64,000 nucleotides of DNA, taken from the NCBI RefSeq assembly GCF_007362775.1, contig NZ_CP041692.1:4216001-4280000 (forward strand). Direction: 5' to 3'. Position 1 is the first letter of the stretch. Every line of letters begins with the position of its first letter. The notes beneath the pieces were generated by a model. It did no database searches. It saw only the letters and a program-made list of their open reading frames with translations, and had not been told where the DNA came from. Positions 1 through 64,000 of this stretch are shown here, in pieces. This stretch comes from Microlunatus elymi. GTDB lineage: Bacteria; Actinomycetota; Actinomycetes; Propionibacteriales; Propionibacteriaceae. The position numbers and the translations under genes were made by a program.

Positions 1-31
1 GGTGCCCGCAACGGATCGACTACCGGGCACC
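1..31. repeat. REP-like GC palindrome at window edge
   Basis: Inverted repeat with 8-bp arms GGTGCCCG (1-8) and CGGGCACC (24-31) around a loop containing a GGATC core. It matches the short GC-rich palindromes scattered between genes in the first 30 kb. Confidence 0.5.
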
Positions 32-55
32 GGGCGGTGTTCCCGGGCGGGCGCA

Positions 56-664
56 TCAGGGCGCGATCTGCTTCACGATCTCACCGGCCGCATCCAGGAA
101 CTCGACTCCAGCCGAACCATCCTCACCCACGCGCAGCCGAAGCCTGGGACGTCCTTGCCCGTCGCACAAGTTCAAAACCGAGTCGCCCTCCTCGGTACCG
201 GCAAACAAACGTCGCGACCCGAAGTGTCCTGGAGGGAACTGCGAGGTTGCCTCTTCCTGCTGCTCCGGCGTTAGGTCGGGCAGCCGATCCAGCACCGGCA
301 AATCGTCAACAAGGGACCGATCGAGCGGACGATCGTTCACCACCAGCCCGGCGCTCTGCCGCCCATCTTCGGTCACTCCACGGACCTGAACGATCTGATC
401 CTGCTCATACCCATCGAAGGTCAGACTCCCAGCCGAGCTGCCCTCCTGGCCGTTGAAGATCAGCCCGCCGTTCTCGGTCTCTTCATCGTTGAAGAACACC
501 ATCCCGGCGTACGGCCGATGGTGGGGATGCTCCTCCCCTCGCATGATCAGACCCGGCAATCGGTCGGCGCTGGCGATCACGCATCGCAGACGACCGTCCG
601 GTTCGCGAATGTTGATGCGCTGTACATCGATCTCGCCAAGGTCGGCATGTTCTCGATCACTCAT
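56..664 (-). CDS. conserved hypothetical protein, 202 aa
   Basis: I do not recognise a named domain. The protein is soluble, acidic and has no signal peptide or membrane segment. Its N-terminal part (around DVQRINIREPDG, RLPGLI and MVFFNDEETENGGLIF) resembles a group of actinobacterial hypothetical proteins with repeated Gly-rich beta turns, so a beta-rich fold is plausible. Three in-frame ATGs lie at 676, 673 and 664. I chose 664, directly before SDREHAD, and the choice could be wrong by four residues. The gene stands alone, and its 5' side is separated from the MerR-PurC gene by a GGATCC palindrome. No function is inferred. Confidence 0.6.
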   Translation of the reverse strand: MSDREHADLGEIDVQRINIREPDGRLRCVIASADRLPGLIMRGEEHPHHRPYAGMVFFNDEETENGGLIFNGQEGSSAGSLTFDGYEQDQIVQVRGVTEDGRQSAGLVVNDRPLDRSLVDDLPVLDRLPDLTPEQQEEATSQFPPGHFGSRRLFAGTEEGDSVLNLCDGQGRPRLRLRVGEDGSAGVEFLDAAGEIVKQIAP

Positions 665-770
665 GAAGGTCATCATGCCGCCCGGACGGGACCGTGCTGT
701 TCCAGCCCTCACAACGCCGACCCGACATCCTCCTGCAGAACGTGCACCGCCCTTGCAGACGATGATCTTC

Positions 771-800
771 ACCCCGCGCCGGAAGGATCCTTGACCGGGC
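771..800. repeat. REP-like GC palindrome
   Basis: Copy of the dispersed repeat: a GGATCC core next to ACCGGGCA, between the hypothetical gene and the MerR-PurC gene. The palindrome is imperfect. Confidence 0.4.
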
Positions 801-833
801 ACTTGGCGTATGTCGAGGCCTGCGTGGGCTCTG

Positions 834-2171
834 TCATCCTCCAAGGACTTTGGCCACTCGCTCGGTCGCGGTGAGTTCTGAGGCCTGGAAGGGCTGCTGG
901 GTCAGCTCCTCGGCGAGAAGGATGTAGCGGGTTGCTGTCGCGATGCCGACGTCGTCGGTCAGGATGGGTGGTTCTCCTTCGCCGCGGAACCCTTGCTCTA
1001 CCAGCCACTCTCGCAATGGCTCCTTGTCGAGTGCTCGCTGGTCCTCGCTGTTTCGGAACAGCTCGTCGTAGGTGCCTGCATACCAGTAGCGCGAACTGTC
1101 GGGGGTGTGAACCTCGTCGATGAGCACAATCTCGTCACCGAGCAATCCCAGCTCGTACTTGGTGTCAACCAGGATCAATCCATGTTGAGCGGCGATCTCT
1201 GTTCCCCGGGCGAACAGCCGGAAGCAAATATCGGCGCAACGATCGAACAGGTCCGCAGTCACCAGACCGGCAGCGATCGCGTCGGCGCGGCTGAGGTTGC
1301 GATCACGCAGCTCAAGCTTCGTCGACGGGGTCAGCATCGGGGCCGGCAACCGCTCGTCCTTACGAAGGCCGTCCGGCAGTGGGTTGCCCGCAATGTTGCG
1401 CGCACCCGCCTCGTAATTGACCCACAACGAAGTCTTCGTGACGCCCGTGATGTAGCCCCGGACGACGAACTCCAGCGGTATCGGAGTGCACTCACGGACC
1501 CGCCAGACATTGGGGTCGGGGACCTCGAGGAGGTGATTGGAGACGATATCGGCGGTGGCGTCGAACCAGTAGTTGGCGATCGCGTTCAGGATCTGCCCCT
1601 TGAACGGGATCGTCCCCACGTGCCGGTCGAACGCCGACAATCTGTCGGTGGTCACGATGGTGCGAACATCGCCGTCGACGTAGCTGTCACGAACCTTTCC
1701 CTCGTGGCGGACACCAATGTGGCCGAACTCGGTCCGGTCGAGCGTGCCGCGCAGTTCCCTCGCGAACCTCTCACCGGTCAGCATCGGCGCTCCCTCATCG
1801 ACCCGCAGCGATGACTCCACGGCATCCTCTCTTTCGATCATCCGGTCCATTGCGTCCACCTGTGCAGCTGCCCGACGGGCTGCCTGACTCAAACGTCGAC
1901 GGTGCTCGATCAGCCGCGCCCGCCGGATCGCTCGATCGGTGGAGTCGACGATGGCGGCGACCTCCTCCAGCGGCATCCCGACGTCCCGCAAGACAGCCAG
2001 CGTGCGTGCCCGCGGCAGCTGCCGCAGCCGGTACCGGCGGTAGCCGGTCCGATCATCAACTTCAGCCGGCACGAGCAGCCCGACCTGGTGGTAGTGCCGC
2101 AACGTCTCAACCGTCAGTCCCGACAAGTGCGCGAACGCGCCGATTCCAATACATTCGCCAGGGGGCCACAA
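834..2171 (-). CDS. purC: MerR HTH domain fused to SAICAR synthetase (PurC)
   Basis: This is one uninterrupted 445-aa reading frame with two parts. Residues about 8-125 are a MerR DNA-binding domain with coiled coil (IGAFAHLSGLTVETLRHYHQ, then RTGYRRYRL). Residues about 130-445 are a full-length SAICAR synthetase, which joins CAIR and aspartate with ATP in purine synthesis. Its hallmarks are all visible: GKVRDSY, TTDRLSAFD, VRGYITG, TPSTK, LVDTKYELG and IDEVHTPDSSRYW. The length of the second part equals a normal PurC. The start is unclear: TTG at 2171 follows a stop codon two codons upstream, and no ATG or GTG lies before the HTH. No other purine gene is nearby. It may be a second, regulated PurC or a PurC-like enzyme of nucleoside metabolism. 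Confidence 0.8.
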   Translation of the reverse strand: MWPPGECIGIGAFAHLSGLTVETLRHYHQVGLLVPAEVDDRTGYRRYRLRQLPRARTLAVLRDVGMPLEEVAAIVDSTDRAIRRARLIEHRRRLSQAARRAAAQVDAMDRMIEREDAVESSLRVDEGAPMLTGERFARELRGTLDRTEFGHIGVRHEGKVRDSYVDGDVRTIVTTDRLSAFDRHVGTIPFKGQILNAIANYWFDATADIVSNHLLEVPDPNVWRVRECTPIPLEFVVRGYITGVTKTSLWVNYEAGARNIAGNPLPDGLRKDERLPAPMLTPSTKLELRDRNLSRADAIAAGLVTADLFDRCADICFRLFARGTEIAAQHGLILVDTKYELGLLGDEIVLIDEVHTPDSSRYWYAGTYDELFRNSEDQRALDKEPLREWLVEQGFRGEGEPPILTDDVGIATATRYILLAEELTQQPFQASELTATERVAKVLGG

Positions 2172-2276
2172 CCGCTACCGTCCCACCCTCGGCCGCCCGA
2201 GAGTCAACTTTGCGACCCGCCACAGCCAGTCGATCTCGGTCGTAGCCGCTTGCTCCCGAACGCGATCGCCTGCCCC

Positions 2277-2360
2277 GCAACGGATCCCGATTCGGGCACG
2301 CCGGTGACCTTGTCTGGTACCCGGTGATCACGCGGCGGGGTCCCTTCACCGGGCAGTTCG
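2277..2360. repeat. pair of REP-like GC palindromes
   Basis: Two copies of the dispersed repeat lie in the 219-bp gap upstream of the MerR-PurC gene. One has GGATCCCGATTCGGGCAC and the other GGGTCCCTTCACCGGGCA. Nothing coding is seen in the gap. Confidence 0.4.
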
Positions 2361-2390
2361 ACAGCCGGTCCGTGAGCGGGCGGAGAGCGG

Positions 2391-2729
2391 TTAGACGCCG
2401 TCCGTCTCGGCCGAATCGGATCGGAGCCAGTTTTCCCAGTCTTGTCCTCCGTGAAACACGCCGAGGATATTGATCACGACCTTGCCCGAAGAGTCATCGA
2501 CCTCGTAGGCGATCGTCGTCCGCTTCCGGAAGGTCGTCGTGTGTATCCCGGCGCGGACGTCGGGTCGGATCCGACCGGCTCGTGGGAACATCGGGATGCT
2601 TTCGCAATGATCCATGACCGCCGAAACGAAGCTGCGGGCCACAGCAGCGGACCCGTTCTCAGTGATCCACTGATCAAGCTCATCCAGTTGTTGCAAAGCC
2701 TCCGGCGTGTAGTGGACCCGGCCCGTCAT
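2391..2729 (-). CDS. RelE/ParE-family toxin
   Basis: This 112-aa basic protein has the RelE/ParE layout: an N-terminal helical pair (YTPEALQQLDELDQW), a central Phe-Pro-Arg segment (FPRAGR), a strand segment RTTIAYEVDD, and the C-terminal strand INILGVFHGGQDW. Known members inhibit translation or gyrase. I chose ATG 2729 because it overlaps the antitoxin stop codon as ATGA, the usual arrangement. The substrate (mRNA or gyrase) cannot be read from the sequence. Confidence 0.85.
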   Translation of the reverse strand: MTGRVHYTPEALQQLDELDQWITENGSAAVARSFVSAVMDHCESIPMFPRAGRIRPDVRAGIHTTTFRKRTTIAYEVDDSSGKVVINILGVFHGGQDWENWLRSDSAETDGV

Positions 2730-2971
2730 GAACGGGCGGCCCACTTCGCTTCGAAGTGCGCCCGGACATCCTCAGCCGGGATCGCGCGTGACGGATCAGC
2801 CTTCAACCGGTCGTAGGCCGCCGCAGCCTCGGATTGAAGCCACTCCTCTGCTGCACGGTCAGCCACCGCATCAGGTTCGACCGACTCCAGCAGTCGCAAC
2901 GCGACATCCTTACGCACCGCAGGAGGCAGCGACATCCCTGCCTCGTAGAACTCCGATGCGCTCAACGACAT
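2726..2971 (-). CDS. addiction module antitoxin
   Basis: An 81-aa acidic helical protein of the short 'addiction module protein' type (LPPAVRKDVALRLLESVE near residues 16-33, then WLQSEAAAAYDRLKADP). It lies first in a two-gene operon and overlaps the RelE/ParE toxin by four bases. It likely neutralises that toxin and represses its own promoter. A module with the same organisation lies at 8410-8975. Confidence 0.82.
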   Translation of the reverse strand: MSLSASEFYEAGMSLPPAVRKDVALRLLESVEPDAVADRAAEEWLQSEAAAAYDRLKADPSRAIPAEDVRAHFEAKWAARS

Positions 2972-3060
2972 GGAGTCATTCTACGACGACGACCTGACGG
3001 GCAACTGCCCCGAAGATGTCAGCCAATGTCACCACCACCAGACCGCATTCAGGCAGCGGC

Positions 3061-3096
3061 CGTCCCGCATGGGATCCCGACCCGGGCACTCACTTT
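3061..3096. repeat. REP-like GC palindrome
   Basis: Copy of the dispersed repeat (GGGATCCCGACCCGGGCAC) in the 221-bp gap between the antitoxin and the reductase-like gene. No gene is seen in this gap. Confidence 0.4.
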
Positions 3097-3192
3097 GTTC
3101 AGGTCCACGCTGACGCCGTCGGGGCGATCACTGGGCGGCTCAACTTCTGGGCTCGGGAGGAATCGCGGGCGGCAGTCCCAGGCCGCCACCGA

Positions 3193-3792
3193 TCAGCGGC
3201 GTTTCACGGCGTAGGTGACTCGCATGGCGCCGTTGTCGAAAGTGTTGACGCCGATCAACTGCAGGTGCGTACGCCCGACCAGGTTGTCGAACAGTCGCCT
3301 ACCCTCGTGCACGACGGTCGGGTGGATGATCAGCTGGAATTCGTCAACCAGCTTGGCGTTGATCAGGGACTGAACCAGGGTCGGGCTGCCGAAGGTCATG
3401 ATCTCGCCGCCGGCCGACCTCTTCAGTCTCTTGATCTGCGTCTGGAGGTCGTCGCCGGTGAGCTGGGTCACCGGTTCGAACCTGCCCCAGGCCAGATCCG
3501 CCAACGGTTCGCCACTGACGATGATCTTCCTGGTGGTGTTGATCTTCTCGGCAAGACGGGAGGTTGTATCGGCCTGCCCGGATTGTTTGAAGTTCGGCCA
3601 TTTCCGGACCAGGTCCTCATAGGTGGCGCGTCCCACAAGGATGGCATCGACGTCGGCCAACGACGCCAAGAACGCCTCGAGCGACTCGGCAACGGGGGCA
3701 CTTCCCCACTTCCACTCCGTCTCGTCGCCTGTCGGCGGGCCAGTGACAACTCCATTGACGGTGCTGTTGATGGAGACGGTGAGCTTACGCAT
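3193..3792 (-). CDS. dihydrofolate reductase-like (RibD C-terminal) protein
   Basis: A 199-aa member of the RibD C-terminal/DHFR-like family, NADPH-dependent reductases often found with small regulators in actinobacteria. Visible features are the N-terminal strand with SINSTVNGVVTGP, the helix-strand ILVGRATYEDLVRKWP, KIIVSGEP, and the cofactor-side segment GGEIMTFGSPTLVQSL. The ATG at 3792 is preceded by GAGGA at proper spacing. It follows the SnoaL-like gene by 20 bp, so the two are probably co-transcribed and controlled by the TetR operators at 4226-4271. The substrate is unknown, and true folate reductase activity is unlikely. Confidence 0.82.
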   Translation of the reverse strand: MRKLTVSINSTVNGVVTGPPTGDETEWKWGSAPVAESLEAFLASLADVDAILVGRATYEDLVRKWPNFKQSGQADTTSRLAEKINTTRKIIVSGEPLADLAWGRFEPVTQLTGDDLQTQIKRLKRSAGGEIMTFGSPTLVQSLINAKLVDEFQLIIHPTVVHEGRRLFDNLVGRTHLQLIGVNTFDNGAMRVTYAVKRR

Positions 3793-3812
3793 GGTCGTCC
3801 TCGAATCCGATC

Positions 3813-4202
3813 TCACTGTGCAGCCAAGGGAATTGGTTGCTCGCCGGGCGTCTTGCTGTACCCCAGCGCTTCGACGACCACGCCGTCGGCGACGCGCATC
3901 ACATTGACACCGCGCACATAATCACCCTCGCCGGTGCCGAATCGGTATCGCCACAGAATCGTGCCGTGGCCCTCACCGGCATCGATCCGTTCGGGTTCGA
4001 ACTGCGTTGTCCGATCACTGGCCAGCGCCTGCCAGAACGCGAGGCAGGCATCGCGGCCTTCGTACCGGCCGCCATCCGGCGCCGGCTGCACACTCTCCAT
4101 CACACAGTCGGCGCCCACCAGATCGGCGAGCAAGGCGGGATCGTGATCGACAAATGCTTGATTGAAGCGGCTGATGACCGCCCCAGTGTCTGGACCTGAC
4201 AT
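3813..4202 (-). CDS. SnoaL/NTF2-like protein
   Basis: A 129-aa single-domain cone-fold protein of the SnoaL/nuclear transport factor 2 superfamily. It shows the N-terminal helix RFNQAFVDHDPALLADLV, then YEGRDACLAFWQAL, the strand TILWRYRF and the C-terminal VNVMRVADGVVVEALGY. Such proteins bind or isomerise small hydrophobic ligands. It is the first gene of the leftward operon, is divergent from tetR, and has the double operator in its promoter region. Confidence 0.8.
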   Translation of the reverse strand: MSGPDTGAVISRFNQAFVDHDPALLADLVGADCVMESVQPAPDGGRYEGRDACLAFWQALASDRTTQFEPERIDAGEGHGTILWRYRFGTGEGDYVRGVNVMRVADGVVVEALGYSKTPGEQPIPLAAQ

Positions 4203-4225
4203 GGTTCAACCCTTCATGGACCTGA

Positions 4226-4271
4226 TAGACCGGTTGGTCTATCCCCGGGAGATAGTAGACCACTTGATCTA
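4226..4271. promoter_or_regulatory. double TetR operator
   Basis: Two inverted repeats with the same 6-4-6 geometry. The first is TAGACC-N4-GGTCTA at 4226-4241, a perfect palindrome. The second is TAGACC-N4-GATCTA at 4256-4271, with one mismatch. They are 30 bp apart centre to centre, in the gap between the divergent tetR and SnoaL genes. This form is typical of self-regulating TetR repressors. Confidence 0.75.
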
Positions 4272-4298
4272 CCTCCGCAAGCGATGCATGCTGGGGCC

Positions 4299-4859
4299 AT
4301 GAACGTTGCCGGGCCGGGTCCACGTGAACGTCTGCTCGAAGCCGCGGAGCGGCTGACCTACACGGCGGGTGCCAACGTCGGCGTGGGCGCTCTGCTCAAG
4401 GAGGCCAACGTGGCCAGACGATCGCTCTACCAACACTTCGGCGGCAAGGACGCACTGATCGCCGAACTGCTCCGGGACACAGCACGGAAAGACCTGGACG
4501 CGTACCGATCGGCAATGGAATCGGCGGGCGACGATCCACAGGCCAGAGTGCTAGCGATCTTCGACTACCTGGACGAGGTGGTCAGTTCCCCGGGATTTCG
4601 GGGCTGCCGCTACCTCGGCACCGATCTTGCTCTCGCCGGCCCCGACCACCCCGCGCACCGGGTCACCCGTGACTACCGCCGCGGCCTCCACGACCTCGTC
4701 CAACACGAGATGCAGCGACTCGCCCATCCCGACCCCGCCGACGCCGCCGAGCAGATCCTGCTGCTCATCGAAGGCACACTGGCCACCGGCGCAACGCGCC
4801 CGACTGCGCGGCCGGCCCAGACCGCCCGCCGGATCACCAACACCCTGCTCGACAAATAA
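4299..4859 (+). CDS. TetR-family transcriptional repressor
   Basis: A 186-aa regulator. The N-terminal HTH spans about residues 6-50 (RERLLEAAERLTY, then VGALLKEANVARRSLYQHFGGKDAL). A ligand-binding helical domain follows (RVLAIFDYLDEVV, ILLLIEGTLATGA). I chose ATG 4299, not the upstream ATG at 4284, because homologues begin a few residues before the HTH. It is divergent from the SnoaL/reductase operon across the double TAGACC operator, so it likely represses itself and that operon until a small, perhaps toxic, compound binds. Confidence 0.87.
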   Translation: MNVAGPGPRERLLEAAERLTYTAGANVGVGALLKEANVARRSLYQHFGGKDALIAELLRDTARKDLDAYRSAMESAGDDPQARVLAIFDYLDEVVSSPGFRGCRYLGTDLALAGPDHPAHRVTRDYRRGLHDLVQHEMQRLAHPDPADAAEQILLLIEGTLATGATRPTARPAQTARRITNTLLDK

Positions 4860-4883
4860 ACCCGCAACCCTTCAGACCCGAAA

Positions 4884-4918
4884 CGTGTCCGGCCCGGATC
4901 CTTCACCGGGCTGTTCGT
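4884..4918. repeat. REP-like GC palindrome
   Basis: Copy of the dispersed repeat (GGATCCTTCACCGGGC) in the gap after tetR. Confidence 0.4.
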
Positions 4919-5047
4919 GTCAACCGCTGGTGGTTGACCGTCCCAAACGTTTCCGCTGGGAAGCCAGCACCGAGTCCGGATGCCGATTGGAATCGACATC
5001 TGTGACTGGGCTGGGCTCGGTGCTGGTTCCTGTGGGCTGGGGCCGGG

Positions 5048-7354
5048 CTATGCCGCTGGCTCGAGGTCGATCGTCACCTTCTCGATCCCACCCGTGAACG
5101 CGAACGGGAGGGTGTAGTTGAAGTCGACTGGCGATCCGACGTCCATTCCGATGTCGAGCCCTTCTCCGAGTGAGAGTTGGGCGGGCACCGTCCGTTCCAA
5201 ACGTCCCTCGGCGACGACGTCGCCGTCGACCGAGAGCGTCACCGCGCCGCCCTTGGCGATACCGCCGCCGTCGTAGACGAAGTCCACGACGATCTGTCTG
5301 GTGCCGGCCGCGATGGCCTCCTCCGCGACGAAGGTGGGCCGCTCGAGGGCGAGGAAGTTGTAGACGAAGGTCGGCTTGCCGTCTTTCAGGTAGAGCCCGT
5401 AGCCGCCCTCGAGACCACCGTGGGTCACGATCATGCCCTCCGCGCCGCCCTCGGGGATCTCGACATCTGCGGTGATGCGCCACGACTTGTTGAGCATCGG
5501 CAGGCACGCCGCGTCAGGCAGGCCGACCATGCCTGGGTAGTAGGTGGCGCTCCTGCGTCCGCCGATGAGACTCGGACGTCCCATGGCCTCGGAATTGAAC
5601 CGTTCGGTCGCGCGCCAGTCGAGCGGCAGCACCTGGTATTTCGACGCCTCGGCCCACCACAGGTCTTGTAGCTGGCGGAGCTTCTCTGGGTGCTCGGCTG
5701 CGAGGTCCTTTGCCTGCGAGAAGTCCTTCTCGACGTCGTAGAGTTCCCAGACCGCGGCGTCGGGATCCCAGTTCTGTCGGTTCGGGTTCCACGGGACGAA
5801 ACTCGGGGCGGAGGCCATCCAGCCGTCGTGATACAGCCCACGGTTGGCAGCCAGCTCGAAGTACTGGGTGCGGCGGGTCTCGGGGGCGTCGGCATCGAGC
5901 AGCGCCTGCGCGAAGCTGTGCCCCTCAATGGGCTTCTGGGCGACGCCGTTCAGAGAGTCGGGCGGAGTGATGCCGCACACCTCATAGAGCGTCGGCACGA
6001 TGTCGATGACGTGCAAGAACTGCTCACGCAGTCCGCCACGGTCTGTGATGCGGTCCGGCCACGAGATGATCATCGGATTACGGGTGCCTCCGAAGTGAGA
6101 CGCCACCTGCTTCGTCCACTGGAACGGTGCGTTCATCGCGTGCGCCCACGACGCCGGGAAGTGGTTGAAGTGCTTGGGCCCGCCGAGCTCGTCGATCGCG
6201 AGCAGGTTGTCCTCCCAATGCTCGCTGATGCCGTTGAAGAAGAGGTTCTCGCACAGCGACCCCTCGAGCCCGCCCTCGGCGCTGGATCCGTTGTCGCCCG
6301 CGATGTAGACGATGATCGTGTTATCGGCGTCGGGAAGCTGCTTGACCGTGTCAATCACGCGCCCGATGTGATGGTCGACATGGGCGCCGTACGCCGCGAA
6401 AACCTCCATCATCCGCGCGTACAGCCGACGCTGATCGTCGTTCAACTCCTCCCAGGAAGGCAGACCCTCGGAGCGCTCGGTGAGCTCGGTGTCAGCGGGG
6501 ACCACGCCGAGCGCCTTCTGCCGCTGGAGCGTCTGCTCGCGGTAGACATCCCACCCCTCGTCGAACTGCCCGCGGAACTTCTCGATCCACTCCGGCGAGA
6601 CGTGATGAGGTGCATGCGTCGCTCCGGTCGCGAGATACAGGAAATAGGGCCTATCGGGCGCGATCGACTTCGCGCGACGCACCCAATCGATCGCGTGATC
6701 GGCGAGATCCTCGGTCAAGTGGTACTCGGGATCGCTCGAGGCGGGAACGAGGTCGCGGTTCTCGAAGAGGACAGGATTCCAGTGATTCATGTCGCCCGCG
6801 TTGAACCCGTAGAAGTAGTCGAACCCGAGCCCGTTCGCCCAACGATCGAACGGTCCCACCTGGCTCGTCTCCCACGGCGGCGTGTTGTGGTTCTTACCCA
6901 CCCACGCCGTCATATACCCGTTCTGCCGCAGGACCTCCCCGATCGTGCCGCAACTCTTGGGCAACACACACGTGTAGCCGTCGTAACCCGTGGCGACCTC
7001 GGTGATGCCCGCGAACGAGGCCGAATGGTGGTTGCGCCCCGTCATGAGAGCGGCTCGCGTCGGCGAGCACAACGCGGTCGTGTGGAAGCGGTTGAACGCA
7101 ATGCCCTCCTCGCGCAGGCGGTCCATCGTGGGCGACGGCACCCCGCCCCCGAACGTCGAGAACTGACCGAACCCCGCATCGTCGAGCAGCACAAGCACGA
7201 TGTTGGGGGCACCCTCCGGCGGACTCACCGGCTGCGGGAAGGTCGCCGGATCGGAGTCCTGGAAGGTGCGACCGACCTGCCCGGCATACCTGAAGTCAGG
7301 ACGGGGAAGAGTCGACGGAGTCGACGGGGCAGCGAACGCGGACACATCGGACAT
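5048..7354 (-). CDS. type I arylsulfatase with C-terminal lectin-like domain
   Basis: A 768-aa sulfatase that hydrolyses sulfate esters, probably cytosolic since no signal peptide is seen. The metal-binding Asp pair is in VLLDDAGFG (about residues 55-63). The formylglycine motif C-S-P-T-R is at 96-100, so Cys96 should be oxidised by a formylglycine-generating enzyme, which is not in this window. Further active-site elements are WVGKNHNTP, ATGATHAPHH and VYIAGDNGSS. Residues about 580-768 form a beta-rich, concanavalin-like tail. The ATG at 7354 follows AAGGAG. Upstream in-frame codons exist but lack homology and were left out. It stands alone and its sulfated substrate is unknown. Confidence 0.92.
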   Translation of the reverse strand: MSDVSAFAAPSTPSTLPRPDFRYAGQVGRTFQDSDPATFPQPVSPPEGAPNIVLVLLDDAGFGQFSTFGGGVPSPTMDRLREEGIAFNRFHTTALCSPTRAALMTGRNHHSASFAGITEVATGYDGYTCVLPKSCGTIGEVLRQNGYMTAWVGKNHNTPPWETSQVGPFDRWANGLGFDYFYGFNAGDMNHWNPVLFENRDLVPASSDPEYHLTEDLADHAIDWVRRAKSIAPDRPYFLYLATGATHAPHHVSPEWIEKFRGQFDEGWDVYREQTLQRQKALGVVPADTELTERSEGLPSWEELNDDQRRLYARMMEVFAAYGAHVDHHIGRVIDTVKQLPDADNTIIVYIAGDNGSSAEGGLEGSLCENLFFNGISEHWEDNLLAIDELGGPKHFNHFPASWAHAMNAPFQWTKQVASHFGGTRNPMIISWPDRITDRGGLREQFLHVIDIVPTLYEVCGITPPDSLNGVAQKPIEGHSFAQALLDADAPETRRTQYFELAANRGLYHDGWMASAPSFVPWNPNRQNWDPDAAVWELYDVEKDFSQAKDLAAEHPEKLRQLQDLWWAEASKYQVLPLDWRATERFNSEAMGRPSLIGGRRSATYYPGMVGLPDAACLPMLNKSWRITADVEIPEGGAEGMIVTHGGLEGGYGLYLKDGKPTFVYNFLALERPTFVAEEAIAAGTRQIVVDFVYDGGGIAKGGAVTLSVDGDVVAEGRLERTVPAQLSLGEGLDIGMDVGSPVDFNYTLPFAFTGGIEKVTIDLEPAA

Positions 7355-7565
7355 GAGTCTCCTTAGCTCAGGCGGTGGGACGTAGTCCAGCAGATCCGCT
7401 GCCGCCGCGTCCAGACATCTACGACTGCAATCCGCAGCACCACGGATACAAGTAAGGGCTTCAGCGACTGCCCGCAAGGCGTTCCATGACGGATATCGCT
7501 GAAGGCCGCCCGGAGCCCGCCCCTTGCCGGGCAGTAGTCCGGGCGGCCCCAGCGGGCACCACCGG
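7355..7565. other. intergenic region with GC-rich repeat
   Basis: About 210 bp between the sulfatase and the broken recombinase. It contains inverted GCCCG/CGGGC words near 7505-7560, similar to the dispersed repeats. No gene is supported. Confidence 0.3.
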
Positions 7566-8224
7566 TCACACAGCAACGATCGTCTCGGAAGCTCGATCCA
7601 GCTCCGCCACGGCTTCCCGATCGTCATCGCCGACCGTTGATCCCGCCACTCTCGCCAGGGCCCGGCGCTGTGCCCTATAAACGGTCGACCGCGCAACACC
7701 GAACAACTCGGCCACCTCACCGGTGCTGTACCGGCCCGAGTTCATCAACTCGACCAGATGGGCCTCCTGCCGAACACTCAACTTCGGCAGCTTTCCGCGC
7801 AGATGCCCCTTCGCTTTCGCGACCCGCATCCCCTCCACGGTACGCATCCGGATCAGATCGGCTTCGAACTCAGCGACCATGGCCAACACGTTGAACAACA
7901 GCCGACCGATCGCATCAGTGGGGTCGTAGACCGAACCACCCAGACTCAACCGGACACCAGCCGACGTCAACTCCTCCCCGATCGCCCGAGCATCCGGCAC
8001 CGACCTGGCCAACCGGTCCAGCTTCGCACCACCAACGTGTCACCAGACCGACACGCCGCCATCGCCTGCCGCAGACCCGGCCGATCCCGGTTCGTGCCAG
8101 TCAAGCCATGATCAACATAGATCCGATCCATACCGACACCCAGACGTTGCAGCGCCTCACGCTGAACCGTCAGATCCTGATCCTCGGTCGACACCCGCGC
8201 ATAGCCGACCAGCAATTCCGTCAT
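7566..8224 (-). pseudogene. frameshifted serine recombinase (resolvase/invertase)
   Basis: The 5' part encodes the catalytic start of a small serine recombinase (VGYARVSTEDQDLTVQREAL, with the catalytic Ser in ARVST). The 3' part, in another frame, encodes LFNVLAMVAEFEADLIRMRT, the E helix and the C-terminal HTH (STGEVAELFGVARSTVYRA). The join falls near 8026, where VVRSWTGWPGR replaces the expected VVAKLDRLARS. One lost G restores the usual sequence. All domains are otherwise present, so decay is recent or a base was missed in sequencing. It marks an accessory region beside a toxin-antitoxin module. Confidence 0.85.
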
Positions 8225-8409
8225 CACTCAGCCCTCCTGAGCAAACCCCGGGCCTTTTCCCCGAGGAGCAACACGATGCTGCTCAACCCATCGAAGCCTC
8301 GATCCGGCCACAACAGACCGGACGGATCGCCACCAGACGGCTTTGGCGGTCGATGGATCCTGGATTACGGCAGTAGTCAAGGGACGGTGCCCGCTCGTAC
8401 ACTTGGACC

Positions 8410-8661
8410 ATGACGGCACGGCTGGCGGACTACGTCGAAGCAGGTTACGAGCTCACTCCCGATGAGCGACTCGAAGCAGCCAGGATGCTGCGGCTCAGCG
8501 TGGATCAAGACACCGACGGCAATCAGACCGAGATCGATGCAGCCTGGGACGACGTCATCGACCGGCGCGTGGCCAGTGTCATCGACGGCACGGCCACGCT
8601 CGTCGACGGTCCCGCAAGCCTCGCCCAGATCCGCGCTGAGCTTGCCACGCGCCGCAAGTGA
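8410..8661 (+). CDS. addiction module antitoxin
   Basis: An 83-aa acidic protein of the short addiction-module family (LTPDERLEAARMLRLSV, then EIDAAWDDVIDRRVASVIDG and LAQIRAELATRRK). It is the first gene of a two-gene operon, with the stop overlapping the toxin GTG as GTGA. It pairs with the RelE/ParE toxin downstream and is a second module of the same general type as at 2391-2971. Confidence 0.82.
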   Translation: MTARLADYVEAGYELTPDERLEAARMLRLSVDQDTDGNQTEIDAAWDDVIDRRVASVIDGTATLVDGPASLAQIRAELATRRK

Positions 8662-8975
8662 CCTACCGATGGAGCCAGCTCGACGAAGCCCGTACCGAGC
8701 TCCGTGAGGCCGCCAGCTTCCTCGAGGATGAGCGCGAAGGTTGGGGAGACCGATTCATCGATGCAGTCGAGGCTGCGATCGCGTCGATCGTGGAATCACC
8801 ACACACCTGGGCCCTTCACCGCGGCAAGGCGCGGACCCCTCCGGTGCACACTCGCAGCGTCGCGGGCTTCCGCTACGACATCAAGTACCTCGTCCACGGC
8901 GAAGAGGTCGTGATCATCGCCTACGCCCACGAACGCCGCCGCCCCGAATACTGGGCACGCCGTGTGACCAGCTGA
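8658..8975 (+). CDS. RelE/ParE-family toxin
   Basis: A 105-aa toxin-like protein with WSQLDEARTELREAASFLEDE, WGDRFIDAVEAAIASI, a central FRYDIKYLVHGEEV and the C-terminal strand IIAYAHERRRPEYWARR, which fits the RelE/ParE fold. The start is GTG 8658, overlapping the antitoxin stop. The ISL3 remnant begins about 85 bp downstream, so the module sits at a rearranged junction. Confidence 0.85.
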   Translation: MTYRWSQLDEARTELREAASFLEDEREGWGDRFIDAVEAAIASIVESPHTWALHRGKARTPPVHTRSVAGFRYDIKYLVHGEEVVIIAYAHERRRPEYWARRVTS

Positions 8976-9059
8976 GCGAAGTCGGCCTCTCACACGCCCA
9001 TCGTCGGCCGGGCGCCGCCGAGGTCCGGACGAACGCCCGGTGATCAGGCCAGGCAGTTA

Positions 9060-9340
9060 GTCCCGCGGCGAGCCCTGGCAGCCGCAGCGGTGGCACCAGT
9101 CGTCCGGCTCGACGAACTTGCAGGCCAGCACGGCACGGTCACGTTCAAGGCGCTGCCCGGTGACACAAAGACCGAGTTCGTCCAGGCGGCAGAACGTGGT
9201 CAGGGCGGGGCACGCGAAAGTAGGGTCAGACAAGTCGAGGTCTTCCGGGCGGGTCGTGTAGGAACTTCCATCTTCGGAAGACCTCGACCTCTACCCCGCG
9301 ACCGCCGCGCCGGGATCTACACCGTCAACTGCGAAGAGCC
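9060..9340 (-). mobile_element. truncated ISL3-family insertion sequence, copy A
   Basis: The terminal inverted repeat ends in GAAGAGCC (9318-9340, reading inwards GGCTCTTCGCAG). Read on the minus strand, it is followed by the first codons of an ISL3 transposase: CPALTTFCRLDELG, AVLACKFVEPDDWCHRCGCQ. The Cys residues form the N-terminal zinc-ribbon. The reading frame ends after GSPRD at about 9060, so over three quarters of the transposase are lost. A second inverted motif, GGTCTTCCG..CGGAAGACC, lies inside the end. The remnant matches copy B at 14545-14927. Confidence 0.8.
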
Positions 9341-9453
9341 GGTAATGCCGTCCAGGCGGAACGGCCAGCCAGCGCCCAAGATCAAACACAGGTCGATGTC
9401 CATCGGCGCCGCCACTACCGTCTCGGCCAGTATCGGATTCTGGACGCGCTGTT

Positions 9454-9951
9454 CTAAGCGGGGGGCTCGCTCCTCACCAGACCAGCCGCATCCACTGGTG
9501 CCTTGTGCGACGCCGCGAGGGGCACAACTGCCAGGCCAGCGGCCAAAGCCAAAGTCGAAGCGTCGAGCGCACTCGTTCGGATGATGCCTAACAAGCTTCC
9601 ACCTGATTCCGCGGGAATCCTCACCTGCGGGAACTCGGAGGTGAGCAAGAAGACAATCACAACCGCAAGGAGCAGCCCTGAGGCCGTCCAGAGCGCCAAC
9701 CTTCGTTCACTGGCGCGAAATCGTGATGATGCTCGCAGCAGTCCCCAGAACACAATGGCGACCCAGAAGAACACGCCGATCATCTGAAACACAGCCGCTT
9801 TCGGCTGGGTCACTGCGACCAGATCCAGCTTCCACGACAGCACACCGCCCGATTCGACCGCGCTTGCCAAGATCAGCAGATACCCTGCGATCGGCAGGTA
9901 AGCAACGACGCCAACGATCGCTACCACTACCGATCGCGCCCACCTCGACAC
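9454..9951 (-). CDS. small integral membrane protein, 165 aa
   Basis: I do not recognise a family. Four hydrophobic stretches are visible: near residues 8-30 (VVVAIVGVVAYLPIAGYLLI), 52-74 (FQMIGVFFWVAIVFWGLL), 86-104 (ALWTASGLLLAVVIVFLL) and 131-147 (LALAAGLAVVPLA). It is the last gene of a leftward three-gene operon, 4 bp after the preceding gene. Coupling with two exported proteins suggests a membrane partner, immunity or export role, but this is inference. Confidence 0.6.
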   Translation of the reverse strand: MSRWARSVVVAIVGVVAYLPIAGYLLILASAVESGGVLSWKLDLVAVTQPKAAVFQMIGVFFWVAIVFWGLLRASSRFRASERRLALWTASGLLLAVVIVFLLTSEFPQVRIPAESGGSLLGIIRTSALDASTLALAAGLAVVPLAASHKAPVDAAGLVRSEPPA

Positions 9952-9955
9952 CGGC

Positions 9956-10576
9956 CTAATGCTCCAAGCCGCTCAGCACGATATCTGTCCCATCGTTACG
10001 CGATATTGTGATGTCCCCAAGTTCCTTGGCTGTTTGTTCATCCATGACCACCAAGCTGCCGCCGTTGAGCACCTCAACCCGTGGTTCAGTGCCACTTTGG
10101 CCGAGTTTGGATGACCGTCGCTCGATGGCAGCCTTCACAGCAGAGGCATCGGTGCCAGCAGGCAACAGGTGGGACACCACACCATTGCGCGATGAGCCAG
10201 CCACCATGAGGGATGACCCACTGCTGTAGAACTGTTGGGGGGTAAGGCAATTTGCTGCGCTGACCCCTTCCCTGCCCATAGTGATGCTACAAATGTCGCC
10301 CAGTGCATCCTCGCTGACCCAGTGGAATCCCAAGCGAGATTCGGCGAGGAGCCTGACAGTTCCCGGGTCGAGGCTCGCATCGTCGATCAATGGCTGCACG
10401 GTGTCAGGCAACGCGTCACCGGCAGACTGCGCGCGCGCGAGTTCAGGTACGAGACTTTGCGCGTCGAGTGAGTGGACTTTGTCGCCTGTCCCAGCCGTCA
10501 GCATTGCAATACCAACAGCAGATGCGGCGACCGCAGTGCACACCTTGATCCCAAGTCCTGACTTCATCATGGTCAT
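9956..10576 (-). CDS. exported or anchored protein of unknown function, 206 aa
   Basis: An N-terminal signal or anchor segment (KVCTAVAASAVGIAMLTAG, residues about 11-29) precedes a soluble part. A Cys pair (DICSIT, AANCLT) could form a disulfide outside the cell. The rest has no motif I recognise. The ATG at 10576 has GAGGG upstream. It lies 10 bp after the secreted 139-aa gene and 4 bp before the membrane-protein gene, so all three are probably one transcript. Confidence 0.6.
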   Translation of the reverse strand: MTMMKSGLGIKVCTAVAASAVGIAMLTAGTGDKVHSLDAQSLVPELARAQSAGDALPDTVQPLIDDASLDPGTVRLLAESRLGFHWVSEDALGDICSITMGREGVSAANCLTPQQFYSSGSSLMVAGSSRNGVVSHLLPAGTDASAVKAAIERRSSKLGQSGTEPRVEVLNGGSLVVMDEQTAKELGDITISRNDGTDIVLSGLEH

Positions 10577-10586
10577 CTCGTCGCCC

Positions 10587-11006
10587 TCAGTGTTCCGCGT
10601 AACAGTTCATGGCAGCCTTCCCGCTCAATGAGCTTGCCCAAAAGCATCCATTGTGTGCGGTTGCGGGTGGATGGCTCAGATAGGTGTATCCGGGCGCCGT
10701 ACCTATGGCTTCCCCGTAAATGGTGTATCCACCACCCGATCCCGATTCACTGATGACATGTATGAACACCTTGATTCCAAGGTCAACTCCGGCGCGACCT
10801 CCACGTAGTCCGGACATCTGGGCACTGTTGTGCTGCACGTAGGCCGCCGTTTTACCATTGAAGTAGTGGGTTTCTGCGGCTGCGGCCGGTTGGACGAATC
10901 CGCCGACCAACACAGCAGAGCCTGCAACGCTCAGGGCAAGCGCGCGTCTAGCTGATCGGCGCGTGGCTGAAATCTGCACTTCCGGGCTGGGACTGAGGTT
11001 CTCCAT
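10587..11006 (-). CDS. small secreted protein, 139 aa
   Basis: It has a Tat- or Sec-like leader: a basic start (TRRSARRALALSVAG), a hydrophobic core and a probable AAAAE cleavage site near residue 45. The mature part of about 95 residues is Gly-rich and ends with two Cys (NGCFWASS and MNCYAEH) that could bond. The ATG at 11006 follows GGGAG. It is first in an operon with an anchored protein and a four-helix membrane protein. The size and setting recall secreted bacteriocin operons, but the mature sequence lacks lactococcin-972 motifs, so no function is assigned. Confidence 0.65.
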   Translation of the reverse strand: MENLSPSPEVQISATRRSARRALALSVAGSAVLVGGFVQPAAAAETHYFNGKTAAYVQHNSAQMSGLRGGRAGVDLGIKVFIHVISESGSGGGYTIYGEAIGTAPGYTYLSHPPATAHNGCFWASSLSGKAAMNCYAEH

Positions 11007-11214
11007 GGCGTCTCCCGAAAGTTTGATGAGGTTCGCGCGAATCGACTTACATCACTCAGCCAGATCATCTGTCAACTCCAGTCTGAGCGATCTGATCCAC
11101 TGCATACCGTCTAAGATTCCACTAAGGAGTATCTTTACCTGTTTCTCGGCTACCTTGTCAAGGAGGTTCCGAAAAGTGCAGAGGCCGGATGGCGTCGTCT
11201 GCCAGGACCCGACG

Positions 11215-11472
11215 TTAGAAGCTGAAACCTGGGAAGTAGTCGGGGCTGCCGGGGCGTTGGTGCTCGATCACGGGCACTGGTGCGAGTTGCTCGCGTGGCA
11301 GCCATGCTTGGATGATCCGCCCGTCTTCTACCGGTAACACGACGTATTCCAACCACGTGAATGCGTCCGTAGGTCGCCCCCTTGCGGGCATCGGAGCCGG
11401 GCGGGGCAAACGGCCACCTGCCCACACCGCAGCCCAGAGCGACGGCTCCCGTCCCGGTGGTGGAACGGTCAT
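11215..11472 (-). CDS. short conserved hypothetical protein, 85 aa
   Basis: The segment RPAPMPARG, DAFTWLEYVVLP, EDGRIIQAWLPREQLAPV looks like a real, conserved coding stretch. The same stretch recurs with a stop codon at 29869-29945. I placed the start at ATG 11472, and a longer reading upstream lacks support. No known domain is recognised. It could itself be a fragment, since it sits beside the duplicated MerR promoter. Confidence 0.45.
   Translation of the reverse strand: MTVPPPGREPSLWAAVWAGGRLPRPAPMPARGRPTDAFTWLEYVVLPVEDGRIIQAWLPREQLAPVPVIEHQRPGSPDYFPGFSF
11329..11405. repeat. dispersed coding fragment, copy 1
   Basis: About 77 bp shared, in the opposite orientation, with 29869-29945. 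The shared words include CCCGCCCGGCTCCGATGC and GACGCATTCACGTGGT. It encodes PAPMPAR..TDAFTW. Copy 1 is open and copy 2 carries a stop. Confidence 0.7.
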
Positions 11473-11546
11473 CGGTGCAGTGGTCTCACACCCTGCGAAT
11501 TGTTTTGAGGTCGACACGCCACCGTCCAGGTAACGGCAGATAGTCC

Positions 11547-11612
11547 TTGACCCTCGGGTGTCCTGAGAGTCGATGCTGATGTTATGTGGGACGAAATTGA
11601 TGACGATTGGGC
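11547..11612 (+). promoter_or_regulatory. duplicated MerR-type promoter with start-codon remnant
   Basis: This is a near-identical copy of 12146-12211. It has -35 TTGACC (11547-11552), a 19-bp spacer with CTC..GAG dyad, and -10 GATGCT (11572-11577). An ATG at 11584 lies 7 bases after the -10. The first codons also resemble those of the MerR-VOC gene, but one extra base shifts the frame. It looks like a partial tandem duplication. Confidence 0.7.
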
Positions 11613-12165
11613 GGGGCAACTAGGTACCGCGGGGGATTGGACTACGACTGCCATTCGTCGCCACGACGGGCTGAGCCGCAGGGCCGGCACCGAGCCTGAC
11701 TGTGAGGATGCGGTTGTGACGACGATCGACCGGTTGTCGGCAGAGTTCGCGGCACGGCAGGAGGTCCTTGAGAAGTCCCTGACGATCCGGCAGGCGTCCG
11801 CCCTCCTGGGCATTTCTCCTCAATCTTTGCGTGAGCGTGCGGCCAGGGGCCGTTCATTGCTGGCGCTGAAGGCCGGTCGGGAGTGGCGCCTGCCAGCGTG
11901 GCAGTTCGATGCGAACTGCAGCGGGGGTGTGCTTCCAGATCTGGGCAGGCTGTCAGAGATATTCCCGGGTGGCGTTGTCGCGCTGACCCGGTGGGTGTGC
12001 CGGCAGTGTGAGGAGTTGGGTGGTTCGTCGCCGGTCGATGTTCTCCTGGCTGGCCGATCGGAGATAGTGCTCCAGCTGGCCCGCGAGCGACGCATTGCTG
12101 ACCAGCTGGCGCGCGGTAGAGACATCGGAGCGTTGTCGGCTGTGCTTGACCCTCGGGCGTCCTGA
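11584..12165 (+). CDS. HTH protein with MbcA/ParS-like C-terminal region
   Basis: The recognisable part starts around residue 45 (GTG 11716: VTTIDRLSAEF). A helix-turn-helix follows (SLTIRQASALLGISPQSLRERA, then GREWRLPAWQFD, like excisionase-type domains). A C-terminal helical region (FPGGVVALTRWVCRQ, SPVDVLLAGRSEIVLQLARE) resembles the toxin-binding part of MbcA/Xre antitoxins. Translation could begin at ATG 11584 under the duplicated MerR promoter, giving 193 aa, or at GTG 11716, giving 149 aa. No RES-type toxin is next to it. It could be an orphan antitoxin. Confidence 0.6.
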   Translation: MWDEIDDDWAGQLGTAGDWTTTAIRRHDGLSRRAGTEPDCEDAVVTTIDRLSAEFAARQEVLEKSLTIRQASALLGISPQSLRERAARGRSLLALKAGREWRLPAWQFDANCSGGVLPDLGRLSEIFPGGVVALTRWVCRQCEELGGSSPVDVLLAGRSEIVLQLARERRIADQLARGRDIGALSAVLDPRAS

Positions 12166-12176
12166 GGGTCGATGCT
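12146..12176 (+). promoter_or_regulatory. MerR-type promoter with 19-bp spacer
   Basis: -35 TTGACC (12146-12151) and -10 GATGCT (12171-12176) are separated by 19 bp, the long spacer typical of MerR-activated promoters. The dyad GACCCTC..GAGGGTC covers the spacer. The start codon at 12183 is 7 bases after the -10, which suggests a leaderless transcript. Confidence 0.65.
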
Positions 12177-12182
12177 GATGTC

Positions 12183-12917
12183 ATGCGGGATGAACTCATG
12201 ACGATCGGGTCGTTCTCAATGTTGAGCGGATTGTCGATAGCCACACTTCGCCACTACGACGAGATCGGCCTTCTGCGGCCGGCCGAGGTCGACGTGCAGT
12301 CGAGCTATCGGCTGTACGCCCGCGACCAGGTCGATGTTGGACGGCGGGTGCGGCTTCTGCGGGAGGCTGGTCTGTCTACCGACCAGATCGCGAGGATCCT
12401 TGCCGGCGATGACAGTGAATTCCGTGCAGTTCTGGCTGAGCGACGGGCTGCGCTGGAGCAGCGGACGTTGCAGATCCAGACGCTTCTTGATCAACTCTTG
12501 CAGGCCAACAGGGACGGGACGTCGCCTTCGATGCAGTCAGCAGCAGACTTTCGGTTGACCGCGGTCAACATCGGCGTCAACTCCGAAACCGCCCTAGAGA
12601 CTGCACGCCGATTCTGGGGGGACGTGCTTGGGACCGAACTCGATGACTGGGGCAACGGAGCCCAGCAGGTCGTCCTGGGCCAGGGCGACAACATCGGCTT
12701 TCTGAACATCAGTATTCGGTCGTCTGAGGAGGCCCGCCACACTGACGCTGCGGCCTTCGGTCTGGGTGTTCCCGGCCTGGACGACACCCACCAGCGAGCG
12801 CTCACTGCGGGCGCAACTGAGCAGTACCCGCCCACCGACGGGATCAGTGAGCCACGCCACTCCTTGATCATCGATCCAGTCGGCAACCGGGTGGTCCTGT
12901 GGGAAAGCGAACGGTAG
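12183..12917 (+). CDS. MerR regulator fused to VOC (glyoxalase-like) domain
   Basis: A 244-aa protein. Residues about 6-75 are a MerR HTH (IGSFSMLSGLSIATLRHYDE, SSYRLYARDQ). Residues 78-112 are the dimerisation coiled coil. Residues about 123-243 form a vicinal-oxygen-chelate fold (LTAVNIGVNSETALETARRF, DNIGFLNI, HSLIIDPVGNRVVLWE). VOC domains bind or modify drugs such as bleomycin, so here the domain probably senses the ligand. The start at 12183 fits a leaderless transcript, and an ATG at 12198 is the alternative. The promoter has a MerR-type dyad, which suggests autoregulation. Confidence 0.85.
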   Translation: MRDELMTIGSFSMLSGLSIATLRHYDEIGLLRPAEVDVQSSYRLYARDQVDVGRRVRLLREAGLSTDQIARILAGDDSEFRAVLAERRAALEQRTLQIQTLLDQLLQANRDGTSPSMQSAADFRLTAVNIGVNSETALETARRFWGDVLGTELDDWGNGAQQVVLGQGDNIGFLNISIRSSEEARHTDAAAFGLGVPGLDDTHQRALTAGATEQYPPTDGISEPRHSLIIDPVGNRVVLWESER

Positions 12918-12930
12918 GCCGGCGTGAGCG

Positions 12931-13194
12931 ATGAACGATCACGACCTCCGCGCCCTCGCCGCAGCTCGGCTCGCAGACATCTACCGCGAAGCCGACGAAC
13001 GACGTTTGGCGCGCCTTGATCGGCGTCCTCAACGCCGTGCCAAGACTCCAACAGCGCGGCGTCGACTGATTACCGGCGACCGTTCGTTGCCGGCTGATGA
13101 CGGCTCGTTCGATGGTGGGGCTTCATCCACCGATGTTGATCAAGTCCGCCGCGGCGGATCATCTATGTTGCTCTCAAAACCGAGGAGGCTGTAA
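12931..13194 (+). CDS. small hypothetical protein, 87 aa
   Basis: The first 35 residues (MNDHDLRALAAARLADIYRE, ADERRLARL) are an amphipathic basic helix seen in many short actinobacterial proteins. The rest is low-complexity and may have changed frame. It lies 13 bp after the MerR-VOC gene, and its end holds the ribosome-binding site of the Nudix gene. No function is inferred. Confidence 0.5.
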   Translation: MNDHDLRALAAARLADIYREADERRLARLDRRPQRRAKTPTARRRLITGDRSLPADDGSFDGGASSTDVDQVRRGGSSMLLSKPRRL

Positions 13195-13731
13195 ATGAAC
13201 AATGAATCTTCAGACGGCTGGACCCGCGCAGCGATGGTGGTCGGCGGGGTCATCCGACGTGATGACACCATCCTGCTGGTTCACGAACACACCTTGGGTG
13301 GCGAGGGGCCCGATCAGTGGGTGCTACCTGGTGGACGTCTGGAAAGGGGCGAGTTGCTCGACGCGGCGGTCAAGCGTGAAGTCGAGGAGGAAACTGGACT
13401 GACGGTCATCTCGGTCGGTTCCCTAGCGTTCGGCAGCCAGCACTACGCACCGGGACGCGATCAGCCTCTTCTCTTCCTGGCCTTCAATGTTGTCGTCGAC
13501 CCCGTCTCTGGTGACCGGTTTGAGCCGAACGACCCTGACGACTTGATCATCGAGGCACGGTTCGTCCCCATTCGCGATGCAATCGATCTAGTCCTTCAGG
13601 CAGGCGTCACTCCAGGGTCGCAGTCAACCTCTGACTTTCTTCGCCAAGACGGCAACGCCGATCCATCGATCTGGCTCTGGGATTTGAACCAGTCCACGGA
13701 TCGGCCTCTCTCCCAGGTGCCAATCCGCTGA
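13195..13731 (+). CDS. Nudix hydrolase
   Basis: A 178-aa pyrophosphohydrolase. The Nudix box runs from GGRLERGELLDAAVKRE to VEEETGL (about residues 47-70) and carries the full set of Mg-binding Glu residues. A strong AGGAGG lies before ATG 13195. The family cleaves nucleoside diphosphates linked to another moiety, and the exact substrate is not predictable. It may be in one transcript with the MerR-VOC gene upstream. Confidence 0.88.
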   Translation: MNNESSDGWTRAAMVVGGVIRRDDTILLVHEHTLGGEGPDQWVLPGGRLERGELLDAAVKREVEEETGLTVISVGSLAFGSQHYAPGRDQPLLFLAFNVVVDPVSGDRFEPNDPDDLIIEARFVPIRDAIDLVLQAGVTPGSQSTSDFLRQDGNADPSIWLWDLNQSTDRPLSQVPIR

Positions 13732-13878
13732 AGGGACTGCGCGTTCAGCGGCCCGCCGCGTGGTGACCGGGCACCAGACTTCACCAACTGAGGTCCCGAA
13801 TGGGGATCCCGTCCGGACGGGCCGGCCGACGATGTTGACCATCGAAACCGCCTGCCGCCGGCTCGTGTTCGGACGTTC

Positions 13879-14490
13879 CTATGACGCCGTGCGGGGAAGG
13901 ATGGCCCAACCGTCCTGGCGGTGTTCGATTGGGAAGCAGGCGCCGCCGGGGATGTCGTGTTCGAGGTTCTCGGGGATGCCGTCGGTGGGGAGGCCGGTGT
14001 TTCCAGGGGCGATGCTGCCGAGGGTAGCGATAATCGCGCCGCCATGCATGACCACGAGCACCGTTTTGCCTGTGTGGGCACGGACGAGGTCATCGAGGAC
14101 CGGCCGGATCCGCTGCGCGATCTCCTGGCCGCTCTCACCCCCGAGGATGCGGGGTGCCAGATCGCCGTCAAGCCAGGCCAACAGCGCCATTCCGAGGGAT
14201 CGCACGTCGTAGGGTTCGTCGCCGGCCTGGTACTCGTGCAGTCCGGCACGTACGTCGATGGGAAGCCGGAGGATATCTGCTGCGATTTTCGCGGTCTGTG
14301 TTGCGCGGGATAGGTCGGAGCAGACGATCGCGCCGATCTCTCGGTTTTGCAGTTGATCACCGAGAGCACGCGCTTGTGATCGTCCGAGTTCGGTGAGGAT
14401 GCCGCCGGTGGCATCGTCTCCGTTGTCGCTCGAATACGTTGCTTCGCCGTGCCGGGCAAGGATGATGCGGGTGCGCTCTTGGGTGATCAC
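13879..14490 (-). CDS. histidine phosphatase family protein
   Basis: A 203-aa phosphoglycerate-mutase-like phosphatase. The catalytic RHG motif is in IILARHGEATY, the later His is in VLVVMHGGAII, and the conserved Glu region is LHEYQAGDEP. I chose GTG 14490 (VITQERTR). The frame stays open upstream into ISL3 transposase codons, so a 304-aa reading exists whose first 83 residues are IS-derived. The native promoter was probably replaced by IS sequence. A related broken copy lies at 16133. Confidence 0.85.
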   Translation of the reverse strand: MITQERTRIILARHGEATYSSDNGDDATGGILTELGRSQARALGDQLQNREIGAIVCSDLSRATQTAKIAADILRLPIDVRAGLHEYQAGDEPYDVRSLGMALLAWLDGDLAPRILGGESGQEIAQRIRPVLDDLVRAHTGKTVLVVMHGGAIIATLGSIAPGNTGLPTDGIPENLEHDIPGGACFPIEHRQDGWAILPRTAS

Positions 14491-14544
14491 CTCGGCATCG
14501 TACGGGCGGTGGTCGGCCCCGGCTGCCGAAGTGCCCGGTGCAGG

Positions 14545-14927
14545 ATACCGACCGACCCTGACTTCCAACGTGGTGGGCCGCCACCCCAGCGGCTCGTGCG
14601 CTAGCCGCCGCACCACACTGTCGCGGGCAATGCCCTGACAGCCGCAGCGGTGACACCAATCATCAGCATCGACGACCCGGCAGGCAAGCTCGGCCCGGCC
14701 GGCTTCGAGCCGCTGACCGACGACCTGAAGCCCGAGCGCGTCGAGCCGGCAGAACGTGGTCAGATCAGGGCACTGGAAGGTAGCGTTGTGCAACGTCGGG
14801 GTCTTTCCGATGGGCCGGTGTGAGAACCTCCATCATCGAAAGACCCCGACACCCACCAGCTCACCGACGCGCCGCCACTCGAGCGCGTTTGATCACATCC
14901 CAGCTACACCCTCAACTGCGAAGAGCC
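14545..14927 (-). mobile_element. truncated ISL3-family insertion sequence, copy B
   Basis: The terminal repeat GGCTCTTCGCAG.. (reading inwards from 14927) is followed by an inner dyad GGTCTTTC..GAAAGACC. The first 83 codons of the ISL3 transposase follow (CPDLTTFCRLDALGLQ, ACRVVDADDWCHRCGCQG, RDSVVRRLAHEPLGWRPT). The four-Cys zinc region is intact, but the element breaks at about 14545 and joins the phosphatase in frame. It has the same orientation as copy A. The 147 bp from 14928 to 15074 hold nothing I recognise. Confidence 0.82.
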
Positions 14928-15074
14928 CCTTACACGCGTGTCACCAGCGGTCTGCTTGACTATCCACAGTGGGAAGTCTCGGATGAGTAGGCAACTGACG
15001 AGTCCGCGAAATTGGTGCCGAGGAGAGCGCGAGCTGTCCCTCGCGCGAGCGAAGAGCTTTCCAGCCGTCCGGTC

Positions 15075-15368
15075 TCATGACGTGTATGGGAAGTACGATA
15101 TCTTGTAAGCTGGCCCTAACGCGTCTGCCAGGAGTTGCCGAAGGGACTCACCTTCCCGGTTCCACTCCTCGCGTGAGGAATCACTTGGCCACCCGCATTT
15201 TGAAGCGAGTTCATCAAAGGTTTCCGCCCAGCGTCTGAGCTTGGTGCGAAGTTCCTCGGGCAGCGGAACATCTTCCAGCCTGACCATCGTTCCAGGTTTG
15301 CCATCGATCGAGGTCCACAACGGGTCGGCATAATAGTCGGCTCGAAGGATGAGGAGGTGGCGCTCCAT
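15075..15368 (-). CDS. small acidic protein, candidate immunity protein
   Basis: A 97-aa soluble protein (LLILRADYYADPLW, LEDVPLPEELRTKLRRWAET, EEWNREGESLRQLLADALG). It lies only 4 bp after the secreted protein at 15373-15792, on the same strand. A small acidic cytosolic protein directly behind a secreted one is the layout of toxin-immunity pairs. I recognise no family, so this is inference from context. Confidence 0.65.
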   Translation of the reverse strand: MERHLLILRADYYADPLWTSIDGKPGTMVRLEDVPLPEELRTKLRRWAETFDELASKCGWPSDSSREEWNREGESLRQLLADALGPAYKISYFPYTS

Positions 15369-15372
15369 GCAT

Positions 15373-15792
15373 CTACGCCTTACGTGCGAGTGAGTATGCC
15401 GTGATGATCCCCTTCGGTGCGCCGTCAGAATAGTGGGACGTTTCGAAGATCACGATGAAGCCTGCATAGTCGTACTTGATGGCCGTGCCCTGCGGGTTTT
15501 GTGTGCCGTACTCGAGGGTATTGATGATCGCGTTGTTGATCTGGTCGTTGAACCCATCGGCGCGGCCCTCGTCGATATGCTTGTATCCATACGATGACGT
15601 TCCGCATCGAAGATCAACGACACGCCCGCTGCCATCGACGTAGTCTTCGACGGTGTATGTCGACGGCTGCCCAGAGCACTGTGAGTCAAAGATTCCTAGC
15701 GGTGATACGCCGCTGGTATGGATTGGCGCCGCGTCCGTTGAAGTAACGAGAGAGAGAATGCTAGCGACTACAAGAATGACTTGAGCAAACAT
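15373..15792 (-). CDS. small secreted protein, candidate toxin
   Basis: A 139-aa protein with a Sec-type leader (FAQVILVVASILSLV, cleavage likely after TDAA near residue 22) and a mature part of about 117 residues. The mature part holds two Cys (SQCSG, LRCGT). It includes EDYVDGSGRVVDLRC, GFNDQINNAIIN and AIKYDYAGFIVIFETSHYSD. The start is ATG 15792 because AAAGGAG lies at ideal spacing, and earlier ATGs lack it. It is co-transcribed with a small acidic protein. It could be a secreted enzyme or toxin. No catalytic motif is certain. Confidence 0.65.
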   Translation of the reverse strand: MFAQVILVVASILSLVTSTDAAPIHTSGVSPLGIFDSQCSGQPSTYTVEDYVDGSGRVVDLRCGTSSYGYKHIDEGRADGFNDQINNAIINTLEYGTQNPQGTAIKYDYAGFIVIFETSHYSDGAPKGIITAYSLARKA

Positions 15793-16132
15793 GAATGGCT
15801 CCTTTGCCATGTGCGAACCGCAGTAGATGCGATTCCGGCATAGCATGGATCACTCATCATGGCAAGTCTTCCGGTGACGAGTAATTGGCAAGACCTGTGG
15901 ATGGGTGTGTTCATGCGGCTTGTTGATTGCCTCCTTGTTGATCTTGGTCGTCGGGTCGTTCGACGAGTTTGCCGTTCGACCAGCGGCCCTGGCCCAGGGC
16001 TGCCCGTGAGCGGGGCGTGCCGGGCACCATCCGGGCAGGCCCTCGTCGGGCACTCAATTGAGCGCACCTCAGCGTGCCCGGACCCGATCCGCTTGCAGGC
16101 GGTGTGCCCGACCGATTCCGTAGGCTGCACGG

Positions 16133-16634
16133 GTGAAGACTCTGGAGGTTCGGCGGCATTCGTTGACCAAGAAGGGGCTGTCGCGTGAGCGTGGTCGTTG
16201 CTGTCGGCCGAGGGTGTGCATGCTGCGCGCGTTGTTGGTGACACGTTGCCTGACTTCGGTTTCGTGCTGACCGGGCCTGACCGGAGGCACATCGAGACCG
16301 CGGTCGCAATGGGCTACGCGGTCGATGAAATCGTCGACTGGCCCTCTGGATACGTCGAGGGTGTCGTTGAACACCATGATCAATGGCGGTGGGATCAACC
16401 GTTCGTCCGGTACCAGGAGCTGTTACAGACCAGTTCAGCGCTTCGGGAGGTATCGGAGATCCATCTGGGGCATTGGCGTCGTGCGCTTGATCAGGTTCGC
16501 GAGGGCGAGGCTGCGTTGGTGGTTGCATCCGGCGGGTCGATCGAGCCGGTGCTGGTCGCAGCGGTCGCGGCCGGTGATCTGGGCGGATGGGGATCAGCGT
16601 TTCACCAGCTCGACGGGGCAACGTTGACGTTCGA
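16133..16634 (+). pseudogene. histidine phosphatase, frameshifted and cut by IS21
   Basis: GTG 16133 begins VKTLEVRRHSLTKKG with the catalytic Arg-His. The frame breaks near 16198, where one T is missing. The next frame continues with SAEGVHAARVVGD, TGPDRRHIETAVAMG and AALVVASGGSIEPVL. The gene then runs into the IS21 left end after GATLTFDV. Both the frameshift and the lost C-terminus make it non-functional. The 286 bp upstream (15847-16132) hold a REP-like GGGCAC repeat near 16015-16055 and nothing coding. Confidence 0.8.
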
Positions 16635-16692
16635 TGTCCGCGTACGACCTCACATGTCGTTCTCCGTACGACCTGACGTGTAGGTCGGTCTC
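16635..16692 (+). repeat. IS21 left terminal inverted repeat
   Basis: Starts TGTCCGCGTACGACCTCA and holds a second copy of the GTACGACCTxACxTGT repeat about 27 bp inward. These multiple end repeats are the transposase binding sites of IS21 elements. Confidence 0.8.
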
Positions 16693-16780
16693 GGCGAGTT
16701 GAGTCCCTGCTCGCCTTGAGTTGGGTCACCCTTCGGTTCGTCAACTGCCAAGTAGACGAGTCCGAAGGGTGACTTGCTCC

Positions 16781-18199
16781 ATGATCCTGGATACGGAGTC
16801 CTGGATGAATGTCCGTCGTTTCCGCGCCTTGCATGTTGCCGGCGCGAGCTTTGCCGAGATCGCCCGTGAGTGCGGGGTGGATTGGCGCACGGTGAAGAGG
16901 TATCTGATCGAGGACGCTGCCTCGGTCCCACCGACACCACCGCCCCGGGCCGGGACGCAGCCGAGGGTGATCGCCCCGTTCATCGGGGTGGTCGAGGCCT
17001 GGCTGCGTGCCGATGTCGGGTTGAAGGGCACGGTGATCCATGAGCGGCTGGTGGCCGAGCACGGGTTCACCGGGTCGTATCAGCGGGTGAAGATGTTCCT
17101 GGCCGAGGCCCGGCCCCGGATCGCCGCCGAGCTGGCCCAGACCGATGAGAACCCGTTGATCGGGTTCCATCGCCGGTTCGAGGTCGTGCCGGGTGCGCAG
17201 GCCCAGGTCGATTGGGGCGATGAGGGTGATCTGCTGGCCCATGTCGGGATCGGCCATGTGTATTCGTTCCACATGACCTTGTCCCATTCCCGGGACCCGT
17301 TCTGCTGTTTCACCACCAGCATGGATTTGGCCACGTTCTTCGACTGCCATCGGCGCGCGTTCGCCCATTTCGGCGGGGTGCCGGGTGCGATCGTCTATGA
17401 CCGGACCAAGACCGTGGTCAAACGCCATGTCGCGCCCGGGCTGGCGGTGCCGGTGCACCCGGAAGCGGCCGCGTTCGCCGATCATTACGGGTTCGTCATC
17501 GACGTTCTGGCCGCCTACCGACCCACCGGTAAGGGCCGGGTCGAACGCCAGGTCAACATCGTGCGTGAACACGTGGTCGCCGGCCGCTGGTTCGACTCGA
17601 TCCAGGAGTTGGACGGCGCCTTCGATGCCTGGCTACCGATCCGACGTGGGCAGGTCCACCGCACCCACGGTCAGGTCATCGCCGTTCGCGCGATCGGCGA
17701 TCGGGCCGCCCTGTTGCCGTTGCCGGACCGGCCATATCTGGTTTGCGATCGGTATCTGCGTCGAGTCGGTAAGGACGCCCTGGTCTCCTTTGAGGCCAGC
17801 TTCTACTCCGTGCCCGCCAGCCGGGTCCGGCCCGGTGGGCAGGTCGAGGTGGCCGTGAACGCCGACACCGTGACCATCAGCGCGCTCGCCGTTGATGGTG
17901 GCGGCTGGCTGGCGACCCACCAACGGGCCCGCCGACGGGGCTCGTGGATCGTCGATGAGACCCATTGGGCCGGGCTGCCCGACGGTCACACCCGGGCCAT
18001 CTGTCTCGACCCTCCACCGGCACCACGCTCCAGAACCGGTCCGGCCGAGCCAAGTCCGTTGACCGCGCTGCTGGCCAGCCATCACGCCGCCGGCCAGCCG
18101 GTCGCTGTCCGGCCGCTGTCGGACTACCAGACCGCCGCCCAGACCAACCCCGCCGCCCAGACGAACCCCGCCGCCGGATCCCACACCGCCAGGAGCTGA
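16781..18199 (+). CDS. istA: IS21-family transposase IstA
   Basis: A 472-aa DDE transposase. An N-terminal HTH (GASFAEIARECGVDWRTVKR) recognises the ends. The catalytic core shows the first Asp in QVDWGDEG, the second in IVYDRTKTV and the Glu in GKGRVERQVN. The C-terminal part has the beta barrel (RVRPGGQVEVAVNADTV). Two starts are possible, ATG 16781 and 16805. I took 16781. It works with IstB. Confidence 0.92.
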   Translation: MILDTESWMNVRRFRALHVAGASFAEIARECGVDWRTVKRYLIEDAASVPPTPPPRAGTQPRVIAPFIGVVEAWLRADVGLKGTVIHERLVAEHGFTGSYQRVKMFLAEARPRIAAELAQTDENPLIGFHRRFEVVPGAQAQVDWGDEGDLLAHVGIGHVYSFHMTLSHSRDPFCCFTTSMDLATFFDCHRRAFAHFGGVPGAIVYDRTKTVVKRHVAPGLAVPVHPEAAAFADHYGFVIDVLAAYRPTGKGRVERQVNIVREHVVAGRWFDSIQELDGAFDAWLPIRRGQVHRTHGQVIAVRAIGDRAALLPLPDRPYLVCDRYLRRVGKDALVSFEASFYSVPASRVRPGGQVEVAVNADTVTISALAVDGGGWLATHQRARRRGSWIVDETHWAGLPDGHTRAICLDPPPAPRSRTGPAEPSPLTALLASHHAAGQPVAVRPLSDYQTAAQTNPAAQTNPAAGSHTARS

Positions 18200-18201
18200 C
18201 C

Positions 18202-18675
18202 ATGATCAACAACAGGAACAAGATCAACAACGACGAGAGCATGATCAACAACGACATGATCAACAGCACGAACAGCAGCAGCGGTAAGGTTTGCGGCCCA
18301 CCCAACTCCGTGTCGTCGATCCAGGGTCTGCCCGGACACAGCCTGGACCCGAGCCCGACACCAGCAGCTGCCGGGGTGGAGCTGAGCCAGTACACCGCCG
18401 CCACGTTGGCCGAGCTGCTCGGCCTGTGTGAGGAATTCCTCCGCACCGCCGGCCCGGCCGTCCATGCCGAACTTCGCCGATACCTCACCGGCCAGACCCC
18501 ACCGGCCGACCCGGGCTGGCTGATCGACATGCTCGGCTTCCACCAACTCCACCTGCACCAGCGGATCAAGGCCACAACCCCCAGCCCACGCGACAACTGG
18601 CACACCGACCCCGACCACGACCGGATCATCCCGGTCACCGCTGCCCAGGCCCGCACCGGGGTGGTGGCCCGGTGA
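18202..18675 (+). CDS. IS21 accessory ORF between istA and istB, 157 aa
   Basis: ATG 18202 follows AGGAG and lies 2 bp after istA. The stop overlaps the istB start as GTGA, so it is translationally coupled. The first 25 residues are a repetitive Asn/Ile run (MINN units) encoded by near-repeats of ATGATCAACAAC. The rest is helical (YTAATLAELLGLCEEFLRTA, HAELRRYLTG, HQLHLHQRIKATT). IS21 elements normally have only istA and istB. The function is unknown. Confidence 0.75.
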   Translation: MINNRNKINNDESMINNDMINSTNSSSGKVCGPPNSVSSIQGLPGHSLDPSPTPAAAGVELSQYTAATLAELLGLCEEFLRTAGPAVHAELRRYLTGQTPPADPGWLIDMLGFHQLHLHQRIKATTPSPRDNWHTDPDHDRIIPVTAAQARTGVVAR

Positions 18676-19442
18676 ACAGCCTGACCAGCGACCGGATCCG
18701 TGACCACGCCACCAAACTCGGACTGACCCACCTGACCGAATCGATCGGCCCACTGGTCGACCGCGCCGAGCAAGCCCAACTGGGCTACCTCGACTTCATC
18801 GACCTGCTCCTGGGAGAAGAAGTCGGCCTGCGCGAGGGCCGCAGGTTCCGCAACGCCCTACGCCTGTCCGGCCTGCCCCACCACAAAACCCTCGACGACT
18901 TCGACTTCGCCTTCCAACCCGACCTCGACGTCCGCAAGGTCCGCGACCTGGCCACCCTGGAGTTCGCCCGCACCAAATCCAATGTGGTCCTCCTCGGCCC
19001 ACCCGGCGTCGGGAAAACCATGATCGCCGTCGCCCTCGCGGTCGCCGCCTGCCAAGCCGGGTTCTCCATCTACTTCACCACCCTGGACGACCTGGTCCGC
19101 AAACTCCGCGCCGCCGACACCACCGGCCGGTTCAACCGCCAACTCGCCACCTACCTCCGACCCGCGGTCCTGATCGTCGACGAAGTCGGCTACCTCCCCC
19201 TGGACCGGGCCGAAGCCAACATGGTCTTCCAACTCGTCTCCCGCCGCTACGAACGCGGCTCCATGATCATCACCTCGAACAAGGCCTTCACCGAATGGGG
19301 CAGCGTCCTGGGCGACGACGTCCTAGCCACCGCCATCCTCGACCGACTCCTACACCACTGCGACGTCATCAACATCAACGGACCCTCCTACCGACTCAAA
19401 GACCGCTTCAACCTCACCACCGGAGGAGAAACCATGCCATGA
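18672..19442 (+). CDS. istB: IS21-family AAA+ ATPase IstB
   Basis: A 256-aa helper ATPase. Walker A is GPPGVGKT (109-116), Walker B is LIVDEVGYL, and sensor 1 is MIITSNKAF. The C-terminal ILDRLLHHCDVINING is typical of IstB. It binds target DNA and stimulates IstA. The start is GTG 18672. Confidence 0.93.
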   Translation: MNSLTSDRIRDHATKLGLTHLTESIGPLVDRAEQAQLGYLDFIDLLLGEEVGLREGRRFRNALRLSGLPHHKTLDDFDFAFQPDLDVRKVRDLATLEFARTKSNVVLLGPPGVGKTMIAVALAVAACQAGFSIYFTTLDDLVRKLRAADTTGRFNRQLATYLRPAVLIVDEVGYLPLDRAEANMVFQLVSRRYERGSMIITSNKAFTEWGSVLGDDVLATAILDRLLHHCDVININGPSYRLKDRFNLTTGGETMP

Positions 19443-19449
19443 TCACCAT

Positions 19450-19506
19450 GCCGAGACCGACACGTCAGGTCGTACCCCATGCAACATGTGAGGTAGTACG
19501 CCGACA
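19450..19506 (-). repeat. IS21 right terminal inverted repeat
   Basis: Read inwards from 19506 it begins TGTCGGCGTACTACCTCA, matching the left end with few changes. It carries a second TACGACCTGACGTGTCGG unit like the left end. Confidence 0.8.
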
Positions 19507-19603
19507 CTGGTCACCCCTTCTGCCTTTGCTACACCGGCGAGTAGCAGAGCCAGCTGGGCAGGTGCCCCGTGATGGATCCGTTGCGGACGCGAGCAGAGAT
19601 CGC

Positions 19604-19629
19604 GAGTGGTACGCTATCGAGTACCACTC
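19604..19629. promoter_or_regulatory. yefM-yoeB operator
   Basis: A perfect inverted repeat with 9-bp arms GAGTGGTAC (19604-19612) and GTACCACTC (19621-19629), ending 13 bp before the yefM ATG and next to its GGAGGAGG. Its TGGTAC/GTACCA core is like known YefM-binding palindromes. Confidence 0.75.
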
Positions 19630-19642
19630 GGAGGAGGACATC

Positions 19643-19894
19643 ATGGTCGCTATCACTGCAACTGATGCTCGCAAGGGTCTGTTCGGCATCATTCAGGAGG
19701 TGAATGATGACCACACCGCCGTCGAGGTCGTCTCGCGGCACGGCAACGCAGTCATCATGTCCAAGGACGACTACGACGCGATGACCGAGACCACCTACCT
19801 GTTGCGGAACGCCGCCAACGCAGAACGACTGCTTGAGGCGATCGAGCGTGCCCGGCGCGGCGAGTTCGAGCAGCATGATCTGCTTGAAGCGTGA
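19643..19894 (+). CDS. yefM: YefM antitoxin
   Basis: An 83-aa Phd/YefM-family antitoxin. The N-terminal DNA-binding domain reads TATDARKGLFGIIQEVN, then VEVVSRHGNAVIMSKDDYDA. The C-terminal toxin-binding tail is LLRNAANAERLLEAIERA. The ATG at 19643 follows GGAGGAGG. It overlaps yoeB by four bases and has a 9-bp-arm palindrome in its promoter, consistent with self-repression by the complex. Confidence 0.92.
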   Translation: MVAITATDARKGLFGIIQEVNDDHTAVEVVSRHGNAVIMSKDDYDAMTETTYLLRNAANAERLLEAIERARRGEFEQHDLLEA

Positions 19895-20151
19895 CCCGCG
19901 CACTGGCCTTCGACCCGAATGGGTGGGAGGACTACCTGTACTGGCAGACCCAGGACCGCAAGACACTCAAACGGATCAATCAACTCATCGCCGACGTGCT
20001 GCGGGACCCGTTCGCTGGCATCGGTAAGCCAGAGCCGCTGAAGCACGTCCTGACGGGCGCATGGTCACGCCGGATCGACGAAGCCAATCGCCTCGTCTAC
20101 TACGTCACCGAGGAACACATCGTGATCTTGCAGGCTCGGGATCATTACTGA
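19891..20151 (+). CDS. yoeB: YoeB mRNA interferase toxin
   Basis: An 86-aa Txe/YoeB toxin that cleaves mRNA at the ribosome. It has WEDYLYWQTQDRKTLKRIN, DPFAGIGKPEPLKH, WSRRIDEANRLVYYV and the C-terminal RDHY. The catalytic Glu, Arg and His positions of the family are kept. The start is GTG 19891. Confidence 0.93.
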   Translation: MTRALAFDPNGWEDYLYWQTQDRKTLKRINQLIADVLRDPFAGIGKPEPLKHVLTGAWSRRIDEANRLVYYVTEEHIVILQARDHY

Positions 20152-20256
20152 CGACATCGTCATCGACAGTGCCGACGGCAAACCGTTCCTCCGCGAAGTC
20201 CCCCAACAAGCGGCCCTCGCCGCGTGATCACCGGGCACCAAGCCGGCTGGGGAACC

Positions 20257-20284
20257 TGCCCGGTGAGGGATCCTGCACCGGGCA
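20257..20284. repeat. best-preserved REP-like palindrome
   Basis: Perfect 9-bp arms TGCCCGGTG (20257-20265) and CACCGGGCA (20276-20284) around a loop with GGATCC. A second CACCGGGCACC word lies 25 bp to the left. This is the clearest copy of the dispersed family. The rest of the 320-bp gap (20152-20471) holds no gene that I can support. Confidence 0.6.
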
Positions 20285-20448
20285 CCTCTGGTTTTACAGG
20301 CGCTCCGCTGTTGCTGGTGCTTACCGGCCTGCATGTGACCGTGCCACAGGGATGTTTCCAGGGTGGAGGTGGGTGAAGAAGCACGTTTCCACACGTTCTG
20401 TACCGCCGCCCGCATGGGTTCGCCACGACTCTGGATTTTGTTACCTGC

Positions 20449-20468
20449 AATAGTCATGCAAGACTATT
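20449..20468. promoter_or_regulatory. PadR operator
   Basis: Inverted repeat AATAGTC (20449-20455) and GACTATT (20462-20468), an AT-rich island in GC-rich DNA, just before the padR GTG. It has the size and position of a PadR self-regulation site. Confidence 0.6.
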
Positions 20469-20471
20469 CGT

Positions 20472-21041
20472 GTGTCATCGATCAGGCTGTTCATTCTCGA
20501 CGCGTTCGAGCGCTACGGGGCGATGCACGGCTATGAGTTGAAGCGGATCGTTGAGCGTGAGCGGATCGACCAGTGGACCGATATATCGGTCAGCGCGATC
20601 TACGGCGCTCTCAGACGGGTCGCGTCCGACGGGCTGCTCACTGCCGAGCAGGTGGAGCGCGAGGGCAAGAGGCCGACCCGTCAGGTGTTCGCCCTGACCG
20701 AGGCGGGACGACTGGCCCTGGCCGAGTTGCGTCGCACGGAACTGGAAACGGTGATGGTGAACGCAGATCCGTTCGATCTCGCGCTGACGCACAGCGACCC
20801 GGCCCGGCTCGACGAGCTACCCGCGACGATCCAGGGTCGACTGGCACGGTTGCGGGTTCTGCTGTCGTCGCGTCAGCAGTTCAGTGATTGGGCCGGGCCG
20901 CATATCAGCCTTGCCAAGGCTCACGCGCTGTGTCACCGGGAGTTTCTGTTGCGCGCGGAGATCGCCTGGCATGAGCAACTCCTCGACGCCGCGGACGACA
21001 TCATCGGCGACGAGCGATCCCGAAACGAAACCCACCAGTAG
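20472..21041 (+). CDS. PadR-family transcriptional regulator
   Basis: A 189-aa regulator with winged helix at residues 1-80 (LFILDAFERYGAMHGYELKR, AIYGALRRVASDGLL, RPTRQVFALTEAGRLAL) and the C-terminal helical dimer domain (LCHREFLLRAEIAWHEQLLD). The start is GTG 20472. It lies 19 bp before the membrane protein gene, so it probably regulates its own operon, as is common for PadR with drug-efflux genes. Confidence 0.9.
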   Translation: MSSIRLFILDAFERYGAMHGYELKRIVERERIDQWTDISVSAIYGALRRVASDGLLTAEQVEREGKRPTRQVFALTEAGRLALAELRRTELETVMVNADPFDLALTHSDPARLDELPATIQGRLARLRVLLSSRQQFSDWAGPHISLAKAHALCHREFLLRAEIAWHEQLLDAADDIIGDERSRNETHQ

Positions 21042-21060
21042 CCAGAAAGGCCAAGAATCC

Positions 21061-22155
21061 ATGTCCCACATCGGCGGCGAGCCGAATCACTCCGCTGATC
21101 ACCGTGAAAGTCCTCATCACGTCGAAGACGACTATTCCCGGCCGCCTCGCGGGTCGGCCACGGCGAAGCTGGTCACGATCCCGACGCTGACCGGTCTGGT
21201 GATCGGCATCCTGTTCGTCACGGTCTTCCTGGCGGCCTTCCATGCTCCCGAACCGCACAACTTGCCGGTCGGGATCGTGGGCGCCGCGCAGCAGGTGAAG
21301 GCGGTCGAACAAGCGCTGGACCAGAACGCGCCCGGACAGATCGAGTTCACCACTTACGACTCGGCCGCCGAGGCACGCAATGCGATCGAGCACCGCACGA
21401 CCTTCGGTGCCTACGTCATGGCCGAAGACGGCCGGACAGCCCAGCTGCTCTACGCCGGTGCGAACGGCCCCAGTGTCACCGGCACTCTTGAGGGCATCTT
21501 CGGTGGGATAGCCCAGCACTCCCACGCCACTCTGACGACCCGGGACGTCGTGCCCGCTTCCAGCGGGGACACCCGGGGGCTTGGGATCTTCTACGCCGGC
21601 TTCGGCATCGTGCTCGGTGCGTTCCTGTTCGGCTTGATCTCGACACAGATGGGGCGCGCCCTCCAGCTGCGCTGGCGTCTGCTCAGTCTGGCGATGTTCT
21701 CCGTTGTCGGAGGCGCGGCGGTCGCGCTCATTGGCGGCAGTACCGGCTTCAACGTGCTGCCGGGCAATCTCGCGGCGAACATGTCAGTCATCGTCCTGCT
21801 CGCGGCCGCAGTAAGCGCGGGAACCCTGCTGTTCCTGCGGATCGGCGGGCCGGCCGGCACGCTGCTGGCTTCGCTCGTGATGCTGATCCTCGGCAACGCC
21901 ACCAGCGGCGGCGTGATGCCGGCCGCCTACCTGCCCGACTGGCTGCGCCCGCTTGCGGACATCCTGCCCGCGGGCCTGGGACTGCGCGCGTTGTTCGGCG
22001 AGTCCTACTTCAACAACGACGGATTTGTCAGCGGCCTCATCCTGCTCGCCGTCTGGGTGGTCGCCAGCCTCGGGATCGTCTCCGCAGTGGACTTCCTCTC
22101 GGATCGACGCAAGGCCCGCGCTCTCCGCTCGGCTTCGCTCGCCCCGGCGGCATAG
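21061..22155 (+). CDS. YhgE/Pip-like or ABC-2-type membrane protein, 364 aa
   Basis: The layout is one N-terminal membrane helix (LVTIPTLTGLVIGILFVTVF), an external domain of about 130 residues (NLPVGIVGA, TTYDSAAEARNAIEHR, YAGANGPSVTG), then five more helices to the C-terminus (GIVLGAFLFGLI, VVGGAAVALI, VIVLLAAAVSAGTL, LVMLILGNA, LILLAVWVVASLGI). This resembles DUF3533/ABC-2 permeases and YhgE-type proteins. ATG 21061 follows AGAAAGG. Co-transcription with padR suggests efflux of a toxic compound. No ATPase gene is adjacent. Confidence 0.75.
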   Translation: MSHIGGEPNHSADHRESPHHVEDDYSRPPRGSATAKLVTIPTLTGLVIGILFVTVFLAAFHAPEPHNLPVGIVGAAQQVKAVEQALDQNAPGQIEFTTYDSAAEARNAIEHRTTFGAYVMAEDGRTAQLLYAGANGPSVTGTLEGIFGGIAQHSHATLTTRDVVPASSGDTRGLGIFYAGFGIVLGAFLFGLISTQMGRALQLRWRLLSLAMFSVVGGAAVALIGGSTGFNVLPGNLAANMSVIVLLAAAVSAGTLLFLRIGGPAGTLLASLVMLILGNATSGGVMPAAYLPDWLRPLADILPAGLGLRALFGESYFNNDGFVSGLILLAVWVVASLGIVSAVDFLSDRRKARALRSASLAPAA

Positions 22156-22304
22156 CGACTGCCTCGAGGCGGTCGGACAATCGGTCCGGCCGCCTCATCG
22201 GGCACGCCGCCTTGCCAGGACCATGCGCCCTGGGCGGGGTCTAGCTACGGCGCTGATTCGCAATGCCGCACTCGGGGCCGCCGGCGGTGTTCAACGGTGA
22301 TGGC

Positions 22305-22688
22305 TCAGGAGGATGGGGCTTCGGTGAAGTTGGCCATGTTGTCGATGGCCCAGGTCCGGATAGCGGCGATCGGTACGGCCAGGCTCCGTCCGAGGTCGGT
22401 CAGGCAGTACTCAACGCGTGGGGGAACTTCGGCATAGACCGTGCGGGTGACCAATCCGTCGCGTTCCATTGCCCGCAGGGTCTGGGTGAGGACTTTCGGG
22501 GTAATCCCGCCGACGGCGTCACGCAGTTGGCTGAACCGGTGGGTGCCGGACTCGAGGATGCCCACGATCAGCACCGTCCACCGGTCACCGATGCGGTCAA
22601 GTGCGAGTCGACCAGGGCAGCCGGGATCGTAGATGTCGCCGCCGCAGCACTCAGTATCCACGGGGAAAGTATGCCACGTTGAAGTCAC
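22305..22688 (-). CDS. HxlR-family transcriptional regulator
   Basis: A 127-aa MarR/HxlR winged-helix protein (CPGRLALDRIGDRWTVLIVG, THRFSQLRDAVGGITPKVLT, RVEYCLTDLGRSL). A Cys cluster (ECCGGDIYDPGC) near the N-terminus may sense redox or quinones, as in other HxlR-type regulators. The start is uncertain: GTG 22688 or ATGs at 22718 and 22724. I chose 22688 because the operator lies directly upstream. It is divergent from the WrbA-like gene. Confidence 0.82.
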   Translation of the reverse strand: MTSTWHTFPVDTECCGGDIYDPGCPGRLALDRIGDRWTVLIVGILESGTHRFSQLRDAVGGITPKVLTQTLRAMERDGLVTRTVYAEVPPRVEYCLTDLGRSLAVPIAAIRTWAIDNMANFTEAPSS

Positions 22689-22690
22689 CA

Positions 22691-22705
22691 GTATCCGATC
22701 GATAC
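22691..22705. promoter_or_regulatory. HxlR operator
   Basis: Palindrome GTATC-N5-GATAC between the divergent hxlR and WrbA-like genes, about 50 bp from the latter's start. It is of the size and GTATC type expected for HxlR/QorR-like sites. Confidence 0.6.
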
Positions 22706-22757
22706 GATCAGGATTCATCGGCATTCGCTCAGCCGAAACCCGACGCAGGAGAGTCCT

Positions 22758-23390
22758 ATGACCGCCAAGATCGCCGTGATCTACTACAGCTCGACCGGCA
22801 CCGTGCACGCCCTCGCGCAGGCCCTCGCCGACGGCGCATCCGCGACAGGTGCCGAGGTCCGGGTGCGTCGAGTGGCCGAACTCGCACCCCCGTCTGCGAT
22901 CGACGCTAACCCGGCGTGGCGCGCCCATCTCGACGAGGTTGCCGCTAGGGTGCCCGAGGCGAGCCTGGATGATCTGCGGTGGGCCAACGGGTACGCCTTC
23001 GGAACTCCGACCCGGTTCGGCACCCCGACCGCCCAACTCAAGCAGTTCATCGACCAGACCGGACCGTTGTGGCAGCAAGGAGTGCTCGCCGATAAGCCGG
23101 TCACCTCCTTCACCGCCTCCCTCAACGCCCACGGCGGGCAGGAATCGACCATCCTGGCGTTGAACAACGTCTTCTACCACTGGGGCTGCTTGATCGTCCC
23201 GCCCGGCTACACCGACCCGGCCCTCTCCGCTGCCGGCGGCAACCCGTACGGCACCTCGCACTTCACCGGATTCTCGGGTCAACGTCCCGGCGAAGAAATC
23301 CTTGCCGCCGCCCATTACCAGGGCCGCCGTCTGGCCACCTTCGCCGCAGCCCTGGCAGCTGAGCAGGTCGGCGAGCCCGCTGCGGATTGA
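22758..23390 (+). CDS. wrbA: WrbA-like NAD(P)H:quinone oxidoreductase
   Basis: A 210-aa flavodoxin-fold protein that binds FMN and reduces quinones by two electrons. The FMN phosphate loop is YYSSTGTVHALA (residues 9-20). The segments FGTPTRFGTPTAQLKQFIDQ and HGGQESTILALNNVFYHWG are typical of WrbA. The ATG at 22758 follows AGGAGAG. It is divergent from an HxlR regulator with a Cys cluster, a standard quinone- or electrophile-induced pair. Confidence 0.9.
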   Translation: MTAKIAVIYYSSTGTVHALAQALADGASATGAEVRVRRVAELAPPSAIDANPAWRAHLDEVAARVPEASLDDLRWANGYAFGTPTRFGTPTAQLKQFIDQTGPLWQQGVLADKPVTSFTASLNAHGGQESTILALNNVFYHWGCLIVPPGYTDPALSAAGGNPYGTSHFTGFSGQRPGEEILAAAHYQGRRLATFAAALAAEQVGEPAAD

Positions 23391-23400
23391 ACTCTCCCAC

Positions 23401-23975
23401 TCACCGGCTTTGGACGAGCACCTGATCCAGGTGACCTTGTAACGCGGACTGGTCGTCGAGCGTCCCGGTCAGTCCGCCAGCCACTGCTGCGTCCGGGCGT
23501 AGAGGCAGCGACCTCCTCAGGACGGTCGTCGCCCATGTCGTCGTTGGACGGCTCAACCCCATCTGCGCCAGGCTCCAGGCAAGCAACCAGTAGGAGGGGC
23601 GATACGGCGTCAGCTGTTCGGCCGGGATTCTCGATGACCTGACCCGGCCCGGCCGGCGTGAGCGTCGCGTACTCGCAGATAGGGTCCAACGAGAGGATCC
23701 GCCACTCGCCTTGGCGGCTCGACCCGGTAGTTCAGCCGGACACACGAGTTGATGTTGCCGGGCACGCCGGACACCGCGATCCCGGACCACATCAACGCTG
23801 ACACTTCGACGTGTGCTTTATCGCCCGGGCCCGCACGGCCGGCGCGAACATGCGGTGCACGGCCGTGTGCCCCTGCTCTGCCTGCTTCTGTGAACCGGCC
23901 ACGAAACCTGCCCCGTCTCCTTCATATACCAGGACAGACGAACCGTAGGGACGTGACCGGGTACCTGTCGTGGCG
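23401..23975 (-). pseudogene. decayed SnoaL-like gene
   Basis: Pieces in different minus-strand frames match the intact SnoaL-like protein at 29025-29660. They are VRLSWY.., TAVHRMFAPAV, CVRLNYRVE, DPICEYATLTPAGPGQ, WLLAWSLAQMG and SNDDMGDDRPEEVAA. At least three frameshifts separate them. It sits between wrbA and the alpha/beta hydrolase. It is a paralogue left after duplication or partial transfer of the cluster. Confidence 0.8.
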
Positions 23976-23997
23976 TGATGAATGGAAGGATTCTTGC

Positions 23998-24837
23998 ATG
24001 GCGATGATGCATCAGGTCACGGTTCCCGGTGGACAACTTGCAGTCGAGGTGCATGCGGGCGACACCGCGCCCGTACTGGCCATTCACGGAGTCAGCAGCA
24101 ACGCGAGGTTGTGGAACTGGCTGCGGGCCGAGGATCCCGGAATCGCTGTTGTCGCTCCTGATCTGCGGGGCCGGGCCGGCAGCGTATCCGTTGGGATGCC
24201 GAGTTCGCTGGCCAGGCACGCCTCTGACCTGGTCGCGGTCCTGGATCATCTCGAACTGGATCGGGCCACGGTGTGCGGCATGTCGATGGGCGGATTCGTC
24301 GCGGTAGAACTCGCCAACAGCTATCCCGATCGCGTTGCCGGACTGGTCTTGATCGACGGTGGCTTCCCGATGCCCAACCCCGGGCTGTCGCCGGAGATGA
24401 TCAGGGCCGCGTTCGCTGCTCAGGCATCCCGGGCAGATCAGTACTTCGCCGACGGCGCGGCGTACCGGGACTACTTCTTGTCGGGTCCGACGCTGCTCGA
24501 TGGCGACGACCCACTGCTGCTGGACTATCTCGAACATGATCTTGCTGATCACCGGGTCCGGCTGGATGCCGAGGTGATGCTCGCCGATGCAAGCGAAACC
24601 CTGCTGACCCCGCCGGACTGGACCAAGATCATCCAGCCGACCCGGCTGGTATACGCCGAGTGGAGCGTCGGTGCGGACTCCGCGCCGGCCTACACCCCGG
24701 AGAAGATCGCCGAATATGCCAAGCAGTTGTCCTGGCTGCAGCATAGCGAGCTGATCCCCGGCGCGGATCACGCCGCGACGATCATGACCCGTCGTGGCGC
24801 GGCGGTGGTCGCTGACAACCTCCGCGCCATCCTCTGA
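23998..24837 (+). CDS. alpha/beta hydrolase
   Basis: A 279-aa hydrolase. The nucleophile elbow is GMSMGG with the catalytic Ser near residue 98. The oxyanion loop is AIHGVSSNARLW, and the C-terminal His is in GADHAATIM. The lid region (YFADGAAYRDYFLSG) is helical. ATG 23998 has GGAAGGA upstream. It probably cleaves an ester or C-C bond in the same pathway as the monooxygenase at 25507, from which it is separated only by the marR gene. Confidence 0.88.
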   Translation: MAMMHQVTVPGGQLAVEVHAGDTAPVLAIHGVSSNARLWNWLRAEDPGIAVVAPDLRGRAGSVSVGMPSSLARHASDLVAVLDHLELDRATVCGMSMGGFVAVELANSYPDRVAGLVLIDGGFPMPNPGLSPEMIRAAFAAQASRADQYFADGAAYRDYFLSGPTLLDGDDPLLLDYLEHDLADHRVRLDAEVMLADASETLLTPPDWTKIIQPTRLVYAEWSVGADSAPAYTPEKIAEYAKQLSWLQHSELIPGADHAATIMTRRGAAVVADNLRAIL

Positions 24838-24995
24838 GTTGCCTTCCCGGGGTGCAGCGCAATTTCGTGAGGGAGAGGACGTCGAGCTGGTAGCGGTCTG
24901 AGTAGTGTCATTCCACTCTCGATCTGCCGGGCCGGTGTTGATCGTGGTCGATATGGCATCGGTACTGCATTGTGTCGTGGGCGGCTCGCCGGTTC

Positions 24996-25436
24996 TCATC
25001 GTGGCCAGGTTCGCGTCAGGGTGTGGCGTAGGTCCGCGACGACCTCGGGTCCCAGTTGACAGCCGAGGGCTTGTTCCAGGTCACGGAGAATCCCCATCGC
25101 TACGTCGCGACGCCGGCAACCTGCGGCGGTCAGTTCGATGAGGGTGCTGCGCGGAAATCCTGGTCCTGGCGTGCTGGTCAGGAGACCTTCGTCGACGAGT
25201 TGGGTGACGGCGCGGTGCATGGTCTGACGGGTGACACCGGCGCGGCGGGCCAGTTCGGCGATGCTCAGCGCGGTGCCGGGGTCCAGGTGCGCGAGCACGG
25301 TGGCGTGGGCCGGGGTGATGGGGTCCACGCCGGCGGCGTCCAGGCGCTCCAGGAATTCGTCGGTGAACCAGCGGACTCCTCGTTGCAGGAGCGCGAGGAG
25401 TGGCAGGTCCGCGTCGGGGCGTTCCTCTGCACCCAT
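24996..25436 (-). CDS. MarR-family transcriptional regulator
   Basis: A 146-aa winged-helix regulator (LLALLQRGVRWFTDEFLERL, HATVLAHLDPGTALSIAELA, RAGVTRQTMHRAVTQLVDEG, FPRSTLIELTAAG). ATG 25436 follows GAGAGGAG. It is divergent from the FAD monooxygenase, with a short palindrome between. It likely represses the monooxygenase-cyclase-reductase operon until a phenolic ligand binds. Confidence 0.88.
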   Translation of the reverse strand: MGAEERPDADLPLLALLQRGVRWFTDEFLERLDAAGVDPITPAHATVLAHLDPGTALSIAELARRAGVTRQTMHRAVTQLVDEGLLTSTPGPGFPRSTLIELTAAGCRRRDVAMGILRDLEQALGCQLGPEVVADLRHTLTRTWPR

Positions 25437-25470
25437 TGATTCCGCTCCTCTCCGGTGAAACACTCGCTGT

Positions 25471-25485
25471 GTCAGCATAGCTAAC
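25471..25485. promoter_or_regulatory. putative MarR operator
   Basis: GTCAGC-ATA-GCTAAC, a dyad with one mismatch, in the 70-bp gap between marR and the FAD monooxygenase gene. Confidence 0.45.
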
Positions 25486-25506
25486 GCAGCAGAAGGAGTT
25501 CGTTCC

Positions 25507-27111
25507 ATGGCGTATGACGTTGATGTTTTGGTCGCGGGGGCCGGCCCGGTCGGTCTGATGGCGGCCACGCAATTGGCCCGTTCGGGTGTTTCGGTCCGTC
25601 TGGTGGACGCGGCCCCCGGTCCGGCTACCACCAGCCGCGCGTTGGGGGCCCATGCCCGCAGCCTGGAGATCTACGATCAGCTCGGGATCCTGGGCGAGAT
25701 CGCACCCCACGGAACGAGGATCAACGCGTTCATCCGCCACGAGACCGACCGGGCCAACCGGCTCGATTTCAGCTTCGCCGGGCTGCCGACCCGGTTTCCG
25801 TTCATGTTCAACATCGATCAGGTGATCATCGAACGCGTGCTGCGCGGACATGCCGCCGCAGTCGGAGTCGCACCGCAGTGGGGCACCCGGCTGGACTCGT
25901 TCGAACACGACGACGAGGCGGTCACGGCCGTGTTGCGCCGTGGTGACGGCTCCGCAGCAGTGCCGGAGACGGTGCGGGCGCGGTACCTGTGGGGCTGCGA
26001 CGGTGGTCACTCGACTGTTCGCAAGACTCTCCAGCTCCCGTTGGAAGGTGAACCCGCCCACACCTGGCTGATCGCCGATGCCATCACCCACACCGATGTG
26101 GACCGCGACGGCGTGCATTGGCTGTTCCCGGCCGGTGGCGCACTGATGCTGTTCCCGTTCCCCGAGCCGGGCAAGTGGCGGCTGCTGGACACCAGCGGCG
26201 AAGGAGACACCGAACACCCCGAGCAGATCGCCCGCCAGTTCAGCACCAAGCTGTCCCAGGCCCTGGGACGCGACACCGTGGTGGAAACACCGAGCTGGAC
26301 GTCGAAATTCACCATCCAGCAGCGCGCGGTCCCCTCAATGCACGTCGGGCGGTGTTTCGTCTCCGGGGATGCCGCCCATGTCCACTCCCCGGCCTCGGGT
26401 CAGGGCCTCAACACCGGCATCCAGGATGCCTACAATCTGGCCTGGAAACTGGCCATGGTCCTGCACGGCGACGCCGACGCCACGCTGCTGGACACCTATG
26501 ATGCCGAACGCGTTCCGATCGGACAGGCTCTGCTCGCCTCGACCAGCGAGCTGATGGACACCGTCATGGTCGACGACACCAACGGCGACACCCCGAATTC
26601 CCCGGACTCCTATCGCGGCTTCCAGCGCGAACTCATCCGAAACATGTCGGGACTGGCCATCGCCTACCCCGACAGCCCGCTGACCGTAACCGGCGACAGC
26701 CCAGAGGAGGGGTCAGGTGACGGTCCGCAACCCGGCCAGCGGCTCACCCAGGTCTGGGCTGACGATGCTCAGTCACCCGGCTGGACGATCCTGCGCGCGG
26801 CACTGAGAACCCCCACCTGGCACCTCCTCGTCTTCACCGGCGACACGCACGCCACAGACCAAGACCACCTCGCCGCGGAAGCCGCATCCCTACCGTTCTG
26901 GCTGGACACGGTCACGATCAGCCAGCGCCGCCGGGTCGGAGATGATCACAGTGTGTGGGATCCTGACGGCCGGGTTCACGCCACGCTCGCCGCGAGCGAC
27001 GGCCACTGGATTCTGATCCGTCCCGACGGCTACCTCAGCGCTCGCGGCACCGGCGACCCCAGCCTCCGCGCCGCCCTGGACCGGTTGACCAGCCTGCACA
27101 CCCACCAGTGA
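25507..27111 (+). CDS. FAD-dependent aromatic monooxygenase
   Basis: A 534-aa class A flavoprotein hydroxylase. The FAD-binding GAGPVG is at residues 11-16, DG is in WGCDGGHSTVRK, and the FAD ribityl motif is GDAAHVHSPASGQGLNTGIQ. A C-terminal thioredoxin-like domain (residues about 400-530) places it with the PheA/MhpA/RdmE-type hydroxylases. These add one oxygen to a phenolic or polyketide ring with NAD(P)H and O2. ATG 25507 follows AGAAGGAG. It heads an operon with a cyclase-family hydrolase, an FMN reductase and a SnoaL-like protein. Confidence 0.92.
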   Translation: MAYDVDVLVAGAGPVGLMAATQLARSGVSVRLVDAAPGPATTSRALGAHARSLEIYDQLGILGEIAPHGTRINAFIRHETDRANRLDFSFAGLPTRFPFMFNIDQVIIERVLRGHAAAVGVAPQWGTRLDSFEHDDEAVTAVLRRGDGSAAVPETVRARYLWGCDGGHSTVRKTLQLPLEGEPAHTWLIADAITHTDVDRDGVHWLFPAGGALMLFPFPEPGKWRLLDTSGEGDTEHPEQIARQFSTKLSQALGRDTVVETPSWTSKFTIQQRAVPSMHVGRCFVSGDAAHVHSPASGQGLNTGIQDAYNLAWKLAMVLHGDADATLLDTYDAERVPIGQALLASTSELMDTVMVDDTNGDTPNSPDSYRGFQRELIRNMSGLAIAYPDSPLTVTGDSPEEGSGDGPQPGQRLTQVWADDAQSPGWTILRAALRTPTWHLLVFTGDTHATDQDHLAAEAASLPFWLDTVTISQRRRVGDDHSVWDPDGRVHATLAASDGHWILIRPDGYLSARGTGDPSLRAALDRLTSLHTHQ

Positions 27112-27243
27112 GCACATTCGGGGACCAACCCGAAAGCGCAGCATGTTGCACGGTGTGGAAACGGTCGCGGCGGTGGACACCAATGCGCCGTCGCCGCAGT
27201 ACCACACCGCGCCGACCATCGACGAACAGGAAAGAAGACTCCG

Positions 27244-28119
27244 ATTATCGAGAACAATCTGCCGACCAATTGGGGACGTTGGGGTGACGCCGACCAGATC
27301 GGCACCCTCAACCTCATCGACGACCAAGCCCGCGCACGCGCCGCCGCCGAGGTCCGCGACGCGACCTCGATCAGCCTGGCCCGTCCCACCAACCCCACGC
27401 CGCTCACCACCGGACTCACACCCGTGGGGAGCCCGGCAACGGTCCCGGCACCCGTCATGCAGGTGGTGAACTTCAACGGAACCCAGCCGATCGCCATCAC
27501 CGACTCCCTGTTCGTCAACACCCACAACGCCGCACTGACACACCTCGACGCGCTCTCCCACATGCCCGTCGGCAACCAGGTCTATCCCGGCGTTCCGCTG
27601 GCAGACGCGGTCACACCGACCGGCATACGCCACGCGTCAGCCGACCACGCCGCAGCGGGCATCCTCACCCGCGGAGTCCTCCTCGACCTGGCCCCCGACC
27701 GCGGCAGCCTCGACGCCGGCCACCACGTCAACGCAACAGACCTCGACGCGGCACTCGACCGAGCCGGCACCTCGGTGCACCTCGGCGACGCGATCGTCGT
27801 CCGCGGCGGCTGGAACGTCAACCAGCCCATCACCCAACCCGTCCCCGGACTCGACCTGACCGCCGTGGACTGGATCGACGCGCACGGTGCCGCCCTCTAC
27901 ATCGGCGACATCAGCGACGCCCGCCCCCCGACCTTTCCGATGCCAATGCACCAGGTCGCACTGGCACGACTCGGCCTGCCCCTGGTCGACGCCGCCCACC
28001 TCGACAACCTCGCCGACCACTGCACCCGCCTGCACCGTTGGAGCTTCATGCTCGTCCTCGCACCACCCCGCATCACCGGCACCACAGGACTCCCAGTCAA
28101 CCCGCTCGCAATCTTCTGA
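27244..28119 (+). CDS. cyclase-family protein (kynurenine formamidase-like)
   Basis: A 291-aa member of the cyclase/KynB family, metal hydrolases of formamides, lactones or polyketide intermediates. It shows LPTNWGRWGDADQIGTLNLI at the start and NTHNAALTHLDALSHM, with the metal-binding HLDALSH. It also has VVRGGWNVN, PMHQVALARLGLPLV, and RWSFMLVLAPPRI at the end. There is no ATG, GTG or TTG in frame before the conserved N-terminus. AGGAAAG at 27228-27234 lies 9 bases before an ATT at 27244, probably a mutated ATG or a rare start. It is in the monooxygenase operon. Confidence 0.85.
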   Translation: MIENNLPTNWGRWGDADQIGTLNLIDDQARARAAAEVRDATSISLARPTNPTPLTTGLTPVGSPATVPAPVMQVVNFNGTQPIAITDSLFVNTHNAALTHLDALSHMPVGNQVYPGVPLADAVTPTGIRHASADHAAAGILTRGVLLDLAPDRGSLDAGHHVNATDLDAALDRAGTSVHLGDAIVVRGGWNVNQPITQPVPGLDLTAVDWIDAHGAALYIGDISDARPPTFPMPMHQVALARLGLPLVDAAHLDNLADHCTRLHRWSFMLVLAPPRITGTTGLPVNPLAIF

Positions 28120-28231
28120 CGTGCCCGGCGCTGAGGTGGAGAACAGTCAGTGAAGCAAGTGCAGCCGCGGCGCCGGCCTGCAGCCCTGCTCGACCAGCAA
28201 CCACGAAGTTCGAGAACGGAGATAGACAGCC

Positions 28232-28840
28232 ATGAGCAATTCCAGGCCCCTCCTGCAGGTGATCATTGCCAGCACCCGCCCGGGCCGCATCGGTGCCGCC
28301 TTCGGACACTGGCTCGCAGACCTGGCCCGCGAACACGCCAGATTCGAGGTGGAAACGATCGACCTCGCCGAGGTGAACCTCCCGTTCATGGACGAACCGA
28401 ACCACCCGAAGTTTCGTAACTACCAGCACCAGCACACCAAGGACTGGAGCGCGATAGTGGATCGCGCCGACGCATACGTATTCGTCACACCCGAATACAA
28501 CTACGGCTACAACGCCGTCCTGAAAAACTCCCTCGACTTCCTGAACCAGGAATGGGCCGACAAAGCCGTCACCTTCCTCAGCTATGGCGGCATCGCCGCA
28601 GGCACCCGGGCCGTGCAGCAACTCAAACAGGTCGTCACCACGCTGAAAATGGTGCCGATCTTCGATTCCGTCAACGTGGCCTTCGCCCCAACGAAACTCA
28701 CCGACAACGGCACCGTAGCGCCCGACCGCCAAATGAACGATGCAGCCGTCCAGACGCTTGACGAGCTGCTCCACGTGACCCAGCTCCTCCGACCACACCA
28801 TCGCACCGACGCCCCCCAAGCCGACGGCGACGCGGCCTGA
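28232..28840 (+). CDS. NADPH-dependent FMN reductase
   Basis: A 202-aa flavodoxin-like reductase. IASTRPGRIGAAFGHWL is the FMN phosphate loop and TPEYNYGYNAVLKNSLDFL is the conserved core. A second flavin-side segment is SYGGIAAGTRAVQQLK. It can reduce flavins, quinones or azo compounds with NADPH. The ATG at 28232 follows GGAGATAG. It is the third gene of the monooxygenase operon and might supply reduced flavin or reduce the quinone product. Confidence 0.9.
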   Translation: MSNSRPLLQVIIASTRPGRIGAAFGHWLADLAREHARFEVETIDLAEVNLPFMDEPNHPKFRNYQHQHTKDWSAIVDRADAYVFVTPEYNYGYNAVLKNSLDFLNQEWADKAVTFLSYGGIAAGTRAVQQLKQVVTTLKMVPIFDSVNVAFAPTKLTDNGTVAPDRQMNDAAVQTLDELLHVTQLLRPHHRTDAPQADGDAA

Positions 28841-29024
28841 CCAAAATAGCGAGACCCTCACCCAACCCATGCCCGTCAGACGATGCCTGCGCCCTCGGCA
28901 ACCTCAGCCCGTCAGGCTGATACCTGAGGTGTCGCGGAGCACGATTGCAGTCAGATCAAGGGGCGAAACGCTCCGCGCGCGGTGTGGTTGGATGAGGGGG
29001 ACCCGCGATGAGATGAGGCAGCGA

Positions 29025-29660
29025 ATGACCACTGACGATCGTTCCCGTCCCGCAGAGGACCCACAATCCTTCAGCAACGTTGATGATGTCACCCGGATCA
29101 CTCAGCTAGTCCTTCGCGAACGCCAGGGTCGCGACCGAGGGTGGTGGGACCAGATGACCGACACGTACTGGCCGGACTCGAAGGTCCGCCTCTCATGGTA
29201 TGACGGCGACGGGCCGGGATTCGTCGCCGGTTCACAGAAGCAGACTGAGCACGGAGATACCGCCGTGCATCATATGTTCGCCCCAGTCGTGAACGTTCGG
29301 GGCAGTAAGGCCCACGTCGAGGTGTCGGCCTCGACGTGGTCAACTCTTGAGGTGCATGGCAGCCCCGTCTACGTCAATGCCGGTATCCGACTTAATTATC
29401 GCGTCGAGCGGCGCCAAGGGGAATGGCGAATTCTCTCCCTGGATCCCATCTATGAGTACTCAACCCTGACACCGGCCCTACCAGGCCAAGCGATCGAGAT
29501 TCCCGCCGACGAACTGGCCCAGTATCGGACGTCGTACGCTGCGCTGGCCTGGAGCCTGGCCCAACTCGGCGTTCCTCCGTCCAACGACGACATGGGCGAC
29601 GACCGCCCCGATGAAGTCGCCGCCTTCTACGCCCAGATCCACGAATGGCTGGACAACTGA
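29025..29660 (+). CDS. SnoaL-like protein, intact copy
   Basis: A 211-aa SnoaL_4/NTF2-type protein (DVTRITQLVLRERQGRDRGW, YWPDSKVRLSWYDGDG, HHMFAPVVNVRGSKAHVEVS, INYRVE-type core LNYRVERRQGEW, YEYSTLTPALPGQ). Such proteins dehydrate, hydroxylate or cyclise small ring compounds. The ATG at 29025 has GAGG upstream. It follows the FMN reductase by 184 bp on the same strand, so it is probably in the same pathway. A broken relative is at 23401-23975. Confidence 0.82.
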   Translation: MTTDDRSRPAEDPQSFSNVDDVTRITQLVLRERQGRDRGWWDQMTDTYWPDSKVRLSWYDGDGPGFVAGSQKQTEHGDTAVHHMFAPVVNVRGSKAHVEVSASTWSTLEVHGSPVYVNAGIRLNYRVERRQGEWRILSLDPIYEYSTLTPALPGQAIEIPADELAQYRTSYAALAWSLAQLGVPPSNDDMGDDRPDEVAAFYAQIHEWLDN

Positions 29661-29980
29661 TCCGCGGTGCGCGGTAGGTCACACTGCGGCGAGGGCGGAC
29701 CCGAGTTCACGGTCGGTCGCTGTCGTCGCCACGGCGCGCGTCCTCTCGCCGACCTGCTCACGATCCAAACCGATCATCGCGACATCGTTGACAACGTGCC
29801 CGGTGAGCGTTCCCTCAACGGGCCGACCGAAACCCTCGTGACCAGCGGAATCACCGGCGCCTGCCAAACCCGCCCGGCTCCGATGCCCGCAAGGGTACGT
29901 TATACAGACGCATTCACGTGGTCTGGATAGGTCGTGTTACCGGTATTGCCTGCGGCGCGGGCGGGCGGCAGGCTGTCGTG
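29661..29980. other. decayed intergenic region
   Basis: About 320 bp between the SnoaL-like gene and the acetyltransferase. It holds one REP-like copy (GTGCCCGGTGAGCGTTCC near 29794-29823) and the second copy of the 11-kb coding fragment (29869-29945). No complete gene is supported. Confidence 0.5.
29869..29945 (+). repeat. dispersed coding fragment, copy 2 with stop
   Basis: Matches 11329-11405 over about 77 bp. It reads PAPMPARVRYTDAFTW, then a TAG stop, then VVLPV in the same frame as the open copy. It is therefore a remnant of the gene whose relative is at 11215-11472. Confidence 0.7.
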
Positions 29981-30490
29981 GTGACCGACACCGAAGACGA
30001 TGCGATCCGACTCGAGCTGCTGGCGATGCGGCATGCAGAGCGGCTGGAGCGATTCGAGCGGGACAACCGGGAGTTCTTCGCGAGTCGGATCAGCGATCGC
30101 GGCGACGACTACTTCCAACACTTCGAGCAGCTGCTGGCCGACCGGGTGGCCGAGAACGAGTCCGGCAACTCGCTGTTCCTCGTCCTGGTCACCGCCGGCG
30201 GGCGGATCGCCGGCCGGGTCAACCTCAGCGACATCGACGATCCCGCGCGGACCGAGTTGGGATTCCGGGTGGCCTCGGATCTGCAGGGGCGGGGCATCGC
30301 CACCCGCGGGGTGCTCGCGGCCCTCGAGGTCGCGCGGGGCCGTGGCGTCAGTACGGTCGGCGCACGCGTCGCGGTCGACAACCCCGGATCTCGTACGGTG
30401 CTGGAGCGTTGCGGCTTTGCCGCGGTCGGGCCGGTCGAGGCGCCGGCCGGCTCACCTCGTACCTTCGTCGGCTATCGACTGTCACTGTGA
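29981..30490 (+). CDS. GNAT-family N-acetyltransferase
   Basis: A 169-aa RimJ/RimL-type acetyltransferase. The acetyl-CoA loop is ASDLQGRGIATRGV (Q-x-x-G-x-G/A). The preceding strand is RTELGFRV, and the C-terminal NPGSRTVLERCGF is typical of the family. Two adjacent GTGs at 29978 and 29981 can start it. It probably acetylates a protein N-terminus or small amine. It marks the change from the accessory zone to the more regular region on the right. Confidence 0.87.
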   Translation: MTDTEDDAIRLELLAMRHAERLERFERDNREFFASRISDRGDDYFQHFEQLLADRVAENESGNSLFLVLVTAGGRIAGRVNLSDIDDPARTELGFRVASDLQGRGIATRGVLAALEVARGRGVSTVGARVAVDNPGSRTVLERCGFAAVGPVEAPAGSPRTFVGYRLSL

Positions 30491-30499
30491 GGAAACCGC

Positions 30500-31264
30500 T
30501 CAGGAGCCGATCGGGTGCACAGCCAGGATCGCCATCACGACCGCCATCACCAGGCCGAAAACGACGATGAAGATCTTGAACACCTTGGCCGGGGCGCGGC
30601 GGGCGAGCCAGGCGCCGACCAGGGCACCGAAGATCGAACCGAGCGCGACACAACCGGCCCATTCCCACTCGACCTTGCCGACGAACACGAAGTAGACGGC
30701 CGCGACGATGTTCACCAGGCACTGCAACAGGTTCTTCACCGCGTTCTGCACCTGGATGCCTTCGGCCAGGAACAGTCCGAGCACGGCCAGCAAGATCACG
30801 CCCTGGGCGGCCGAGAAGTAGCCGCCGTAGATCCCAGCGCCGAAAACGCAAGCCAGCAAGGGCAACCAGCGGGTCCCGTCGACCGGCTTCATCGACTTGA
30901 TGATCTTGTTCTGAAAGGCCACCAGCAGAGCTGCGGCCAAGATCAACACCGGTACGACGAGCTGGAACGCCCGAGCCGGCAGCACGGTCAACAGGCTGGC
31001 ACCGATCAGCGCGCCGATCACCGAGGCGATGCCGAGCTTCAGCAGCAGCGGACGGATCTGGGCCAACTCGCGGCGGTAGCCGACGACACCGGCCACCGAA
31101 CCGGGCACCAGGCCGACGGTGTTGGCGATGTTCGCGCTGATCGGCGGGACTCCGAGGAGCACCATCACCGGATAGCTGATCAACGACCCCGAGCCGACGA
31201 TCGTGTTGATCGCGCCGGCACCGAAGCCGGCCGCCATGGTCGCCAGCGCATCCCACAGAGTCAT
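30500..31264 (-). CDS. TauE/SafE-family membrane transporter
   Basis: A 254-aa protein with about eight membrane helices and the family repeat (AAGFGAGAINTIVGSGSLI, then ISANIANTVGLVPGSVAGVV, and in the second half GYFSAAQGVILLAVLGLFL). Members export sulfite, sulfoacetate or other organic anions. ATG 31264 has GGAAGGGG at proper spacing. It is divergent from the amidohydrolase/DUF1097 pair across a TGGTATACCA site, so it probably moves a substrate or product of the catabolic island. Confidence 0.87.
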   Translation of the reverse strand: MTLWDALATMAAGFGAGAINTIVGSGSLISYPVMVLLGVPPISANIANTVGLVPGSVAGVVGYRRELAQIRPLLLKLGIASVIGALIGASLLTVLPARAFQLVVPVLILAAALLVAFQNKIIKSMKPVDGTRWLPLLACVFGAGIYGGYFSAAQGVILLAVLGLFLAEGIQVQNAVKNLLQCLVNIVAAVYFVFVGKVEWEWAGCVALGSIFGALVGAWLARRAPAKVFKIFIVVFGLVMAVVMAILAVHPIGS

Positions 31265-31315
31265 TGATTGCATCCCCTTCCGGGCAGACCACCACTAGCC
31301 AAGCCCAATTCGGCA

Positions 31316-31325
31316 TGGTATACCA
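31316..31325. promoter_or_regulatory. GntR operator site 1 (TGGTATACCA)
   Basis: A perfect 10-bp palindrome between the divergent TauE-like and amidohydrolase genes. The TGGTATACCA core is the common form of FadR/VanR-type GntR operators, and three more copies occur only at gene starts in this island. Confidence 0.72.
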
Positions 31326-31358
31326 GACCGGATATAGATCAGACGAAGGAGAGCTGCG

Positions 31359-32648
31359 GTGCCAGACCTGGTGCTCCACAACGCCGTACTGCCGGGGCTG
31401 CCCGGCCCTCGTACGGTGTCCATCGAAGACGGCCGGATCCAGCGGATCACGGCCGAACATGCAGGCGGGGATCGGCCCCGCGAGGCGGACCGGACCAGTG
31501 GTCCGCTGCGGACGATCGACGTCGGCGGGCGGGCCGTGCTGCCGTCCTTTGTCGAGCCGCATCTCCATCTGGACAAGGCATTGCTGGATGCCCGGCTGCC
31601 CAATCTCGAAGGCACGCTGGCCGGTGCGATCAAGGTCACCGGTGCGTTGAAGGCGGAGTTCACCGTCGACGACTGCATCGACCGGGCTCGTACGGTGCTC
31701 GATCTCGCCATCGCCAACGGCACCGGCACGATCCGGTCCCATCCCGATGTCGACCCGATCGCCCATCTGGTCGGTGTCGACGCGATGCTCGCCCTGCGGG
31801 AGGAGTACCGCGATCGGATCGACCTGCAGATCGTCGCCTTCCCGCAGGAAGGGATCATCAAGGCGCCCGAATCGCTCGCCCTGATGGAAGAGGCTTTGCG
31901 TAAGGGTGCCGACGTGGTCGGCGGCTGTACGTACAACGAGCCGTCGTTGGAAGAGTGCCACGAGCACATCGACGAGGTCTTCGACCTGGCCGAGAAGTAC
32001 GACGTGCCGGTGGACATGCACTGCGATTTCGCCGTCGACGACAGCGATCCGCGGTATGCGCTGGTCGAGCACATCGCCGATGTCGCCATCGCTCGGGGCA
32101 TGCAGGGACGGGTCACCCTCGGTCACATGACCTCGCTCGCCTCTCTGTCCGGCCAGCATCGGATCCAGGTCTGGGACAAGATCCGTCAGGCCGGCATCAA
32201 CATCGTCGTCCTTCCGTTCACCGACATGCATCTGAATGGCCGTGACGATGATCACAACGTCCGGCGGGGGGTCGCACCGGTCACGTTGATGTGGGACGTC
32301 GGCGTCAGCGTCGGCCTGTCCAGCAACAATGTTCGCAACGCGTTCACCCCGTTCGGCAACGCCGACATCCTCGACGTGGCGCTGTTCCTGGCCCAGGTCG
32401 GGCACATGGGATCGCCGTCGCACTTCCAGCGCCTGCTCGACACCGTCACCCATCGCAACGCCGAGATCATCGGCATCGACGAGGGCTACGGGGTGCAGGT
32501 CGGCGACCGTGCCGACCTGGTCGTGCTGGACAATCCGGATCCCGTCGATGCACTACTGTCGCGGTCGGTCCGATCGTTCGTGATCAAGGGCGGCAGGGTC
32601 GTCGCCGAAACCACCAAGTCCACCACTCTTCACCAGGATCACCCATGA
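31359..32648 (+). CDS. cytosine deaminase/AtzC-like amidohydrolase
   Basis: A 429-aa metal-dependent hydrolase. The N-terminal beta domain is LVLHNAVLPG. The metal site begins with EPHLHLDKALL, the HxHLDK motif of the cytosine deaminase/N-isopropylammelide hydrolase branch. Further ligands are VDMHCDF (His), TLGHMTSLA (His) and LSSNNVRN (where many members have Asp). The C-terminus is GDRADLVVLDNPDPVDALLS. The start is GTG 31359 after AAGGAG. It likely deaminates or hydrolyses a ring C-N bond. It is coupled to a DUF1097 protein and controlled by operator site 1. Confidence 0.88.
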   Translation: MPDLVLHNAVLPGLPGPRTVSIEDGRIQRITAEHAGGDRPREADRTSGPLRTIDVGGRAVLPSFVEPHLHLDKALLDARLPNLEGTLAGAIKVTGALKAEFTVDDCIDRARTVLDLAIANGTGTIRSHPDVDPIAHLVGVDAMLALREEYRDRIDLQIVAFPQEGIIKAPESLALMEEALRKGADVVGGCTYNEPSLEECHEHIDEVFDLAEKYDVPVDMHCDFAVDDSDPRYALVEHIADVAIARGMQGRVTLGHMTSLASLSGQHRIQVWDKIRQAGINIVVLPFTDMHLNGRDDDHNVRRGVAPVTLMWDVGVSVGLSSNNVRNAFTPFGNADILDVALFLAQVGHMGSPSHFQRLLDTVTHRNAEIIGIDEGYGVQVGDRADLVVLDNPDPVDALLSRSVRSFVIKGGRVVAETTKSTTLHQDHP

Positions 32649-33223
32649 CCGTCAAGCCCCGGATCGGAACCAAGCCTCGGATCCCAGCCGAGATCAGCGC
32701 ATCGATTCTCGCCGCCACCACCGCCTTCATCGGCGGTGGCGTCCTGCACCTGCCCGTCTGGGGCATCTTCATCAGCTGGGCGGCCACCCACCTGGCCGGC
32801 GGTCCGCGCTTGTCGATCATGAAACGGTTGTGGGTCGCGATGCCTGCCGGGTCGACCTTCGCGTTGATCGTGATCTTGCTCGACAAGCAGTTCGGTACCA
32901 TCCTCGGCGATGGCTACTGGGCCACCTGCGGTGTGCTGGCCGTGATCATCTTCGTGGTGAACTCGGCGCTGATGTACACCGGCCGGACCAAGCTGTTCTC
33001 CCTGGTGCCGGGCATGTTCATGGGCTTCGCATCGATGTTCGCCACCACCTTCGGTGGCTTCGGTCCGGATCCGCAGAACGTCTTCGTCTGCTGGATCGCC
33101 ACCATCGCGATGAACTTCCTCGGCCCGATCTACTCCTGGATCCGGGTTCGGGTCTCGCCCGAGCGTGACGAGGTCGCGCACCTGCGGGATCTGTCCATTA
33201 AGGCTGACGAATCAGCCAGCTGA
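32645..33223 (+). CDS. DUF1097 membrane protein
   Basis: A 192-aa protein with about five membrane helices (ISASILAATTAFIGGG, LPVWGIFISWAATHL, AMPAGSTFALIVILL, WATCGVLAVIIFVVNSAL, FVCWIATIAMNFLGPI). It starts at ATG 32645, overlapping the amidohydrolase stop as ATGA. DUF1097 proteins have no settled function, but this tight coupling to a catabolic hydrolase suggests uptake of its substrate. Confidence 0.82.
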   Translation: MTVKPRIGTKPRIPAEISASILAATTAFIGGGVLHLPVWGIFISWAATHLAGGPRLSIMKRLWVAMPAGSTFALIVILLDKQFGTILGDGYWATCGVLAVIIFVVNSALMYTGRTKLFSLVPGMFMGFASMFATTFGGFGPDPQNVFVCWIATIAMNFLGPIYSWIRVRVSPERDEVAHLRDLSIKADESAS

Positions 33224-33254
33224 TCGATCAAGATCAACAAGTACGGGGCGGGCG

Positions 33255-33923
33255 CTACTCGGCGTCCGCCCCGTCCTCGTCGGTGAACATCGCCAACGAC
33301 CGCTCCCGGGTCCTGATCACGTGCCGACGGGCCAGAATCCCTGCCCACTCGACGTCCTGTTCCTCGATCGCGGCCAACTGCTCAGCATGATCACGCAGCA
33401 GATCGGCATCGTGGCCGACGATGGTGGTGCGGAACAAGCGGCGGATGGTCAGACTCAGCGGTTCCATGATCACCTGCAGCCGGCGGTGATGACTCGCCCG
33501 TGCCAGGGCCGCATGGAATTCGGCGTTGGAGCGTGACCCGGTCGGCGCATCGAAACAGGCCGCCGCCTCGGATGCGTTGTTGATCGCCGCGCGCAACTGC
33601 GCAAGATCATCTTCGGTACGCGCCCGCGCCGCCGCCGCCGCGATGGCCGGCTCCAGCGCCTCCCGGACGTCGAATAACTCGGCCACGTCACGGCGAGTCA
33701 ACTTCCGTACGAAGGCACCCGACCGGGGCTTGACCGTGATCAGACCCTGCGCGGCCAGCGTCAGGATCGCTTCCCGGACCGGGACCCGGGACACCCCGAG
33801 CTCCTCCGACAGGTGGCGCTCGTGGATCCGTTCGCCGGCCCGCAACTCCCCGTCGATGATCCGTTCGCTGATCTGCGAGGTCACCCGGTCGCGCAGAGAG
33901 GGGGTCTGATCTTCTGTGAGCAC
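33255..33923 (-). CDS. GntR-family (FadR subfamily) regulator
   Basis: A 222-aa regulator. The winged helix is at residues 8-75 (LRDRVTSQISERIIDGELRA, RIHERHLSEELGVSRVPVRE, LITVKPRSGAFVRKL). The C-terminal FCD domain (VREALEPAIAAAAARA, NAEFHAALARASHHRRL, DHAEQLAAIEEQD) carries metal-binding His and Asp residues. I chose GTG 33923, and GTG 33956 is possible. It is divergent from fdrA with the palindrome CTGGTATACCAG between. It is the only regulator in the island and probably controls all four sites. Confidence 0.9.
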   Translation of the reverse strand: MLTEDQTPSLRDRVTSQISERIIDGELRAGERIHERHLSEELGVSRVPVREAILTLAAQGLITVKPRSGAFVRKLTRRDVAELFDVREALEPAIAAAAARARTEDDLAQLRAAINNASEAAACFDAPTGSRSNAEFHAALARASHHRRLQVIMEPLSLTIRRLFRTTIVGHDADLLRDHAEQLAAIEEQDVEWAGILARRHVIRTRERSLAMFTDEDGADAE

Positions 33924-33984
33924 TGGTTCAGCGTACGACCTCGGCCTTTGCGCCACCCGGCGGATTGTGCTGAGCCCGCCAGCT

Positions 33985-33996
33985 CTGGTATACCAG
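33985..33996. promoter_or_regulatory. GntR operator site 2 (CTGGTATACCAG)
   Basis: A perfect 12-bp palindrome, the longest of the four, between gntR (leftward) and fdrA (rightward). Its place in the regulator's own promoter is the main reason to tie the motif to this GntR protein. Confidence 0.78.
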
Positions 33997-34043
33997 AATG
34001 CGTGACGGCCGCGGCCACCCGGCGGATTCAGATGGAGGCGCCA

Positions 34044-35744
34044 ATGTTGAAAATCGTGATCAAGCCCAATCAGTACTCCGACTCCGTGTCGTTGATGCTG
34101 CTGAGCAAGAAGTTGACCGACCTGGACGGAGTCGATCAGGTCTCCGTGATGATGGGCAGCCCGGCCAACCGGGAGATCCTGGCAGCGACCGGTTTCGACG
34201 GTCCGGAACTGGAACAGGCCGGCCCCGGCGACCTCGTGGTCGGCGTCATCGCCCAGTCCGACGAGGCCGTCGAGAATGTCCTCGGCCGGATCGACGAGGA
34301 ACTCAGCGCCCAGAGCGCGAGCCGTCGTTCTACCGGTATCCAGGGCGTCCGCTCGCTGAGCCGGGCGCTCACCAAATCCCCCGACGCCGAGCTCGCACTC
34401 GTGTCGATTCCCGGTGATCATGTCGCCGGCCAGGTGGACGCTCTGCTGGACGCCAATCTGGACGTGATGATCTTCTCCGACAACGTCACCATCGACGACG
34501 AGGTCCGGCTGAAGACCAAGGCCCGCGACCGTGGCCTGATGGTGATGGGCCCGGACTGCGGCACCTCGTCGCTCGGCGGGATCCCGCTGGCCTTCGCCAA
34601 CTCCACTCGCAAGGGTTCGATCGGCATCGTCGGCGCCTCCGGCACCGGCACCCAGGAAGTGATGATCCAGATCGATCGACTCGGTGGCGGCATCAGCCAC
34701 GCGATCGGCCTGGGTGGTCGCGATCTGAGCTCCGAGGTCGGCGGAATCACTTGTCTGCAAGCGATGTCGGCCCTGGACGCTGATCTGAACACCGACACCA
34801 TCGTGATCGTGACCAAGCCGCCGGCAGCCGAGGTCCGCGCCCGGGTCGAGCAGGCCGCGGCCCAGCTCAGCAAGCCCGTGGTCGCGCTCTTCCTCGGTGA
34901 GCGTCCGCAGACCGACCGCGCCGGCAACATTCACTTCGCCTGGACCCTGGACGAGGCCGCGGCCAAGGCCGTCGAACTGACCGGCACCGCCGGCTTCGCG
35001 CCGGCAACCGGCCAGCGCAATCTGGTCGGGCTCTACACCGGCGGCACTCTGGCCTCCGAGGCGGCGATGCTGGTCCGCGACTCCTTCGACCTGCCGGCGT
35101 TGGATCCGCACCATCCCAACGGGATGATCCTCGACCACGACGGCTTCCAGGTCATCGACCTGGGCGACGACGTCTACACCCGCGGCCGGCCGCATCCGAT
35201 GATCGACCCGTCCTCGCGGACCGATCACATGCCGCAGGTCTTCGACGATCCGGCCACCGCGGTGGTACTGCTCGACCTGGTGCTCGGCTACGGCGCCACC
35301 GACGATCCGGCTGGTGCGGTTGCCGTACCGATCCGGGAGGGCCTGGAGCGTGCCCAGGCCGCAGGCCGCGCGATCAAGGTCGTGGCATCGATCTGCGGCA
35401 CCGACCGGGATGCGCAGAATCTGCAACAGCAGAAGGACATCCTGACCGAGGCCGGTGTCACCGTGCTGGCCTCCAATGCGGCCGCCGTACGGCATGCGAT
35501 CTCCTTGATCGAATCGGCTCGGGCCGGTCATGCCGATGCCGTCGCTGACGCTGATCAGCAGCCGGTGCCGGCCCGGATCGCCGATCTGCTGGACGGTCCG
35601 CCCAAGATCATCAACGTCGGGTTGCGTTCGTTCGCGACCGACCTCGCCGATGCCGGAGCCGCCGTCACCCAGTACGACTGGTCGCCGATCGCCGGTGGCG
35701 ATCCCCGCCTTGCCCGGCTCGTCAGCCTGCTCGCCAATCGTTAA
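34044..35744 (+). CDS. fdrA: FdrA-like subunit of oxamate-type transcarbamylase
   Basis: A 566-aa protein of the FdrA/acyl-CoA synthetase-like family. Two Rossmann CoA-binding-like domains are seen: LKTKARDRGLMVMGPDCGTS, then GIVGASGTGTQEVMIQIDRL and GISHAIGLGGRDLSSEVGG. The C-terminal ligase-like part contains VGLYTGGTLASEA and DHMPQVFDDP. In E. coli, FdrA (AllF) works with YlbE (AllG) and YlbF (AllH) as oxamate transcarbamylase. The start is ATG 34044, seven bases after GGAGG. It heads the five-gene operon fdrA-DUF1116-DUF2877-arcC-arcC, behind operator site 2. Confidence 0.9.
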   Translation: MLKIVIKPNQYSDSVSLMLLSKKLTDLDGVDQVSVMMGSPANREILAATGFDGPELEQAGPGDLVVGVIAQSDEAVENVLGRIDEELSAQSASRRSTGIQGVRSLSRALTKSPDAELALVSIPGDHVAGQVDALLDANLDVMIFSDNVTIDDEVRLKTKARDRGLMVMGPDCGTSSLGGIPLAFANSTRKGSIGIVGASGTGTQEVMIQIDRLGGGISHAIGLGGRDLSSEVGGITCLQAMSALDADLNTDTIVIVTKPPAAEVRARVEQAAAQLSKPVVALFLGERPQTDRAGNIHFAWTLDEAAAKAVELTGTAGFAPATGQRNLVGLYTGGTLASEAAMLVRDSFDLPALDPHHPNGMILDHDGFQVIDLGDDVYTRGRPHPMIDPSSRTDHMPQVFDDPATAVVLLDLVLGYGATDDPAGAVAVPIREGLERAQAAGRAIKVVASICGTDRDAQNLQQQKDILTEAGVTVLASNAAAVRHAISLIESARAGHADAVADADQQPVPARIADLLDGPPKIINVGLRSFATDLADAGAAVTQYDWSPIAGGDPRLARLVSLLANR

Positions 35745-35760
35745 GTAGAAGGACAAACTC

Positions 35761-37092
35761 GTGACCACCTCCACAAACGCTTCTGTCAACACGACCGAGA
35801 CCCAGGCTCCTGACGATCGGCACGAGATCGACTCCGCCAACGCCGAAGTCGTCGCCGCCATGACGGCCGGCCAGCCGGTGCTCGTCGACGTCGTCACCGC
35901 TCGTACGGTGATCGGCGTCCTGGACGAGCAGACCCCGACCCTGCTGCACGCCGGTCCCCCGGTCGACTTCGCCGACATGCCCGCCCCGATGCAGGCCTCC
36001 TGCGTCGGCGCCGCCTTCTTCGAGGGCTGGGCCGCCGACGAGGCCGCCGCGCGTGAGTTCATCGCCAGCAAGGTTCGCTTCGTTCCCTGTCACCACGTCG
36101 ATGCGGTGGGCCCGATGGGCGGCATCACCAGCGCGAACATGGCCGTCGTGGTGGTGGAGAACCGTGCCAGCGAGAACCCGACCGAGTGGAATCGCGCGTA
36201 CGCGACCATGAACGAGGGCATCGGCAAGGTGCTGCGGTTCGGCGCCTTCGACTCCGAGGTCGTCGATCGGCTGCACTGGATGGCCAAGGTGCTCGGCCCG
36301 TCGCTGTCGGCCGCATTGGCCAGCACCGACGAGGGCTACCCACTGATGCCGGTGATCGCCCGCGCGATCGCTATGGGCGACGAATTCCATCAGCGCAACA
36401 TCGCCTCCTCGGCGATCTTCGCCAAGGATTTCGCGCCGTTGTTGATCAAGGCCCGTCTGGGCACCGAGCAACTGGCCGGGGTGACCGACTTCCTCGGTCG
36501 TACCGATCAGTTCTTCCTCAACCTGGCCATGGCTTCCTGCAAGGCGATCATGGACGCCGCCCGCAAGATCACCAAGGGCTCGATCGTCACCGCGATGACC
36601 CGGAACGGGCACGAATTCGGTATCCGGGTCTCCGGACTCGGCGATCGCTGGTTCACCGCTCCGGTGAACACCCCGGAAGGCCTCTTCTTCACCGGCTACT
36701 CCCAGGATCAGGCTTGCCCGGACATGGGCGACAGCGCGATCACCGAGACCTTCGGCCTGGGTGGCATGTCGATGATCGCCGCCCCGGCGGTGACCCGGTT
36801 CGTCGGTGCCGGCGGCCTCGGCGATGCACAGGCGATCAGCGAGGAGATGGCCGAGATCGTCTTCGGCCACAACGCGATGTTGTCCATCCCGACCTGGGAC
36901 TTCCAGGGCACGCCGACCGGTATCGACATCCGCAAGGTGGTGGAGACCTCGATCACGCCGATCATCAACACCGGCATCGCTTCGCTGGAGCCGGGGGTCG
37001 GGCAGATCGGCGCCGGCACTGTCCGCGCGCCGCTGGGCTGTTTCACCAAGGCTCTGGAAGCATTGGCCGAAACCTACGGCGTGGACGCCTGA
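35761..37092 (+). CDS. DUF1116 protein, AllG/YlbE-like
   Basis: A 443-aa DUF1116 protein (SANAEVVAAMTAGQPVLVDV, VGPMGGITSANMAVVVVEN, GDEFHQRNIASSAIFAKDF, GLGDRWFTAPVNTPEGLFF, GLGGMSMIAAPAVTRFVG). The family always accompanies FdrA, and the E. coli member is a subunit of oxamate transcarbamylase. The start is GTG 35761, 16 bp after fdrA, with AGAAGGAC as binding site. The Gly-rich and conserved His positions look complete, so the complex is probably active, although its substrate here may differ from oxalurate. Confidence 0.9.
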   Translation: MTTSTNASVNTTETQAPDDRHEIDSANAEVVAAMTAGQPVLVDVVTARTVIGVLDEQTPTLLHAGPPVDFADMPAPMQASCVGAAFFEGWAADEAAAREFIASKVRFVPCHHVDAVGPMGGITSANMAVVVVENRASENPTEWNRAYATMNEGIGKVLRFGAFDSEVVDRLHWMAKVLGPSLSAALASTDEGYPLMPVIARAIAMGDEFHQRNIASSAIFAKDFAPLLIKARLGTEQLAGVTDFLGRTDQFFLNLAMASCKAIMDAARKITKGSIVTAMTRNGHEFGIRVSGLGDRWFTAPVNTPEGLFFTGYSQDQACPDMGDSAITETFGLGGMSMIAAPAVTRFVGAGGLGDAQAISEEMAEIVFGHNAMLSIPTWDFQGTPTGIDIRKVVETSITPIINTGIASLEPGVGQIGAGTVRAPLGCFTKALEALAETYGVDA

Positions 37093-37111
37093 ACAGCTCA
37101 CCGCTGTGCCG

Positions 37112-37948
37112 ATGATCAGTCCATCCCCGGCGCCGATCATGGCGCTGGAAGTCACCGACCCGGTCCGGGCCGCCCTGGCAGACCGCCGCGGCCCGGACCA
37201 GATTCTCGGCCGATACCGGACCGGACTGAACCTGCTGGTCGATGAGCTCGTCGTGTACGCCTCGGCGGGCCCGATCTCTTCACCGGCAGGGATTCGTGTC
37301 GATGCGGCCACCTTGGCTCGACTGCTGGACGGACCGGATCTGGTCGCCGGCATCGACACCTCGGCGGCGGTCGTGGTGGAGACCAAGCTGGCTGCGTGGG
37401 GGACGGATCCGGAGCAGGTCGGCCGGATCTGCCGAGCGGCCGTGCCGGCCCTGGCGAAGAGCTGGTTCACCGACACCCCGGAGGAACTGTCGGCCCGATC
37501 GGCGATCGGGCTGCTGTGCAAGGCGATCCACCACCGGGACCAAGATCAAATCCCGACCCGACTCCGCACGCTGCTCGGCCGGGGAATCGGGCTGACACCG
37601 TCCGGGGACGACGCCGTCGTCGGCATACTCGCCGCAGCGATCGGCGCCGGTGAATTCGACGACGGCACCTGGTGCAGCTTTCGTTCGCTGCTCAGCAAGG
37701 AGGGTGCTCGGCTGACCACCAAGGTCTCGCTCAGCACCTTGAACTGTGCCGTGGACGGTCAGGTATCGCCGGCCCTGCGCCAGTTGATCATGACCGCGGC
37801 CGGCCCGCGAGCTGATGTGAACGAGGAGGTCGTCACCGCCGTGGCTGCCCACGGACACACCTCCGGTTGCGACGCCCTCTACGGCGTCGTCACCTACTGG
37901 CAAGAACTGTTCGGACCGAACGCCAACCCCGTACCGACAAGGAGTTGA
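37112..37948 (+). CDS. DUF2877 protein, AllH/YlbF-like
   Basis: A 278-aa DUF2877 protein with GRGIGLTPSGDDAVVGILAA (the family's GLTPSGDD signature), LTTKVSLSTLNCAVDGQVS and the C-terminal GHTSGCDALYGVVTYW. It is the third subunit of the FdrA-DUF1116-DUF2877 set. ATG 37112 is the chosen start, and GTG 37106 is equally possible. It lies 19 bp after DUF1116 and 2 bp before the first carbamate kinase. Confidence 0.87.
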   Translation: MISPSPAPIMALEVTDPVRAALADRRGPDQILGRYRTGLNLLVDELVVYASAGPISSPAGIRVDAATLARLLDGPDLVAGIDTSAAVVVETKLAAWGTDPEQVGRICRAAVPALAKSWFTDTPEELSARSAIGLLCKAIHHRDQDQIPTRLRTLLGRGIGLTPSGDDAVVGILAAAIGAGEFDDGTWCSFRSLLSKEGARLTTKVSLSTLNCAVDGQVSPALRQLIMTAAGPRADVNEEVVTAVAAHGHTSGCDALYGVVTYWQELFGPNANPVPTRS

Positions 37949-37950
37949 TC

Positions 37951-38868
37951 ATGCGCGTCGTCGTCGCCCTCGGGGGCAATGCGATCTCTCGCCGCGGTGA
38001 GGAAATGACCGTCGACAACCAGCGCCGCAATCTGCGCGAGGCCAGTCGCAGTCTGGCCCAGGTGGCCGAAGACCAGGAGCTGGTGATCACCCACGGCAAC
38101 GGTCCGCAGGTGGGACTGCTGGCACTGCGCGATGCCTCGTACACCCAGACCGCGGGCTATCCGCTGGACGTGCTCGGCGCCGAGACGCAGGGCATGATCG
38201 GCTATCTGATCGAGATCGAGTTGCGCAATGCGATGACCTACGGGCACAAGCTGACCACCATCCTCACCCTGGTCGTGGTCGATCCCGACGATCCGGCGTT
38301 CGGCGCACCGACCAAGTTCGTCGGGCCGGTCTACACGGCCGAGGAGGCCGAGAAACTGGCCGCCGAGAAGGGCTGGACGTTCGCCCAGGACGGTGACGCA
38401 CCGCGCCGGGTGGTCGCCTCGCCGGTCCCCCAGCGGCTGGTCCAGATCGACTCGGTCAAGTCACTGCTGCGGGCCGGCCACGTGGTGGTCTCGGCCGGTG
38501 GCGGCGGGATCCCCGTTGCCGTCGATGCCGAGGGACATATCGTCGGTGTCGAGGCAGTCGTCGACAAGGACGCTTCCTCGGCCGTGCTGGCCGAATCGAT
38601 CGAGGCGGACGTGCTGGTGATGGCCACCGACGCCGATGCGGTCTTCGTCGACTGGGGTACGCCACAGGCCCGTCCGCTGATCAAGATCGACACCAAAGAA
38701 CTGGCCGGCTACGACTTCCCGGCCGGTTCGATGGGCCCGAAGGTCGACGCGGCGATCCGCTTCGTCGAGGCGACCGGCGGCCGAGCCGTGATCGGACGAC
38801 TCAGTGACCTTGATCAACTTCTTGCCGGGACCGCCGGCACCACCGTGATTCCCTTTGGAGGCAAGTGA
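37951..38868 (+). CDS. arcC: carbamate kinase 1
   Basis: A 305-aa amino-acid-kinase-fold enzyme that makes ATP, CO2 and NH3 from carbamoyl phosphate and ADP. Motifs are VVALGGNAI, ITHGNGPQVGLLAL, PLDVLGAETQGMIGY, VVSAGGGGIPV, EAVVDKDASSAVLAESI and GSMGPKVDAAIRF. ATG 37951 follows AAGGAG. It is directly behind the transcarbamylase-type genes, as in the E. coli all gene region, and supplies the energy-yielding last step. Confidence 0.93.
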   Translation: MRVVVALGGNAISRRGEEMTVDNQRRNLREASRSLAQVAEDQELVITHGNGPQVGLLALRDASYTQTAGYPLDVLGAETQGMIGYLIEIELRNAMTYGHKLTTILTLVVVDPDDPAFGAPTKFVGPVYTAEEAEKLAAEKGWTFAQDGDAPRRVVASPVPQRLVQIDSVKSLLRAGHVVVSAGGGGIPVAVDAEGHIVGVEAVVDKDASSAVLAESIEADVLVMATDADAVFVDWGTPQARPLIKIDTKELAGYDFPAGSMGPKVDAAIRFVEATGGRAVIGRLSDLDQLLAGTAGTTVIPFGGK

Positions 38869-39803
38869 TGCGAGTTGTCGTAGCACTCGGCGGCAATGCG
38901 CTGGCTCGGCGTGGTGAGCCGATGACCGCGGACCGGCTGCGAGCCAACGTCCGGGCGACCTGTCAGGCGTTGGCCGGGTTGGCCCGCGAACACGAGCTGG
39001 TGATCACCCACGGCAACGGGCCGCAGGTCGGCCTGCTGGCGTTGCAGAATCTCGCCTACTCCGATGTCGCGGCCTACCCGTTGGACATCCTCGGCGCCGA
39101 GACCCAGGGCATGATCGGGTACGTCATCCAGCAGGAGTTGTCCAATGCGCTGGCCGGCGAGCGTGAGGTGGCCGGGGTGCTCACCACCACGGTGGTCAGC
39201 GAGGACGATCCGGCCTTCGATCGACCGACCAAGTTGATCGGCCCGCAGTACTCGGCGCAGGATGCGGCCGAGGCCGCAGCCGAATACCGCTGGACGATCG
39301 CTCGGGACGGCAAGCTGTTCCGGCGGGTGGTGCCCTCCCCCGATCCGATCCGGATCGTGCAGGCTCCGTTGGTCCAACTGCTGCTGGAAAGTGGGCGTCT
39401 GGTCGTCTGCGTCGGTGGTGGCGGCGTACCGGTGAAGACCAGTGGCGGCCGGGAGATCGGCATGCAAGCCGTGGTGGACAAGGACCTCGCCAGCGCAGCG
39501 CTGGCCGCGGAGCTGCAGGCCGACACGTTGATCATGCTCACCGATGGCGACTACGTCAGCGAGAACTGGGGAACCCCGCAGCAGCGCGACATCCTCACCG
39601 CGACCCCGGAGGCCATCTCCGAGCTGCGCTTCGCCGAAGGCTCGATGCAGCCGAAGGTCGATGCCGCCATCCGGGTCGCAAAGGCCGGTGGCCGCGCGCT
39701 GATCGGCCCGCTCGATCGACTGGACGACCTGCTCGCCCGCAAGATCGGCACCGAGATCAAGCCCGGCGTCCCGGACGGCATCGTCTTCGTCAACGGGGCG
39801 TAG
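38868..39803 (+). CDS. arcC: carbamate kinase 2
   Basis: A 311-aa paralogue of the preceding gene with all key motifs (VVALGGNALARRG, ITHGNGPQVGLLAL, PLDILGAETQGMIGY, VCVGGGGVPV, QAVVDKDLASAALA, GSMQPKVDAAIRV). ATG 38868 overlaps the first kinase's stop as TGATG, with TGGAGG upstream. The two copies differ clearly along their length, so this is an old duplication rather than a recent repeat. It ends the five-gene operon, before a GCGCAC/GTGCGC hairpin. Confidence 0.92.
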   Translation: MRVVVALGGNALARRGEPMTADRLRANVRATCQALAGLAREHELVITHGNGPQVGLLALQNLAYSDVAAYPLDILGAETQGMIGYVIQQELSNALAGEREVAGVLTTTVVSEDDPAFDRPTKLIGPQYSAQDAAEAAAEYRWTIARDGKLFRRVVPSPDPIRIVQAPLVQLLLESGRLVVCVGGGGVPVKTSGGREIGMQAVVDKDLASAALAAELQADTLIMLTDGDYVSENWGTPQQRDILTATPEAISELRFAEGSMQPKVDAAIRVAKAGGRALIGPLDRLDDLLARKIGTEIKPGVPDGIVFVNGA

Positions 39804-39834
39804 CGCACCAGGCCCAAAGTTGCCCCGTGCGCGC
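39802..39834 (+). terminator. hairpin after the carbamate kinase operon
   Basis: Stem GCGCAC/GTGCGC with an inner GGC/GCC pair, between the two convergent operons. There is no T-run, so it may act in both directions or be Rho-aided. Confidence 0.4.
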
Positions 39835-39847
39835 TGCCGGATCCCGG

Positions 39848-41307
39848 TCAGCGTAGCGGGAAGCTCGGGGGCTGCAGCTCCTCGATTCTGCGGTGGGCGT
39901 AGTCGGACAGCGTGTGATGGGCGATGTAGTCGTCGAGGAACTCCTGCGCCCGGCCGAGATAGCTCGAGTCGTCGACCGTGATGATCTTGCTGTCCTCGAC
40001 GACGGTTCGACCGGCCACCACCACCCTGCTGATGTCCCGGCCGTCGCCGTTCATGATCAAGGTACGGATCGGGTCGGCGTGCGGGCCGACATGACTCGCG
40101 GCCAGATCGAGGACGAAGTAGTCCGCCTGCGCGCCGACCGCCAGCCGACCAAGATCATCTCGGCCAAGAGCTTCGGCCGGATCCAGAGTCGCCGACCGGA
40201 AGAGGTCCGCCGGAGCGGCCGCGGTCCGGTCGCCGGTGATCGTCTTCATCATGATCATCGCCATGTCCATCGCCTTGATCAGGTTCGGCGGGGCCGAATC
40301 CGTGCCCAACACGATCCGTACCCCCGCGTCACGGTAGGAGTCGTACGTGTGCAGGCAGCCTCCGTAGTGTCCGGTCGGGATCGGGCAGAAGATCACCGCG
40401 GTGCCCGCGTCGGCGAGCAGTGCGATGTCGTCGCCGGTGCCGTACTTTGCCGGCATCAGCGGGTGGCCGGGCACCGTCCAGGCATGCGGGATGAACGTCT
40501 TGGGTGCGAGAAACCCAAGATCGGCAAGGTACGGAAGCGGCCGGCGACCGGTCGCTTCGACGATCCTCTCGACTTCGAACAATCCCTGCGCGGCGTGCAA
40601 TCTGACCGGTACGCCCAGCTCGTCTGCGGCCTGCCGGGTCAGCCTCAGCGTCCGTTCCGTCTGAGTCTCGATCCTGGCCGGCAACAATGCGCCGCGGATC
40701 AGCCCAGCGGCGGTCCCGTCGTAGTCCTGGACGAATCGAACGGCCTCGTCCAGCCCGGCCAGGCCCTGCAATTCGTCGTGGTGCAGCAACATCCGTCGGC
40801 CATCGGTGTACGGCACCGCCGTCCGATAGCTCGGCCCGAAGTAGGCCCGGATGCCGAGCGCGGTCACCGCCTCGGCGGTGTCGGCCAGATCGCGGTAGTC
40901 CTCGCACCACTGTTTGTACGTCTCCGCCGCGATCGGCATCATCGTGGTGATCCCGTTGCGGATCAGCTGGGAGATCGCGAACTCGCGTCGAAAGCGCTCT
41001 TGCTCCCGCTCGAACACCGGACCATGATCACGAAGATATTCCTGTGACCACACCAGGCCGAGCCGACGGCCGGCGTCGGGCCACGAATCGAAGAGCGCAT
41101 GATCGATGTCGGCCAGCGCGTTCAGGTCGATGAAGCCCGGGCAGACGATCGCGTTGCCGGCGTCGAACTCCGCGTCGACGTGACCCGGGTATCCCCGCCC
41201 ACGTGGATGATCCGATCGTCGTCGTGGACGAGTTCGGCGTCCGGCAGGATGCAGTGATCAGCGTCGGCATAGCCGATCACGTACGCTGCGCGGATTTTCG
41301 TGATCAT
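39848..41307 (-). pseudogene. frameshifted amidohydrolase (AtzA/TrzN-like branch)
   Basis: The N-terminal 43 codons from ATG 41307 (ITKIRAAYVIGYADADHCIL, then RIIHVGGDTRV) and the following codons (VDAEFDAGNAIVCPGFIDL) are in different frames, joined near 41181. A single missing C in CACGTCGAC would restore it. The rest, about 400 aa, is intact: HAAQGLFEVERIVEATGR, PHAWTVPGHPLM, IVLGTDSAPPNLIKAMDMAM and GAQADYFVLDL. The first metal site differs from the usual HxH (FIDLNALADIDH). It is either recently dead, a sequencing error, or translated from an internal start. It lies behind operator site 3. Confidence 0.78.
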
Positions 41308-41337
41308 GGTCGACTCCGCTGGTAACGATCGGCAGTC

Positions 41338-41347
41338 CCGTATACCA
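41338..41347 (-). promoter_or_regulatory. GntR operator site 3 (half-conserved)
   Basis: On the minus strand it reads TGGTATACGG, one complete half plus the central TATA. It is in the 52-bp gap just upstream of the frameshifted amidohydrolase. Confidence 0.55.
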
Positions 41348-41359
41348 TTTGGATCCCGA

Positions 41360-42550
41360 TCATCCCAGGTACTCTCCGGCCCGAGCAACGATCCGTCCGG
41401 CCTTGATCACCGTACGGTCGACGGGCAGCGCGACGATTGGCTCGACCGGCGTCTGGCCGGGCATCAGCACCAGGTCGGCGCTGCAGCCCGGTGCGATGCC
41501 GAAGTCGGCGACGTTCATGATCGTGGCCCCACCCACACTGATCAGGTCGTACACGGTGTCCAGCTCCTCGTCGGTGGACAGGCCGTTGCGCCAGGCAAGC
41601 TGGTAACCCTTGAACAGCATGTCCGACCGGTTCATCGGTCCCCATGAGTCGAGGGCCCCGTCGCACCCCGAACCGATCGTCAGCCCGGCCGCGCGGGCCA
41701 GCCGCAGCGGCGGCTTCGGATCACCGCTGGGCGCGTTGGTGGTGATCGCGATACCGGCTTCGACCATGCCGTCGATCAGTCGTCGCGCGGACACCTCGTC
41801 GACACCGCCGAGGAAGTCGGGATGGCTGATCACGACCTTCCCGGCGAGCCCGGTCGCGCGGGTCCGCTCGATGATCAACTCCGCTGAGAAGGCACCGAGG
41901 GCACCGGCCTCGTGCAGATGAACGTCGACCCCAGCACCATGCTTGACCGCGAGATCGAACAACAGATCAAGGTGTTTCACCGGATTCCGCTCAAGCATGC
42001 AGGGGTCGATACCGCCGATGATGTCCGCACCCTCGCCCAGGGCCGCATCGAGCAACTCTTCGGTGCCGGGGCGGGTCGCAACTCCACTCTGCGGGAACGC
42101 GATGATCTGCATGGTCAATGCAGCTGCGTACCGTTCCCGGACCGCGATCATCGCCTCCAGCCCGCGCAGGCCGGCATCGGTGTCGATGTCGACGAAGGCG
42201 CGGGTGTGCGTCGCCCCGTTGCCGATCATGACCTCGGCGTTGCGACCGATCTGTCGCTCGTAGACCCAGTCCGGCGACCGCCGCAGATCACGCTCGTCGG
42301 CAACCATCCGTTGCAGCCCTCGGCCCGGCTCGCGGTGATACCAGTCCATGCCCAGCAGAGACTTGTCCAAGTGCGAGTGCGCGTCGACGAACCCCGGCAC
42401 CAGCACCTTCCCGGTTCCGTCGAGGACCTCGATCCCGGGCGGCGCGATCAGCCCCGCTCCGATCGACTCGATCCTGGAGTTCATGATCAACACGTCACCG
42501 CGCCGGTGTCCGCGTGGCAGCACGTTCTTGATCAACAAGTCGTTCGGCAT
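41360..42550 (-). CDS. cytosine deaminase-like amidohydrolase
   Basis: A 396-aa metal-dependent hydrolase with DAHSHLDKSLLGMDW (HxHLDK metal motif), FPQSGVATRPGTEELLDAAL, GVDVHLHEAGALG, VISHPDFLGG, GLTIGSGCDGALDSWGPMN (catalytic Asp in GCD) and GCSADLVLMPGQTPVEPIV. ATG 42550 with AAGGAG five bases upstream was preferred to GTG 42556. It is divergent from the AtzD-like gene with operator site 4 between them, and precedes the frameshifted amidohydrolase on the same strand. Confidence 0.9.
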   Translation of the reverse strand: MPNDLLIKNVLPRGHRRGDVLIMNSRIESIGAGLIAPPGIEVLDGTGKVLVPGFVDAHSHLDKSLLGMDWYHREPGRGLQRMVADERDLRRSPDWVYERQIGRNAEVMIGNGATHTRAFVDIDTDAGLRGLEAMIAVRERYAAALTMQIIAFPQSGVATRPGTEELLDAALGEGADIIGGIDPCMLERNPVKHLDLLFDLAVKHGAGVDVHLHEAGALGAFSAELIIERTRATGLAGKVVISHPDFLGGVDEVSARRLIDGMVEAGIAITTNAPSGDPKPPLRLARAAGLTIGSGCDGALDSWGPMNRSDMLFKGYQLAWRNGLSTDEELDTVYDLISVGGATIMNVADFGIAPGCSADLVLMPGQTPVEPIVALPVDRTVIKAGRIVARAGEYLG

Positions 42551-42589
42551 CTTCACTCCTTGCTGGTTCGACAGCTTCTGAGCGACAAA

Positions 42590-42599
42590 TGGTATACAG
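42590..42599. promoter_or_regulatory. GntR operator site 4 (TGGTATACAG)
   Basis: One base from the perfect TGGTATACCA, in the 77-bp gap between the divergent amidohydrolase (42550) and AtzD-like gene (42628). It could control both. Confidence 0.65.
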
Positions 42600-42627
42600 T
42601 TTTTGCCGTTCGGATAGAGGAGAACCG

Positions 42628-43740
42628 ATGGTTGCAGAGACGCAGATCGATGCCGTGCGGGTGCCGATGGCGCACACCGGTGACGTCTGTGAGCTGGACC
42701 TGCTGCTGACCGACGGCCGACTACACCCCGACGACGTGATCGCGGTGACCGGAAAGGTCGAGGACTCGAACACCGGCGGCAACAGCCGGGTGGACGCCGA
42801 CCATGCCGTACGACGCTTCCTGGCCGAGCGCGGAACCAGATCCGAACCTGAGATCGGCACGATCCCGATGGTTTTCACCACCGGTGGCGTCGGCATTCTC
42901 ACCCCGCATCTGGTGGTGTACAGCCGTAGCCGAGCCGAGCCGGCTCCCGACGGGGGTCCGCGGCTTGCGGTCGGCACGGCCCGTTCGGCGCGGATGCTGC
43001 CGCAGTGGACCGGCACCGCTCGGGTGATCGAAGCGAACGCCGATGCCGTCCGCGCCGCCGCCGACGACGCCGGGCTGCTCCCCGAGCAGACGGAATACGT
43101 TGTGGGTAAGGCATATCACCCGTCCCAGCAGGCTCTCGCCGCCGCGCGAGCCGCCGGGAAGGACATCGACGCGCTCGATGACGACACGCTGTTTCGCAAG
43201 ACCAGCGGCAGCGCGGCACTCGGCGTCGCGGTCGCGACGCACGAACTGGCATTGCCGAGCGGCAATCAGGTCGGCGTCGAACCGGGGCTGTGGTCCGGTC
43301 GGGCCTGCATCTCGGCCAACGCGTGGGAACCGGTCGGCGGCAACGGACCGGACACCCAGCTGATCCTGATGGGCAACCGCCCCGGCGCCGGCGGCCGGTT
43401 GCGGGTCGGACGCGCTGTGATCGGTGATCTGCTCGACGTGGACGCGCTGCCGCGGGCGCTGCGCCGGGCAGGGCTCGAGGTCGGGCCGGGGCCGCTCACC
43501 GCCGACCAGCGGGCTCGGGTGATCGCCGTCTACGTCAAGATCGGTCTGCCTCCGGACGGACTGCTGCGTGGCCGGCGGCAGGTGATCGAAAGTCCGTCGT
43601 ACTCGGGCGAGGTCAAGATTGCAGCCGGTGCCATGTTCGCCGGCTGGCTGCAGGACACGATGATCTATCTCTCCGGTTCGGCCAGCCACCAGGGCCCGCC
43701 GGGCGGCGGCACCCTGGCTGTGATCGTCGACGTCAGCTGA
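42628..43740 (+). CDS. ring-opening amidohydrolase, AtzD/TrzD/barbiturase family
   Basis: A 370-aa member of the cyanuric acid hydrolase/barbiturase family, which opens cyclic imide rings with three Ser-Lys dyads in a threefold repeat. The three Lys are visible at 43 (VTGKVEDS), 161 (VVGKAY) and 304 (VYVKIG). Other signs are ILTPHLVVYSR, KTSGSAALGVAVATHE, LILMGNRPG, LRVGRAVIGDLLD and YLSGSASHQGPPGGG. The first-domain Ser of the FSGGTEG motif is replaced (FTTGGVG), so it is a divergent member and its ring substrate is open. ATG 42628 follows GAGGAG. It ends 8 bp inside the opposite amidohydrolase gene. Confidence 0.82.
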   Translation: MVAETQIDAVRVPMAHTGDVCELDLLLTDGRLHPDDVIAVTGKVEDSNTGGNSRVDADHAVRRFLAERGTRSEPEIGTIPMVFTTGGVGILTPHLVVYSRSRAEPAPDGGPRLAVGTARSARMLPQWTGTARVIEANADAVRAAADDAGLLPEQTEYVVGKAYHPSQQALAAARAAGKDIDALDDDTLFRKTSGSAALGVAVATHELALPSGNQVGVEPGLWSGRACISANAWEPVGGNGPDTQLILMGNRPGAGGRLRVGRAVIGDLLDVDALPRALRRAGLEVGPGPLTADQRARVIAVYVKIGLPPDGLLRGRRQVIESPSYSGEVKIAAGAMFAGWLQDTMIYLSGSASHQGPPGGGTLAVIVDVS

Positions 43741-44941
43741 CCCGGACCCCGCGGCGAAAGACCCGTTCGCGGGAGGACCGGCGGGCGACTGCCTCAGCGG
43801 TGCAGGAAGCCCGTACCAGCAGGAAACTGGCCCGATCACCGACCGACGGCCAGGCTCGCCGGCCGTCCACCGACCATCGGGCCGGCTCGCCGGCGCCGAA
43901 CAGCAGCGACTGCGCGAGCCGGCGTTCGTCGGACCAGCCGAAACGCTGCGCGAGCATCCACACCTGCTCCAGAATGTCGCCCTGACCGAACGGAGTGAGG
44001 ATGTCGGTGATGCTGTCACTGCCGAGAGAAACCGCAACCCCGGCAGCAGAAAGGGCCGGAATCGGGATCACCGGACCGCCGACGGCCATGGTGGTGCCGA
44101 CCGCCATGCGGGCGTCCGCAAGCCGCTCGGCCGCTGCCGCGACGGTTCCCGGGTCGGCGTTGGCCAGCGCGTTGGCGTTGCTCAGCGACACCCGACCCTG
44201 CCAGCCGGCGTCGATCGTGTAGTCGATCACCCGGTCGAGCTCGAACAGGCCGAGGGTGCCCGGATCGTGCAGGTGCAGGTCGACACCGACGTCGTACTCC
44301 ACCGCCAGGTCGAAGATCGTTTCCAACGTCCGTTCGACGTTGCGCTCGCGGGATCCCGGATCCAGACCGCCGACCACCGAGGCACCCGCCCGCAGAGCCT
44401 GGGCCAGCAGCGGTTTGATCTTTCCGTCCTGCAGCCCGTGTTGCGGATACGCGACGACCTCGGTGCCGACATCGCCGCGGCCACGTACGACCTCCAGCAC
44501 ACGCTCCACGTTGCGAGTGCCGATCACATGGTCAACATTGCAGTGCGCGACCACCTCGGTCGTGCCGTTGGAGATCAGCAGGTCGAGAATCGCGTTGCTA
44601 CGAACGGGAATCGCCTCCGACATCTCCGGCAGCAGCCGCTCCTCCTCGGCCAGCCAGAATCGGCCCGGAACGGGGGCCCGCCACGCTCCACCGTAGAAGG
44701 TCTTGTCCAGATGCACGTGGGTGTCCCGCAGCGACGGGAGTAGCAGCAGCCCGTCGGCGTCGACGATCGCCTCGGACGGTGGTGCCGAGTCGCCGATCCG
44801 GATCTCTGCGAAGGAACCGTCGACGATCTTGATCGCACTCGGGCTCGCCTCGGTCCTGGCGCCATCCTCCGTGTCGATGATCGCGGTCTCGACCAGGACA
44901 TTGTCCAACCAGACAACGCGTTCTGGTACGACGTCGGTCAT
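43733..44941 (-). CDS. amidohydrolase, cytosine deaminase/AtzC-like
   Basis: A 402-aa metal hydrolase with LRDTHVHLDKTFYGGAW (HxHLDK), VVAHCNVDHVIGTRNVERVL, YPQHGLQDGKIKPLLAQAL, GVDLHLHDPGTLG, VSLSNANALA and VAVSLGSDSITDILTPFGQG (catalytic Asp in GSD). It is close in layout to the enzymes at 31359 and 41360. ATG 44941 overlaps the ankyrin gene stop as ATGA, so it is translationally coupled. It overlaps the AtzD-like gene tail to tail by 8 bp. Confidence 0.88.
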   Translation of the reverse strand: MTDVVPERVVWLDNVLVETAIIDTEDGARTEASPSAIKIVDGSFAEIRIGDSAPPSEAIVDADGLLLLPSLRDTHVHLDKTFYGGAWRAPVPGRFWLAEEERLLPEMSEAIPVRSNAILDLLISNGTTEVVAHCNVDHVIGTRNVERVLEVVRGRGDVGTEVVAYPQHGLQDGKIKPLLAQALRAGASVVGGLDPGSRERNVERTLETIFDLAVEYDVGVDLHLHDPGTLGLFELDRVIDYTIDAGWQGRVSLSNANALANADPGTVAAAAERLADARMAVGTTMAVGGPVIPIPALSAAGVAVSLGSDSITDILTPFGQGDILEQVWMLAQRFGWSDERRLAQSLLFGAGEPARWSVDGRRAWPSVGDRASFLLVRASCTAEAVARRSSRERVFRRGVRVS

Positions 44942-45543
44942 TGGGCGCCGGCCTGACGCAACCGGTCGGCGACGGTGGCAGGGCCGCGTTGTTCGGCATG
45001 CTGGAGCGGGGTGACGCCGTCGCCGTCGGGCAGGTTCGGGTCCGCGCCGGCCGTGAGCAGGATGTCGACGACCTGCTGATGCCGGGTCCCTCCCGTACCG
45101 AGAATGATCGCCTCCAGCAGGGCGGTCCAGCCGAGCCGGTTGACATGATCAAGATCGAGATCCAGGTCGACCACTCTGCGGACGTAGTCCACGTGCCCAC
45201 GCTCGCTGGCAGGGATGATCGAGATCCCGCCGTACCGGTTGACCAGAGTGAAGTCCGGATTCCCCGGCAGCAATGACTCGACCATCGCCACACCGCCGGT
45301 CACCCCGGTCACCAACCAGGCGGTGTCGTGTCGATCGTCGACGGTGTTGGGATCGGCGCCGGCGGCAACCAGCACCCGGGCCACCTCGACCCGGTCCTGC
45401 GCGGCGGCCAACAGCAACGGCGTGCGGCCGTGGTCGTCGCGAGCCTCGAGTGCCGCGCCGTTCCGGAGGGCGTTCTGGACGCGATCGACATTGCCGGTCG
45501 CGGCTGCGGCCAGCAGTTCTTCGTCAACGGTCGGCGAGGTCAT
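44938..45543 (-). CDS. ankyrin-repeat protein
   Basis: A 201-aa cytosolic protein of about five ankyrin repeats (LLAAAATGNVDRVQNALRNG, DDHGRTPLLLAAAQDRVEVA, ASERGHVDYVRRVVDLD, NRLGWTALLEAIILG, DGDGVTPLQHAEQRG). Ankyrin repeats bind proteins. It is first in a two-gene operon with the amidohydrolase. Actinobacteria often carry such proteins beside catabolic enzymes, with no known role. Confidence 0.9.
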   Translation of the reverse strand: MTSPTVDEELLAAAATGNVDRVQNALRNGAALEARDDHGRTPLLLAAAQDRVEVARVLVAAGADPNTVDDRHDTAWLVTGVTGGVAMVESLLPGNPDFTLVNRYGGISIIPASERGHVDYVRRVVDLDLDLDHVNRLGWTALLEAIILGTGGTRHQQVVDILLTAGADPNLPDGDGVTPLQHAEQRGPATVADRLRQAGAQ

Positions 45544-45621
45544 GGCCCTCCATCACCATTGCTGGGATGCCGCGCGGATCCGACGCACCCTACCGGGAAA
45601 GTCCCTGAGTAGGTTGTTCGT

Positions 45622-46179
45622 GTGGCTGCACGATCGGGATTGAGTCCCCGGGACACGAGCGCGCTGGTCGCCTTTGCCGAATTCGTCACCGGCCGGGCAG
45701 CCGAGGGCATCGGCCAGATCGACGACCGGGCAGCCGAGCTGGCGGCCGGACTGCTCGGCGAACTCACCCCGCCACCGGGCAAGCTGTCCGATTCGCTCCG
45801 GGTCCGGATCGTCGAGCTGGTCGATGCCGTCGACGAGCACAATGGGCGCTGCCCGGATGATCAACTGGAGATTCCCCGGCAGCCGCTGGCCATCGCCTGC
45901 CGATCATTGTGCGGCTGGCTGGAGCGGCGCCATCCCGGCCGCAGCGTCGAGGTCCGGGTGCCTCCGTACGCGGCGGTGCAGTGTGGCATCGGACCGCAGG
46001 GTCCCACGCACACCCGTGGCACCCCGCCGAACGTCGTCGAGACCGAGCCGCTGGTCTTCCTCCGACTGGCCACCGGTCGGCTGGATTGGCAACGGGCCAA
46101 GGCCGCCAGGCAGATCGCGGCCAGCGGGCAGCGCGCCGATCTGTCCGAGGCGCTGCCGATCCACCGGACCCGCCGCTAG
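45622..46179 (+). CDS. sterol carrier-like protein (actinobacterial SCP)
   Basis: A 185-aa protein matching the bacterial SCP-like domain found singly in most actinobacteria (SVEVRVPPYAAVQCGIGPQG, THTRGTPPNVVETEPLVFL, ATGRLDW, ASGQRADLSEALP). It may bind lipids. The start is GTG 45622. It is convergent with the L,D-transpeptidase, overlapping by four bases. It marks a return to core chromosome. Confidence 0.85.
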   Translation: MAARSGLSPRDTSALVAFAEFVTGRAAEGIGQIDDRAAELAAGLLGELTPPPGKLSDSLRVRIVELVDAVDEHNGRCPDDQLEIPRQPLAIACRSLCGWLERRHPGRSVEVRVPPYAAVQCGIGPQGPTHTRGTPPNVVETEPLVFLRLATGRLDWQRAKAARQIAASGQRADLSEALPIHRTRR

Positions 46180-46937
46180 CTCGTGATCACGATCTTGTCG
46201 CCGCTGCGCAGGTAGGCCAATGCGATCCGCATGTTCTTCCGGCTGACCGCGACGCAGCCCGCGGTCGCGCCCTTTCCCTTCACGTGCAGGAAAATCCCGG
46301 CGCCGCGGTAGCGGACGGCGTGCGGTGGCCGGTTGTAGTTGATCACCATCGCGAAGTCGTACTGGCCCGGGTAGTCGGTCAGCCGCTCGCTGCTGTTCTT
46401 GTTGGAGGCGGGCAGCCAGTAGCGGAATCCGCCGGACTTCTTGTTCCGCAGGGTGTTGTAGTGGCTGCTCTGGTTGTCCTCGACCCAGTAGTCGCCGGAC
46501 TTGACGCGGTGGTAGCTCACCCACGATCCGGGATCGGCCTTGAGCCCGAACGCCGTGGTGATCGTGTAGGTGCCGCGCGGCGTCGTCCCGGTGCCCTGCT
46601 TGCGTTGGGTGCCGGCCACCGTGCCGCCGTAGCCGACCCTGCTCTTGGTGGCCAGGAACATCCGCTGGAACGAGCACTTCTTGCCGTTGATCCGGACGTA
46701 GAACCCGGTGTTGGCGTAGGTCTTTGACTTCTGGTTCACCACGATCACCGTGCGCTGCTTGGCGCCGACCGTGGTCCTTACGCCGTTCAGCTTGGGTGTG
46801 CAGCGTTTCCAACCCTTGCCGTACTTGCTGGAGCCGGCGGAGATGTCGGCCGCCTCGGCCGTCGGCACCCCGATCCCGGCGCAGACCAGCGCGACGCCGG
46901 CCAGTCCGGTGAGCATGATCAACAACAGTCTGCGCAT
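46176..46937 (-). CDS. secreted L,D-transpeptidase (YkuD domain)
   Basis: A 253-aa exported protein. The signal peptide is LLLIMLTGLAGVALVCAG with likely cleavage at AEAAD (residue about 30). The YkuD domain covers about residues 60-253 and ends in the active-site motif GIFLHVKGKGATAGCVAV with catalytic Cys228 and the His before it. Such enzymes make 3-3 cross-links in peptidoglycan or attach proteins. ATG 46937 follows GGGAGA. Confidence 0.88.
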   Translation of the reverse strand: MRRLLLIMLTGLAGVALVCAGIGVPTAEAADISAGSSKYGKGWKRCTPKLNGVRTTVGAKQRTVIVVNQKSKTYANTGFYVRINGKKCSFQRMFLATKSRVGYGGTVAGTQRKQGTGTTPRGTYTITTAFGLKADPGSWVSYHRVKSGDYWVEDNQSSHYNTLRNKKSGGFRYWLPASNKNSSERLTDYPGQYDFAMVINYNRPPHAVRYRGAGIFLHVKGKGATAGCVAVSRKNMRIALAYLRSGDKIVITS

Positions 46938-47008
46938 GGCGATCTCCCTCGGTCGCGGGCCCCGAACCGCTCAGCACGCTACCGCACGACGCCGCGAGCC
47001 GTCGAAGG

Positions 47009-47458
47009 TCAGGGCTCGAGGTCGGTGACTCCTTGACCGGTCGCGATGTCGAACGGGACCGACGCCTGATCGTGGGTGATCAGCCAGTCACCGTCGATTT
47101 TCTGGAAGCAGAAGGTGGCGCGGACCCACATGCCGTCGGTCGGGATGCCGTTCTGGAGGGTGCCGCTGAGTCGGCCGAAGCCGTGGCCGAAAGCGACCTG
47201 GTCGCCGACGGTGACCGCCAGGTCGCGGACCTCGTACGAGATGTCGGCGAAGATCGCGAACGCCCGCTGCCAGTTCTTGAGTTTGGCGTCCAGGCCGACG
47301 TGCTGGAGCGGCGGTTCGACGTCGAAGGAGACCACCTCCGGGGCGTACACCTGCTTGAGGACCTCGAGGTCCTTGTCCCTGATGCCGTCGATGATCATGC
47401 CGATTCGGTCCCGGATCCGTCCCTCGTCGGTCTCGTGTTGCTTTGTCAGCGTCGTCAT
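47009..47458 (-). CDS. SnoaL/NTF2-like protein (calcium/calmodulin-kinase-II-association type)
   Basis: A 149-aa single-domain cone-fold protein (RIRDRIGMIIDGIRDKDLEV, YAPEVVSFDVEPPLQHVG, WQRAFAIFADISYEVRDLA, MWVRATFCFQKIDGDWLITH). Ligand and reaction are unknown. ATG 47458 follows GGAGGGAT. No operon partner. Confidence 0.85.
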   Translation of the reverse strand: MTTLTKQHETDEGRIRDRIGMIIDGIRDKDLEVLKQVYAPEVVSFDVEPPLQHVGLDAKLKNWQRAFAIFADISYEVRDLAVTVGDQVAFGHGFGRLSGTLQNGIPTDGMWVRATFCFQKIDGDWLITHDQASVPFDIATGQGVTDLEP

Positions 47459-47543
47459 CCCTGATCCCTCCCGCGGCGGTGCCGGTCGGACCGCCTACGG
47501 GTGTGACGGAGCAGCTGGTCAGGGTGTGACGACAGCGAGCTGG

Positions 47544-47978
47544 TCAGTCGCCGCCGGCTGACGGCTCCTCGGGGCGCCCGTCCTCGCCACGCTCGATCAG
47601 GACGCCGATCATCTCGGCGATCTGTGCCATGCCGGCCGCGGTCTGATCGAGACGTGCTCGCATCTCTGCGAATCCCCGGTCCACCTGCTCGAAGCGCCGG
47701 TCCACCTGCTCGAAGCGCCGGTCCACCTGCTCGAAGCGCCGGTCCATTTCCGAGCGAAGGTCGGCGATCTCCGCATGCACCGCCACGAACCCAGCAGCGG
47801 TCTGCTCGCCGAGCGCGCTGATCGCCGCGCGGTTCGCACCAGCCAGCACCGCGAGATCCGACACCTCGTGGTCCTGCGCCGCCGCCAGATGCCGGGCTGC
47901 CCGCGCGTCTTCGGCGACGATCTTGATCTTGTCTTCCAGTATCGACACGCGCTCTTCCAGGTCCCCGTTCTCCGCCAT
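47544..47978 (-). CDS. coiled-coil protein with tandem heptads, 144 aa
   Basis: It is nearly all helical coiled coil. The centre has three perfect copies of the heptad RRFEQVD (about residues 79-99), encoded by an almost exact 21-bp DNA repeat. There is no membrane helix or enzyme motif. The N-terminal ERVSILEDKIKIVAEDARAA is also a heptad pattern. It is likely a structural or scaffold protein. The repeat number may vary between strains. Confidence 0.7.
   Translation of the reverse strand: MAENGDLEERVSILEDKIKIVAEDARAARHLAAAQDHEVSDLAVLAGANRAAISALGEQTAAGFVAVHAEIADLRSEMDRRFEQVDRRFEQVDRRFEQVDRGFAEMRARLDQTAAGMAQIAEMIGVLIERGEDGRPEEPSAGGD
47678..47745. repeat. 21-bp tandem repeat, about 3.2 copies
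   Basis: Unit CGGTCCACCTGCTCGAAGCG plus C, repeated from 47678 with nearly no change and fading at 47740. It lies inside the coiled-coil gene and keeps the reading frame. Confidence 0.85.
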
Positions 47979-48043
47979 ACGGGGAGACTAACCCGGCTCC
48001 GGCGCGCCCACGCCCGAGTTATCCACAGCTTCGGAGCAAGATG

Positions 48044-49375
48044 TCAGAGCACCGGCAGCAACCGCTCCAACTCGAACGGGGTGACCTGGCGGAGGTGGTC
48101 GGCGAACTCCTGCTTCTTGTTCCGCAGGAAGAAGTCGAAGACGTGATCACCGAGGGTCTCGGCGACCAGGTCGGAGTCCTCCATCACCCGGATCGCCTCG
48201 TCCAGATTCTGCGGCAGCGGCTTGATCCCCATCGCCCGCCGTTCCCGCTCGGTCAGCGACCAGACGTCGTCCTCGGCACCCGCCGGCATCTCGTACTCGC
48301 CGTTGATGCCGGCCAACCCGGCGGACAGGATCAGCGCGAACGCCAGGTACGGGTTGACGCCGGAGTCCAGCGATCGCAGCTCGATCCGGGTCGAGTTCGG
48401 CTTGCCGGCGGTCGGCACCCGGACCAGCGCGGAACGATTGTTGCGGCCCCAGCAGATGTAGGTCGGCGCCTCGCCGCCACTGGCCAACCGGCGGTACGAG
48501 TTGACCCACTGATTGGTGACCGCGGCGATCTCGGCGGCGTGCGCGAGCAGGCCGGCGATGAAGTGCCGGGCGACCTTGGACAGGTGATTCTCCGCAGTGG
48601 CGTCGTAGAACGCGTTGTTGTCACCCTCGAACAGGGACATGTGGGTGTGCATCGCCGAGCCCGGATACTCGGTGAACGGCTTCGGCATGAAAGAGGCCTG
48701 CAGACCTTGGGACAGCGCGACCTCCTTGACCACCACCCGGAAGGTCATGATGTTGTCGGCCATGCTCAACGCGTCGGCGTAGCGCAGGTCGATCTCCTGC
48801 TGGCCGGGCGCGCCTTCGTGATGGGAGAACTCCACCGAGATCCCCATCTGCTCCAGCATGGTGATCGCCTCGCGACGGAAATCGCTGCCGATGCTCTGCG
48901 GGGTGTGGTCGAAGTAGCCGCTGCTGTCGACCGGGATCGGCCGTTCCCCGGGCCGACTCTCCCCCTTGAACAGGAAGAACTCCACCTCCGGATGGGTGTA
49001 GAAGGTGAACCCGAGATCACCGGCCTTCTTCAGCGCCCGCTTCAGCACGTACCGCGGGTCGGCGTAGGAGGGCGAACCGTCCGGCATCTTGATGTCGCAG
49101 AACATCCGTGCGGTGGCCGGGCTCTGATTGCGCCACGGCAGCACCTGGAAGGTGGACGGATCCGGACGCGCGACCATGTCGGCCTCGTACACCCGGGCGA
49201 AGCCCTCGATCGCCGAACCGTCGAAGCCGATGCCCTCCTCGAAGGCGCCCTCCAACTCGGCCGGTGCGATCGCCACCGACTTGAGGAACCCCAACACGTC
49301 GGCGAACCAGAGCCGTACGAACCGTACGTCGCGCTCCTCGACCGCCCGAAGCACGAACTCGGTCTGCTTGTCCAT
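48044..49375 (-). CDS. glnA2: glutamine synthetase GlnA2 type
   Basis: A 443-aa type I-alpha glutamine synthetase. Landmarks are GFLKSVAIAPAELEGAFEEG, GIGFDGSAIEGF, HPEVEFFLF, VEFSHHEGAPGQQEIDLRYA, SFMPKPF.., MHTHMSLFEG and NRSALVRVP. It is close in order and length to mycobacterial GlnA2. The Tyr adenylylation loop of GlnA1 is not evident. Related enzymes in Streptomyces glutamylate polyamines, so glutamine synthesis is not certain. ATG 49375. It is next to zwf on the same strand. Confidence 0.93.
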   Translation of the reverse strand: MDKQTEFVLRAVEERDVRFVRLWFADVLGFLKSVAIAPAELEGAFEEGIGFDGSAIEGFARVYEADMVARPDPSTFQVLPWRNQSPATARMFCDIKMPDGSPSYADPRYVLKRALKKAGDLGFTFYTHPEVEFFLFKGESRPGERPIPVDSSGYFDHTPQSIGSDFRREAITMLEQMGISVEFSHHEGAPGQQEIDLRYADALSMADNIMTFRVVVKEVALSQGLQASFMPKPFTEYPGSAMHTHMSLFEGDNNAFYDATAENHLSKVARHFIAGLLAHAAEIAAVTNQWVNSYRRLASGGEAPTYICWGRNNRSALVRVPTAGKPNSTRIELRSLDSGVNPYLAFALILSAGLAGINGEYEMPAGAEDDVWSLTERERRAMGIKPLPQNLDEAIRVMEDSDLVAETLGDHVFDFFLRNKKQEFADHLRQVTPFELERLLPVL

Positions 49376-49561
49376 GAGGCTGAGTCTGCCTGGTGTGAGT
49401 AACGCTCACGTAACCGCCCCACTCCCCCAAACGTCGAGCCGTCACGTCGAACGTTTGAAGCGGCAATGAACTACCAGTCGAGCGCCCCAGCGCGAGACCG
49501 CCACCGGAGCGAAGCGGAGGCGGCGGCGCGAGTCGTGCGCATCGGTGACCGCGGCGGGGGT

Positions 49562-49579
49562 CCGGGGGGTCGCCCCCGG
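49562..49579 (-). terminator. hairpin downstream of zwf
   Basis: GC stem CCGGGGG/CCCCCGG with a 4-base loop directly after the zwf stop codon. No T-run. The 204-bp gap to glnA2 has no gene. Confidence 0.5.
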
Positions 49580-51088
49580 CTATTTACTCGCCTTATGCTC
49601 GCGCCAGGTCCGCTCGAACGGCAGCCGCCAGGCGTGCGGGGCGATCAGTTGGTGGATCGCGTTCGGGCCCCAGGATCCCTGCGGGTACGGCTTGACCGGG
49701 GGCGGCATCTTCAGCAGCCACTCCGAGCGTTCCCACAGCGCCTCGATGCCCTCGGCGGTGGTGAACAGGGTGTGATCGCCGCGCATCGCGTCCAGCAACA
49801 ACCGCTCGTACGCCTCCAGCACGTCCGCGGCACGATCGGTCTCGTCGGTGGAGAACTGCATGCTCAGCTTGTCCAGCCGCATCCCCGGGCCGGGACGCTT
49901 GCCGTAGAAGGACAGCGACACCTTGGACTCGTCGGCCAGGTCGAAGGTCAGATGGTCCGGCCCCTGGGAGCCCACTCCGGAGCCCCCGGGGAACATCGAC
50001 TTCGGCGCCTCCTTGAAGGCGATCGAGATGATCCGCTGGCCCTCCGCCAATCGCTTGCCGGTACGCAGGTAGAACGGCACCCCGGCCCAGCGCCAGTTGT
50101 CGATGCCCACCTTGAGGGCGATGAAGGTCTCGGTCTCGGAGTCCCGGGCGACACCCTCCTCCTGCCGGTAGCCCATGTACTGACCGCGGACGACCTGGGC
50201 CGGATCGATCATCTCCAGCGACCGAAAGACCTTGTTCTTCTCCTCGCTGATCGCCCGCGACTCCAACGCGGTCGGGCTCTCCATCGCGACGAACGCGAGC
50301 ACCTGGAACAGGTGGGTGACCACCATGTCCTTGTACGCCCCGGTCGCCTCGTAGAAGTTGGCGCGCCGATCCAGCCCGAGGGTCTCGGGAATGTCGATCT
50401 GTACGTGGTCGATGAAGTTGCGATTCCAGATCGGCTCGAACAGCCCGTTGGCGAAGCGGAAGGCGAGAATGTTCAGCGCCGCTTCCTTGCCCAGGAAGTG
50501 ATCGATCCGGAAGATCTGATCCTCGTCGAAGGTCTCGTGCACCTGGTTGTTGAGCTTGATCGCACTGGCCAGGTCGGTGCCGAACGGCTTCTCCATGATC
50601 ACCCGGGACCGCTCCACCAGGTCGGCGTCGCGCAAGGTGTTGATCACGATCGGCGCAGCGGCCGGCGGCACGCTCATGTAATGGATCCGCTGTGCCGGGC
50701 CGCCGAGCCGTTCCTCGGCCGCCTTGACCGCAGCGGCCAGCCCTTCGGCACCGGCCGAGGTCGGCACATAGGTCAGTTTCTCGGCGAACCGGAACCACTG
50801 ATCACGCTCCAGCTGCCGGTGGCTGAATTCACGGATGGCCTGGGAGGCGAACTTCCGGAACTCCTCGTCGGTCATGTCCTCCAGCGACGTACCGACCACC
50901 TCCATGTCGGGCACCAGCTCCGACAGGGACAAGTGCGCCAGCCCGGGCAGCAGCTTGCGCCGGGCCAGATCGCCGGTGGCGCCGAAGAGCACGATCACAT
51001 GCGGCGCGACCGGTTGGTCCTCACGCAGCGACGGATGAGATCCGGGTGCCGGGTAGGCGATGGTCTGGACTTGCGTGGGATCACTCAC
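49580..51088 (-). CDS. zwf: glucose-6-phosphate dehydrogenase
   Basis: A 502-aa enzyme of the oxidative pentose phosphate pathway that makes NADPH. The NADP-binding motif is GATGDLARRK (36-45). The substrate motif is RIDHFLGKEAALNI. The C-terminal domain has WAGVPFYLRTGKRL and DAMRGDHTLFT. The length fits the family. No tal, tkt or opcA gene is next to it in this window. Confidence 0.95.
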   Translation of the reverse strand: MSDPTQVQTIAYPAPGSHPSLREDQPVAPHVIVLFGATGDLARRKLLPGLAHLSLSELVPDMEVVGTSLEDMTDEEFRKFASQAIREFSHRQLERDQWFRFAEKLTYVPTSAGAEGLAAAVKAAEERLGGPAQRIHYMSVPPAAAPIVINTLRDADLVERSRVIMEKPFGTDLASAIKLNNQVHETFDEDQIFRIDHFLGKEAALNILAFRFANGLFEPIWNRNFIDHVQIDIPETLGLDRRANFYEATGAYKDMVVTHLFQVLAFVAMESPTALESRAISEEKNKVFRSLEMIDPAQVVRGQYMGYRQEEGVARDSETETFIALKVGIDNWRWAGVPFYLRTGKRLAEGQRIISIAFKEAPKSMFPGGSGVGSQGPDHLTFDLADESKVSLSFYGKRPGPGMRLDKLSMQFSTDETDRAADVLEAYERLLLDAMRGDHTLFTTAEGIEALWERSEWLLKMPPPVKPYPQGSWGPNAIHQLIAPHAWRLPFERTWREHKASK

Positions 51089-51174
51089 GGGTCCGATGCT
51101 GCCACTTGAGCCGCTGTTTGTCTTCCGCGGGTCTGGCCGCGCCGGAGCGGTCGTCCGGGCGTGACTCGGCAGGT

Positions 51175-52104
51175 CTAGGCCTGCCAGCAGGTCAAGGGTG
51201 CCGCCTGCTTCGCGTGCCCCAACGGGGCCAGCGCGTACATGTCCTCCAGCGTCCGCAGCACGTCGTAGTGGTCGATCGGCTGACCGTAGACGCCGGGCCG
51301 GACCATCGGGCCGACCAGGATCGTCGGGATGTGATTGACCGGGGTGTCACGGTCCTCGTCGAAGGTCACGATCAGCAGGCTGTTGTGCGTCCGGGCCCAG
51401 TTCACAAAGCGCGGCAGCACCCGGCTAGCCCAGGCGTCACCGGACGAGATCGGGCAGGAGTGCATCGAGTGGCACAGGCTCGGGATCAGGAACGAGACCG
51501 TCGGCAGCTTCGACAGGTCGGCCGGCAGAGCGTTGAACGGGCGGTTCACGCTCGCCGGGATGTTGCTGAAGTCGATCCAGGGTGTACGAGCGAGGGTGTC
51601 ACGCTGCAACCGGCTGCAACTGGTGTGTCCGGCCGGCGGCCGGTCCGATGTCGGCAGGTCCTCCGTGTAGCCGGAGAACGTGTGGCCGGCGTTGAGCAGC
51701 TGCCGGACGAGGTTGGGCCGCGGGCCGAGATGATCGGGACACTTGTCGTTCTTCACACCCTGGGTCGATCCCGACAGCAGCGCCACATAGTTCGGCTGGC
51801 TCGGATGGGTGACGCCGTGGCTGTGGTCGTAGGACGCGCCCATCCGGGCCAGTGAATTGAGGTACGGGGCCGATCGACGCCCGATGATCTGGGACTCGCC
51901 CTGATTCTCGAACATCACCACGACCACGTGATCGGGGCTGGGGACGACCTGGCCCGGCTTCGGCACAGCGGGCCGACCGGAAGCGCTGCGAACGACCGAG
52001 TGCGCGGGCGTCTCGTGCACCACGGCGAACCAGACCAGGATCAGCGCGAACACCGCGACCACCACCGGCCGGAACCACCGCGGACGCCCCAGGATCGTAC
52101 GCAT
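51175..52104 (-). CDS. exported phosphoesterase family protein
   Basis: A 309-aa protein with an N-terminal membrane anchor (VVVAVFALILVWFAVV, residues about 14-29) and an extracellular phosphoesterase domain related to acid phosphatases/phospholipase C. It has DHVVVVMFENQGESQIIG with metal-binding Glu and Asn, GVTHPSQPNYVALLSGST, and the C-terminal LLIVTFDEDRDTPVNHIPTI with metal-binding Asp and Glu. Cys residues may pair outside. It stands alone. Confidence 0.87.
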   Translation of the reverse strand: MRTILGRPRWFRPVVVAVFALILVWFAVVHETPAHSVVRSASGRPAVPKPGQVVPSPDHVVVVMFENQGESQIIGRRSAPYLNSLARMGASYDHSHGVTHPSQPNYVALLSGSTQGVKNDKCPDHLGPRPNLVRQLLNAGHTFSGYTEDLPTSDRPPAGHTSCSRLQRDTLARTPWIDFSNIPASVNRPFNALPADLSKLPTVSFLIPSLCHSMHSCPISSGDAWASRVLPRFVNWARTHNSLLIVTFDEDRDTPVNHIPTILVGPMVRPGVYGQPIDHYDVLRTLEDMYALAPLGHAKQAAPLTCWQA

Positions 52105-52203
52105 GATGCAGTCCCCCTCCCCACGCTCCTACTACACAAACTGTAGTAACCGCGTGTGGCCGGGCTCAGCCCCGACTCAATGCCGCGAAGTCAACGACCC
52201 GAA

Positions 52204-53373
52204 TCAGGTGATCTTGATCGGGTGCGTGACCGGCACCCCGACCCGGTACGGCAGATGCAGATAGCTCGGTGCGTCCAGCACGATCAACTCCGGCCGGCAG
52301 CCGACGCCGACCCGGCCGATGTCTTCCCGCCGCACGGACTTCGCGGCGCCGACTGTCGCCGCCCGGATCGCCTGCTCGGTGGTCAAACCGCACTCGCGGA
52401 CGGCCAGAGCGATCATCAGCGGCATCGAACTGGAGTTGCAGGTGCCGGGGTTGCAGTCGGTGGCCAGCGCGATCGTGACGCCTGCATCGATCAGGGCACC
52501 GGCGTCGGGATAGGGCGAATGCGTGCAGAATTCCACCCCGGGCAGCAAAGTAGCGACCGTGTCCGAGCCGGCCAGCAGGTCGATGTCGGCCCGGGTCAGA
52601 TAGGTGCAGTGATCAACACTGGCCGCGCCCAACTCGACCGCCAACCGCACACCGGGCCCCGGACCGAGCTGATTGCCGTGCACCCGGGGCAGCAGCCCGG
52701 CCGCGATCCCGGCCTGCAGGATCCGCCGGGATTGGTCCTCGGTGAACGCGTGCGGGCTGTGCGGTTCGCAGAACACGTCGATCCAGCGCGCGTACGGAGC
52801 ACAAGCCGCAAGCATCTCTCCGGTCACCAGCTCCACGTAGGCGCTCCGGTCTCCGCGGGCCTCCGGTGGCACCACATGACCGCCGAGGAAGGTCGTCTCG
52901 GCGGTGAACTCCGCAGCGATCCGCAGCATCCGCTGCTCGTCGGCGACGGACAGTCCGTAGCCGCTCTTGATCTCCACCGTCCCCGTCCCCTGGGCGCGAA
53001 GCTCGCGGATCCGCTGTGCCAGCAGGGATCTGAGCTCGTCGTCGCTCGCCGAGCGGGTGGCCTCGACGGTGACCGCGATGCCGCCGCCGTCGTAGGGGGT
53101 GCCCGCCATCCGAGCGGCGAACTCCGCGGAGCGATCACCGGCGTAGACCAGGTGGGTATGGCTGTCGACGAAGGCCGGCAGCACGCACCGGCCCTGCACG
53201 TCGATCCGCCGATCTGCCTCCGGCGCCCGTCCGGCCGGGCCGACCCAGGCGATCTGCTCGTCGTCGACGATCATCGCCGCGTTGTTGATCAGGCCCAGCT
53301 GACCGGTGGCGAGTTCATGATCAGGATCGTTGGTGATCAGTTCCCCGATGCCGGTGATCACGGTACTGCTCAC
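52204..53373 (-). CDS. hutI: imidazolonepropionase
   Basis: A 389-aa amidohydrolase-fold enzyme that opens imidazolone propionate to N-formimidoyl-glutamate, step three of histidine breakdown. It shows [60 protein letters not shown] and [13 protein letters not shown] chose GTG 53373, which overlaps the hutF stop as GTGA and has GGAGG six bases upstream, over GTG 53385. It is the last gene of the hut operon. Confidence 0.93.
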
Positions 53374-54731
53374 GGCTGCCTCCACAGGGGTTCGATCGCG
53401 TCGGCGAGCAGCCGGCCGACGTCGCCGAGCCGATGCCGATGATCATCGACCACGACCATCCCGCCGGTGATCACGGTGTGCACGTCGGACGCGGTCGCGG
53501 CCATGATCAACTGGCCCGGCTCGGCGCCGGCGGTGCGGATCGAATCGGTTCGGACCGCGACCAGGTCGGCCCGACTGCCGACCTCGAGCCGGCCGGCGTC
53601 GGGCCAGCCGATGCTGTCGTGCGCGGTGGCGGCCTTGATCAACTCCGCCGGGATGAAGCGACCGCGGTGTCCGGTGGCGAGTCGTTCGTGCAGTTCCAGT
53701 GCGCGGGCCTCGGCGAAGAAGTCGATCATGGCGTGCTGGTCGGTGCCGAGGCTGAGCGGCGCGCCGGCATCGGCCAATGCCCGGGCCGGGCCGATACCGT
53801 CGGCCAGATCGGCCTCGGTGGACGGGCAGAAGCAGGCCGTCGTACGGGTCCGGCCGAGTTCGGCGACGTCGGCAGCCTCCAGGTGGGTCGCGTGCACCGC
53901 GGTGGTGCGCCGGCCCAGGGCGTCGGCCTCGGCCAGCAGCGCGGTCGGGGTCATACCGTAGAAGTCCTTGCAGGCTTGGTTTTCTGCCGGTTGTTCGGAC
54001 AGGTGAACGTGCAGCGGCCGGTCGGCTGCGGCGGACGCGACCGTATGCAGTTGATCACGCGGCACGGCGCGTACGGAGTGGATCGCGGCACCGATCCGCG
54101 TGTTGTCGTCCGGCGTCAGCTTGGACGTGCGGGCGGCCCAGGCGTCCGCGTCGCCGTCGCCGAATCTCAACTGCGGACCTGACAGTGCTTGGTGGCCCTG
54201 GCCGGTGAGTCCGCCCGCCAGGTAGCAGGTGTCCAACAGGGTCAGCCGGATGCCCGCCTCGGCAGCGGCCTGTCGCAGTGCGGCCGCCATCGCATTCGGA
54301 TCCGTGTAGGGCGAGCCGTCCGGATTGTGATGCAGGTAGTGGAATTCGCCGACCGCGGTGATGCCGGACAGGGCCATCTCGGCGTAGGTGGCTCGGGCCA
54401 GCCGCAGATACGAGTCCGGATCGAGTCGGGCGGCCACCTCGTACATCGCCGTCCGCCAGGTCCAGAAGTTCTCCACCCCACCGGCGGATCCTTGCCCGAG
54501 CGGTGTCCTGAGCTTGTCGAAGGGCTGATGGGTACGACCGCGCAGCGCCCGGTGAAAGGCATGGCTGTGGCAGTTGGCGAAACCGGGGAACAGCACGCCC
54601 GGCAGGCGATGCGCACTGCCCGGTTCGGCCCCGGTGATGATCTTGGTCCAGCGTCCGTCCTGTTCGGTGAGCAGCACGTTGTCGGCCGGGCCGGTCGGAA
54701 GACACGCGTGCTCGGCCCAGTAGTCGGTCAT
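53370..54731 (-). CDS. hutF: formimidoylglutamate deiminase
   Basis: A 453-aa amidohydrolase that converts N-formimidoyl-glutamate to N-formyl-glutamate and ammonia. It shows [87 protein letters not shown] and [19 protein letters not shown]. Between RGRTH and VENFW it has an extra in-frame stretch ([17 protein letters not shown]) encoded by a repeat unit. ATG 54731 overlaps the M20 gene stop as ATGA. Confidence 0.93.
54506..54524. repeat. CCTGAGCTTGTCGAAGG-type repeat inside hutF
   Basis: TCCTGAGCTTGTCGAAGGG lies within the hutF coding sequence and encodes PFDKLRT on the minus strand. The same word, slightly changed, occurs at 57430-57447 and 59137-59153 in gaps of this operon. Confidence 0.75.
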
Positions 54732-55924
54732 CCGGTCAGCCCCCTGATCACCGTGGTGAGGGCGGCGACGCCGGCGTGGCAGTCCTGCGGACTGGCGTAC
54801 TCGCGGGGCGAGTGGGAGATGCCGGTGGGGTTGCAGACGAACAGCATGGTGGCCGGGATCCCTGCGGTGGCAAGGATTCCAGCGTCGTGCCCGGCGCCGG
54901 TGCCGAGCATCGGGACGTGCCCGCCGAGCAGTTCCCTGACTCGCCCGGTGAGCCCGGGATCGAAGCTGGTGGTCGCCGTCCAGGACTCCTCACCGACGGT
55001 GCCGCCAAGACCGTTCACCACCCGGGAGATCTCCGCCACGGCCGCGCGCACGTTGCGTTCGTCCGGCCCTCGAGCATCGAGCCAGCAGACCACCCGGGAC
55101 GGAATCGCGTTCACCCCACCGGGCTCGACCCGGACCTTGCCGACCGTGGCCACGCAGTCGTGTGCTTCGGCGCTCTGCCGGGCGGCTTCGACGGCAACGG
55201 CGCAGGAAAGCATGGCGTCGCGGCGATCCTCCAGCCGGGTGGTGCCGGCATGGTTGGCCTCCCCCGGCAGCTCCAGCCGCCAGCGGCCGTGCGGCCAGAT
55301 GCCGGTGCCGACGGCGACCGCGGCGTCCCGGTCGATCAAGCCTCGGCCCTGTTCGACATGCAGCTCGACGAAGCCGGCGATCCGCCGCAGGGTTGCCGGG
55401 TCCCGGCCGATGTCGACGGCTCGGCCGGCCGCTCGCATCGCCTCGGCCATGCTGATTCCGTCGGCGTCGGTCAGCCCCAGGGCGCGTTCGGCCGACATCG
55501 CCCCGGTGATCACCCGGGAGCCGGCGCAGGCGACGCCGAATCGGGCTCCTTCCTCGTCGGCGAAGTTGACCACGCCGATCGGCCGGGCCGGCCGGAATCC
55601 CTCACGCTGCAAGCGATCGACGGCCGCCAGTGCACTGATCACACCCAGTGGTCCGTCGTAGGCGCCGCCGTCGGGGACCGAGTCCAGGTGGGAGCCGGAG
55701 ACGATGCCGGGCATGCCGTCCGGATCACCCCACCAGGCCCACTGATTGCCCAGCCGGTCCTCGGTCAGTTCCAGTCGCCGAGATCTGCACTCGGCGGCGA
55801 ACCAGTCCCGCAGCAACGCGTCCTCGGGTGTCCAGGCGTAGCGGCGATAGCCGCCGGTGTGCTCGTTGCGCCCGATCGGCAGTAGCTCGGACCACATCCG
55901 GTCGAATTGGTCGGTCATGATCAT
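54728..55924 (-). CDS. M20-family amidohydrolase (allantoate amidohydrolase/N-carbamoylase-like)
   Basis: A 398-aa dinuclear metal hydrolase of the AllC/HyuC group. It has GSHLDSVPDGGAYDGPLGV (metal His and Asp), VVNFADEEGARFGVACAGS (catalytic Glu pair), FVELHVEQGRGL (metal His), a dimerisation domain with GEANHAGTTRLEDRRDA, and GAGHDAGILA and SHSPREYAS at the end. It can cleave N-carbamoyl, N-formyl or amidino groups. In this hut operon with HutF but no HutG it may deformylate N-formyl-glutamate. ATGs at 55924 and 55918 are both possible. It lies 10 bp after the permease. Confidence 0.88.
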   Translation of the reverse strand: MIMTDQFDRMWSELLPIGRNEHTGGYRRYAWTPEDALLRDWFAAECRSRRLELTEDRLGNQWAWWGDPDGMPGIVSGSHLDSVPDGGAYDGPLGVISALAAVDRLQREGFRPARPIGVVNFADEEGARFGVACAGSRVITGAMSAERALGLTDADGISMAEAMRAAGRAVDIGRDPATLRRIAGFVELHVEQGRGLIDRDAAVAVGTGIWPHGRWRLELPGEANHAGTTRLEDRRDAMLSCAVAVEAARQSAEAHDCVATVGKVRVEPGGVNAIPSRVVCWLDARGPDERNVRAAVAEISRVVNGLGGTVGEESWTATTSFDPGLTGRVRELLGGHVPMLGTGAGHDAGILATAGIPATMLFVCNPTGISHSPREYASPQDCHAGVAALTTVIRGLTG

Positions 55925-55934
55925 CGCGGCGCGC

Positions 55935-57395
55935 TCAGCCCTGCAGGTCGGGCGCCGCGGCCTCCTCTGCTGTGTCGGTGGTCGTCGGGCGGTCGAAGGG
56001 GATCAGCCGATCGGGTGGACTGCTGGTGCGCTTGGCCCACGGGTAGTAGACGGCCGCGGTCAGCAACAGCCCTACCAGCCAGGAAATGTCGGCACCGCCC
56101 AGCGCCTTGGTGATCGGACCGGTGTAGAGCGACTGCGCCAGGAACGGAATCTGCGCCAGTACGCCGACGGCGTAGCTGATCAACGCGGTGGCGTTCCAGG
56201 ATCCGTAGCGGCCGTGCCGGTCGTAGAGCGCCGGGATGTCCACCCGTTCCTTGGAGACCAAGTAGTAGTCGACCAGGTTGATCGCACTCCACGGTGTGAA
56301 GACCATCAGCAACAGCAGCACGAAATTCTTGAAGTTGCTCAGGAAATCTGCGCTGGCGACCAACGCGATGATCACCGATACGGCCAGGAAGCAGAACACG
56401 CAGATCATCCGGACAGCCGGGCTGACCCGGTCCCGCTTCAGGAATGCGGTGGCCGTGGTCAGGATCGTCATCGAACCTCCGTACGCGTTCAGTGTGTTGA
56501 CGGTCAACTTGCCGATCACGATCACCAGATAGATGATCAACGCGATCGCGGCCGGTCCGGCCAGGGTGCCGATGAAACCGACCTGGCTGTCCAGGAAGGT
56601 GCTGTTGGGCACCGAGGCGATCAGCGCGCCCAAGGACATCGACCACATCGAACCGATCACGCTGCCGGCGAAGGTGGCGCCGAAAGTCTTCCGCTCCGGC
56701 GTATCGGCCGGCAGGTAGCGGGAGTAGTCGGCCACGTACGGGCCGTAGGTCAGCTGCCAGCCGGCGCCGAGCGAGATCGCCAGCAGGAAGCTGACGATGT
56801 CGAAGTGCGGGTTGCCGAGCAGGGTGTGCGCACCCTCGTCGACGAAGATCTTGATCGTCAGGTAGAGGAAGCCGAGGATCCCCAGCACGGTGGCGATCCG
56901 TCCCAGAGCGTGGATCCAGCGATAGCCGAACGCGGCCACCACGAACGTCAGCGCACCGAAGATCACAATCCCGATCGCCGGGGCGGAGACATGCAGGATG
57001 GCGTTGATCGCCTGGCCGGACAGCACGGTACCGGTGGCGGCGAAGCCGAGGTACATGATGATCACCAGAATCAACGGGATGCCGGCACCGAGCACGCCGA
57101 ACTGGGCCCGGCTGCTGATCATCTGCGGCAGCCCGAGCCGCGGACCCTGGGCCGAATGCAGTGCCATCACCGCACCGCCGGCCAGGTTGCCGATCAGCAG
57201 TCCGACGATCGCCCAGATCGCGTGCGCGCCGAACACCACCGCGAGTGCCCCGTCGACCACCGCGGTGACCTGCATGTTGGCGCCGAACCACAGGGTGAAC
57301 TGATTGAACGGTCTGCCGTGCCGTTCGCTCGCCGGCACCGGATCGATCGTGCGCCGCTCGATCCCGCGGATTTCTGTACTGCTGGTTGTCGTCAT
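55935..57395 (-). CDS. NCS1-family cytosine/purine permease
   Basis: A 486-aa transporter with about 12 membrane helices. Landmarks are FNQFTLWFGANMQVTAVVDG (helix 1), GPRLGLPQMISSRAQFG (the conserved GPR..PQM motif), YLGFAATGTVLSGQAINAI, GWQLTYGPYVADYSRYLP and FTPWSAINLVDYYLVSKERV. NCS1 proteins import purines, cytosine, hydantoin or allantoin with H+ or Na+. Placed inside the hut operon, it may import histidine or urocanate. ATG 57395 follows AGGAAGG. Confidence 0.92.
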   Translation of the reverse strand: MTTTSSTEIRGIERRTIDPVPASERHGRPFNQFTLWFGANMQVTAVVDGALAVVFGAHAIWAIVGLLIGNLAGGAVMALHSAQGPRLGLPQMISSRAQFGVLGAGIPLILVIIMYLGFAATGTVLSGQAINAILHVSAPAIGIVIFGALTFVVAAFGYRWIHALGRIATVLGILGFLYLTIKIFVDEGAHTLLGNPHFDIVSFLLAISLGAGWQLTYGPYVADYSRYLPADTPERKTFGATFAGSVIGSMWSMSLGALIASVPNSTFLDSQVGFIGTLAGPAAIALIIYLVIVIGKLTVNTLNAYGGSMTILTTATAFLKRDRVSPAVRMICVFCFLAVSVIIALVASADFLSNFKNFVLLLLMVFTPWSAINLVDYYLVSKERVDIPALYDRHGRYGSWNATALISYAVGVLAQIPFLAQSLYTGPITKALGGADISWLVGLLLTAAVYYPWAKRTSSPPDRLIPFDRPTTTDTAEEAAAPDLQG

Positions 57396-57429
57396 CGATC
57401 AACCTTCCTGTCGAAGATCCCTCACCTGG

Positions 57430-57447
57430 TCCCTGAGCCTGTCGAAG
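57430..57447. repeat. CCTGAGCCTGTCGAAG-type repeat
   Basis: TCCCTGAGCCTGTCGAAG in the 58-bp gap between hutU and the permease. It is the second member of the set seen in hutF and before hutU. Confidence 0.7.
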
Positions 57448-57453
57448 AACCTT

Positions 57454-59112
<1,659 letters not shown>

Positions 59113-59136
59113 GATCATCTTCCTTTCCACAGAGGG

Positions 59137-59153
59137 TCCTGCGCTTGTCGAAG
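59137..59153. repeat. CCTGCGCTTGTCGAAG-type repeat
   Basis: TCCTGCGCTTGTCGAAG in the gap between hutH and hutU. Third member of the CCTGAGCxTGTCGAAG set. Confidence 0.65.
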
Positions 59154-59158
59154 AACCG

Positions 59159-60703
59159 CTAACCCAACTCACCGACAACCCCCTGTGCCGCCGCAACCGC
59201 ACGACCCTCGGCAACCACCGACACCGCCGCCTCGATCTCCGGCGCCAGGAACCGATCCGGTCCGGGACCCTGGGTGTGCTTGCGCAGTTCGCTGATCACC
59301 GCTCGACTGGCGGGAGAGGGGTCCAGCGGTGCCCGTAGTTCGAGACCTCGAGCGGCGGTGAGCAACTCGATCGCCAGCACTCGGGTCAGCCCGTCGATCG
59401 CGCGCCGCAGCTTGCGGGCCGCCGACCACCCCATGGAGACGTGATCTTCCTGCATCGCGCTGCTCGGGATCGAGTCTGCCGATGCGGGGTTGGCCAGCCG
59501 CTTCAGCTCGGACACGATCGCCGCCTGGGTGTACTGCGCGATCATGTGCCCGGAGTCGACTCCGGGATCGTCGGCCAGGAAGGGCGGCAGGCCGTTGCTG
59601 CGTGCCTTGTCCAGGAACCGATCCGTACGACGTTCGCTCATGCTGGCCACATCGGCGGTCACGATCGCCAAGAAGTCCAGCACATAGGCGATCGGGGCGC
59701 CGTGGAAGTTGCCGTTGGACTCGACCCGACCGTCGTCGGTGACCACCGGATTGTCGATCGCCGAGGCGAGTTCGCGCAGAGCAACGGTCTCGGCATGATC
59801 AACAGTGTCCCGAGCGGCGCCGTTGACCTGCGGCGCACAACGCAACGAATAGGCATCCTGCACCCGTGTGCAGGCTGCCGGATCGCGGTGGGACTCGCGG
59901 ATCGGACTGTCGGCCATCAGCCGGCGCAGGTTGCCGGCGCTGATCGACTGGCCCGGGTGCGGCCGCAGCCGCTGAAGATCATCGGCGAAGACGTCGTCGG
60001 TGCCGAGGAGCCCCTCGACACTCATCGAGGTGGCGAGGTCGGCGGTGATCAACAACCGCCGCAGGTCGGTGATGGCCAAGATCAACATCCCGAGCATGCC
60101 GTCGGTGCCGTTGATGAGTGCCAGCCCTTCTTTCTCCACCAGCTCGACCGGCTCGATGCCGTACTCGGGCAGCGCGTCGGCGGTGTGGCGGCGTACGCCG
60201 TAGCGATCCCGCAGCTCGCCCTCGCCCATGATCGCCAACGCGCAATGCGCGAGCGGAGCAAGATCACCGGAGCAGCCGAGCGATCCGTACTCGTGCACGA
60301 CCGGGGTGAGTCCGGCGTTCAGCAGCGCGGCATAGGTGTCGGCGATCACCGGGCGGACACCGGTGTGCCCGGTCGCCAGGGTGGACAACCGCAGCAGCAT
60401 CAGCGCCCGGACCACCTCCGTCTCCACCTCCGGCCCGGAGCCGGCGGCGTGGGAGCGGATCAGACTGCGCTGGAGCTGGGTCCGGGACTCGGCCGGGATG
60501 TGCCGGGTGGCCAGCGCGCCGAAGCCGGTGGAGACGCCGTAGTGCGGGATGGTGTCGGCCGCGAGGCCTTGGACCACGGCCCGGCTGGCCGCCATCGCCG
60601 ACCGCGCGGAGTCGCTCAACCGAACGGCTGCCTGATGCCGCGCGACGGCGACCACGTCATCGAAACTGACCGGTCCGGTACCGATCTCCACCTCAATTGC
60701 CAT
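59159..60703 (-). CDS. hutH: histidine ammonia-lyase
   Basis: A 514-aa enzyme that turns histidine into urocanate and ammonia. The MIO cofactor motif is G-S-L-G-C-S-G-D-L (Cys144-Ser145-Gly146, with Cys in place of the usual Ala). The catalytic Tyr is in [14 protein letters not shown] (Tyr55). Also seen are [39 protein letters not shown] and [12 protein letters not shown] 60703 was chosen over upstream codons. It heads the six-gene hut operon and is divergent from the IclR gene. Confidence 0.95.
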
Positions 60704-60796
60704 GGAGGTATTACATCCACGCCGCAGCATCCGCCGGCACCCCTGACGCGGCATACCTGTCTGGGATCTGAGACGTCACGCGCTCGACCAGGCAGA

Positions 60797-61579
60797 ATGC
60801 TCGGTGTGACCAACGTGCCCGCCGCGACCCAGGCGCTGGCCGTGCTGCAACTGCTGGCGCGGCACGCCGACCCGTTGCCTGCCGTCACGATCGCCCGCGA
60901 ACTGGACCTGCCGCGGTCCTCGACCTACCACCTGCTGGCGGTGCTGCGTGAGGCCGGCTTCGTCAGCCATCTCGGCGAAGATCGGCGTTGGGGACTCGGC
61001 ATCGCCGCGTACGAGTTGGGTTCGGCCTACTCGCGGCAGGCCCCGCTGCAGCGGATCGCCCGGCCGGTGCTGCGGCAGCTGGTGGACACCACCACGCACA
61101 CCGCACATCTGGTGATCCTGCACGGCAACGACGTGCTCTACGTGATCGAGGAACGAGCACCGCGCCGGCCGTCGCTGGTGACCGACGTCGGCGTCCGGCT
61201 GCCGGCACAGCTGACCGCATCCGGTTTGGCGATCCTGGCCGCGTTACCGGCACCCCAGGTGCGGGCGCTGTTCAGCGATCGCGCCGATTTCGTCGTCCGG
61301 CACGGTGGCGGGCCGCGATCCCTGACCGCGCTGCGTTCGGAGCTGGCGCAAGTCCGCCGCCGTGGCTACGCCAGTGAACAGGGCTCGGTCACGCCAGGGC
61401 TGTCCTCGGTCGGTGCCGCGGTCCATGATCACACCGGACATCCGGTGGCGGGGCTCGCCGTCACCTATCCCTACGACTCGCTCGGCCCCCACGAGCACGA
61501 GCGGATGGTTGCCGCCGTCCTGTCCTCGGCGGAGGACCTGAGCAGAAGGCTGGGTCACCGCGGCGAACTTGCTCGATAA
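60797..61579 (+). CDS. IclR-family transcriptional regulator
   Basis: A 260-aa regulator with an N-terminal winged helix (ATQALAVLQLLARHADPLPA, VTIARELDLPRSSTYHLLAV) and a C-terminal ligand domain (GLGIAAYELGSAYSRQAPLQ, HTAHLVILHGNDVLYVIEE, VRLPAQLTASGLAILAAL, GLSSVGAAVHDHTGHPVAGL). It is divergent from hutH across a 93-bp gap, so it probably controls the hut operon in response to urocanate or a related ligand. ATG 60797 or GTG 60806 may start it. Confidence 0.9.
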   Translation: MLGVTNVPAATQALAVLQLLARHADPLPAVTIARELDLPRSSTYHLLAVLREAGFVSHLGEDRRWGLGIAAYELGSAYSRQAPLQRIARPVLRQLVDTTTHTAHLVILHGNDVLYVIEERAPRRPSLVTDVGVRLPAQLTASGLAILAALPAPQVRALFSDRADFVVRHGGGPRSLTALRSELAQVRRRGYASEQGSVTPGLSSVGAAVHDHTGHPVAGLAVTYPYDSLGPHEHERMVAAVLSSAEDLSRRLGHRGELAR

Positions 61580-61685
61580 ACGGGCTGCATTCGGGCGAAG
61601 GGGAACCGCAGTTTCGTCGAGCAAGTCCGCGATCGGGTGACCGTAGCTAGGCTGCCGCCATCGGGTCTCGGAGGGGGTCACCCAG

Positions 61686-62693
61686 ATGGCGTTGCGAGAA
61701 CTGACCGAGCCGGCGTCATTGACGTTGCCGAACGGTCGCTTGAACCGTGATGCCGTCGGCTGGGCCCGGCGGCCGCTGCTGAACACCGACGGCATCGGCC
61801 GCGACGGCCGCCGGTTCTTCGGCCGGAACAAGCGCTGGGAGTACTGGTGCATCACCACACCGACCCACATCATGGCCCTGACCGTGTCCAGCGTCGATTA
61901 CGCCGCCGTACACGAGATGTGGGTGTTCGAGCGGGACTCCGGACGTAGTCGGGACACGGCGGTGACGCTGATCCCGGCCCGCGGCGTACGGCTGCCCGGG
62001 ACCATGGCCCGTGGGCCGGCACGGGGTCGGGCACGGTCGCTGCAGATCCTGATCGACGAGACGCCGACCGGGACCCGACTTCGGGCCGAGTCGGCAGGAG
62101 CATCCTTCGACGTGGTGGCCGAGCTGCCCGATGATCATGAACGGCTGGCCGTGGTGGTGCCGTGGAGCGACACCCGCTTTCAGTACACGGTCAAGGATGT
62201 CGCCCGGCCGGCGCGCGGATCGGTGACCGTCGACGGTCGCACCAGCGACGTGCCCGCGGGCGAGTCCTGGGCGGTACTCGATCATGGTCGAGGGCGTTGG
62301 CCGTACGACATCCGCTGGAACTGGGGCGCCGGTTCGGGTCGTACCGATTCTCACGTGATCGGCATCCAACTCGGCGGCCAGTGGACCGACGGCACCGGCT
62401 CGACCGAGAACGCGATCTTGATCGACGACCGGCTGCACTACATCGACGAGCCGGTGGACTGGGACTTCGACCGGACCGCCTGGCGCCGGCCCTGGCGGAT
62501 CACCGGCGGCGGCCTGGACGCGACCTTCGAACCCTTCCACGACAAGGTTTCCCGCACCAACCTGCTGGTCCTGTCCTCGTCCACCGATCAGTACTTCGGT
62601 CACTGGTCCGGCACCTTCGCCGCCGCAGATCGCGAACCGGTCTCGTTCTCCGGCATCCTCGGCTGGGTCGAGGACGTCCACAACCGCTGGTGA
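61686..62693 (+). CDS. DUF2804 protein
   Basis: A 335-aa DUF2804 protein (LPNGRLNRDAVGWARRPL, FGRNKRWEYWCITTPTHIMA, GRARSLQILIDETPTGTRL, WAVLDHGRGRWPYDIRWNW, SGRTDSHVIGIQLGGQWTDG). The fold is beta-rich, with no signal peptide. Function is not established. ATG 61686 follows GGAGGGG. It is convergent with the formamidase gene and not clearly linked to the hut operon. Confidence 0.87.
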   Translation: MALRELTEPASLTLPNGRLNRDAVGWARRPLLNTDGIGRDGRRFFGRNKRWEYWCITTPTHIMALTVSSVDYAAVHEMWVFERDSGRSRDTAVTLIPARGVRLPGTMARGPARGRARSLQILIDETPTGTRLRAESAGASFDVVAELPDDHERLAVVVPWSDTRFQYTVKDVARPARGSVTVDGRTSDVPAGESWAVLDHGRGRWPYDIRWNWGAGSGRTDSHVIGIQLGGQWTDGTGSTENAILIDDRLHYIDEPVDWDFDRTAWRRPWRITGGGLDATFEPFHDKVSRTNLLVLSSSTDQYFGHWSGTFAAADREPVSFSGILGWVEDVHNRW

Positions 62694-62734
62694 GATCCGC
62701 TGCCCAGCTGCGTCTGAGCCGCAGAACCGAAGGT

Positions 62735-62786
62735 ACGCGACGAAAGAGCCTGAACGTCAGCGGATCCTCTGCGCTTTCGTCACGCG
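62735..62786. terminator. bidirectional hairpin between convergent genes
   Basis: Arms GACGAAAG (62739-62746) and CTTTCGTC (62774-62781), extended by CGCG words, in the gap between the DUF2804 gene and the formamidase. The right arm lies at the 3' edge of the formamidase gene. Confidence 0.45.
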
Positions 62787-63718
62787 AGCCGACTGGAACC
62801 CAAGTAGGACTTGGCGATCCGAGCCAGGGTGACCTGGCCCGTGGCCCGGAACGGATGCAGCGGATCGGGCGCCAGGGAGCCGGTCGGACCGCCGAGTTCG
62901 GTGTGCGCAACCGCGCTCATCACCGTGTACGCGTCCTCGCGGGTGAACCCGTACTCGTCGACCAGCGCCGCAAAGAGATCTTCGTAGGCGTGATCGATCG
63001 ACACCTGCACCGGGTCGCCCAGACCGACGCACACCAGCTCGTCGGGGGTCTCAACGCGAGGCGCACGTAGCCGGCGACCGGTGATCACGTCGACGCTGAT
63101 CATGGCCCGGCCGGCGATCTCAATCGCCACGAAGGAAGATTCGCCGCGACTCATCACCGCATGCAGGTCGCCGATCGACAGCAATGCACCTGGCACCTCA
63201 ACCGGCAGGTAGACCGTTGAGCCGGGTCGCGCATCGGTCAGGTCCATGTTGCCGCCGGTCGGATAGCTGGGCATCACCGTTGACATCTCGCCCGACGCCG
63301 GAGCGACTCCGATGCAGCCGATCATCGGCGCGGTCGGACAGCTGAGCCGATCGGTCAGCTGCACGACGCCGTCGGAGACCGGCACTCGACGGACGTACCA
63401 CTCCTCGCCCATCGGCGCGGCCAGCGCACCGGCGCCGGGGATGTAGACCGACCAGCCGTACTCGCTCAGCTCGATGTCGTGGATGGTCACCGCCAGCACA
63501 TCCCCGGGCCGTGCGTCCTCGACGTACACCGGGCCGGTGACCGGGTTGAGCGTCGCGGTGATCCTGCTCAGGTCTCGCAGTTCCTCCATCTGAGCGTACG
63601 CGTCGTCGTCGGTCTCGAAGCCGATCACCTCACCGGTACCCGGCCGGATGCTCAACACCGGCTCGATCTCCGCCGAGAAGCCGGCCCTCGACCGATCCTT
63701 GGTCAGAAGCTGAGTCAT
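62780..63718 (-). CDS. acetamidase/formamidase family protein
   Basis: A 312-aa amide hydrolase releasing ammonia from formamide or short amides. It has GPVYVEDARPGDVLAVTIHD, LSEYGWSVYIPGAGALAAP, PMIGCIGVAPASGEMSTVMP, TGGNMDLTDARPGSTVYLPV, GDLHAVMSRGESS and a C-terminal DAYTVMSAVAHTELGGP. The start is ATG 63718, eight bases after AAGGAG. It follows the permease by 5 bp, so uptake and hydrolysis of an amide are probably coupled. Confidence 0.9.
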   Translation of the reverse strand: MTQLLTKDRSRAGFSAEIEPVLSIRPGTGEVIGFETDDDAYAQMEELRDLSRITATLNPVTGPVYVEDARPGDVLAVTIHDIELSEYGWSVYIPGAGALAAPMGEEWYVRRVPVSDGVVQLTDRLSCPTAPMIGCIGVAPASGEMSTVMPSYPTGGNMDLTDARPGSTVYLPVEVPGALLSIGDLHAVMSRGESSFVAIEIAGRAMISVDVITGRRLRAPRVETPDELVCVGLGDPVQVSIDHAYEDLFAALVDEYGFTREDAYTVMSAVAHTELGGPTGSLAPDPLHPFRATGQVTLARIAKSYLGSSRLA

Positions 63719-63723
63719 GATCA

Positions 63724-64000
63724 TCACTCCTTGCTGGATGCTTCGATCGAGTCGGCGCGGTGCTCGGGCAGGATGCCGATCCCTCGCCGGGTGTAGTAGA
63801 TCAGCACGCCGATGCCGATGATCAACCAGGCGATGCCGCCGATCTTCGCCGCGGGTTCGGCGTTCCAGAGCACGAACCCGATGATGCAGAAGCCGATGAT
63901 CGGCACCACCCAGTGCAGCAGGATGTTGGACGAACGGCGGCGTACTCCGAAGAAGATCATCACCGACAGATGCAGCAGCAGGAACGAGGTCAACGCGCCG
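63724..64000 (-). CDS. APC-family amino acid permease, C-terminal part only
   Basis: The last 89 or more residues of a transporter that runs off the window. Three membrane helices are seen (TSFLLLHLSVMIFFGV, LLHWVVPIIGFCIIGFVLWN, IGGIAWLIIGIGVLIYY). LLHWVVPIIGF and LWNAEPAAKIGG are typical of the C-terminus of APC permeases. The tail is hydrophilic (HRADSIEASSKE) and contains the formamidase ribosome-binding site. The substrate is unknown. Confidence 0.82.
   Translation of the reverse strand, partial: GALTSFLLLHLSVMIFFGVRRRSSNILLHWVVPIIGFCIIGFVLWNAEPAAKIGGIAWLIIGIGVLIYYTRRGIGILPEHRADSIEASSKE

Follow-up and report, generated by a model that had tools for sequence, protein, structure and literature searches.

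The island at positions 30500–45543 of the window, the 64,000-nucleotide stretch of the genome of the soil actinobacterium Microlunatus elymi that was analysed, has about an even chance of encoding a GntR-controlled catabolic pathway for an external cyclic imide or ureide, which would serve as a source of both nitrogen and energy. The proposal draws on the gene content, the operator-like sites, the clade membership of AllFGH and the conserved catalytic positions of an AtzD relative, and from these we infer all of its reactions and its substrate.

Gene content of the island

Pfam and NCBIfam profile scans place every gene family named in the earlier note where that note had located it, and add to its list an ankyrin-repeat gene at the right-hand end. 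Among the genomes compared, the exact gene combination is found in this genome only. The genes are as follows.

30500–31273, minus strand: TauE/SafE membrane protein, candidate carboxylate transporter (PF01925, 150 bits)
31359–32648, plus strand: AH1, CodA-like amidohydrolase (Amidohydro_3; closest solved structure cytosine deaminase, 229 bits)
32645–33223, plus strand, start chosen by eye: DUF1097 membrane protein (PF06496, 61 bits)
about 33255–33923, minus strand: GntR/FCD regulator (PF00392 and PF07729)
34032–35744, plus strand, start chosen by eye: allF (FdrA) subunit (NCBIfam PRK06091, 687 bits)
35761–37092, plus strand: allG (DUF1116) subunit (295 bits)
37085–37948, plus strand, start approximate: allH (DUF2877) subunit (PF11392, 81 bits)
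37951–38868, plus strand: carbamate kinase 1 (CK1), of the type A cluster kind (NCBIfam arcC, 369 bits)
38865–39803, plus strand: carbamate kinase 2 (CK2; NCBIfam match)
39848–41307, minus strand: AH2, PRK06151-type amidohydrolase, frameshifted (NCBIfam match and frame reading)
41360–42556, minus strand: AH3, AtzC-type amidohydrolase (closest solved structure 6nbo, 305 bits)
42628–43740, plus strand: AtzD/barbiturase-family (Toblerone-fold) ring-opening enzyme, Amido_AtzD_TrzD (PF09663, 214 bits)
43733–44941, minus strand: AH4, YahJ-like amidohydrolase (38% identical to YahJ)
44938–45543, minus strand: ankyrin-repeat protein, YahD-like (PF12796; 34% identical to YahD)

The absence of an allantoinase, noted earlier for the island, extends to the whole genome, in which the best match to TIGR03178 reaches 244 bits against a curated cut-off of 358 bits. 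An E. coli-type anaerobic allantoin pathway was rejected on this ground.

AllFGH and the carbamate kinases

The genes for AllF, AllG and AllH are adjacent and on the same strand, in what appears from the sequence to be an operon-like arrangement. AllG and AllF group with their E. coli counterparts with tree support of 100/100 and 100/99, respectively, E. coli AllF forming a long branch, and identity to the E. coli proteins is 61% for AllG, 44% for AllF, 27% for AllH and 50–52% for the kinases. Judged by these trees, the AllFGH set of the island is a member of the clade of the E. coli oxamate transcarbamylase; AllG and AllF fall outside both the barbiturase-linked clade and the clade of plasmid-borne cassettes. 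The subunits, gene order and clades are those of E. coli AllFGH (oxamic transcarbamylase) and AllK. Whereas the E. coli set adjoins allB, allC, allD and allE of the allantoin pathway, the island has amidohydrolases and an AtzD relative in their place, together with GntR control and two kinases.

The E. coli yahDEFGHIJ cluster encodes an ankyrin protein (YahD), AllH-, AllF- and AllG-like proteins, a carbamate kinase-like protein (YahI) and an amidohydrolase (YahJ); the annotation of this stretch contains no AtzD-family gene and names no pathway. The island shares with it an ankyrin protein and AH4, 34% and 38% identical to YahD and YahJ, but its AllFGH lies in the all clade and not in the YahFG clade, and a yah-type identity was therefore rejected. 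The two kinases are 54% identical to each other. CK1 is 57–63% identical to the kinases of type A clusters, whereas CK2 is 81–90% identical to the kinase in seven of the 13 AllFGH loci of the yah type (type M), a closeness from which separate acquisition of CK2 is probable. In nitrifiers, allFGHK lies beside triuret and biuret genes, and GntR regulators appear in the gene map legend; the authors found no atzD and read AllFGHK as oxalurate degradation (PMC12625717). Collocation with other ureide hydrolases is common to both systems and the AtzD relative is particular to the island.

The AtzD relative and the amidohydrolases

The AtzD relative belongs to the Toblerone-fold cyclic amide hydrolases by both fold and PF09663. 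Its AlphaFold model (pLDDT 89.6) has a TM score of 0.90 to barbiturase 5hxz, and barbiturase is its nearest solved relative (177 bits, the next 140 bits), yet the tree sets its clade outside both the cyanuric acid hydrolases and the barbiturases. Three Lys-Ser dyads were compared, namely Lys42/Ser85, Lys162/Ser233 and Lys296/Ser344 in AtzD numbering. The three lysines and the Ser233 and Ser344 positions are retained; threonine stands at the Ser85 position and again at the Gly86 position, and a six-residue insert follows the Ser233-Ala234 position. At positions 195, 321, 325, 345 and 346 the protein has Ser, Ser, Lys, Gly and Ser, position 321 being reached through a gapped loop where the alignment is less sure. 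The corresponding signatures are Arg195, Thr321, Arg325, Gly345 and Gly346 for cyanuric acid hydrolase and Asn195, His321, Lys325, Val345 and Ser/Ala346 for barbiturase (PMC3758960). A cyanuric acid hydrolase identity was rejected on these residues, as was a barbiturase identity, with which agreement is confined to Lys325 and Ser346.

The protein thus shares family, fold and the catalytic Lys and Ser/Thr positions with the barbiturase of oxidative pyrimidine catabolism (Bar, 5hwe) but differs from it in clade, signature residues, the two threonines and the insert. The s-triazine pathway likewise sets amidohydrolases (AtzC) beside an AtzD-family ring opener, although the island has AllFGH and carbamate kinase instead of biuret and allophanate hydrolases.

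AH1, AH3 and AH4 were compared at the HxH motif, His214, Glu217, His246 and Asp313, columns taken from CodA (3o7u), which we take to be the catalytic set of that enzyme in numbering and roles. AH3 is the only one to keep all of these residues. AH1 has Asn in place of Asp313, and AH4 has Asn at the His246 position and Asp at the Glu217 position. AH2 is broken in the assembly by a frameshift near 41200, the gene as first delimited covering 39848–41053 on the minus strand while its 5' part starts at an ATG at 41307 and is read in a different frame; the HxH metal motif is missing from the AH2 relatives in loci L102 and L104. AH3 and AH4 are closest to AtzC-type enzymes. The earlier description as four amidohydrolase enzymes is too simple, AH3 alone keeping every catalytic residue checked, and the deamination assigned to the four can be questioned for two or more of them, judged by their altered catalytic residues.

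Operator-like sites and the possible origin of the island

Four operator-like sites lie in the island; distances are given to the genes that they precede.

31316–31325: palindrome TGGTATACCA; distance to AH1 33 bp, to the TauE gene 42 bp
33986–33995: palindrome TGGTATACCA; distance to allF 36 bp, to the GntR gene 62 bp
41338–41347, minus strand: site TGGTATAC; distance to AH2 30 bp
42590–42599, plus strand: site TGGTATAC; distance to the AtzD-family gene 28 bp, to AH3 33 bp

The motif TGGTATAC stands 28–36 bp 5' of the likely starts of AH1, allF, AH2, the AtzD-family gene and AH3; no such site was seen in front of the AH4-ankyrin unit, and beyond the island the window holds one further copy, at 24647. 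The 5.1 Mb genome has three copies of the full palindrome TGGTATACCA, two of them in the island, and no copy of the reversed control; the third copy is flanked by a second GntR/FCD gene on one side and an AtzC-type amidohydrolase with an MFS gene on the other. The motif WTGGTATAC gives six strand-hits in the genome (three in the island, two at the third palindrome and one near an ANTAR regulator) and none for its control. Elsewhere, TGGTATAC is found in 5/5 type A and 12/13 type M loci as against 0/30 comparison loci (L059–L088). In Arthrobacter horti the palindrome precedes the AtzD match (L101) by 120 bp, and the separate AllFGH locus (L191) holds a half site. The sites common to the island's genes support the GntR control suggested earlier, and their owner is probably the island's own GntR/FCD regulator. 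Shared sites are, however, no proof of a single regulator, given the second GntR/FCD gene with the same palindrome and the presence of TGGTATAC in L110 and L114 (among the nine loci L107–L115), which belong to genomes without AllG.

The left half of the island, without AH1 and DUF1097, has the TauE-GntR-AllFGH-CK content of the type A loci of four genomes of the same family (G433, G486, G633 and G471), with 66–71% identity for TauE and 47–49% for GntR. The right half resembles AtzD-AH3-AH4-ankyrin in G641, of the same genus, at 60–81% identity (70% for the ankyrin gene), and G641 has no AllG. The island looks, from these likenesses, to have been assembled from an AllFGHK-TauE-GntR unit of the family, an AtzD-AH3-AH4-ankyrin unit of the genus and a kinase of the kind that yah-type clusters carry.

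Co-occurrence of the AtzD family and AllFGH

The co-occurrence that the earlier note had proposed as a check is borne out, mainly elsewhere. In the phylum sample AllG is present in 22/27 AtzD-family genomes compared with 49/396 overall, and in all 21 genomes with a barbiturase signature; in the order sample it is present in 73/74 AtzD-family genomes, and 12 of 85 AllG genomes, type A ones included, have no AtzD-family gene. Plasmid records, mostly enterobacterial, hold a cyanuric acid hydrolase gene together with AllG in 47 of 48 cases. On plasmids of enterobacteria and related hosts, cyanuric acid hydrolase forms a cassette with AllFGH and carbamate kinase, in which the ring opener matches the cyanuric acid hydrolase signature.

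Closer to the island the association is weaker. Among named Microbacterium genomes, those that carry an AtzD gene of this clade or of its sister branch have AllG in 4/6 cases, against 5/248 other genomes of the family; in the Microbacteriaceae sample, five of six AllG genomes lack an AtzD-family gene. No AllFGH gene was found in the stretch around the close AtzD relatives that the comparison covered, at most 10 kb on either side, in 18/18 loci (L089–L106, of which L092 and L102 are shortened by contig ends). The genomes behind these loci carry AllG elsewhere in 7/17 cases and no AllG in 10/17; one of the seven, G702, carries two AllG genes and also a second AtzD-family gene, which falls in the barbiturase size class. 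Gene places in G702 equal those in G555. Other neighbours of the AtzD gene are an HMGL-like gene in L090 and L099, and an ABC solute-binding protein, malate synthase and a hydantoin-racemase-like protein in L102. The sequence of ring opening, AllFGH and carbamate kinase put forward earlier therefore has a strong genomic association elsewhere and a weaker one here, where the AtzD relatives stand without adjacent AllFGH.

Proposed pathway and alternatives

In the proposed pathway, the substrate would be imported by TauE and/or the DUF1097 protein, and AtzC/CodA-type amidohydrolases, of which AH3 is competent by its residues, would strip substituents from the ring. The AtzD relative would then open the ring and release an N-carbamoyl amide acid. 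Given the place of AllFGH in the E. coli oxamate-transcarbamylase clade, this acid is most likely oxalurate, the product expected from a parabanate-like five-ring imide. Phosphorolysis by AllFGH would give oxamate and carbamoyl phosphate, from which carbamate kinase would form ATP, CO2 and NH3. Parabanate opens spontaneously at neutral or alkaline pH, according to PMC5703782, so a dedicated enzyme is not obviously needed.

The AtzD clade without AllG and the AllG genomes without an AtzD-family gene indicate that each half can function by itself, and the two may be separate pathways under one regulator. It is possible, if somewhat doubtful, that AllFGHK acts on oxalurate (or a comparable ureido acid) taken up from outside, and that the AtzD-AH3-AH4-ankyrin module serves to break down another cyclic amide, the product of which bypasses AllFGH. 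The type A AllFGHK genomes that lack any AtzD-family gene fit this arrangement, as do the absence of AllG from 10/17 genomes with the AtzD clade and from G641, and the other partners of AtzD in L090, L099 and L102. Set against it are the operator-like sites that the main promoters have in common, the higher than expected frequency of AllG in the named Microbacterium genomes and the general linkage of the two families elsewhere.

The nearest solved relative and the 21/21 barbiturase-signature genomes with AllG would suit the conversion of barbiturate, or a substituted form, to ureidomalonate and then, by AllFGH, to malonamate and carbamoyl phosphate. This is unlikely: the barbiturase signature is absent, AllG and AllF lie outside the barbiturase-linked clade, and the molybdenum hydroxylase seen in barbiturase-AllFGH clusters (PF20256) has no match in the genome. 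A cyanurate- or s-triazine-like route, in which AtzC-like amidohydrolases and the AtzD relative would turn an amino-triazine into carboxybiuret for AllFGH to phosphorolyse to allophanate, is very unlikely, for the cyanuric acid hydrolase signature is lacking and AllG and AllF fall outside the plasmid-cassette clade, despite the AtzC-type affinity of AH3 and AH4 and the plasmid cassettes that join such a hydrolase to AllFGH.

AllFGH as a possible phosphorolase family

The AllG and AllF trees track the upstream enzyme, and the proteins from plasmid cassettes group together, whether the cassette carries cyanuric acid hydrolase or an enzyme resembling triuret hydrolase. This suggests that the ureido acids phosphorolysed by AllFGH complexes form a homologous series, namely oxalurate, ureidomalonate and carboxybiuret. 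The broader reading, which we regard as finely balanced, is that AllFGH is a phosphorolase family for N-carbamoyl amides (HOOC-X-CO-NH-CO-NH2), with clades that match the upstream enzyme, that it provides a general ATP-yielding route, and that the island contributes one more AtzD clade, acting on a new substrate. The oxalurate clade (no X) would include E. coli and this island, the ureidomalonate clade (X = CH2) the barbiturase clusters, and the carboxybiuret clade (X = NH) the plasmid cassettes. Ring or chain opening would be followed by phosphorolysis and carbamate kinase, in place of hydrolysis via urea or allophanate, for fragments of pyrimidines, triazines and oxidised purines.

If this is correct, cyanurate, barbiturate and related cyclic ureides would give ATP via carbamoyl phosphate besides nitrogen, and a mobile plasmid cassette would make ATP from cyanuric acid. 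The E. coli yah cluster would gain a testable function, and the molybdenum hydroxylase with AllFGH would become candidate genes for steps of oxidative pyrimidine degradation. A further class of substrate would, in turn, be indicated for the AtzD/barbiturase fold.

Gene content of the island

The window occupies positions 4216001–4280000 of a single 5.12 Mb contig. The gene set that the earlier note had placed at 30500–45543, in which an AllFGH-type transcarbamylase and two carbamate kinases lie beside ring-opening and other amidohydrolases, was confirmed and extended by family matches. Gene starts were picked by eye.

Left half, from 30500: TauE-like protein (−), the CodA-like amidohydrolase AH1 (+), DUF1097 protein (+), GntR/FCD regulator (−)
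Middle, all (+): AllF (FdrA), AllG (DUF1116), AllH (DUF2877), carbamate kinase 1, carbamate kinase 2
Right half, to 45543: the PRK06151-type amidohydrolase AH2 (−), the AtzC-type amidohydrolase AH3 (−), AtzD-family enzyme (+), the YahJ-like amidohydrolase AH4 (−), ankyrin-repeat protein (−)

The flanks are apparently unrelated, with an acetyltransferase gene before the island and genes for SCP_3 and YkuD proteins after it.

The AtzD-family enzyme

The window enzyme lies outside both the barbiturases and the cyanuric acid hydrolases (100/100) in a tree of AtzD-family sequences of at least 280 aa, in which one protein assigned beforehand to the window-type group (P0093) was placed among the cyanuric acid hydrolases. 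The enzyme keeps the Lys42, Lys162, Lys296, Ser233, Ser344 and Arg54 positions, has Thr at the Ser85 and Gly86 positions and, within its subclade, carries a six-residue insert after the Ser233-Ala234 position. An AlphaFold model has a mean pLDDT of 89.6 and a TM score of 0.90 to barbiturase. At the five specificity positions of the family, defined in section 12 of PMC3758960, it has Ser, Ser, Lys, Gly and Ser, position 321 being aligned via a gapped loop. This set agrees with neither of the two signatures, that of cyanuric acid hydrolases and that of barbiturases, nor with groups IV and V as described in the same section. The reading of the window enzyme as a barbiturase or a cyanuric acid hydrolase was dropped, as both signature and tree disagree with it.

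Two Micromonospora loci suggest a putative other pathway for this AtzD clade. In L102 (3838–17124) and L104 the AtzD relative is clustered with GntR and with AH3- and AH2-like proteins, and L102 also encodes an ABC solute-binding protein, an Asp/Glu/hydantoin racemase family protein, malate synthase and a GCV_T protein.

Clades of AllFGH and the plasmid cassettes

The window proteins are 61% (AllG), 44% (AllF), 27% (AllH) and 50–52% (kinases) identical to those of E. coli. Trees of AllG (75 rows, stretches of at least 330 aa, and 30 rows, at least 300 aa) and of AllF (24 rows, at least 350 aa) are concordant; in these and in the AtzD-family tree, several HSPs per locus were reduced to one, with L088 exempt in the 75-row tree. 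The window falls in one clade with E. coli AllFG and with type A clusters, which come from the same family. Another clade consists of the barbiturase-linked clusters (type B), and a further one of E. coli YahFG with clusters of Microbacterium, Arthrobacter, Sinomonas and the order (type M), the labels A, B, M and I being our own. The AllG and AllF of two plasmid cassettes form a separate clade with those of L079 and L080. Deep branches between the clades have weak support.

The yah genes of E. coli K-12 (L205, 331000–347000), yahDEFGHIJ, form a second AllFGH-like set with an ankyrin protein, a carbamate-kinase-like protein and an amidohydrolase. In actinobacteria, too, most of the yah-type AllFGH loci seen have an ankyrin gene alongside. 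In one yah-type cluster (L179, 15236–16081) a heliorhodopsin gene adjoins the carbamate kinase.

The plasmid cassettes are as follows.

NZ_CP042536.1, 98000–122000 (L203): cyanuric acid hydrolase cassette on the conjugative enterobacterial plasmid pE51_002 of Citrobacter
NZ_CP029742.1, 86000–104000 (L206): second cassette, with cysteine hydrolase, AllFGH, carbamate kinase, cytosine permease and LysR

Between IS26 copies, the pE51_002 cassette encodes a ring-opening amidohydrolase, a nucleobase symporter, AllH, AllF, AllG, carbamate kinase and LysR. All positions of the cyanuric acid hydrolase signature are present in the ring-opening enzyme, which shares 72% identity with the Moorella enzyme. 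Its gene occurs in 48 plasmid records and AllG of at least 90% identity in 48, of which 47 are common to both. Most hosts belong to the Enterobacterales; also included are one Aeromonas and one Shewanella. E. coli and Klebsiella plasmids carry the second cassette, in 82 records that are all typed conjugative. The best solved match of its cysteine hydrolase is the triuret hydrolase TrtA (269 bits), followed by 6azo (241 bits), a biuret hydrolase entered as 'Putative amidase', and the biuret hydrolase 6xjm (231 bits). In L079 a TrtA-like gene adjoins AllF. According to PMC7948467, carboxybiuret is the product of both TrtA and cyanuric acid hydrolase. A shared AllG/AllF clade of the two cassettes and L079/L080 is what would be expected if that clade acts on carboxybiuret.

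Barbiturase clusters and co-occurrence of the two families

The full barbiturase cluster of L059 comprises a peptidase-M24 protein, barbiturase, an amidohydrolase, a uracil/xanthine permease, carbamate kinase, AllH, AllF, AllG, molybdenum hydroxylase subunits, CoxG and an amidase. We infer that it would convert a uracil-type base through barbiturate and ureidomalonate to malonamate and carbamoyl phosphate. The barbiturase/AllFGH clusters L059, L062, L065, L067, L069, L070, L074 and L076 encode a xanthine dehydrogenase-type molybdenum hydroxylase, which is a candidate uracil/thymine dehydrogenase.

The co-occurrence that the earlier note had proposed to look for was borne out, mainly outside the window. 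In the sample of the phylum (396 genomes), 49 genomes have AllG and 27 have an AtzD-family gene, 22 of these 27 together with AllG. For the order (293 genomes) the counts are 85 and 74, with both in 73, the exception being the same-genus genome G641; Fisher tests gave 4e-18 and 6e-55, respectively, values that ignore kinship. AllG accompanied the barbiturase signature in all 21 phylum-sample genomes that carry it (on one contig with the AtzD gene in 16, within 10 kb in 13), and among the remaining six AtzD-family genomes it was found only in the window's. For the order, the signature check covered 30 of the 74 genomes, with 30 loci; L057, cut at a contig end, was left out of the signature classes. 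Of eight named genomes with the barbiturase signature, two are without AllG (L110 and L111), and an amidase gene adjoins the barbiturase in L110.

Among 249 Microbacteriaceae, AllG was present in six, an AtzD-family gene in two and both only in the centre genome, G692, so the association in this family rests on six Microbacterium genomes chosen for the AtzD gene, with AllG in four of them versus 5 of 248 others, a comparison not corrected for kinship. In G903, another genome of the family, the AtzD-family gene matches neither signature and AllG is absent.

In the open-access literature searched, barbiturase together with carbamate kinase was not found, nor was ring-opening or cyanuric acid amidohydrolase with FdrA or carbamate kinase; cyanuric acid and carbamate kinase came together only in a nitrifier study (PMC12625717).

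Operator-like sites

Exact copies of the palindrome TGGTATACCA lie at 31316 and 33986 of the window, and TGGTATAC occurs in the island at 41340 (reverse strand) and 42590, with an additional copy outside it at 24647. The sites end 28–36 bp upstream of the likely starts of AH1, allF, AH2, AtzD and AH3, 42 bp from that of TauE and 62 bp from that of the GntR gene. The whole genome holds TGGTATACCA at three places (reversed control, none), the only one outside the island being at 2132231, with a second GntR/FCD gene on one side and, on the other, an AtzC-type amidohydrolase gene that is followed by an MFS transporter gene.

Positions 2126001–2139000 of the same contig (L196), 5238–8722: second GntR/FCD gene, TGGTATACCA, AtzC-type amidohydrolase and MFS transporter

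The motif WTGGTATAC has six strand-hits in the genome versus none in the control: three in the island, two at 2132230–2132241 and a sixth, apparently fortuitous, near an ANTAR response regulator. By locus group, TGGTATAC was present in 5/5 type A loci, 12/13 type M loci, 0/30 of L059–L088, 2/18 of L089–L106 and 2/9 of L107–L115. A motif upstream of AtzD is not general among relatives, as TGGTATAC lies within 400 bp upstream in one of the 18 loci L089–L106 (L101); the same search with the shorter core GTATAC found four (L090, L093, L094 and L101). In Arthrobacter horti (G698) the palindrome is 120 bp upstream of the AtzD match of L101, with a half site in a separate AllFGH locus (L191), and in L114, of the sister branch, it is 54 bp upstream of the start of the tblastn match.

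Since the same palindrome also adjoins another GntR/FCD gene of this genome, the motif was not accepted as proof that there is a single regulator. It seems to be used by more than one GntR/FCD protein and therefore speaks for one regulon without proving it.

The amidohydrolases

The nearest match of AH1 is cytosine deaminase and that of AH3 and AH4 an AtzC-type structure. For AH2 the nearest entries carry just the name amidohydrolase, and 8-oxoguanine deaminase and triazine hydrolase rank lower. AH3 keeps every catalytic residue checked. Asp313 is replaced by Asn in AH1, likewise in L114, and His246 by Asn in AH4, likewise in L194; E. coli YahJ, a 38% relative of AH4, keeps the His. AH2 (39848–41307) is frameshifted near 41200, and as its relatives in L102 and L104 are without the HxH metal motif, the PRK06151-type family may not be ordinary metal-dependent amidohydrolases. 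With these changes in AH1 and AH4, the frameshift in AH2 and the motif missing from its relatives, a simple deamination cascade is no more than a possibility.

Function and origin of the island

Two familiar pathways were rejected for the island: that for allantoin, since no allantoinase above the cut-off was found in the genome, and the oxidative pyrimidine pathway, since the genome is without a molybdenum hydroxylase match and the window AllFGH falls in another clade. The strongest rival to one joint pathway is that each half of the island serves a pathway of its own, with one regulator for both. The type A loci L176, L178, L181 and L183 have the order TauE-GntR-AllFGH-carbamate kinase, which is the left half without AH1 and DUF1097, and no AtzD-family match was found in their genomes. 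In G641, genes for AtzD (60% identical to the window's), AH3 (76%), AH4 (81%) and the ankyrin protein (70%) lie side by side, and no AllG was found. AllFGH was beside AtzD relatives of 42–62% identity in none of 18 loci (up to 10 kb each side), and AllG was elsewhere in the genome in 7 of 17 genomes with such relatives.

The window appears to be a hybrid. It would combine a type A AllFGH-kinase unit with an AtzD unit like that of the same genus, in which the ankyrin protein and AH4 are yah-like (YahD and YahJ), and with a second carbamate kinase, whose 81–90% identity to kinases in 7 of the 13 type M loci suggests horizontal transfer.

Clade membership points to oxalurate as the substrate of the window AllFGH, in which case the matching ring would be a parabanate-like imide. 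According to the abstract of PMC5703782, however, parabanate undergoes ring opening by itself when the pH is neutral or alkaline, so that the pathway of the window may start from a different ring or a substituted form.

As N-carbamoyl amides, oxalurate, ureidomalonate and carboxybiuret are homologous to one another. The simplest unifying reading of these gene clusters is that AllFGH complexes would be phosphorolases of such acids, each clade matched to the ring or chain opener upstream of it, with carbamate kinase yielding ATP.
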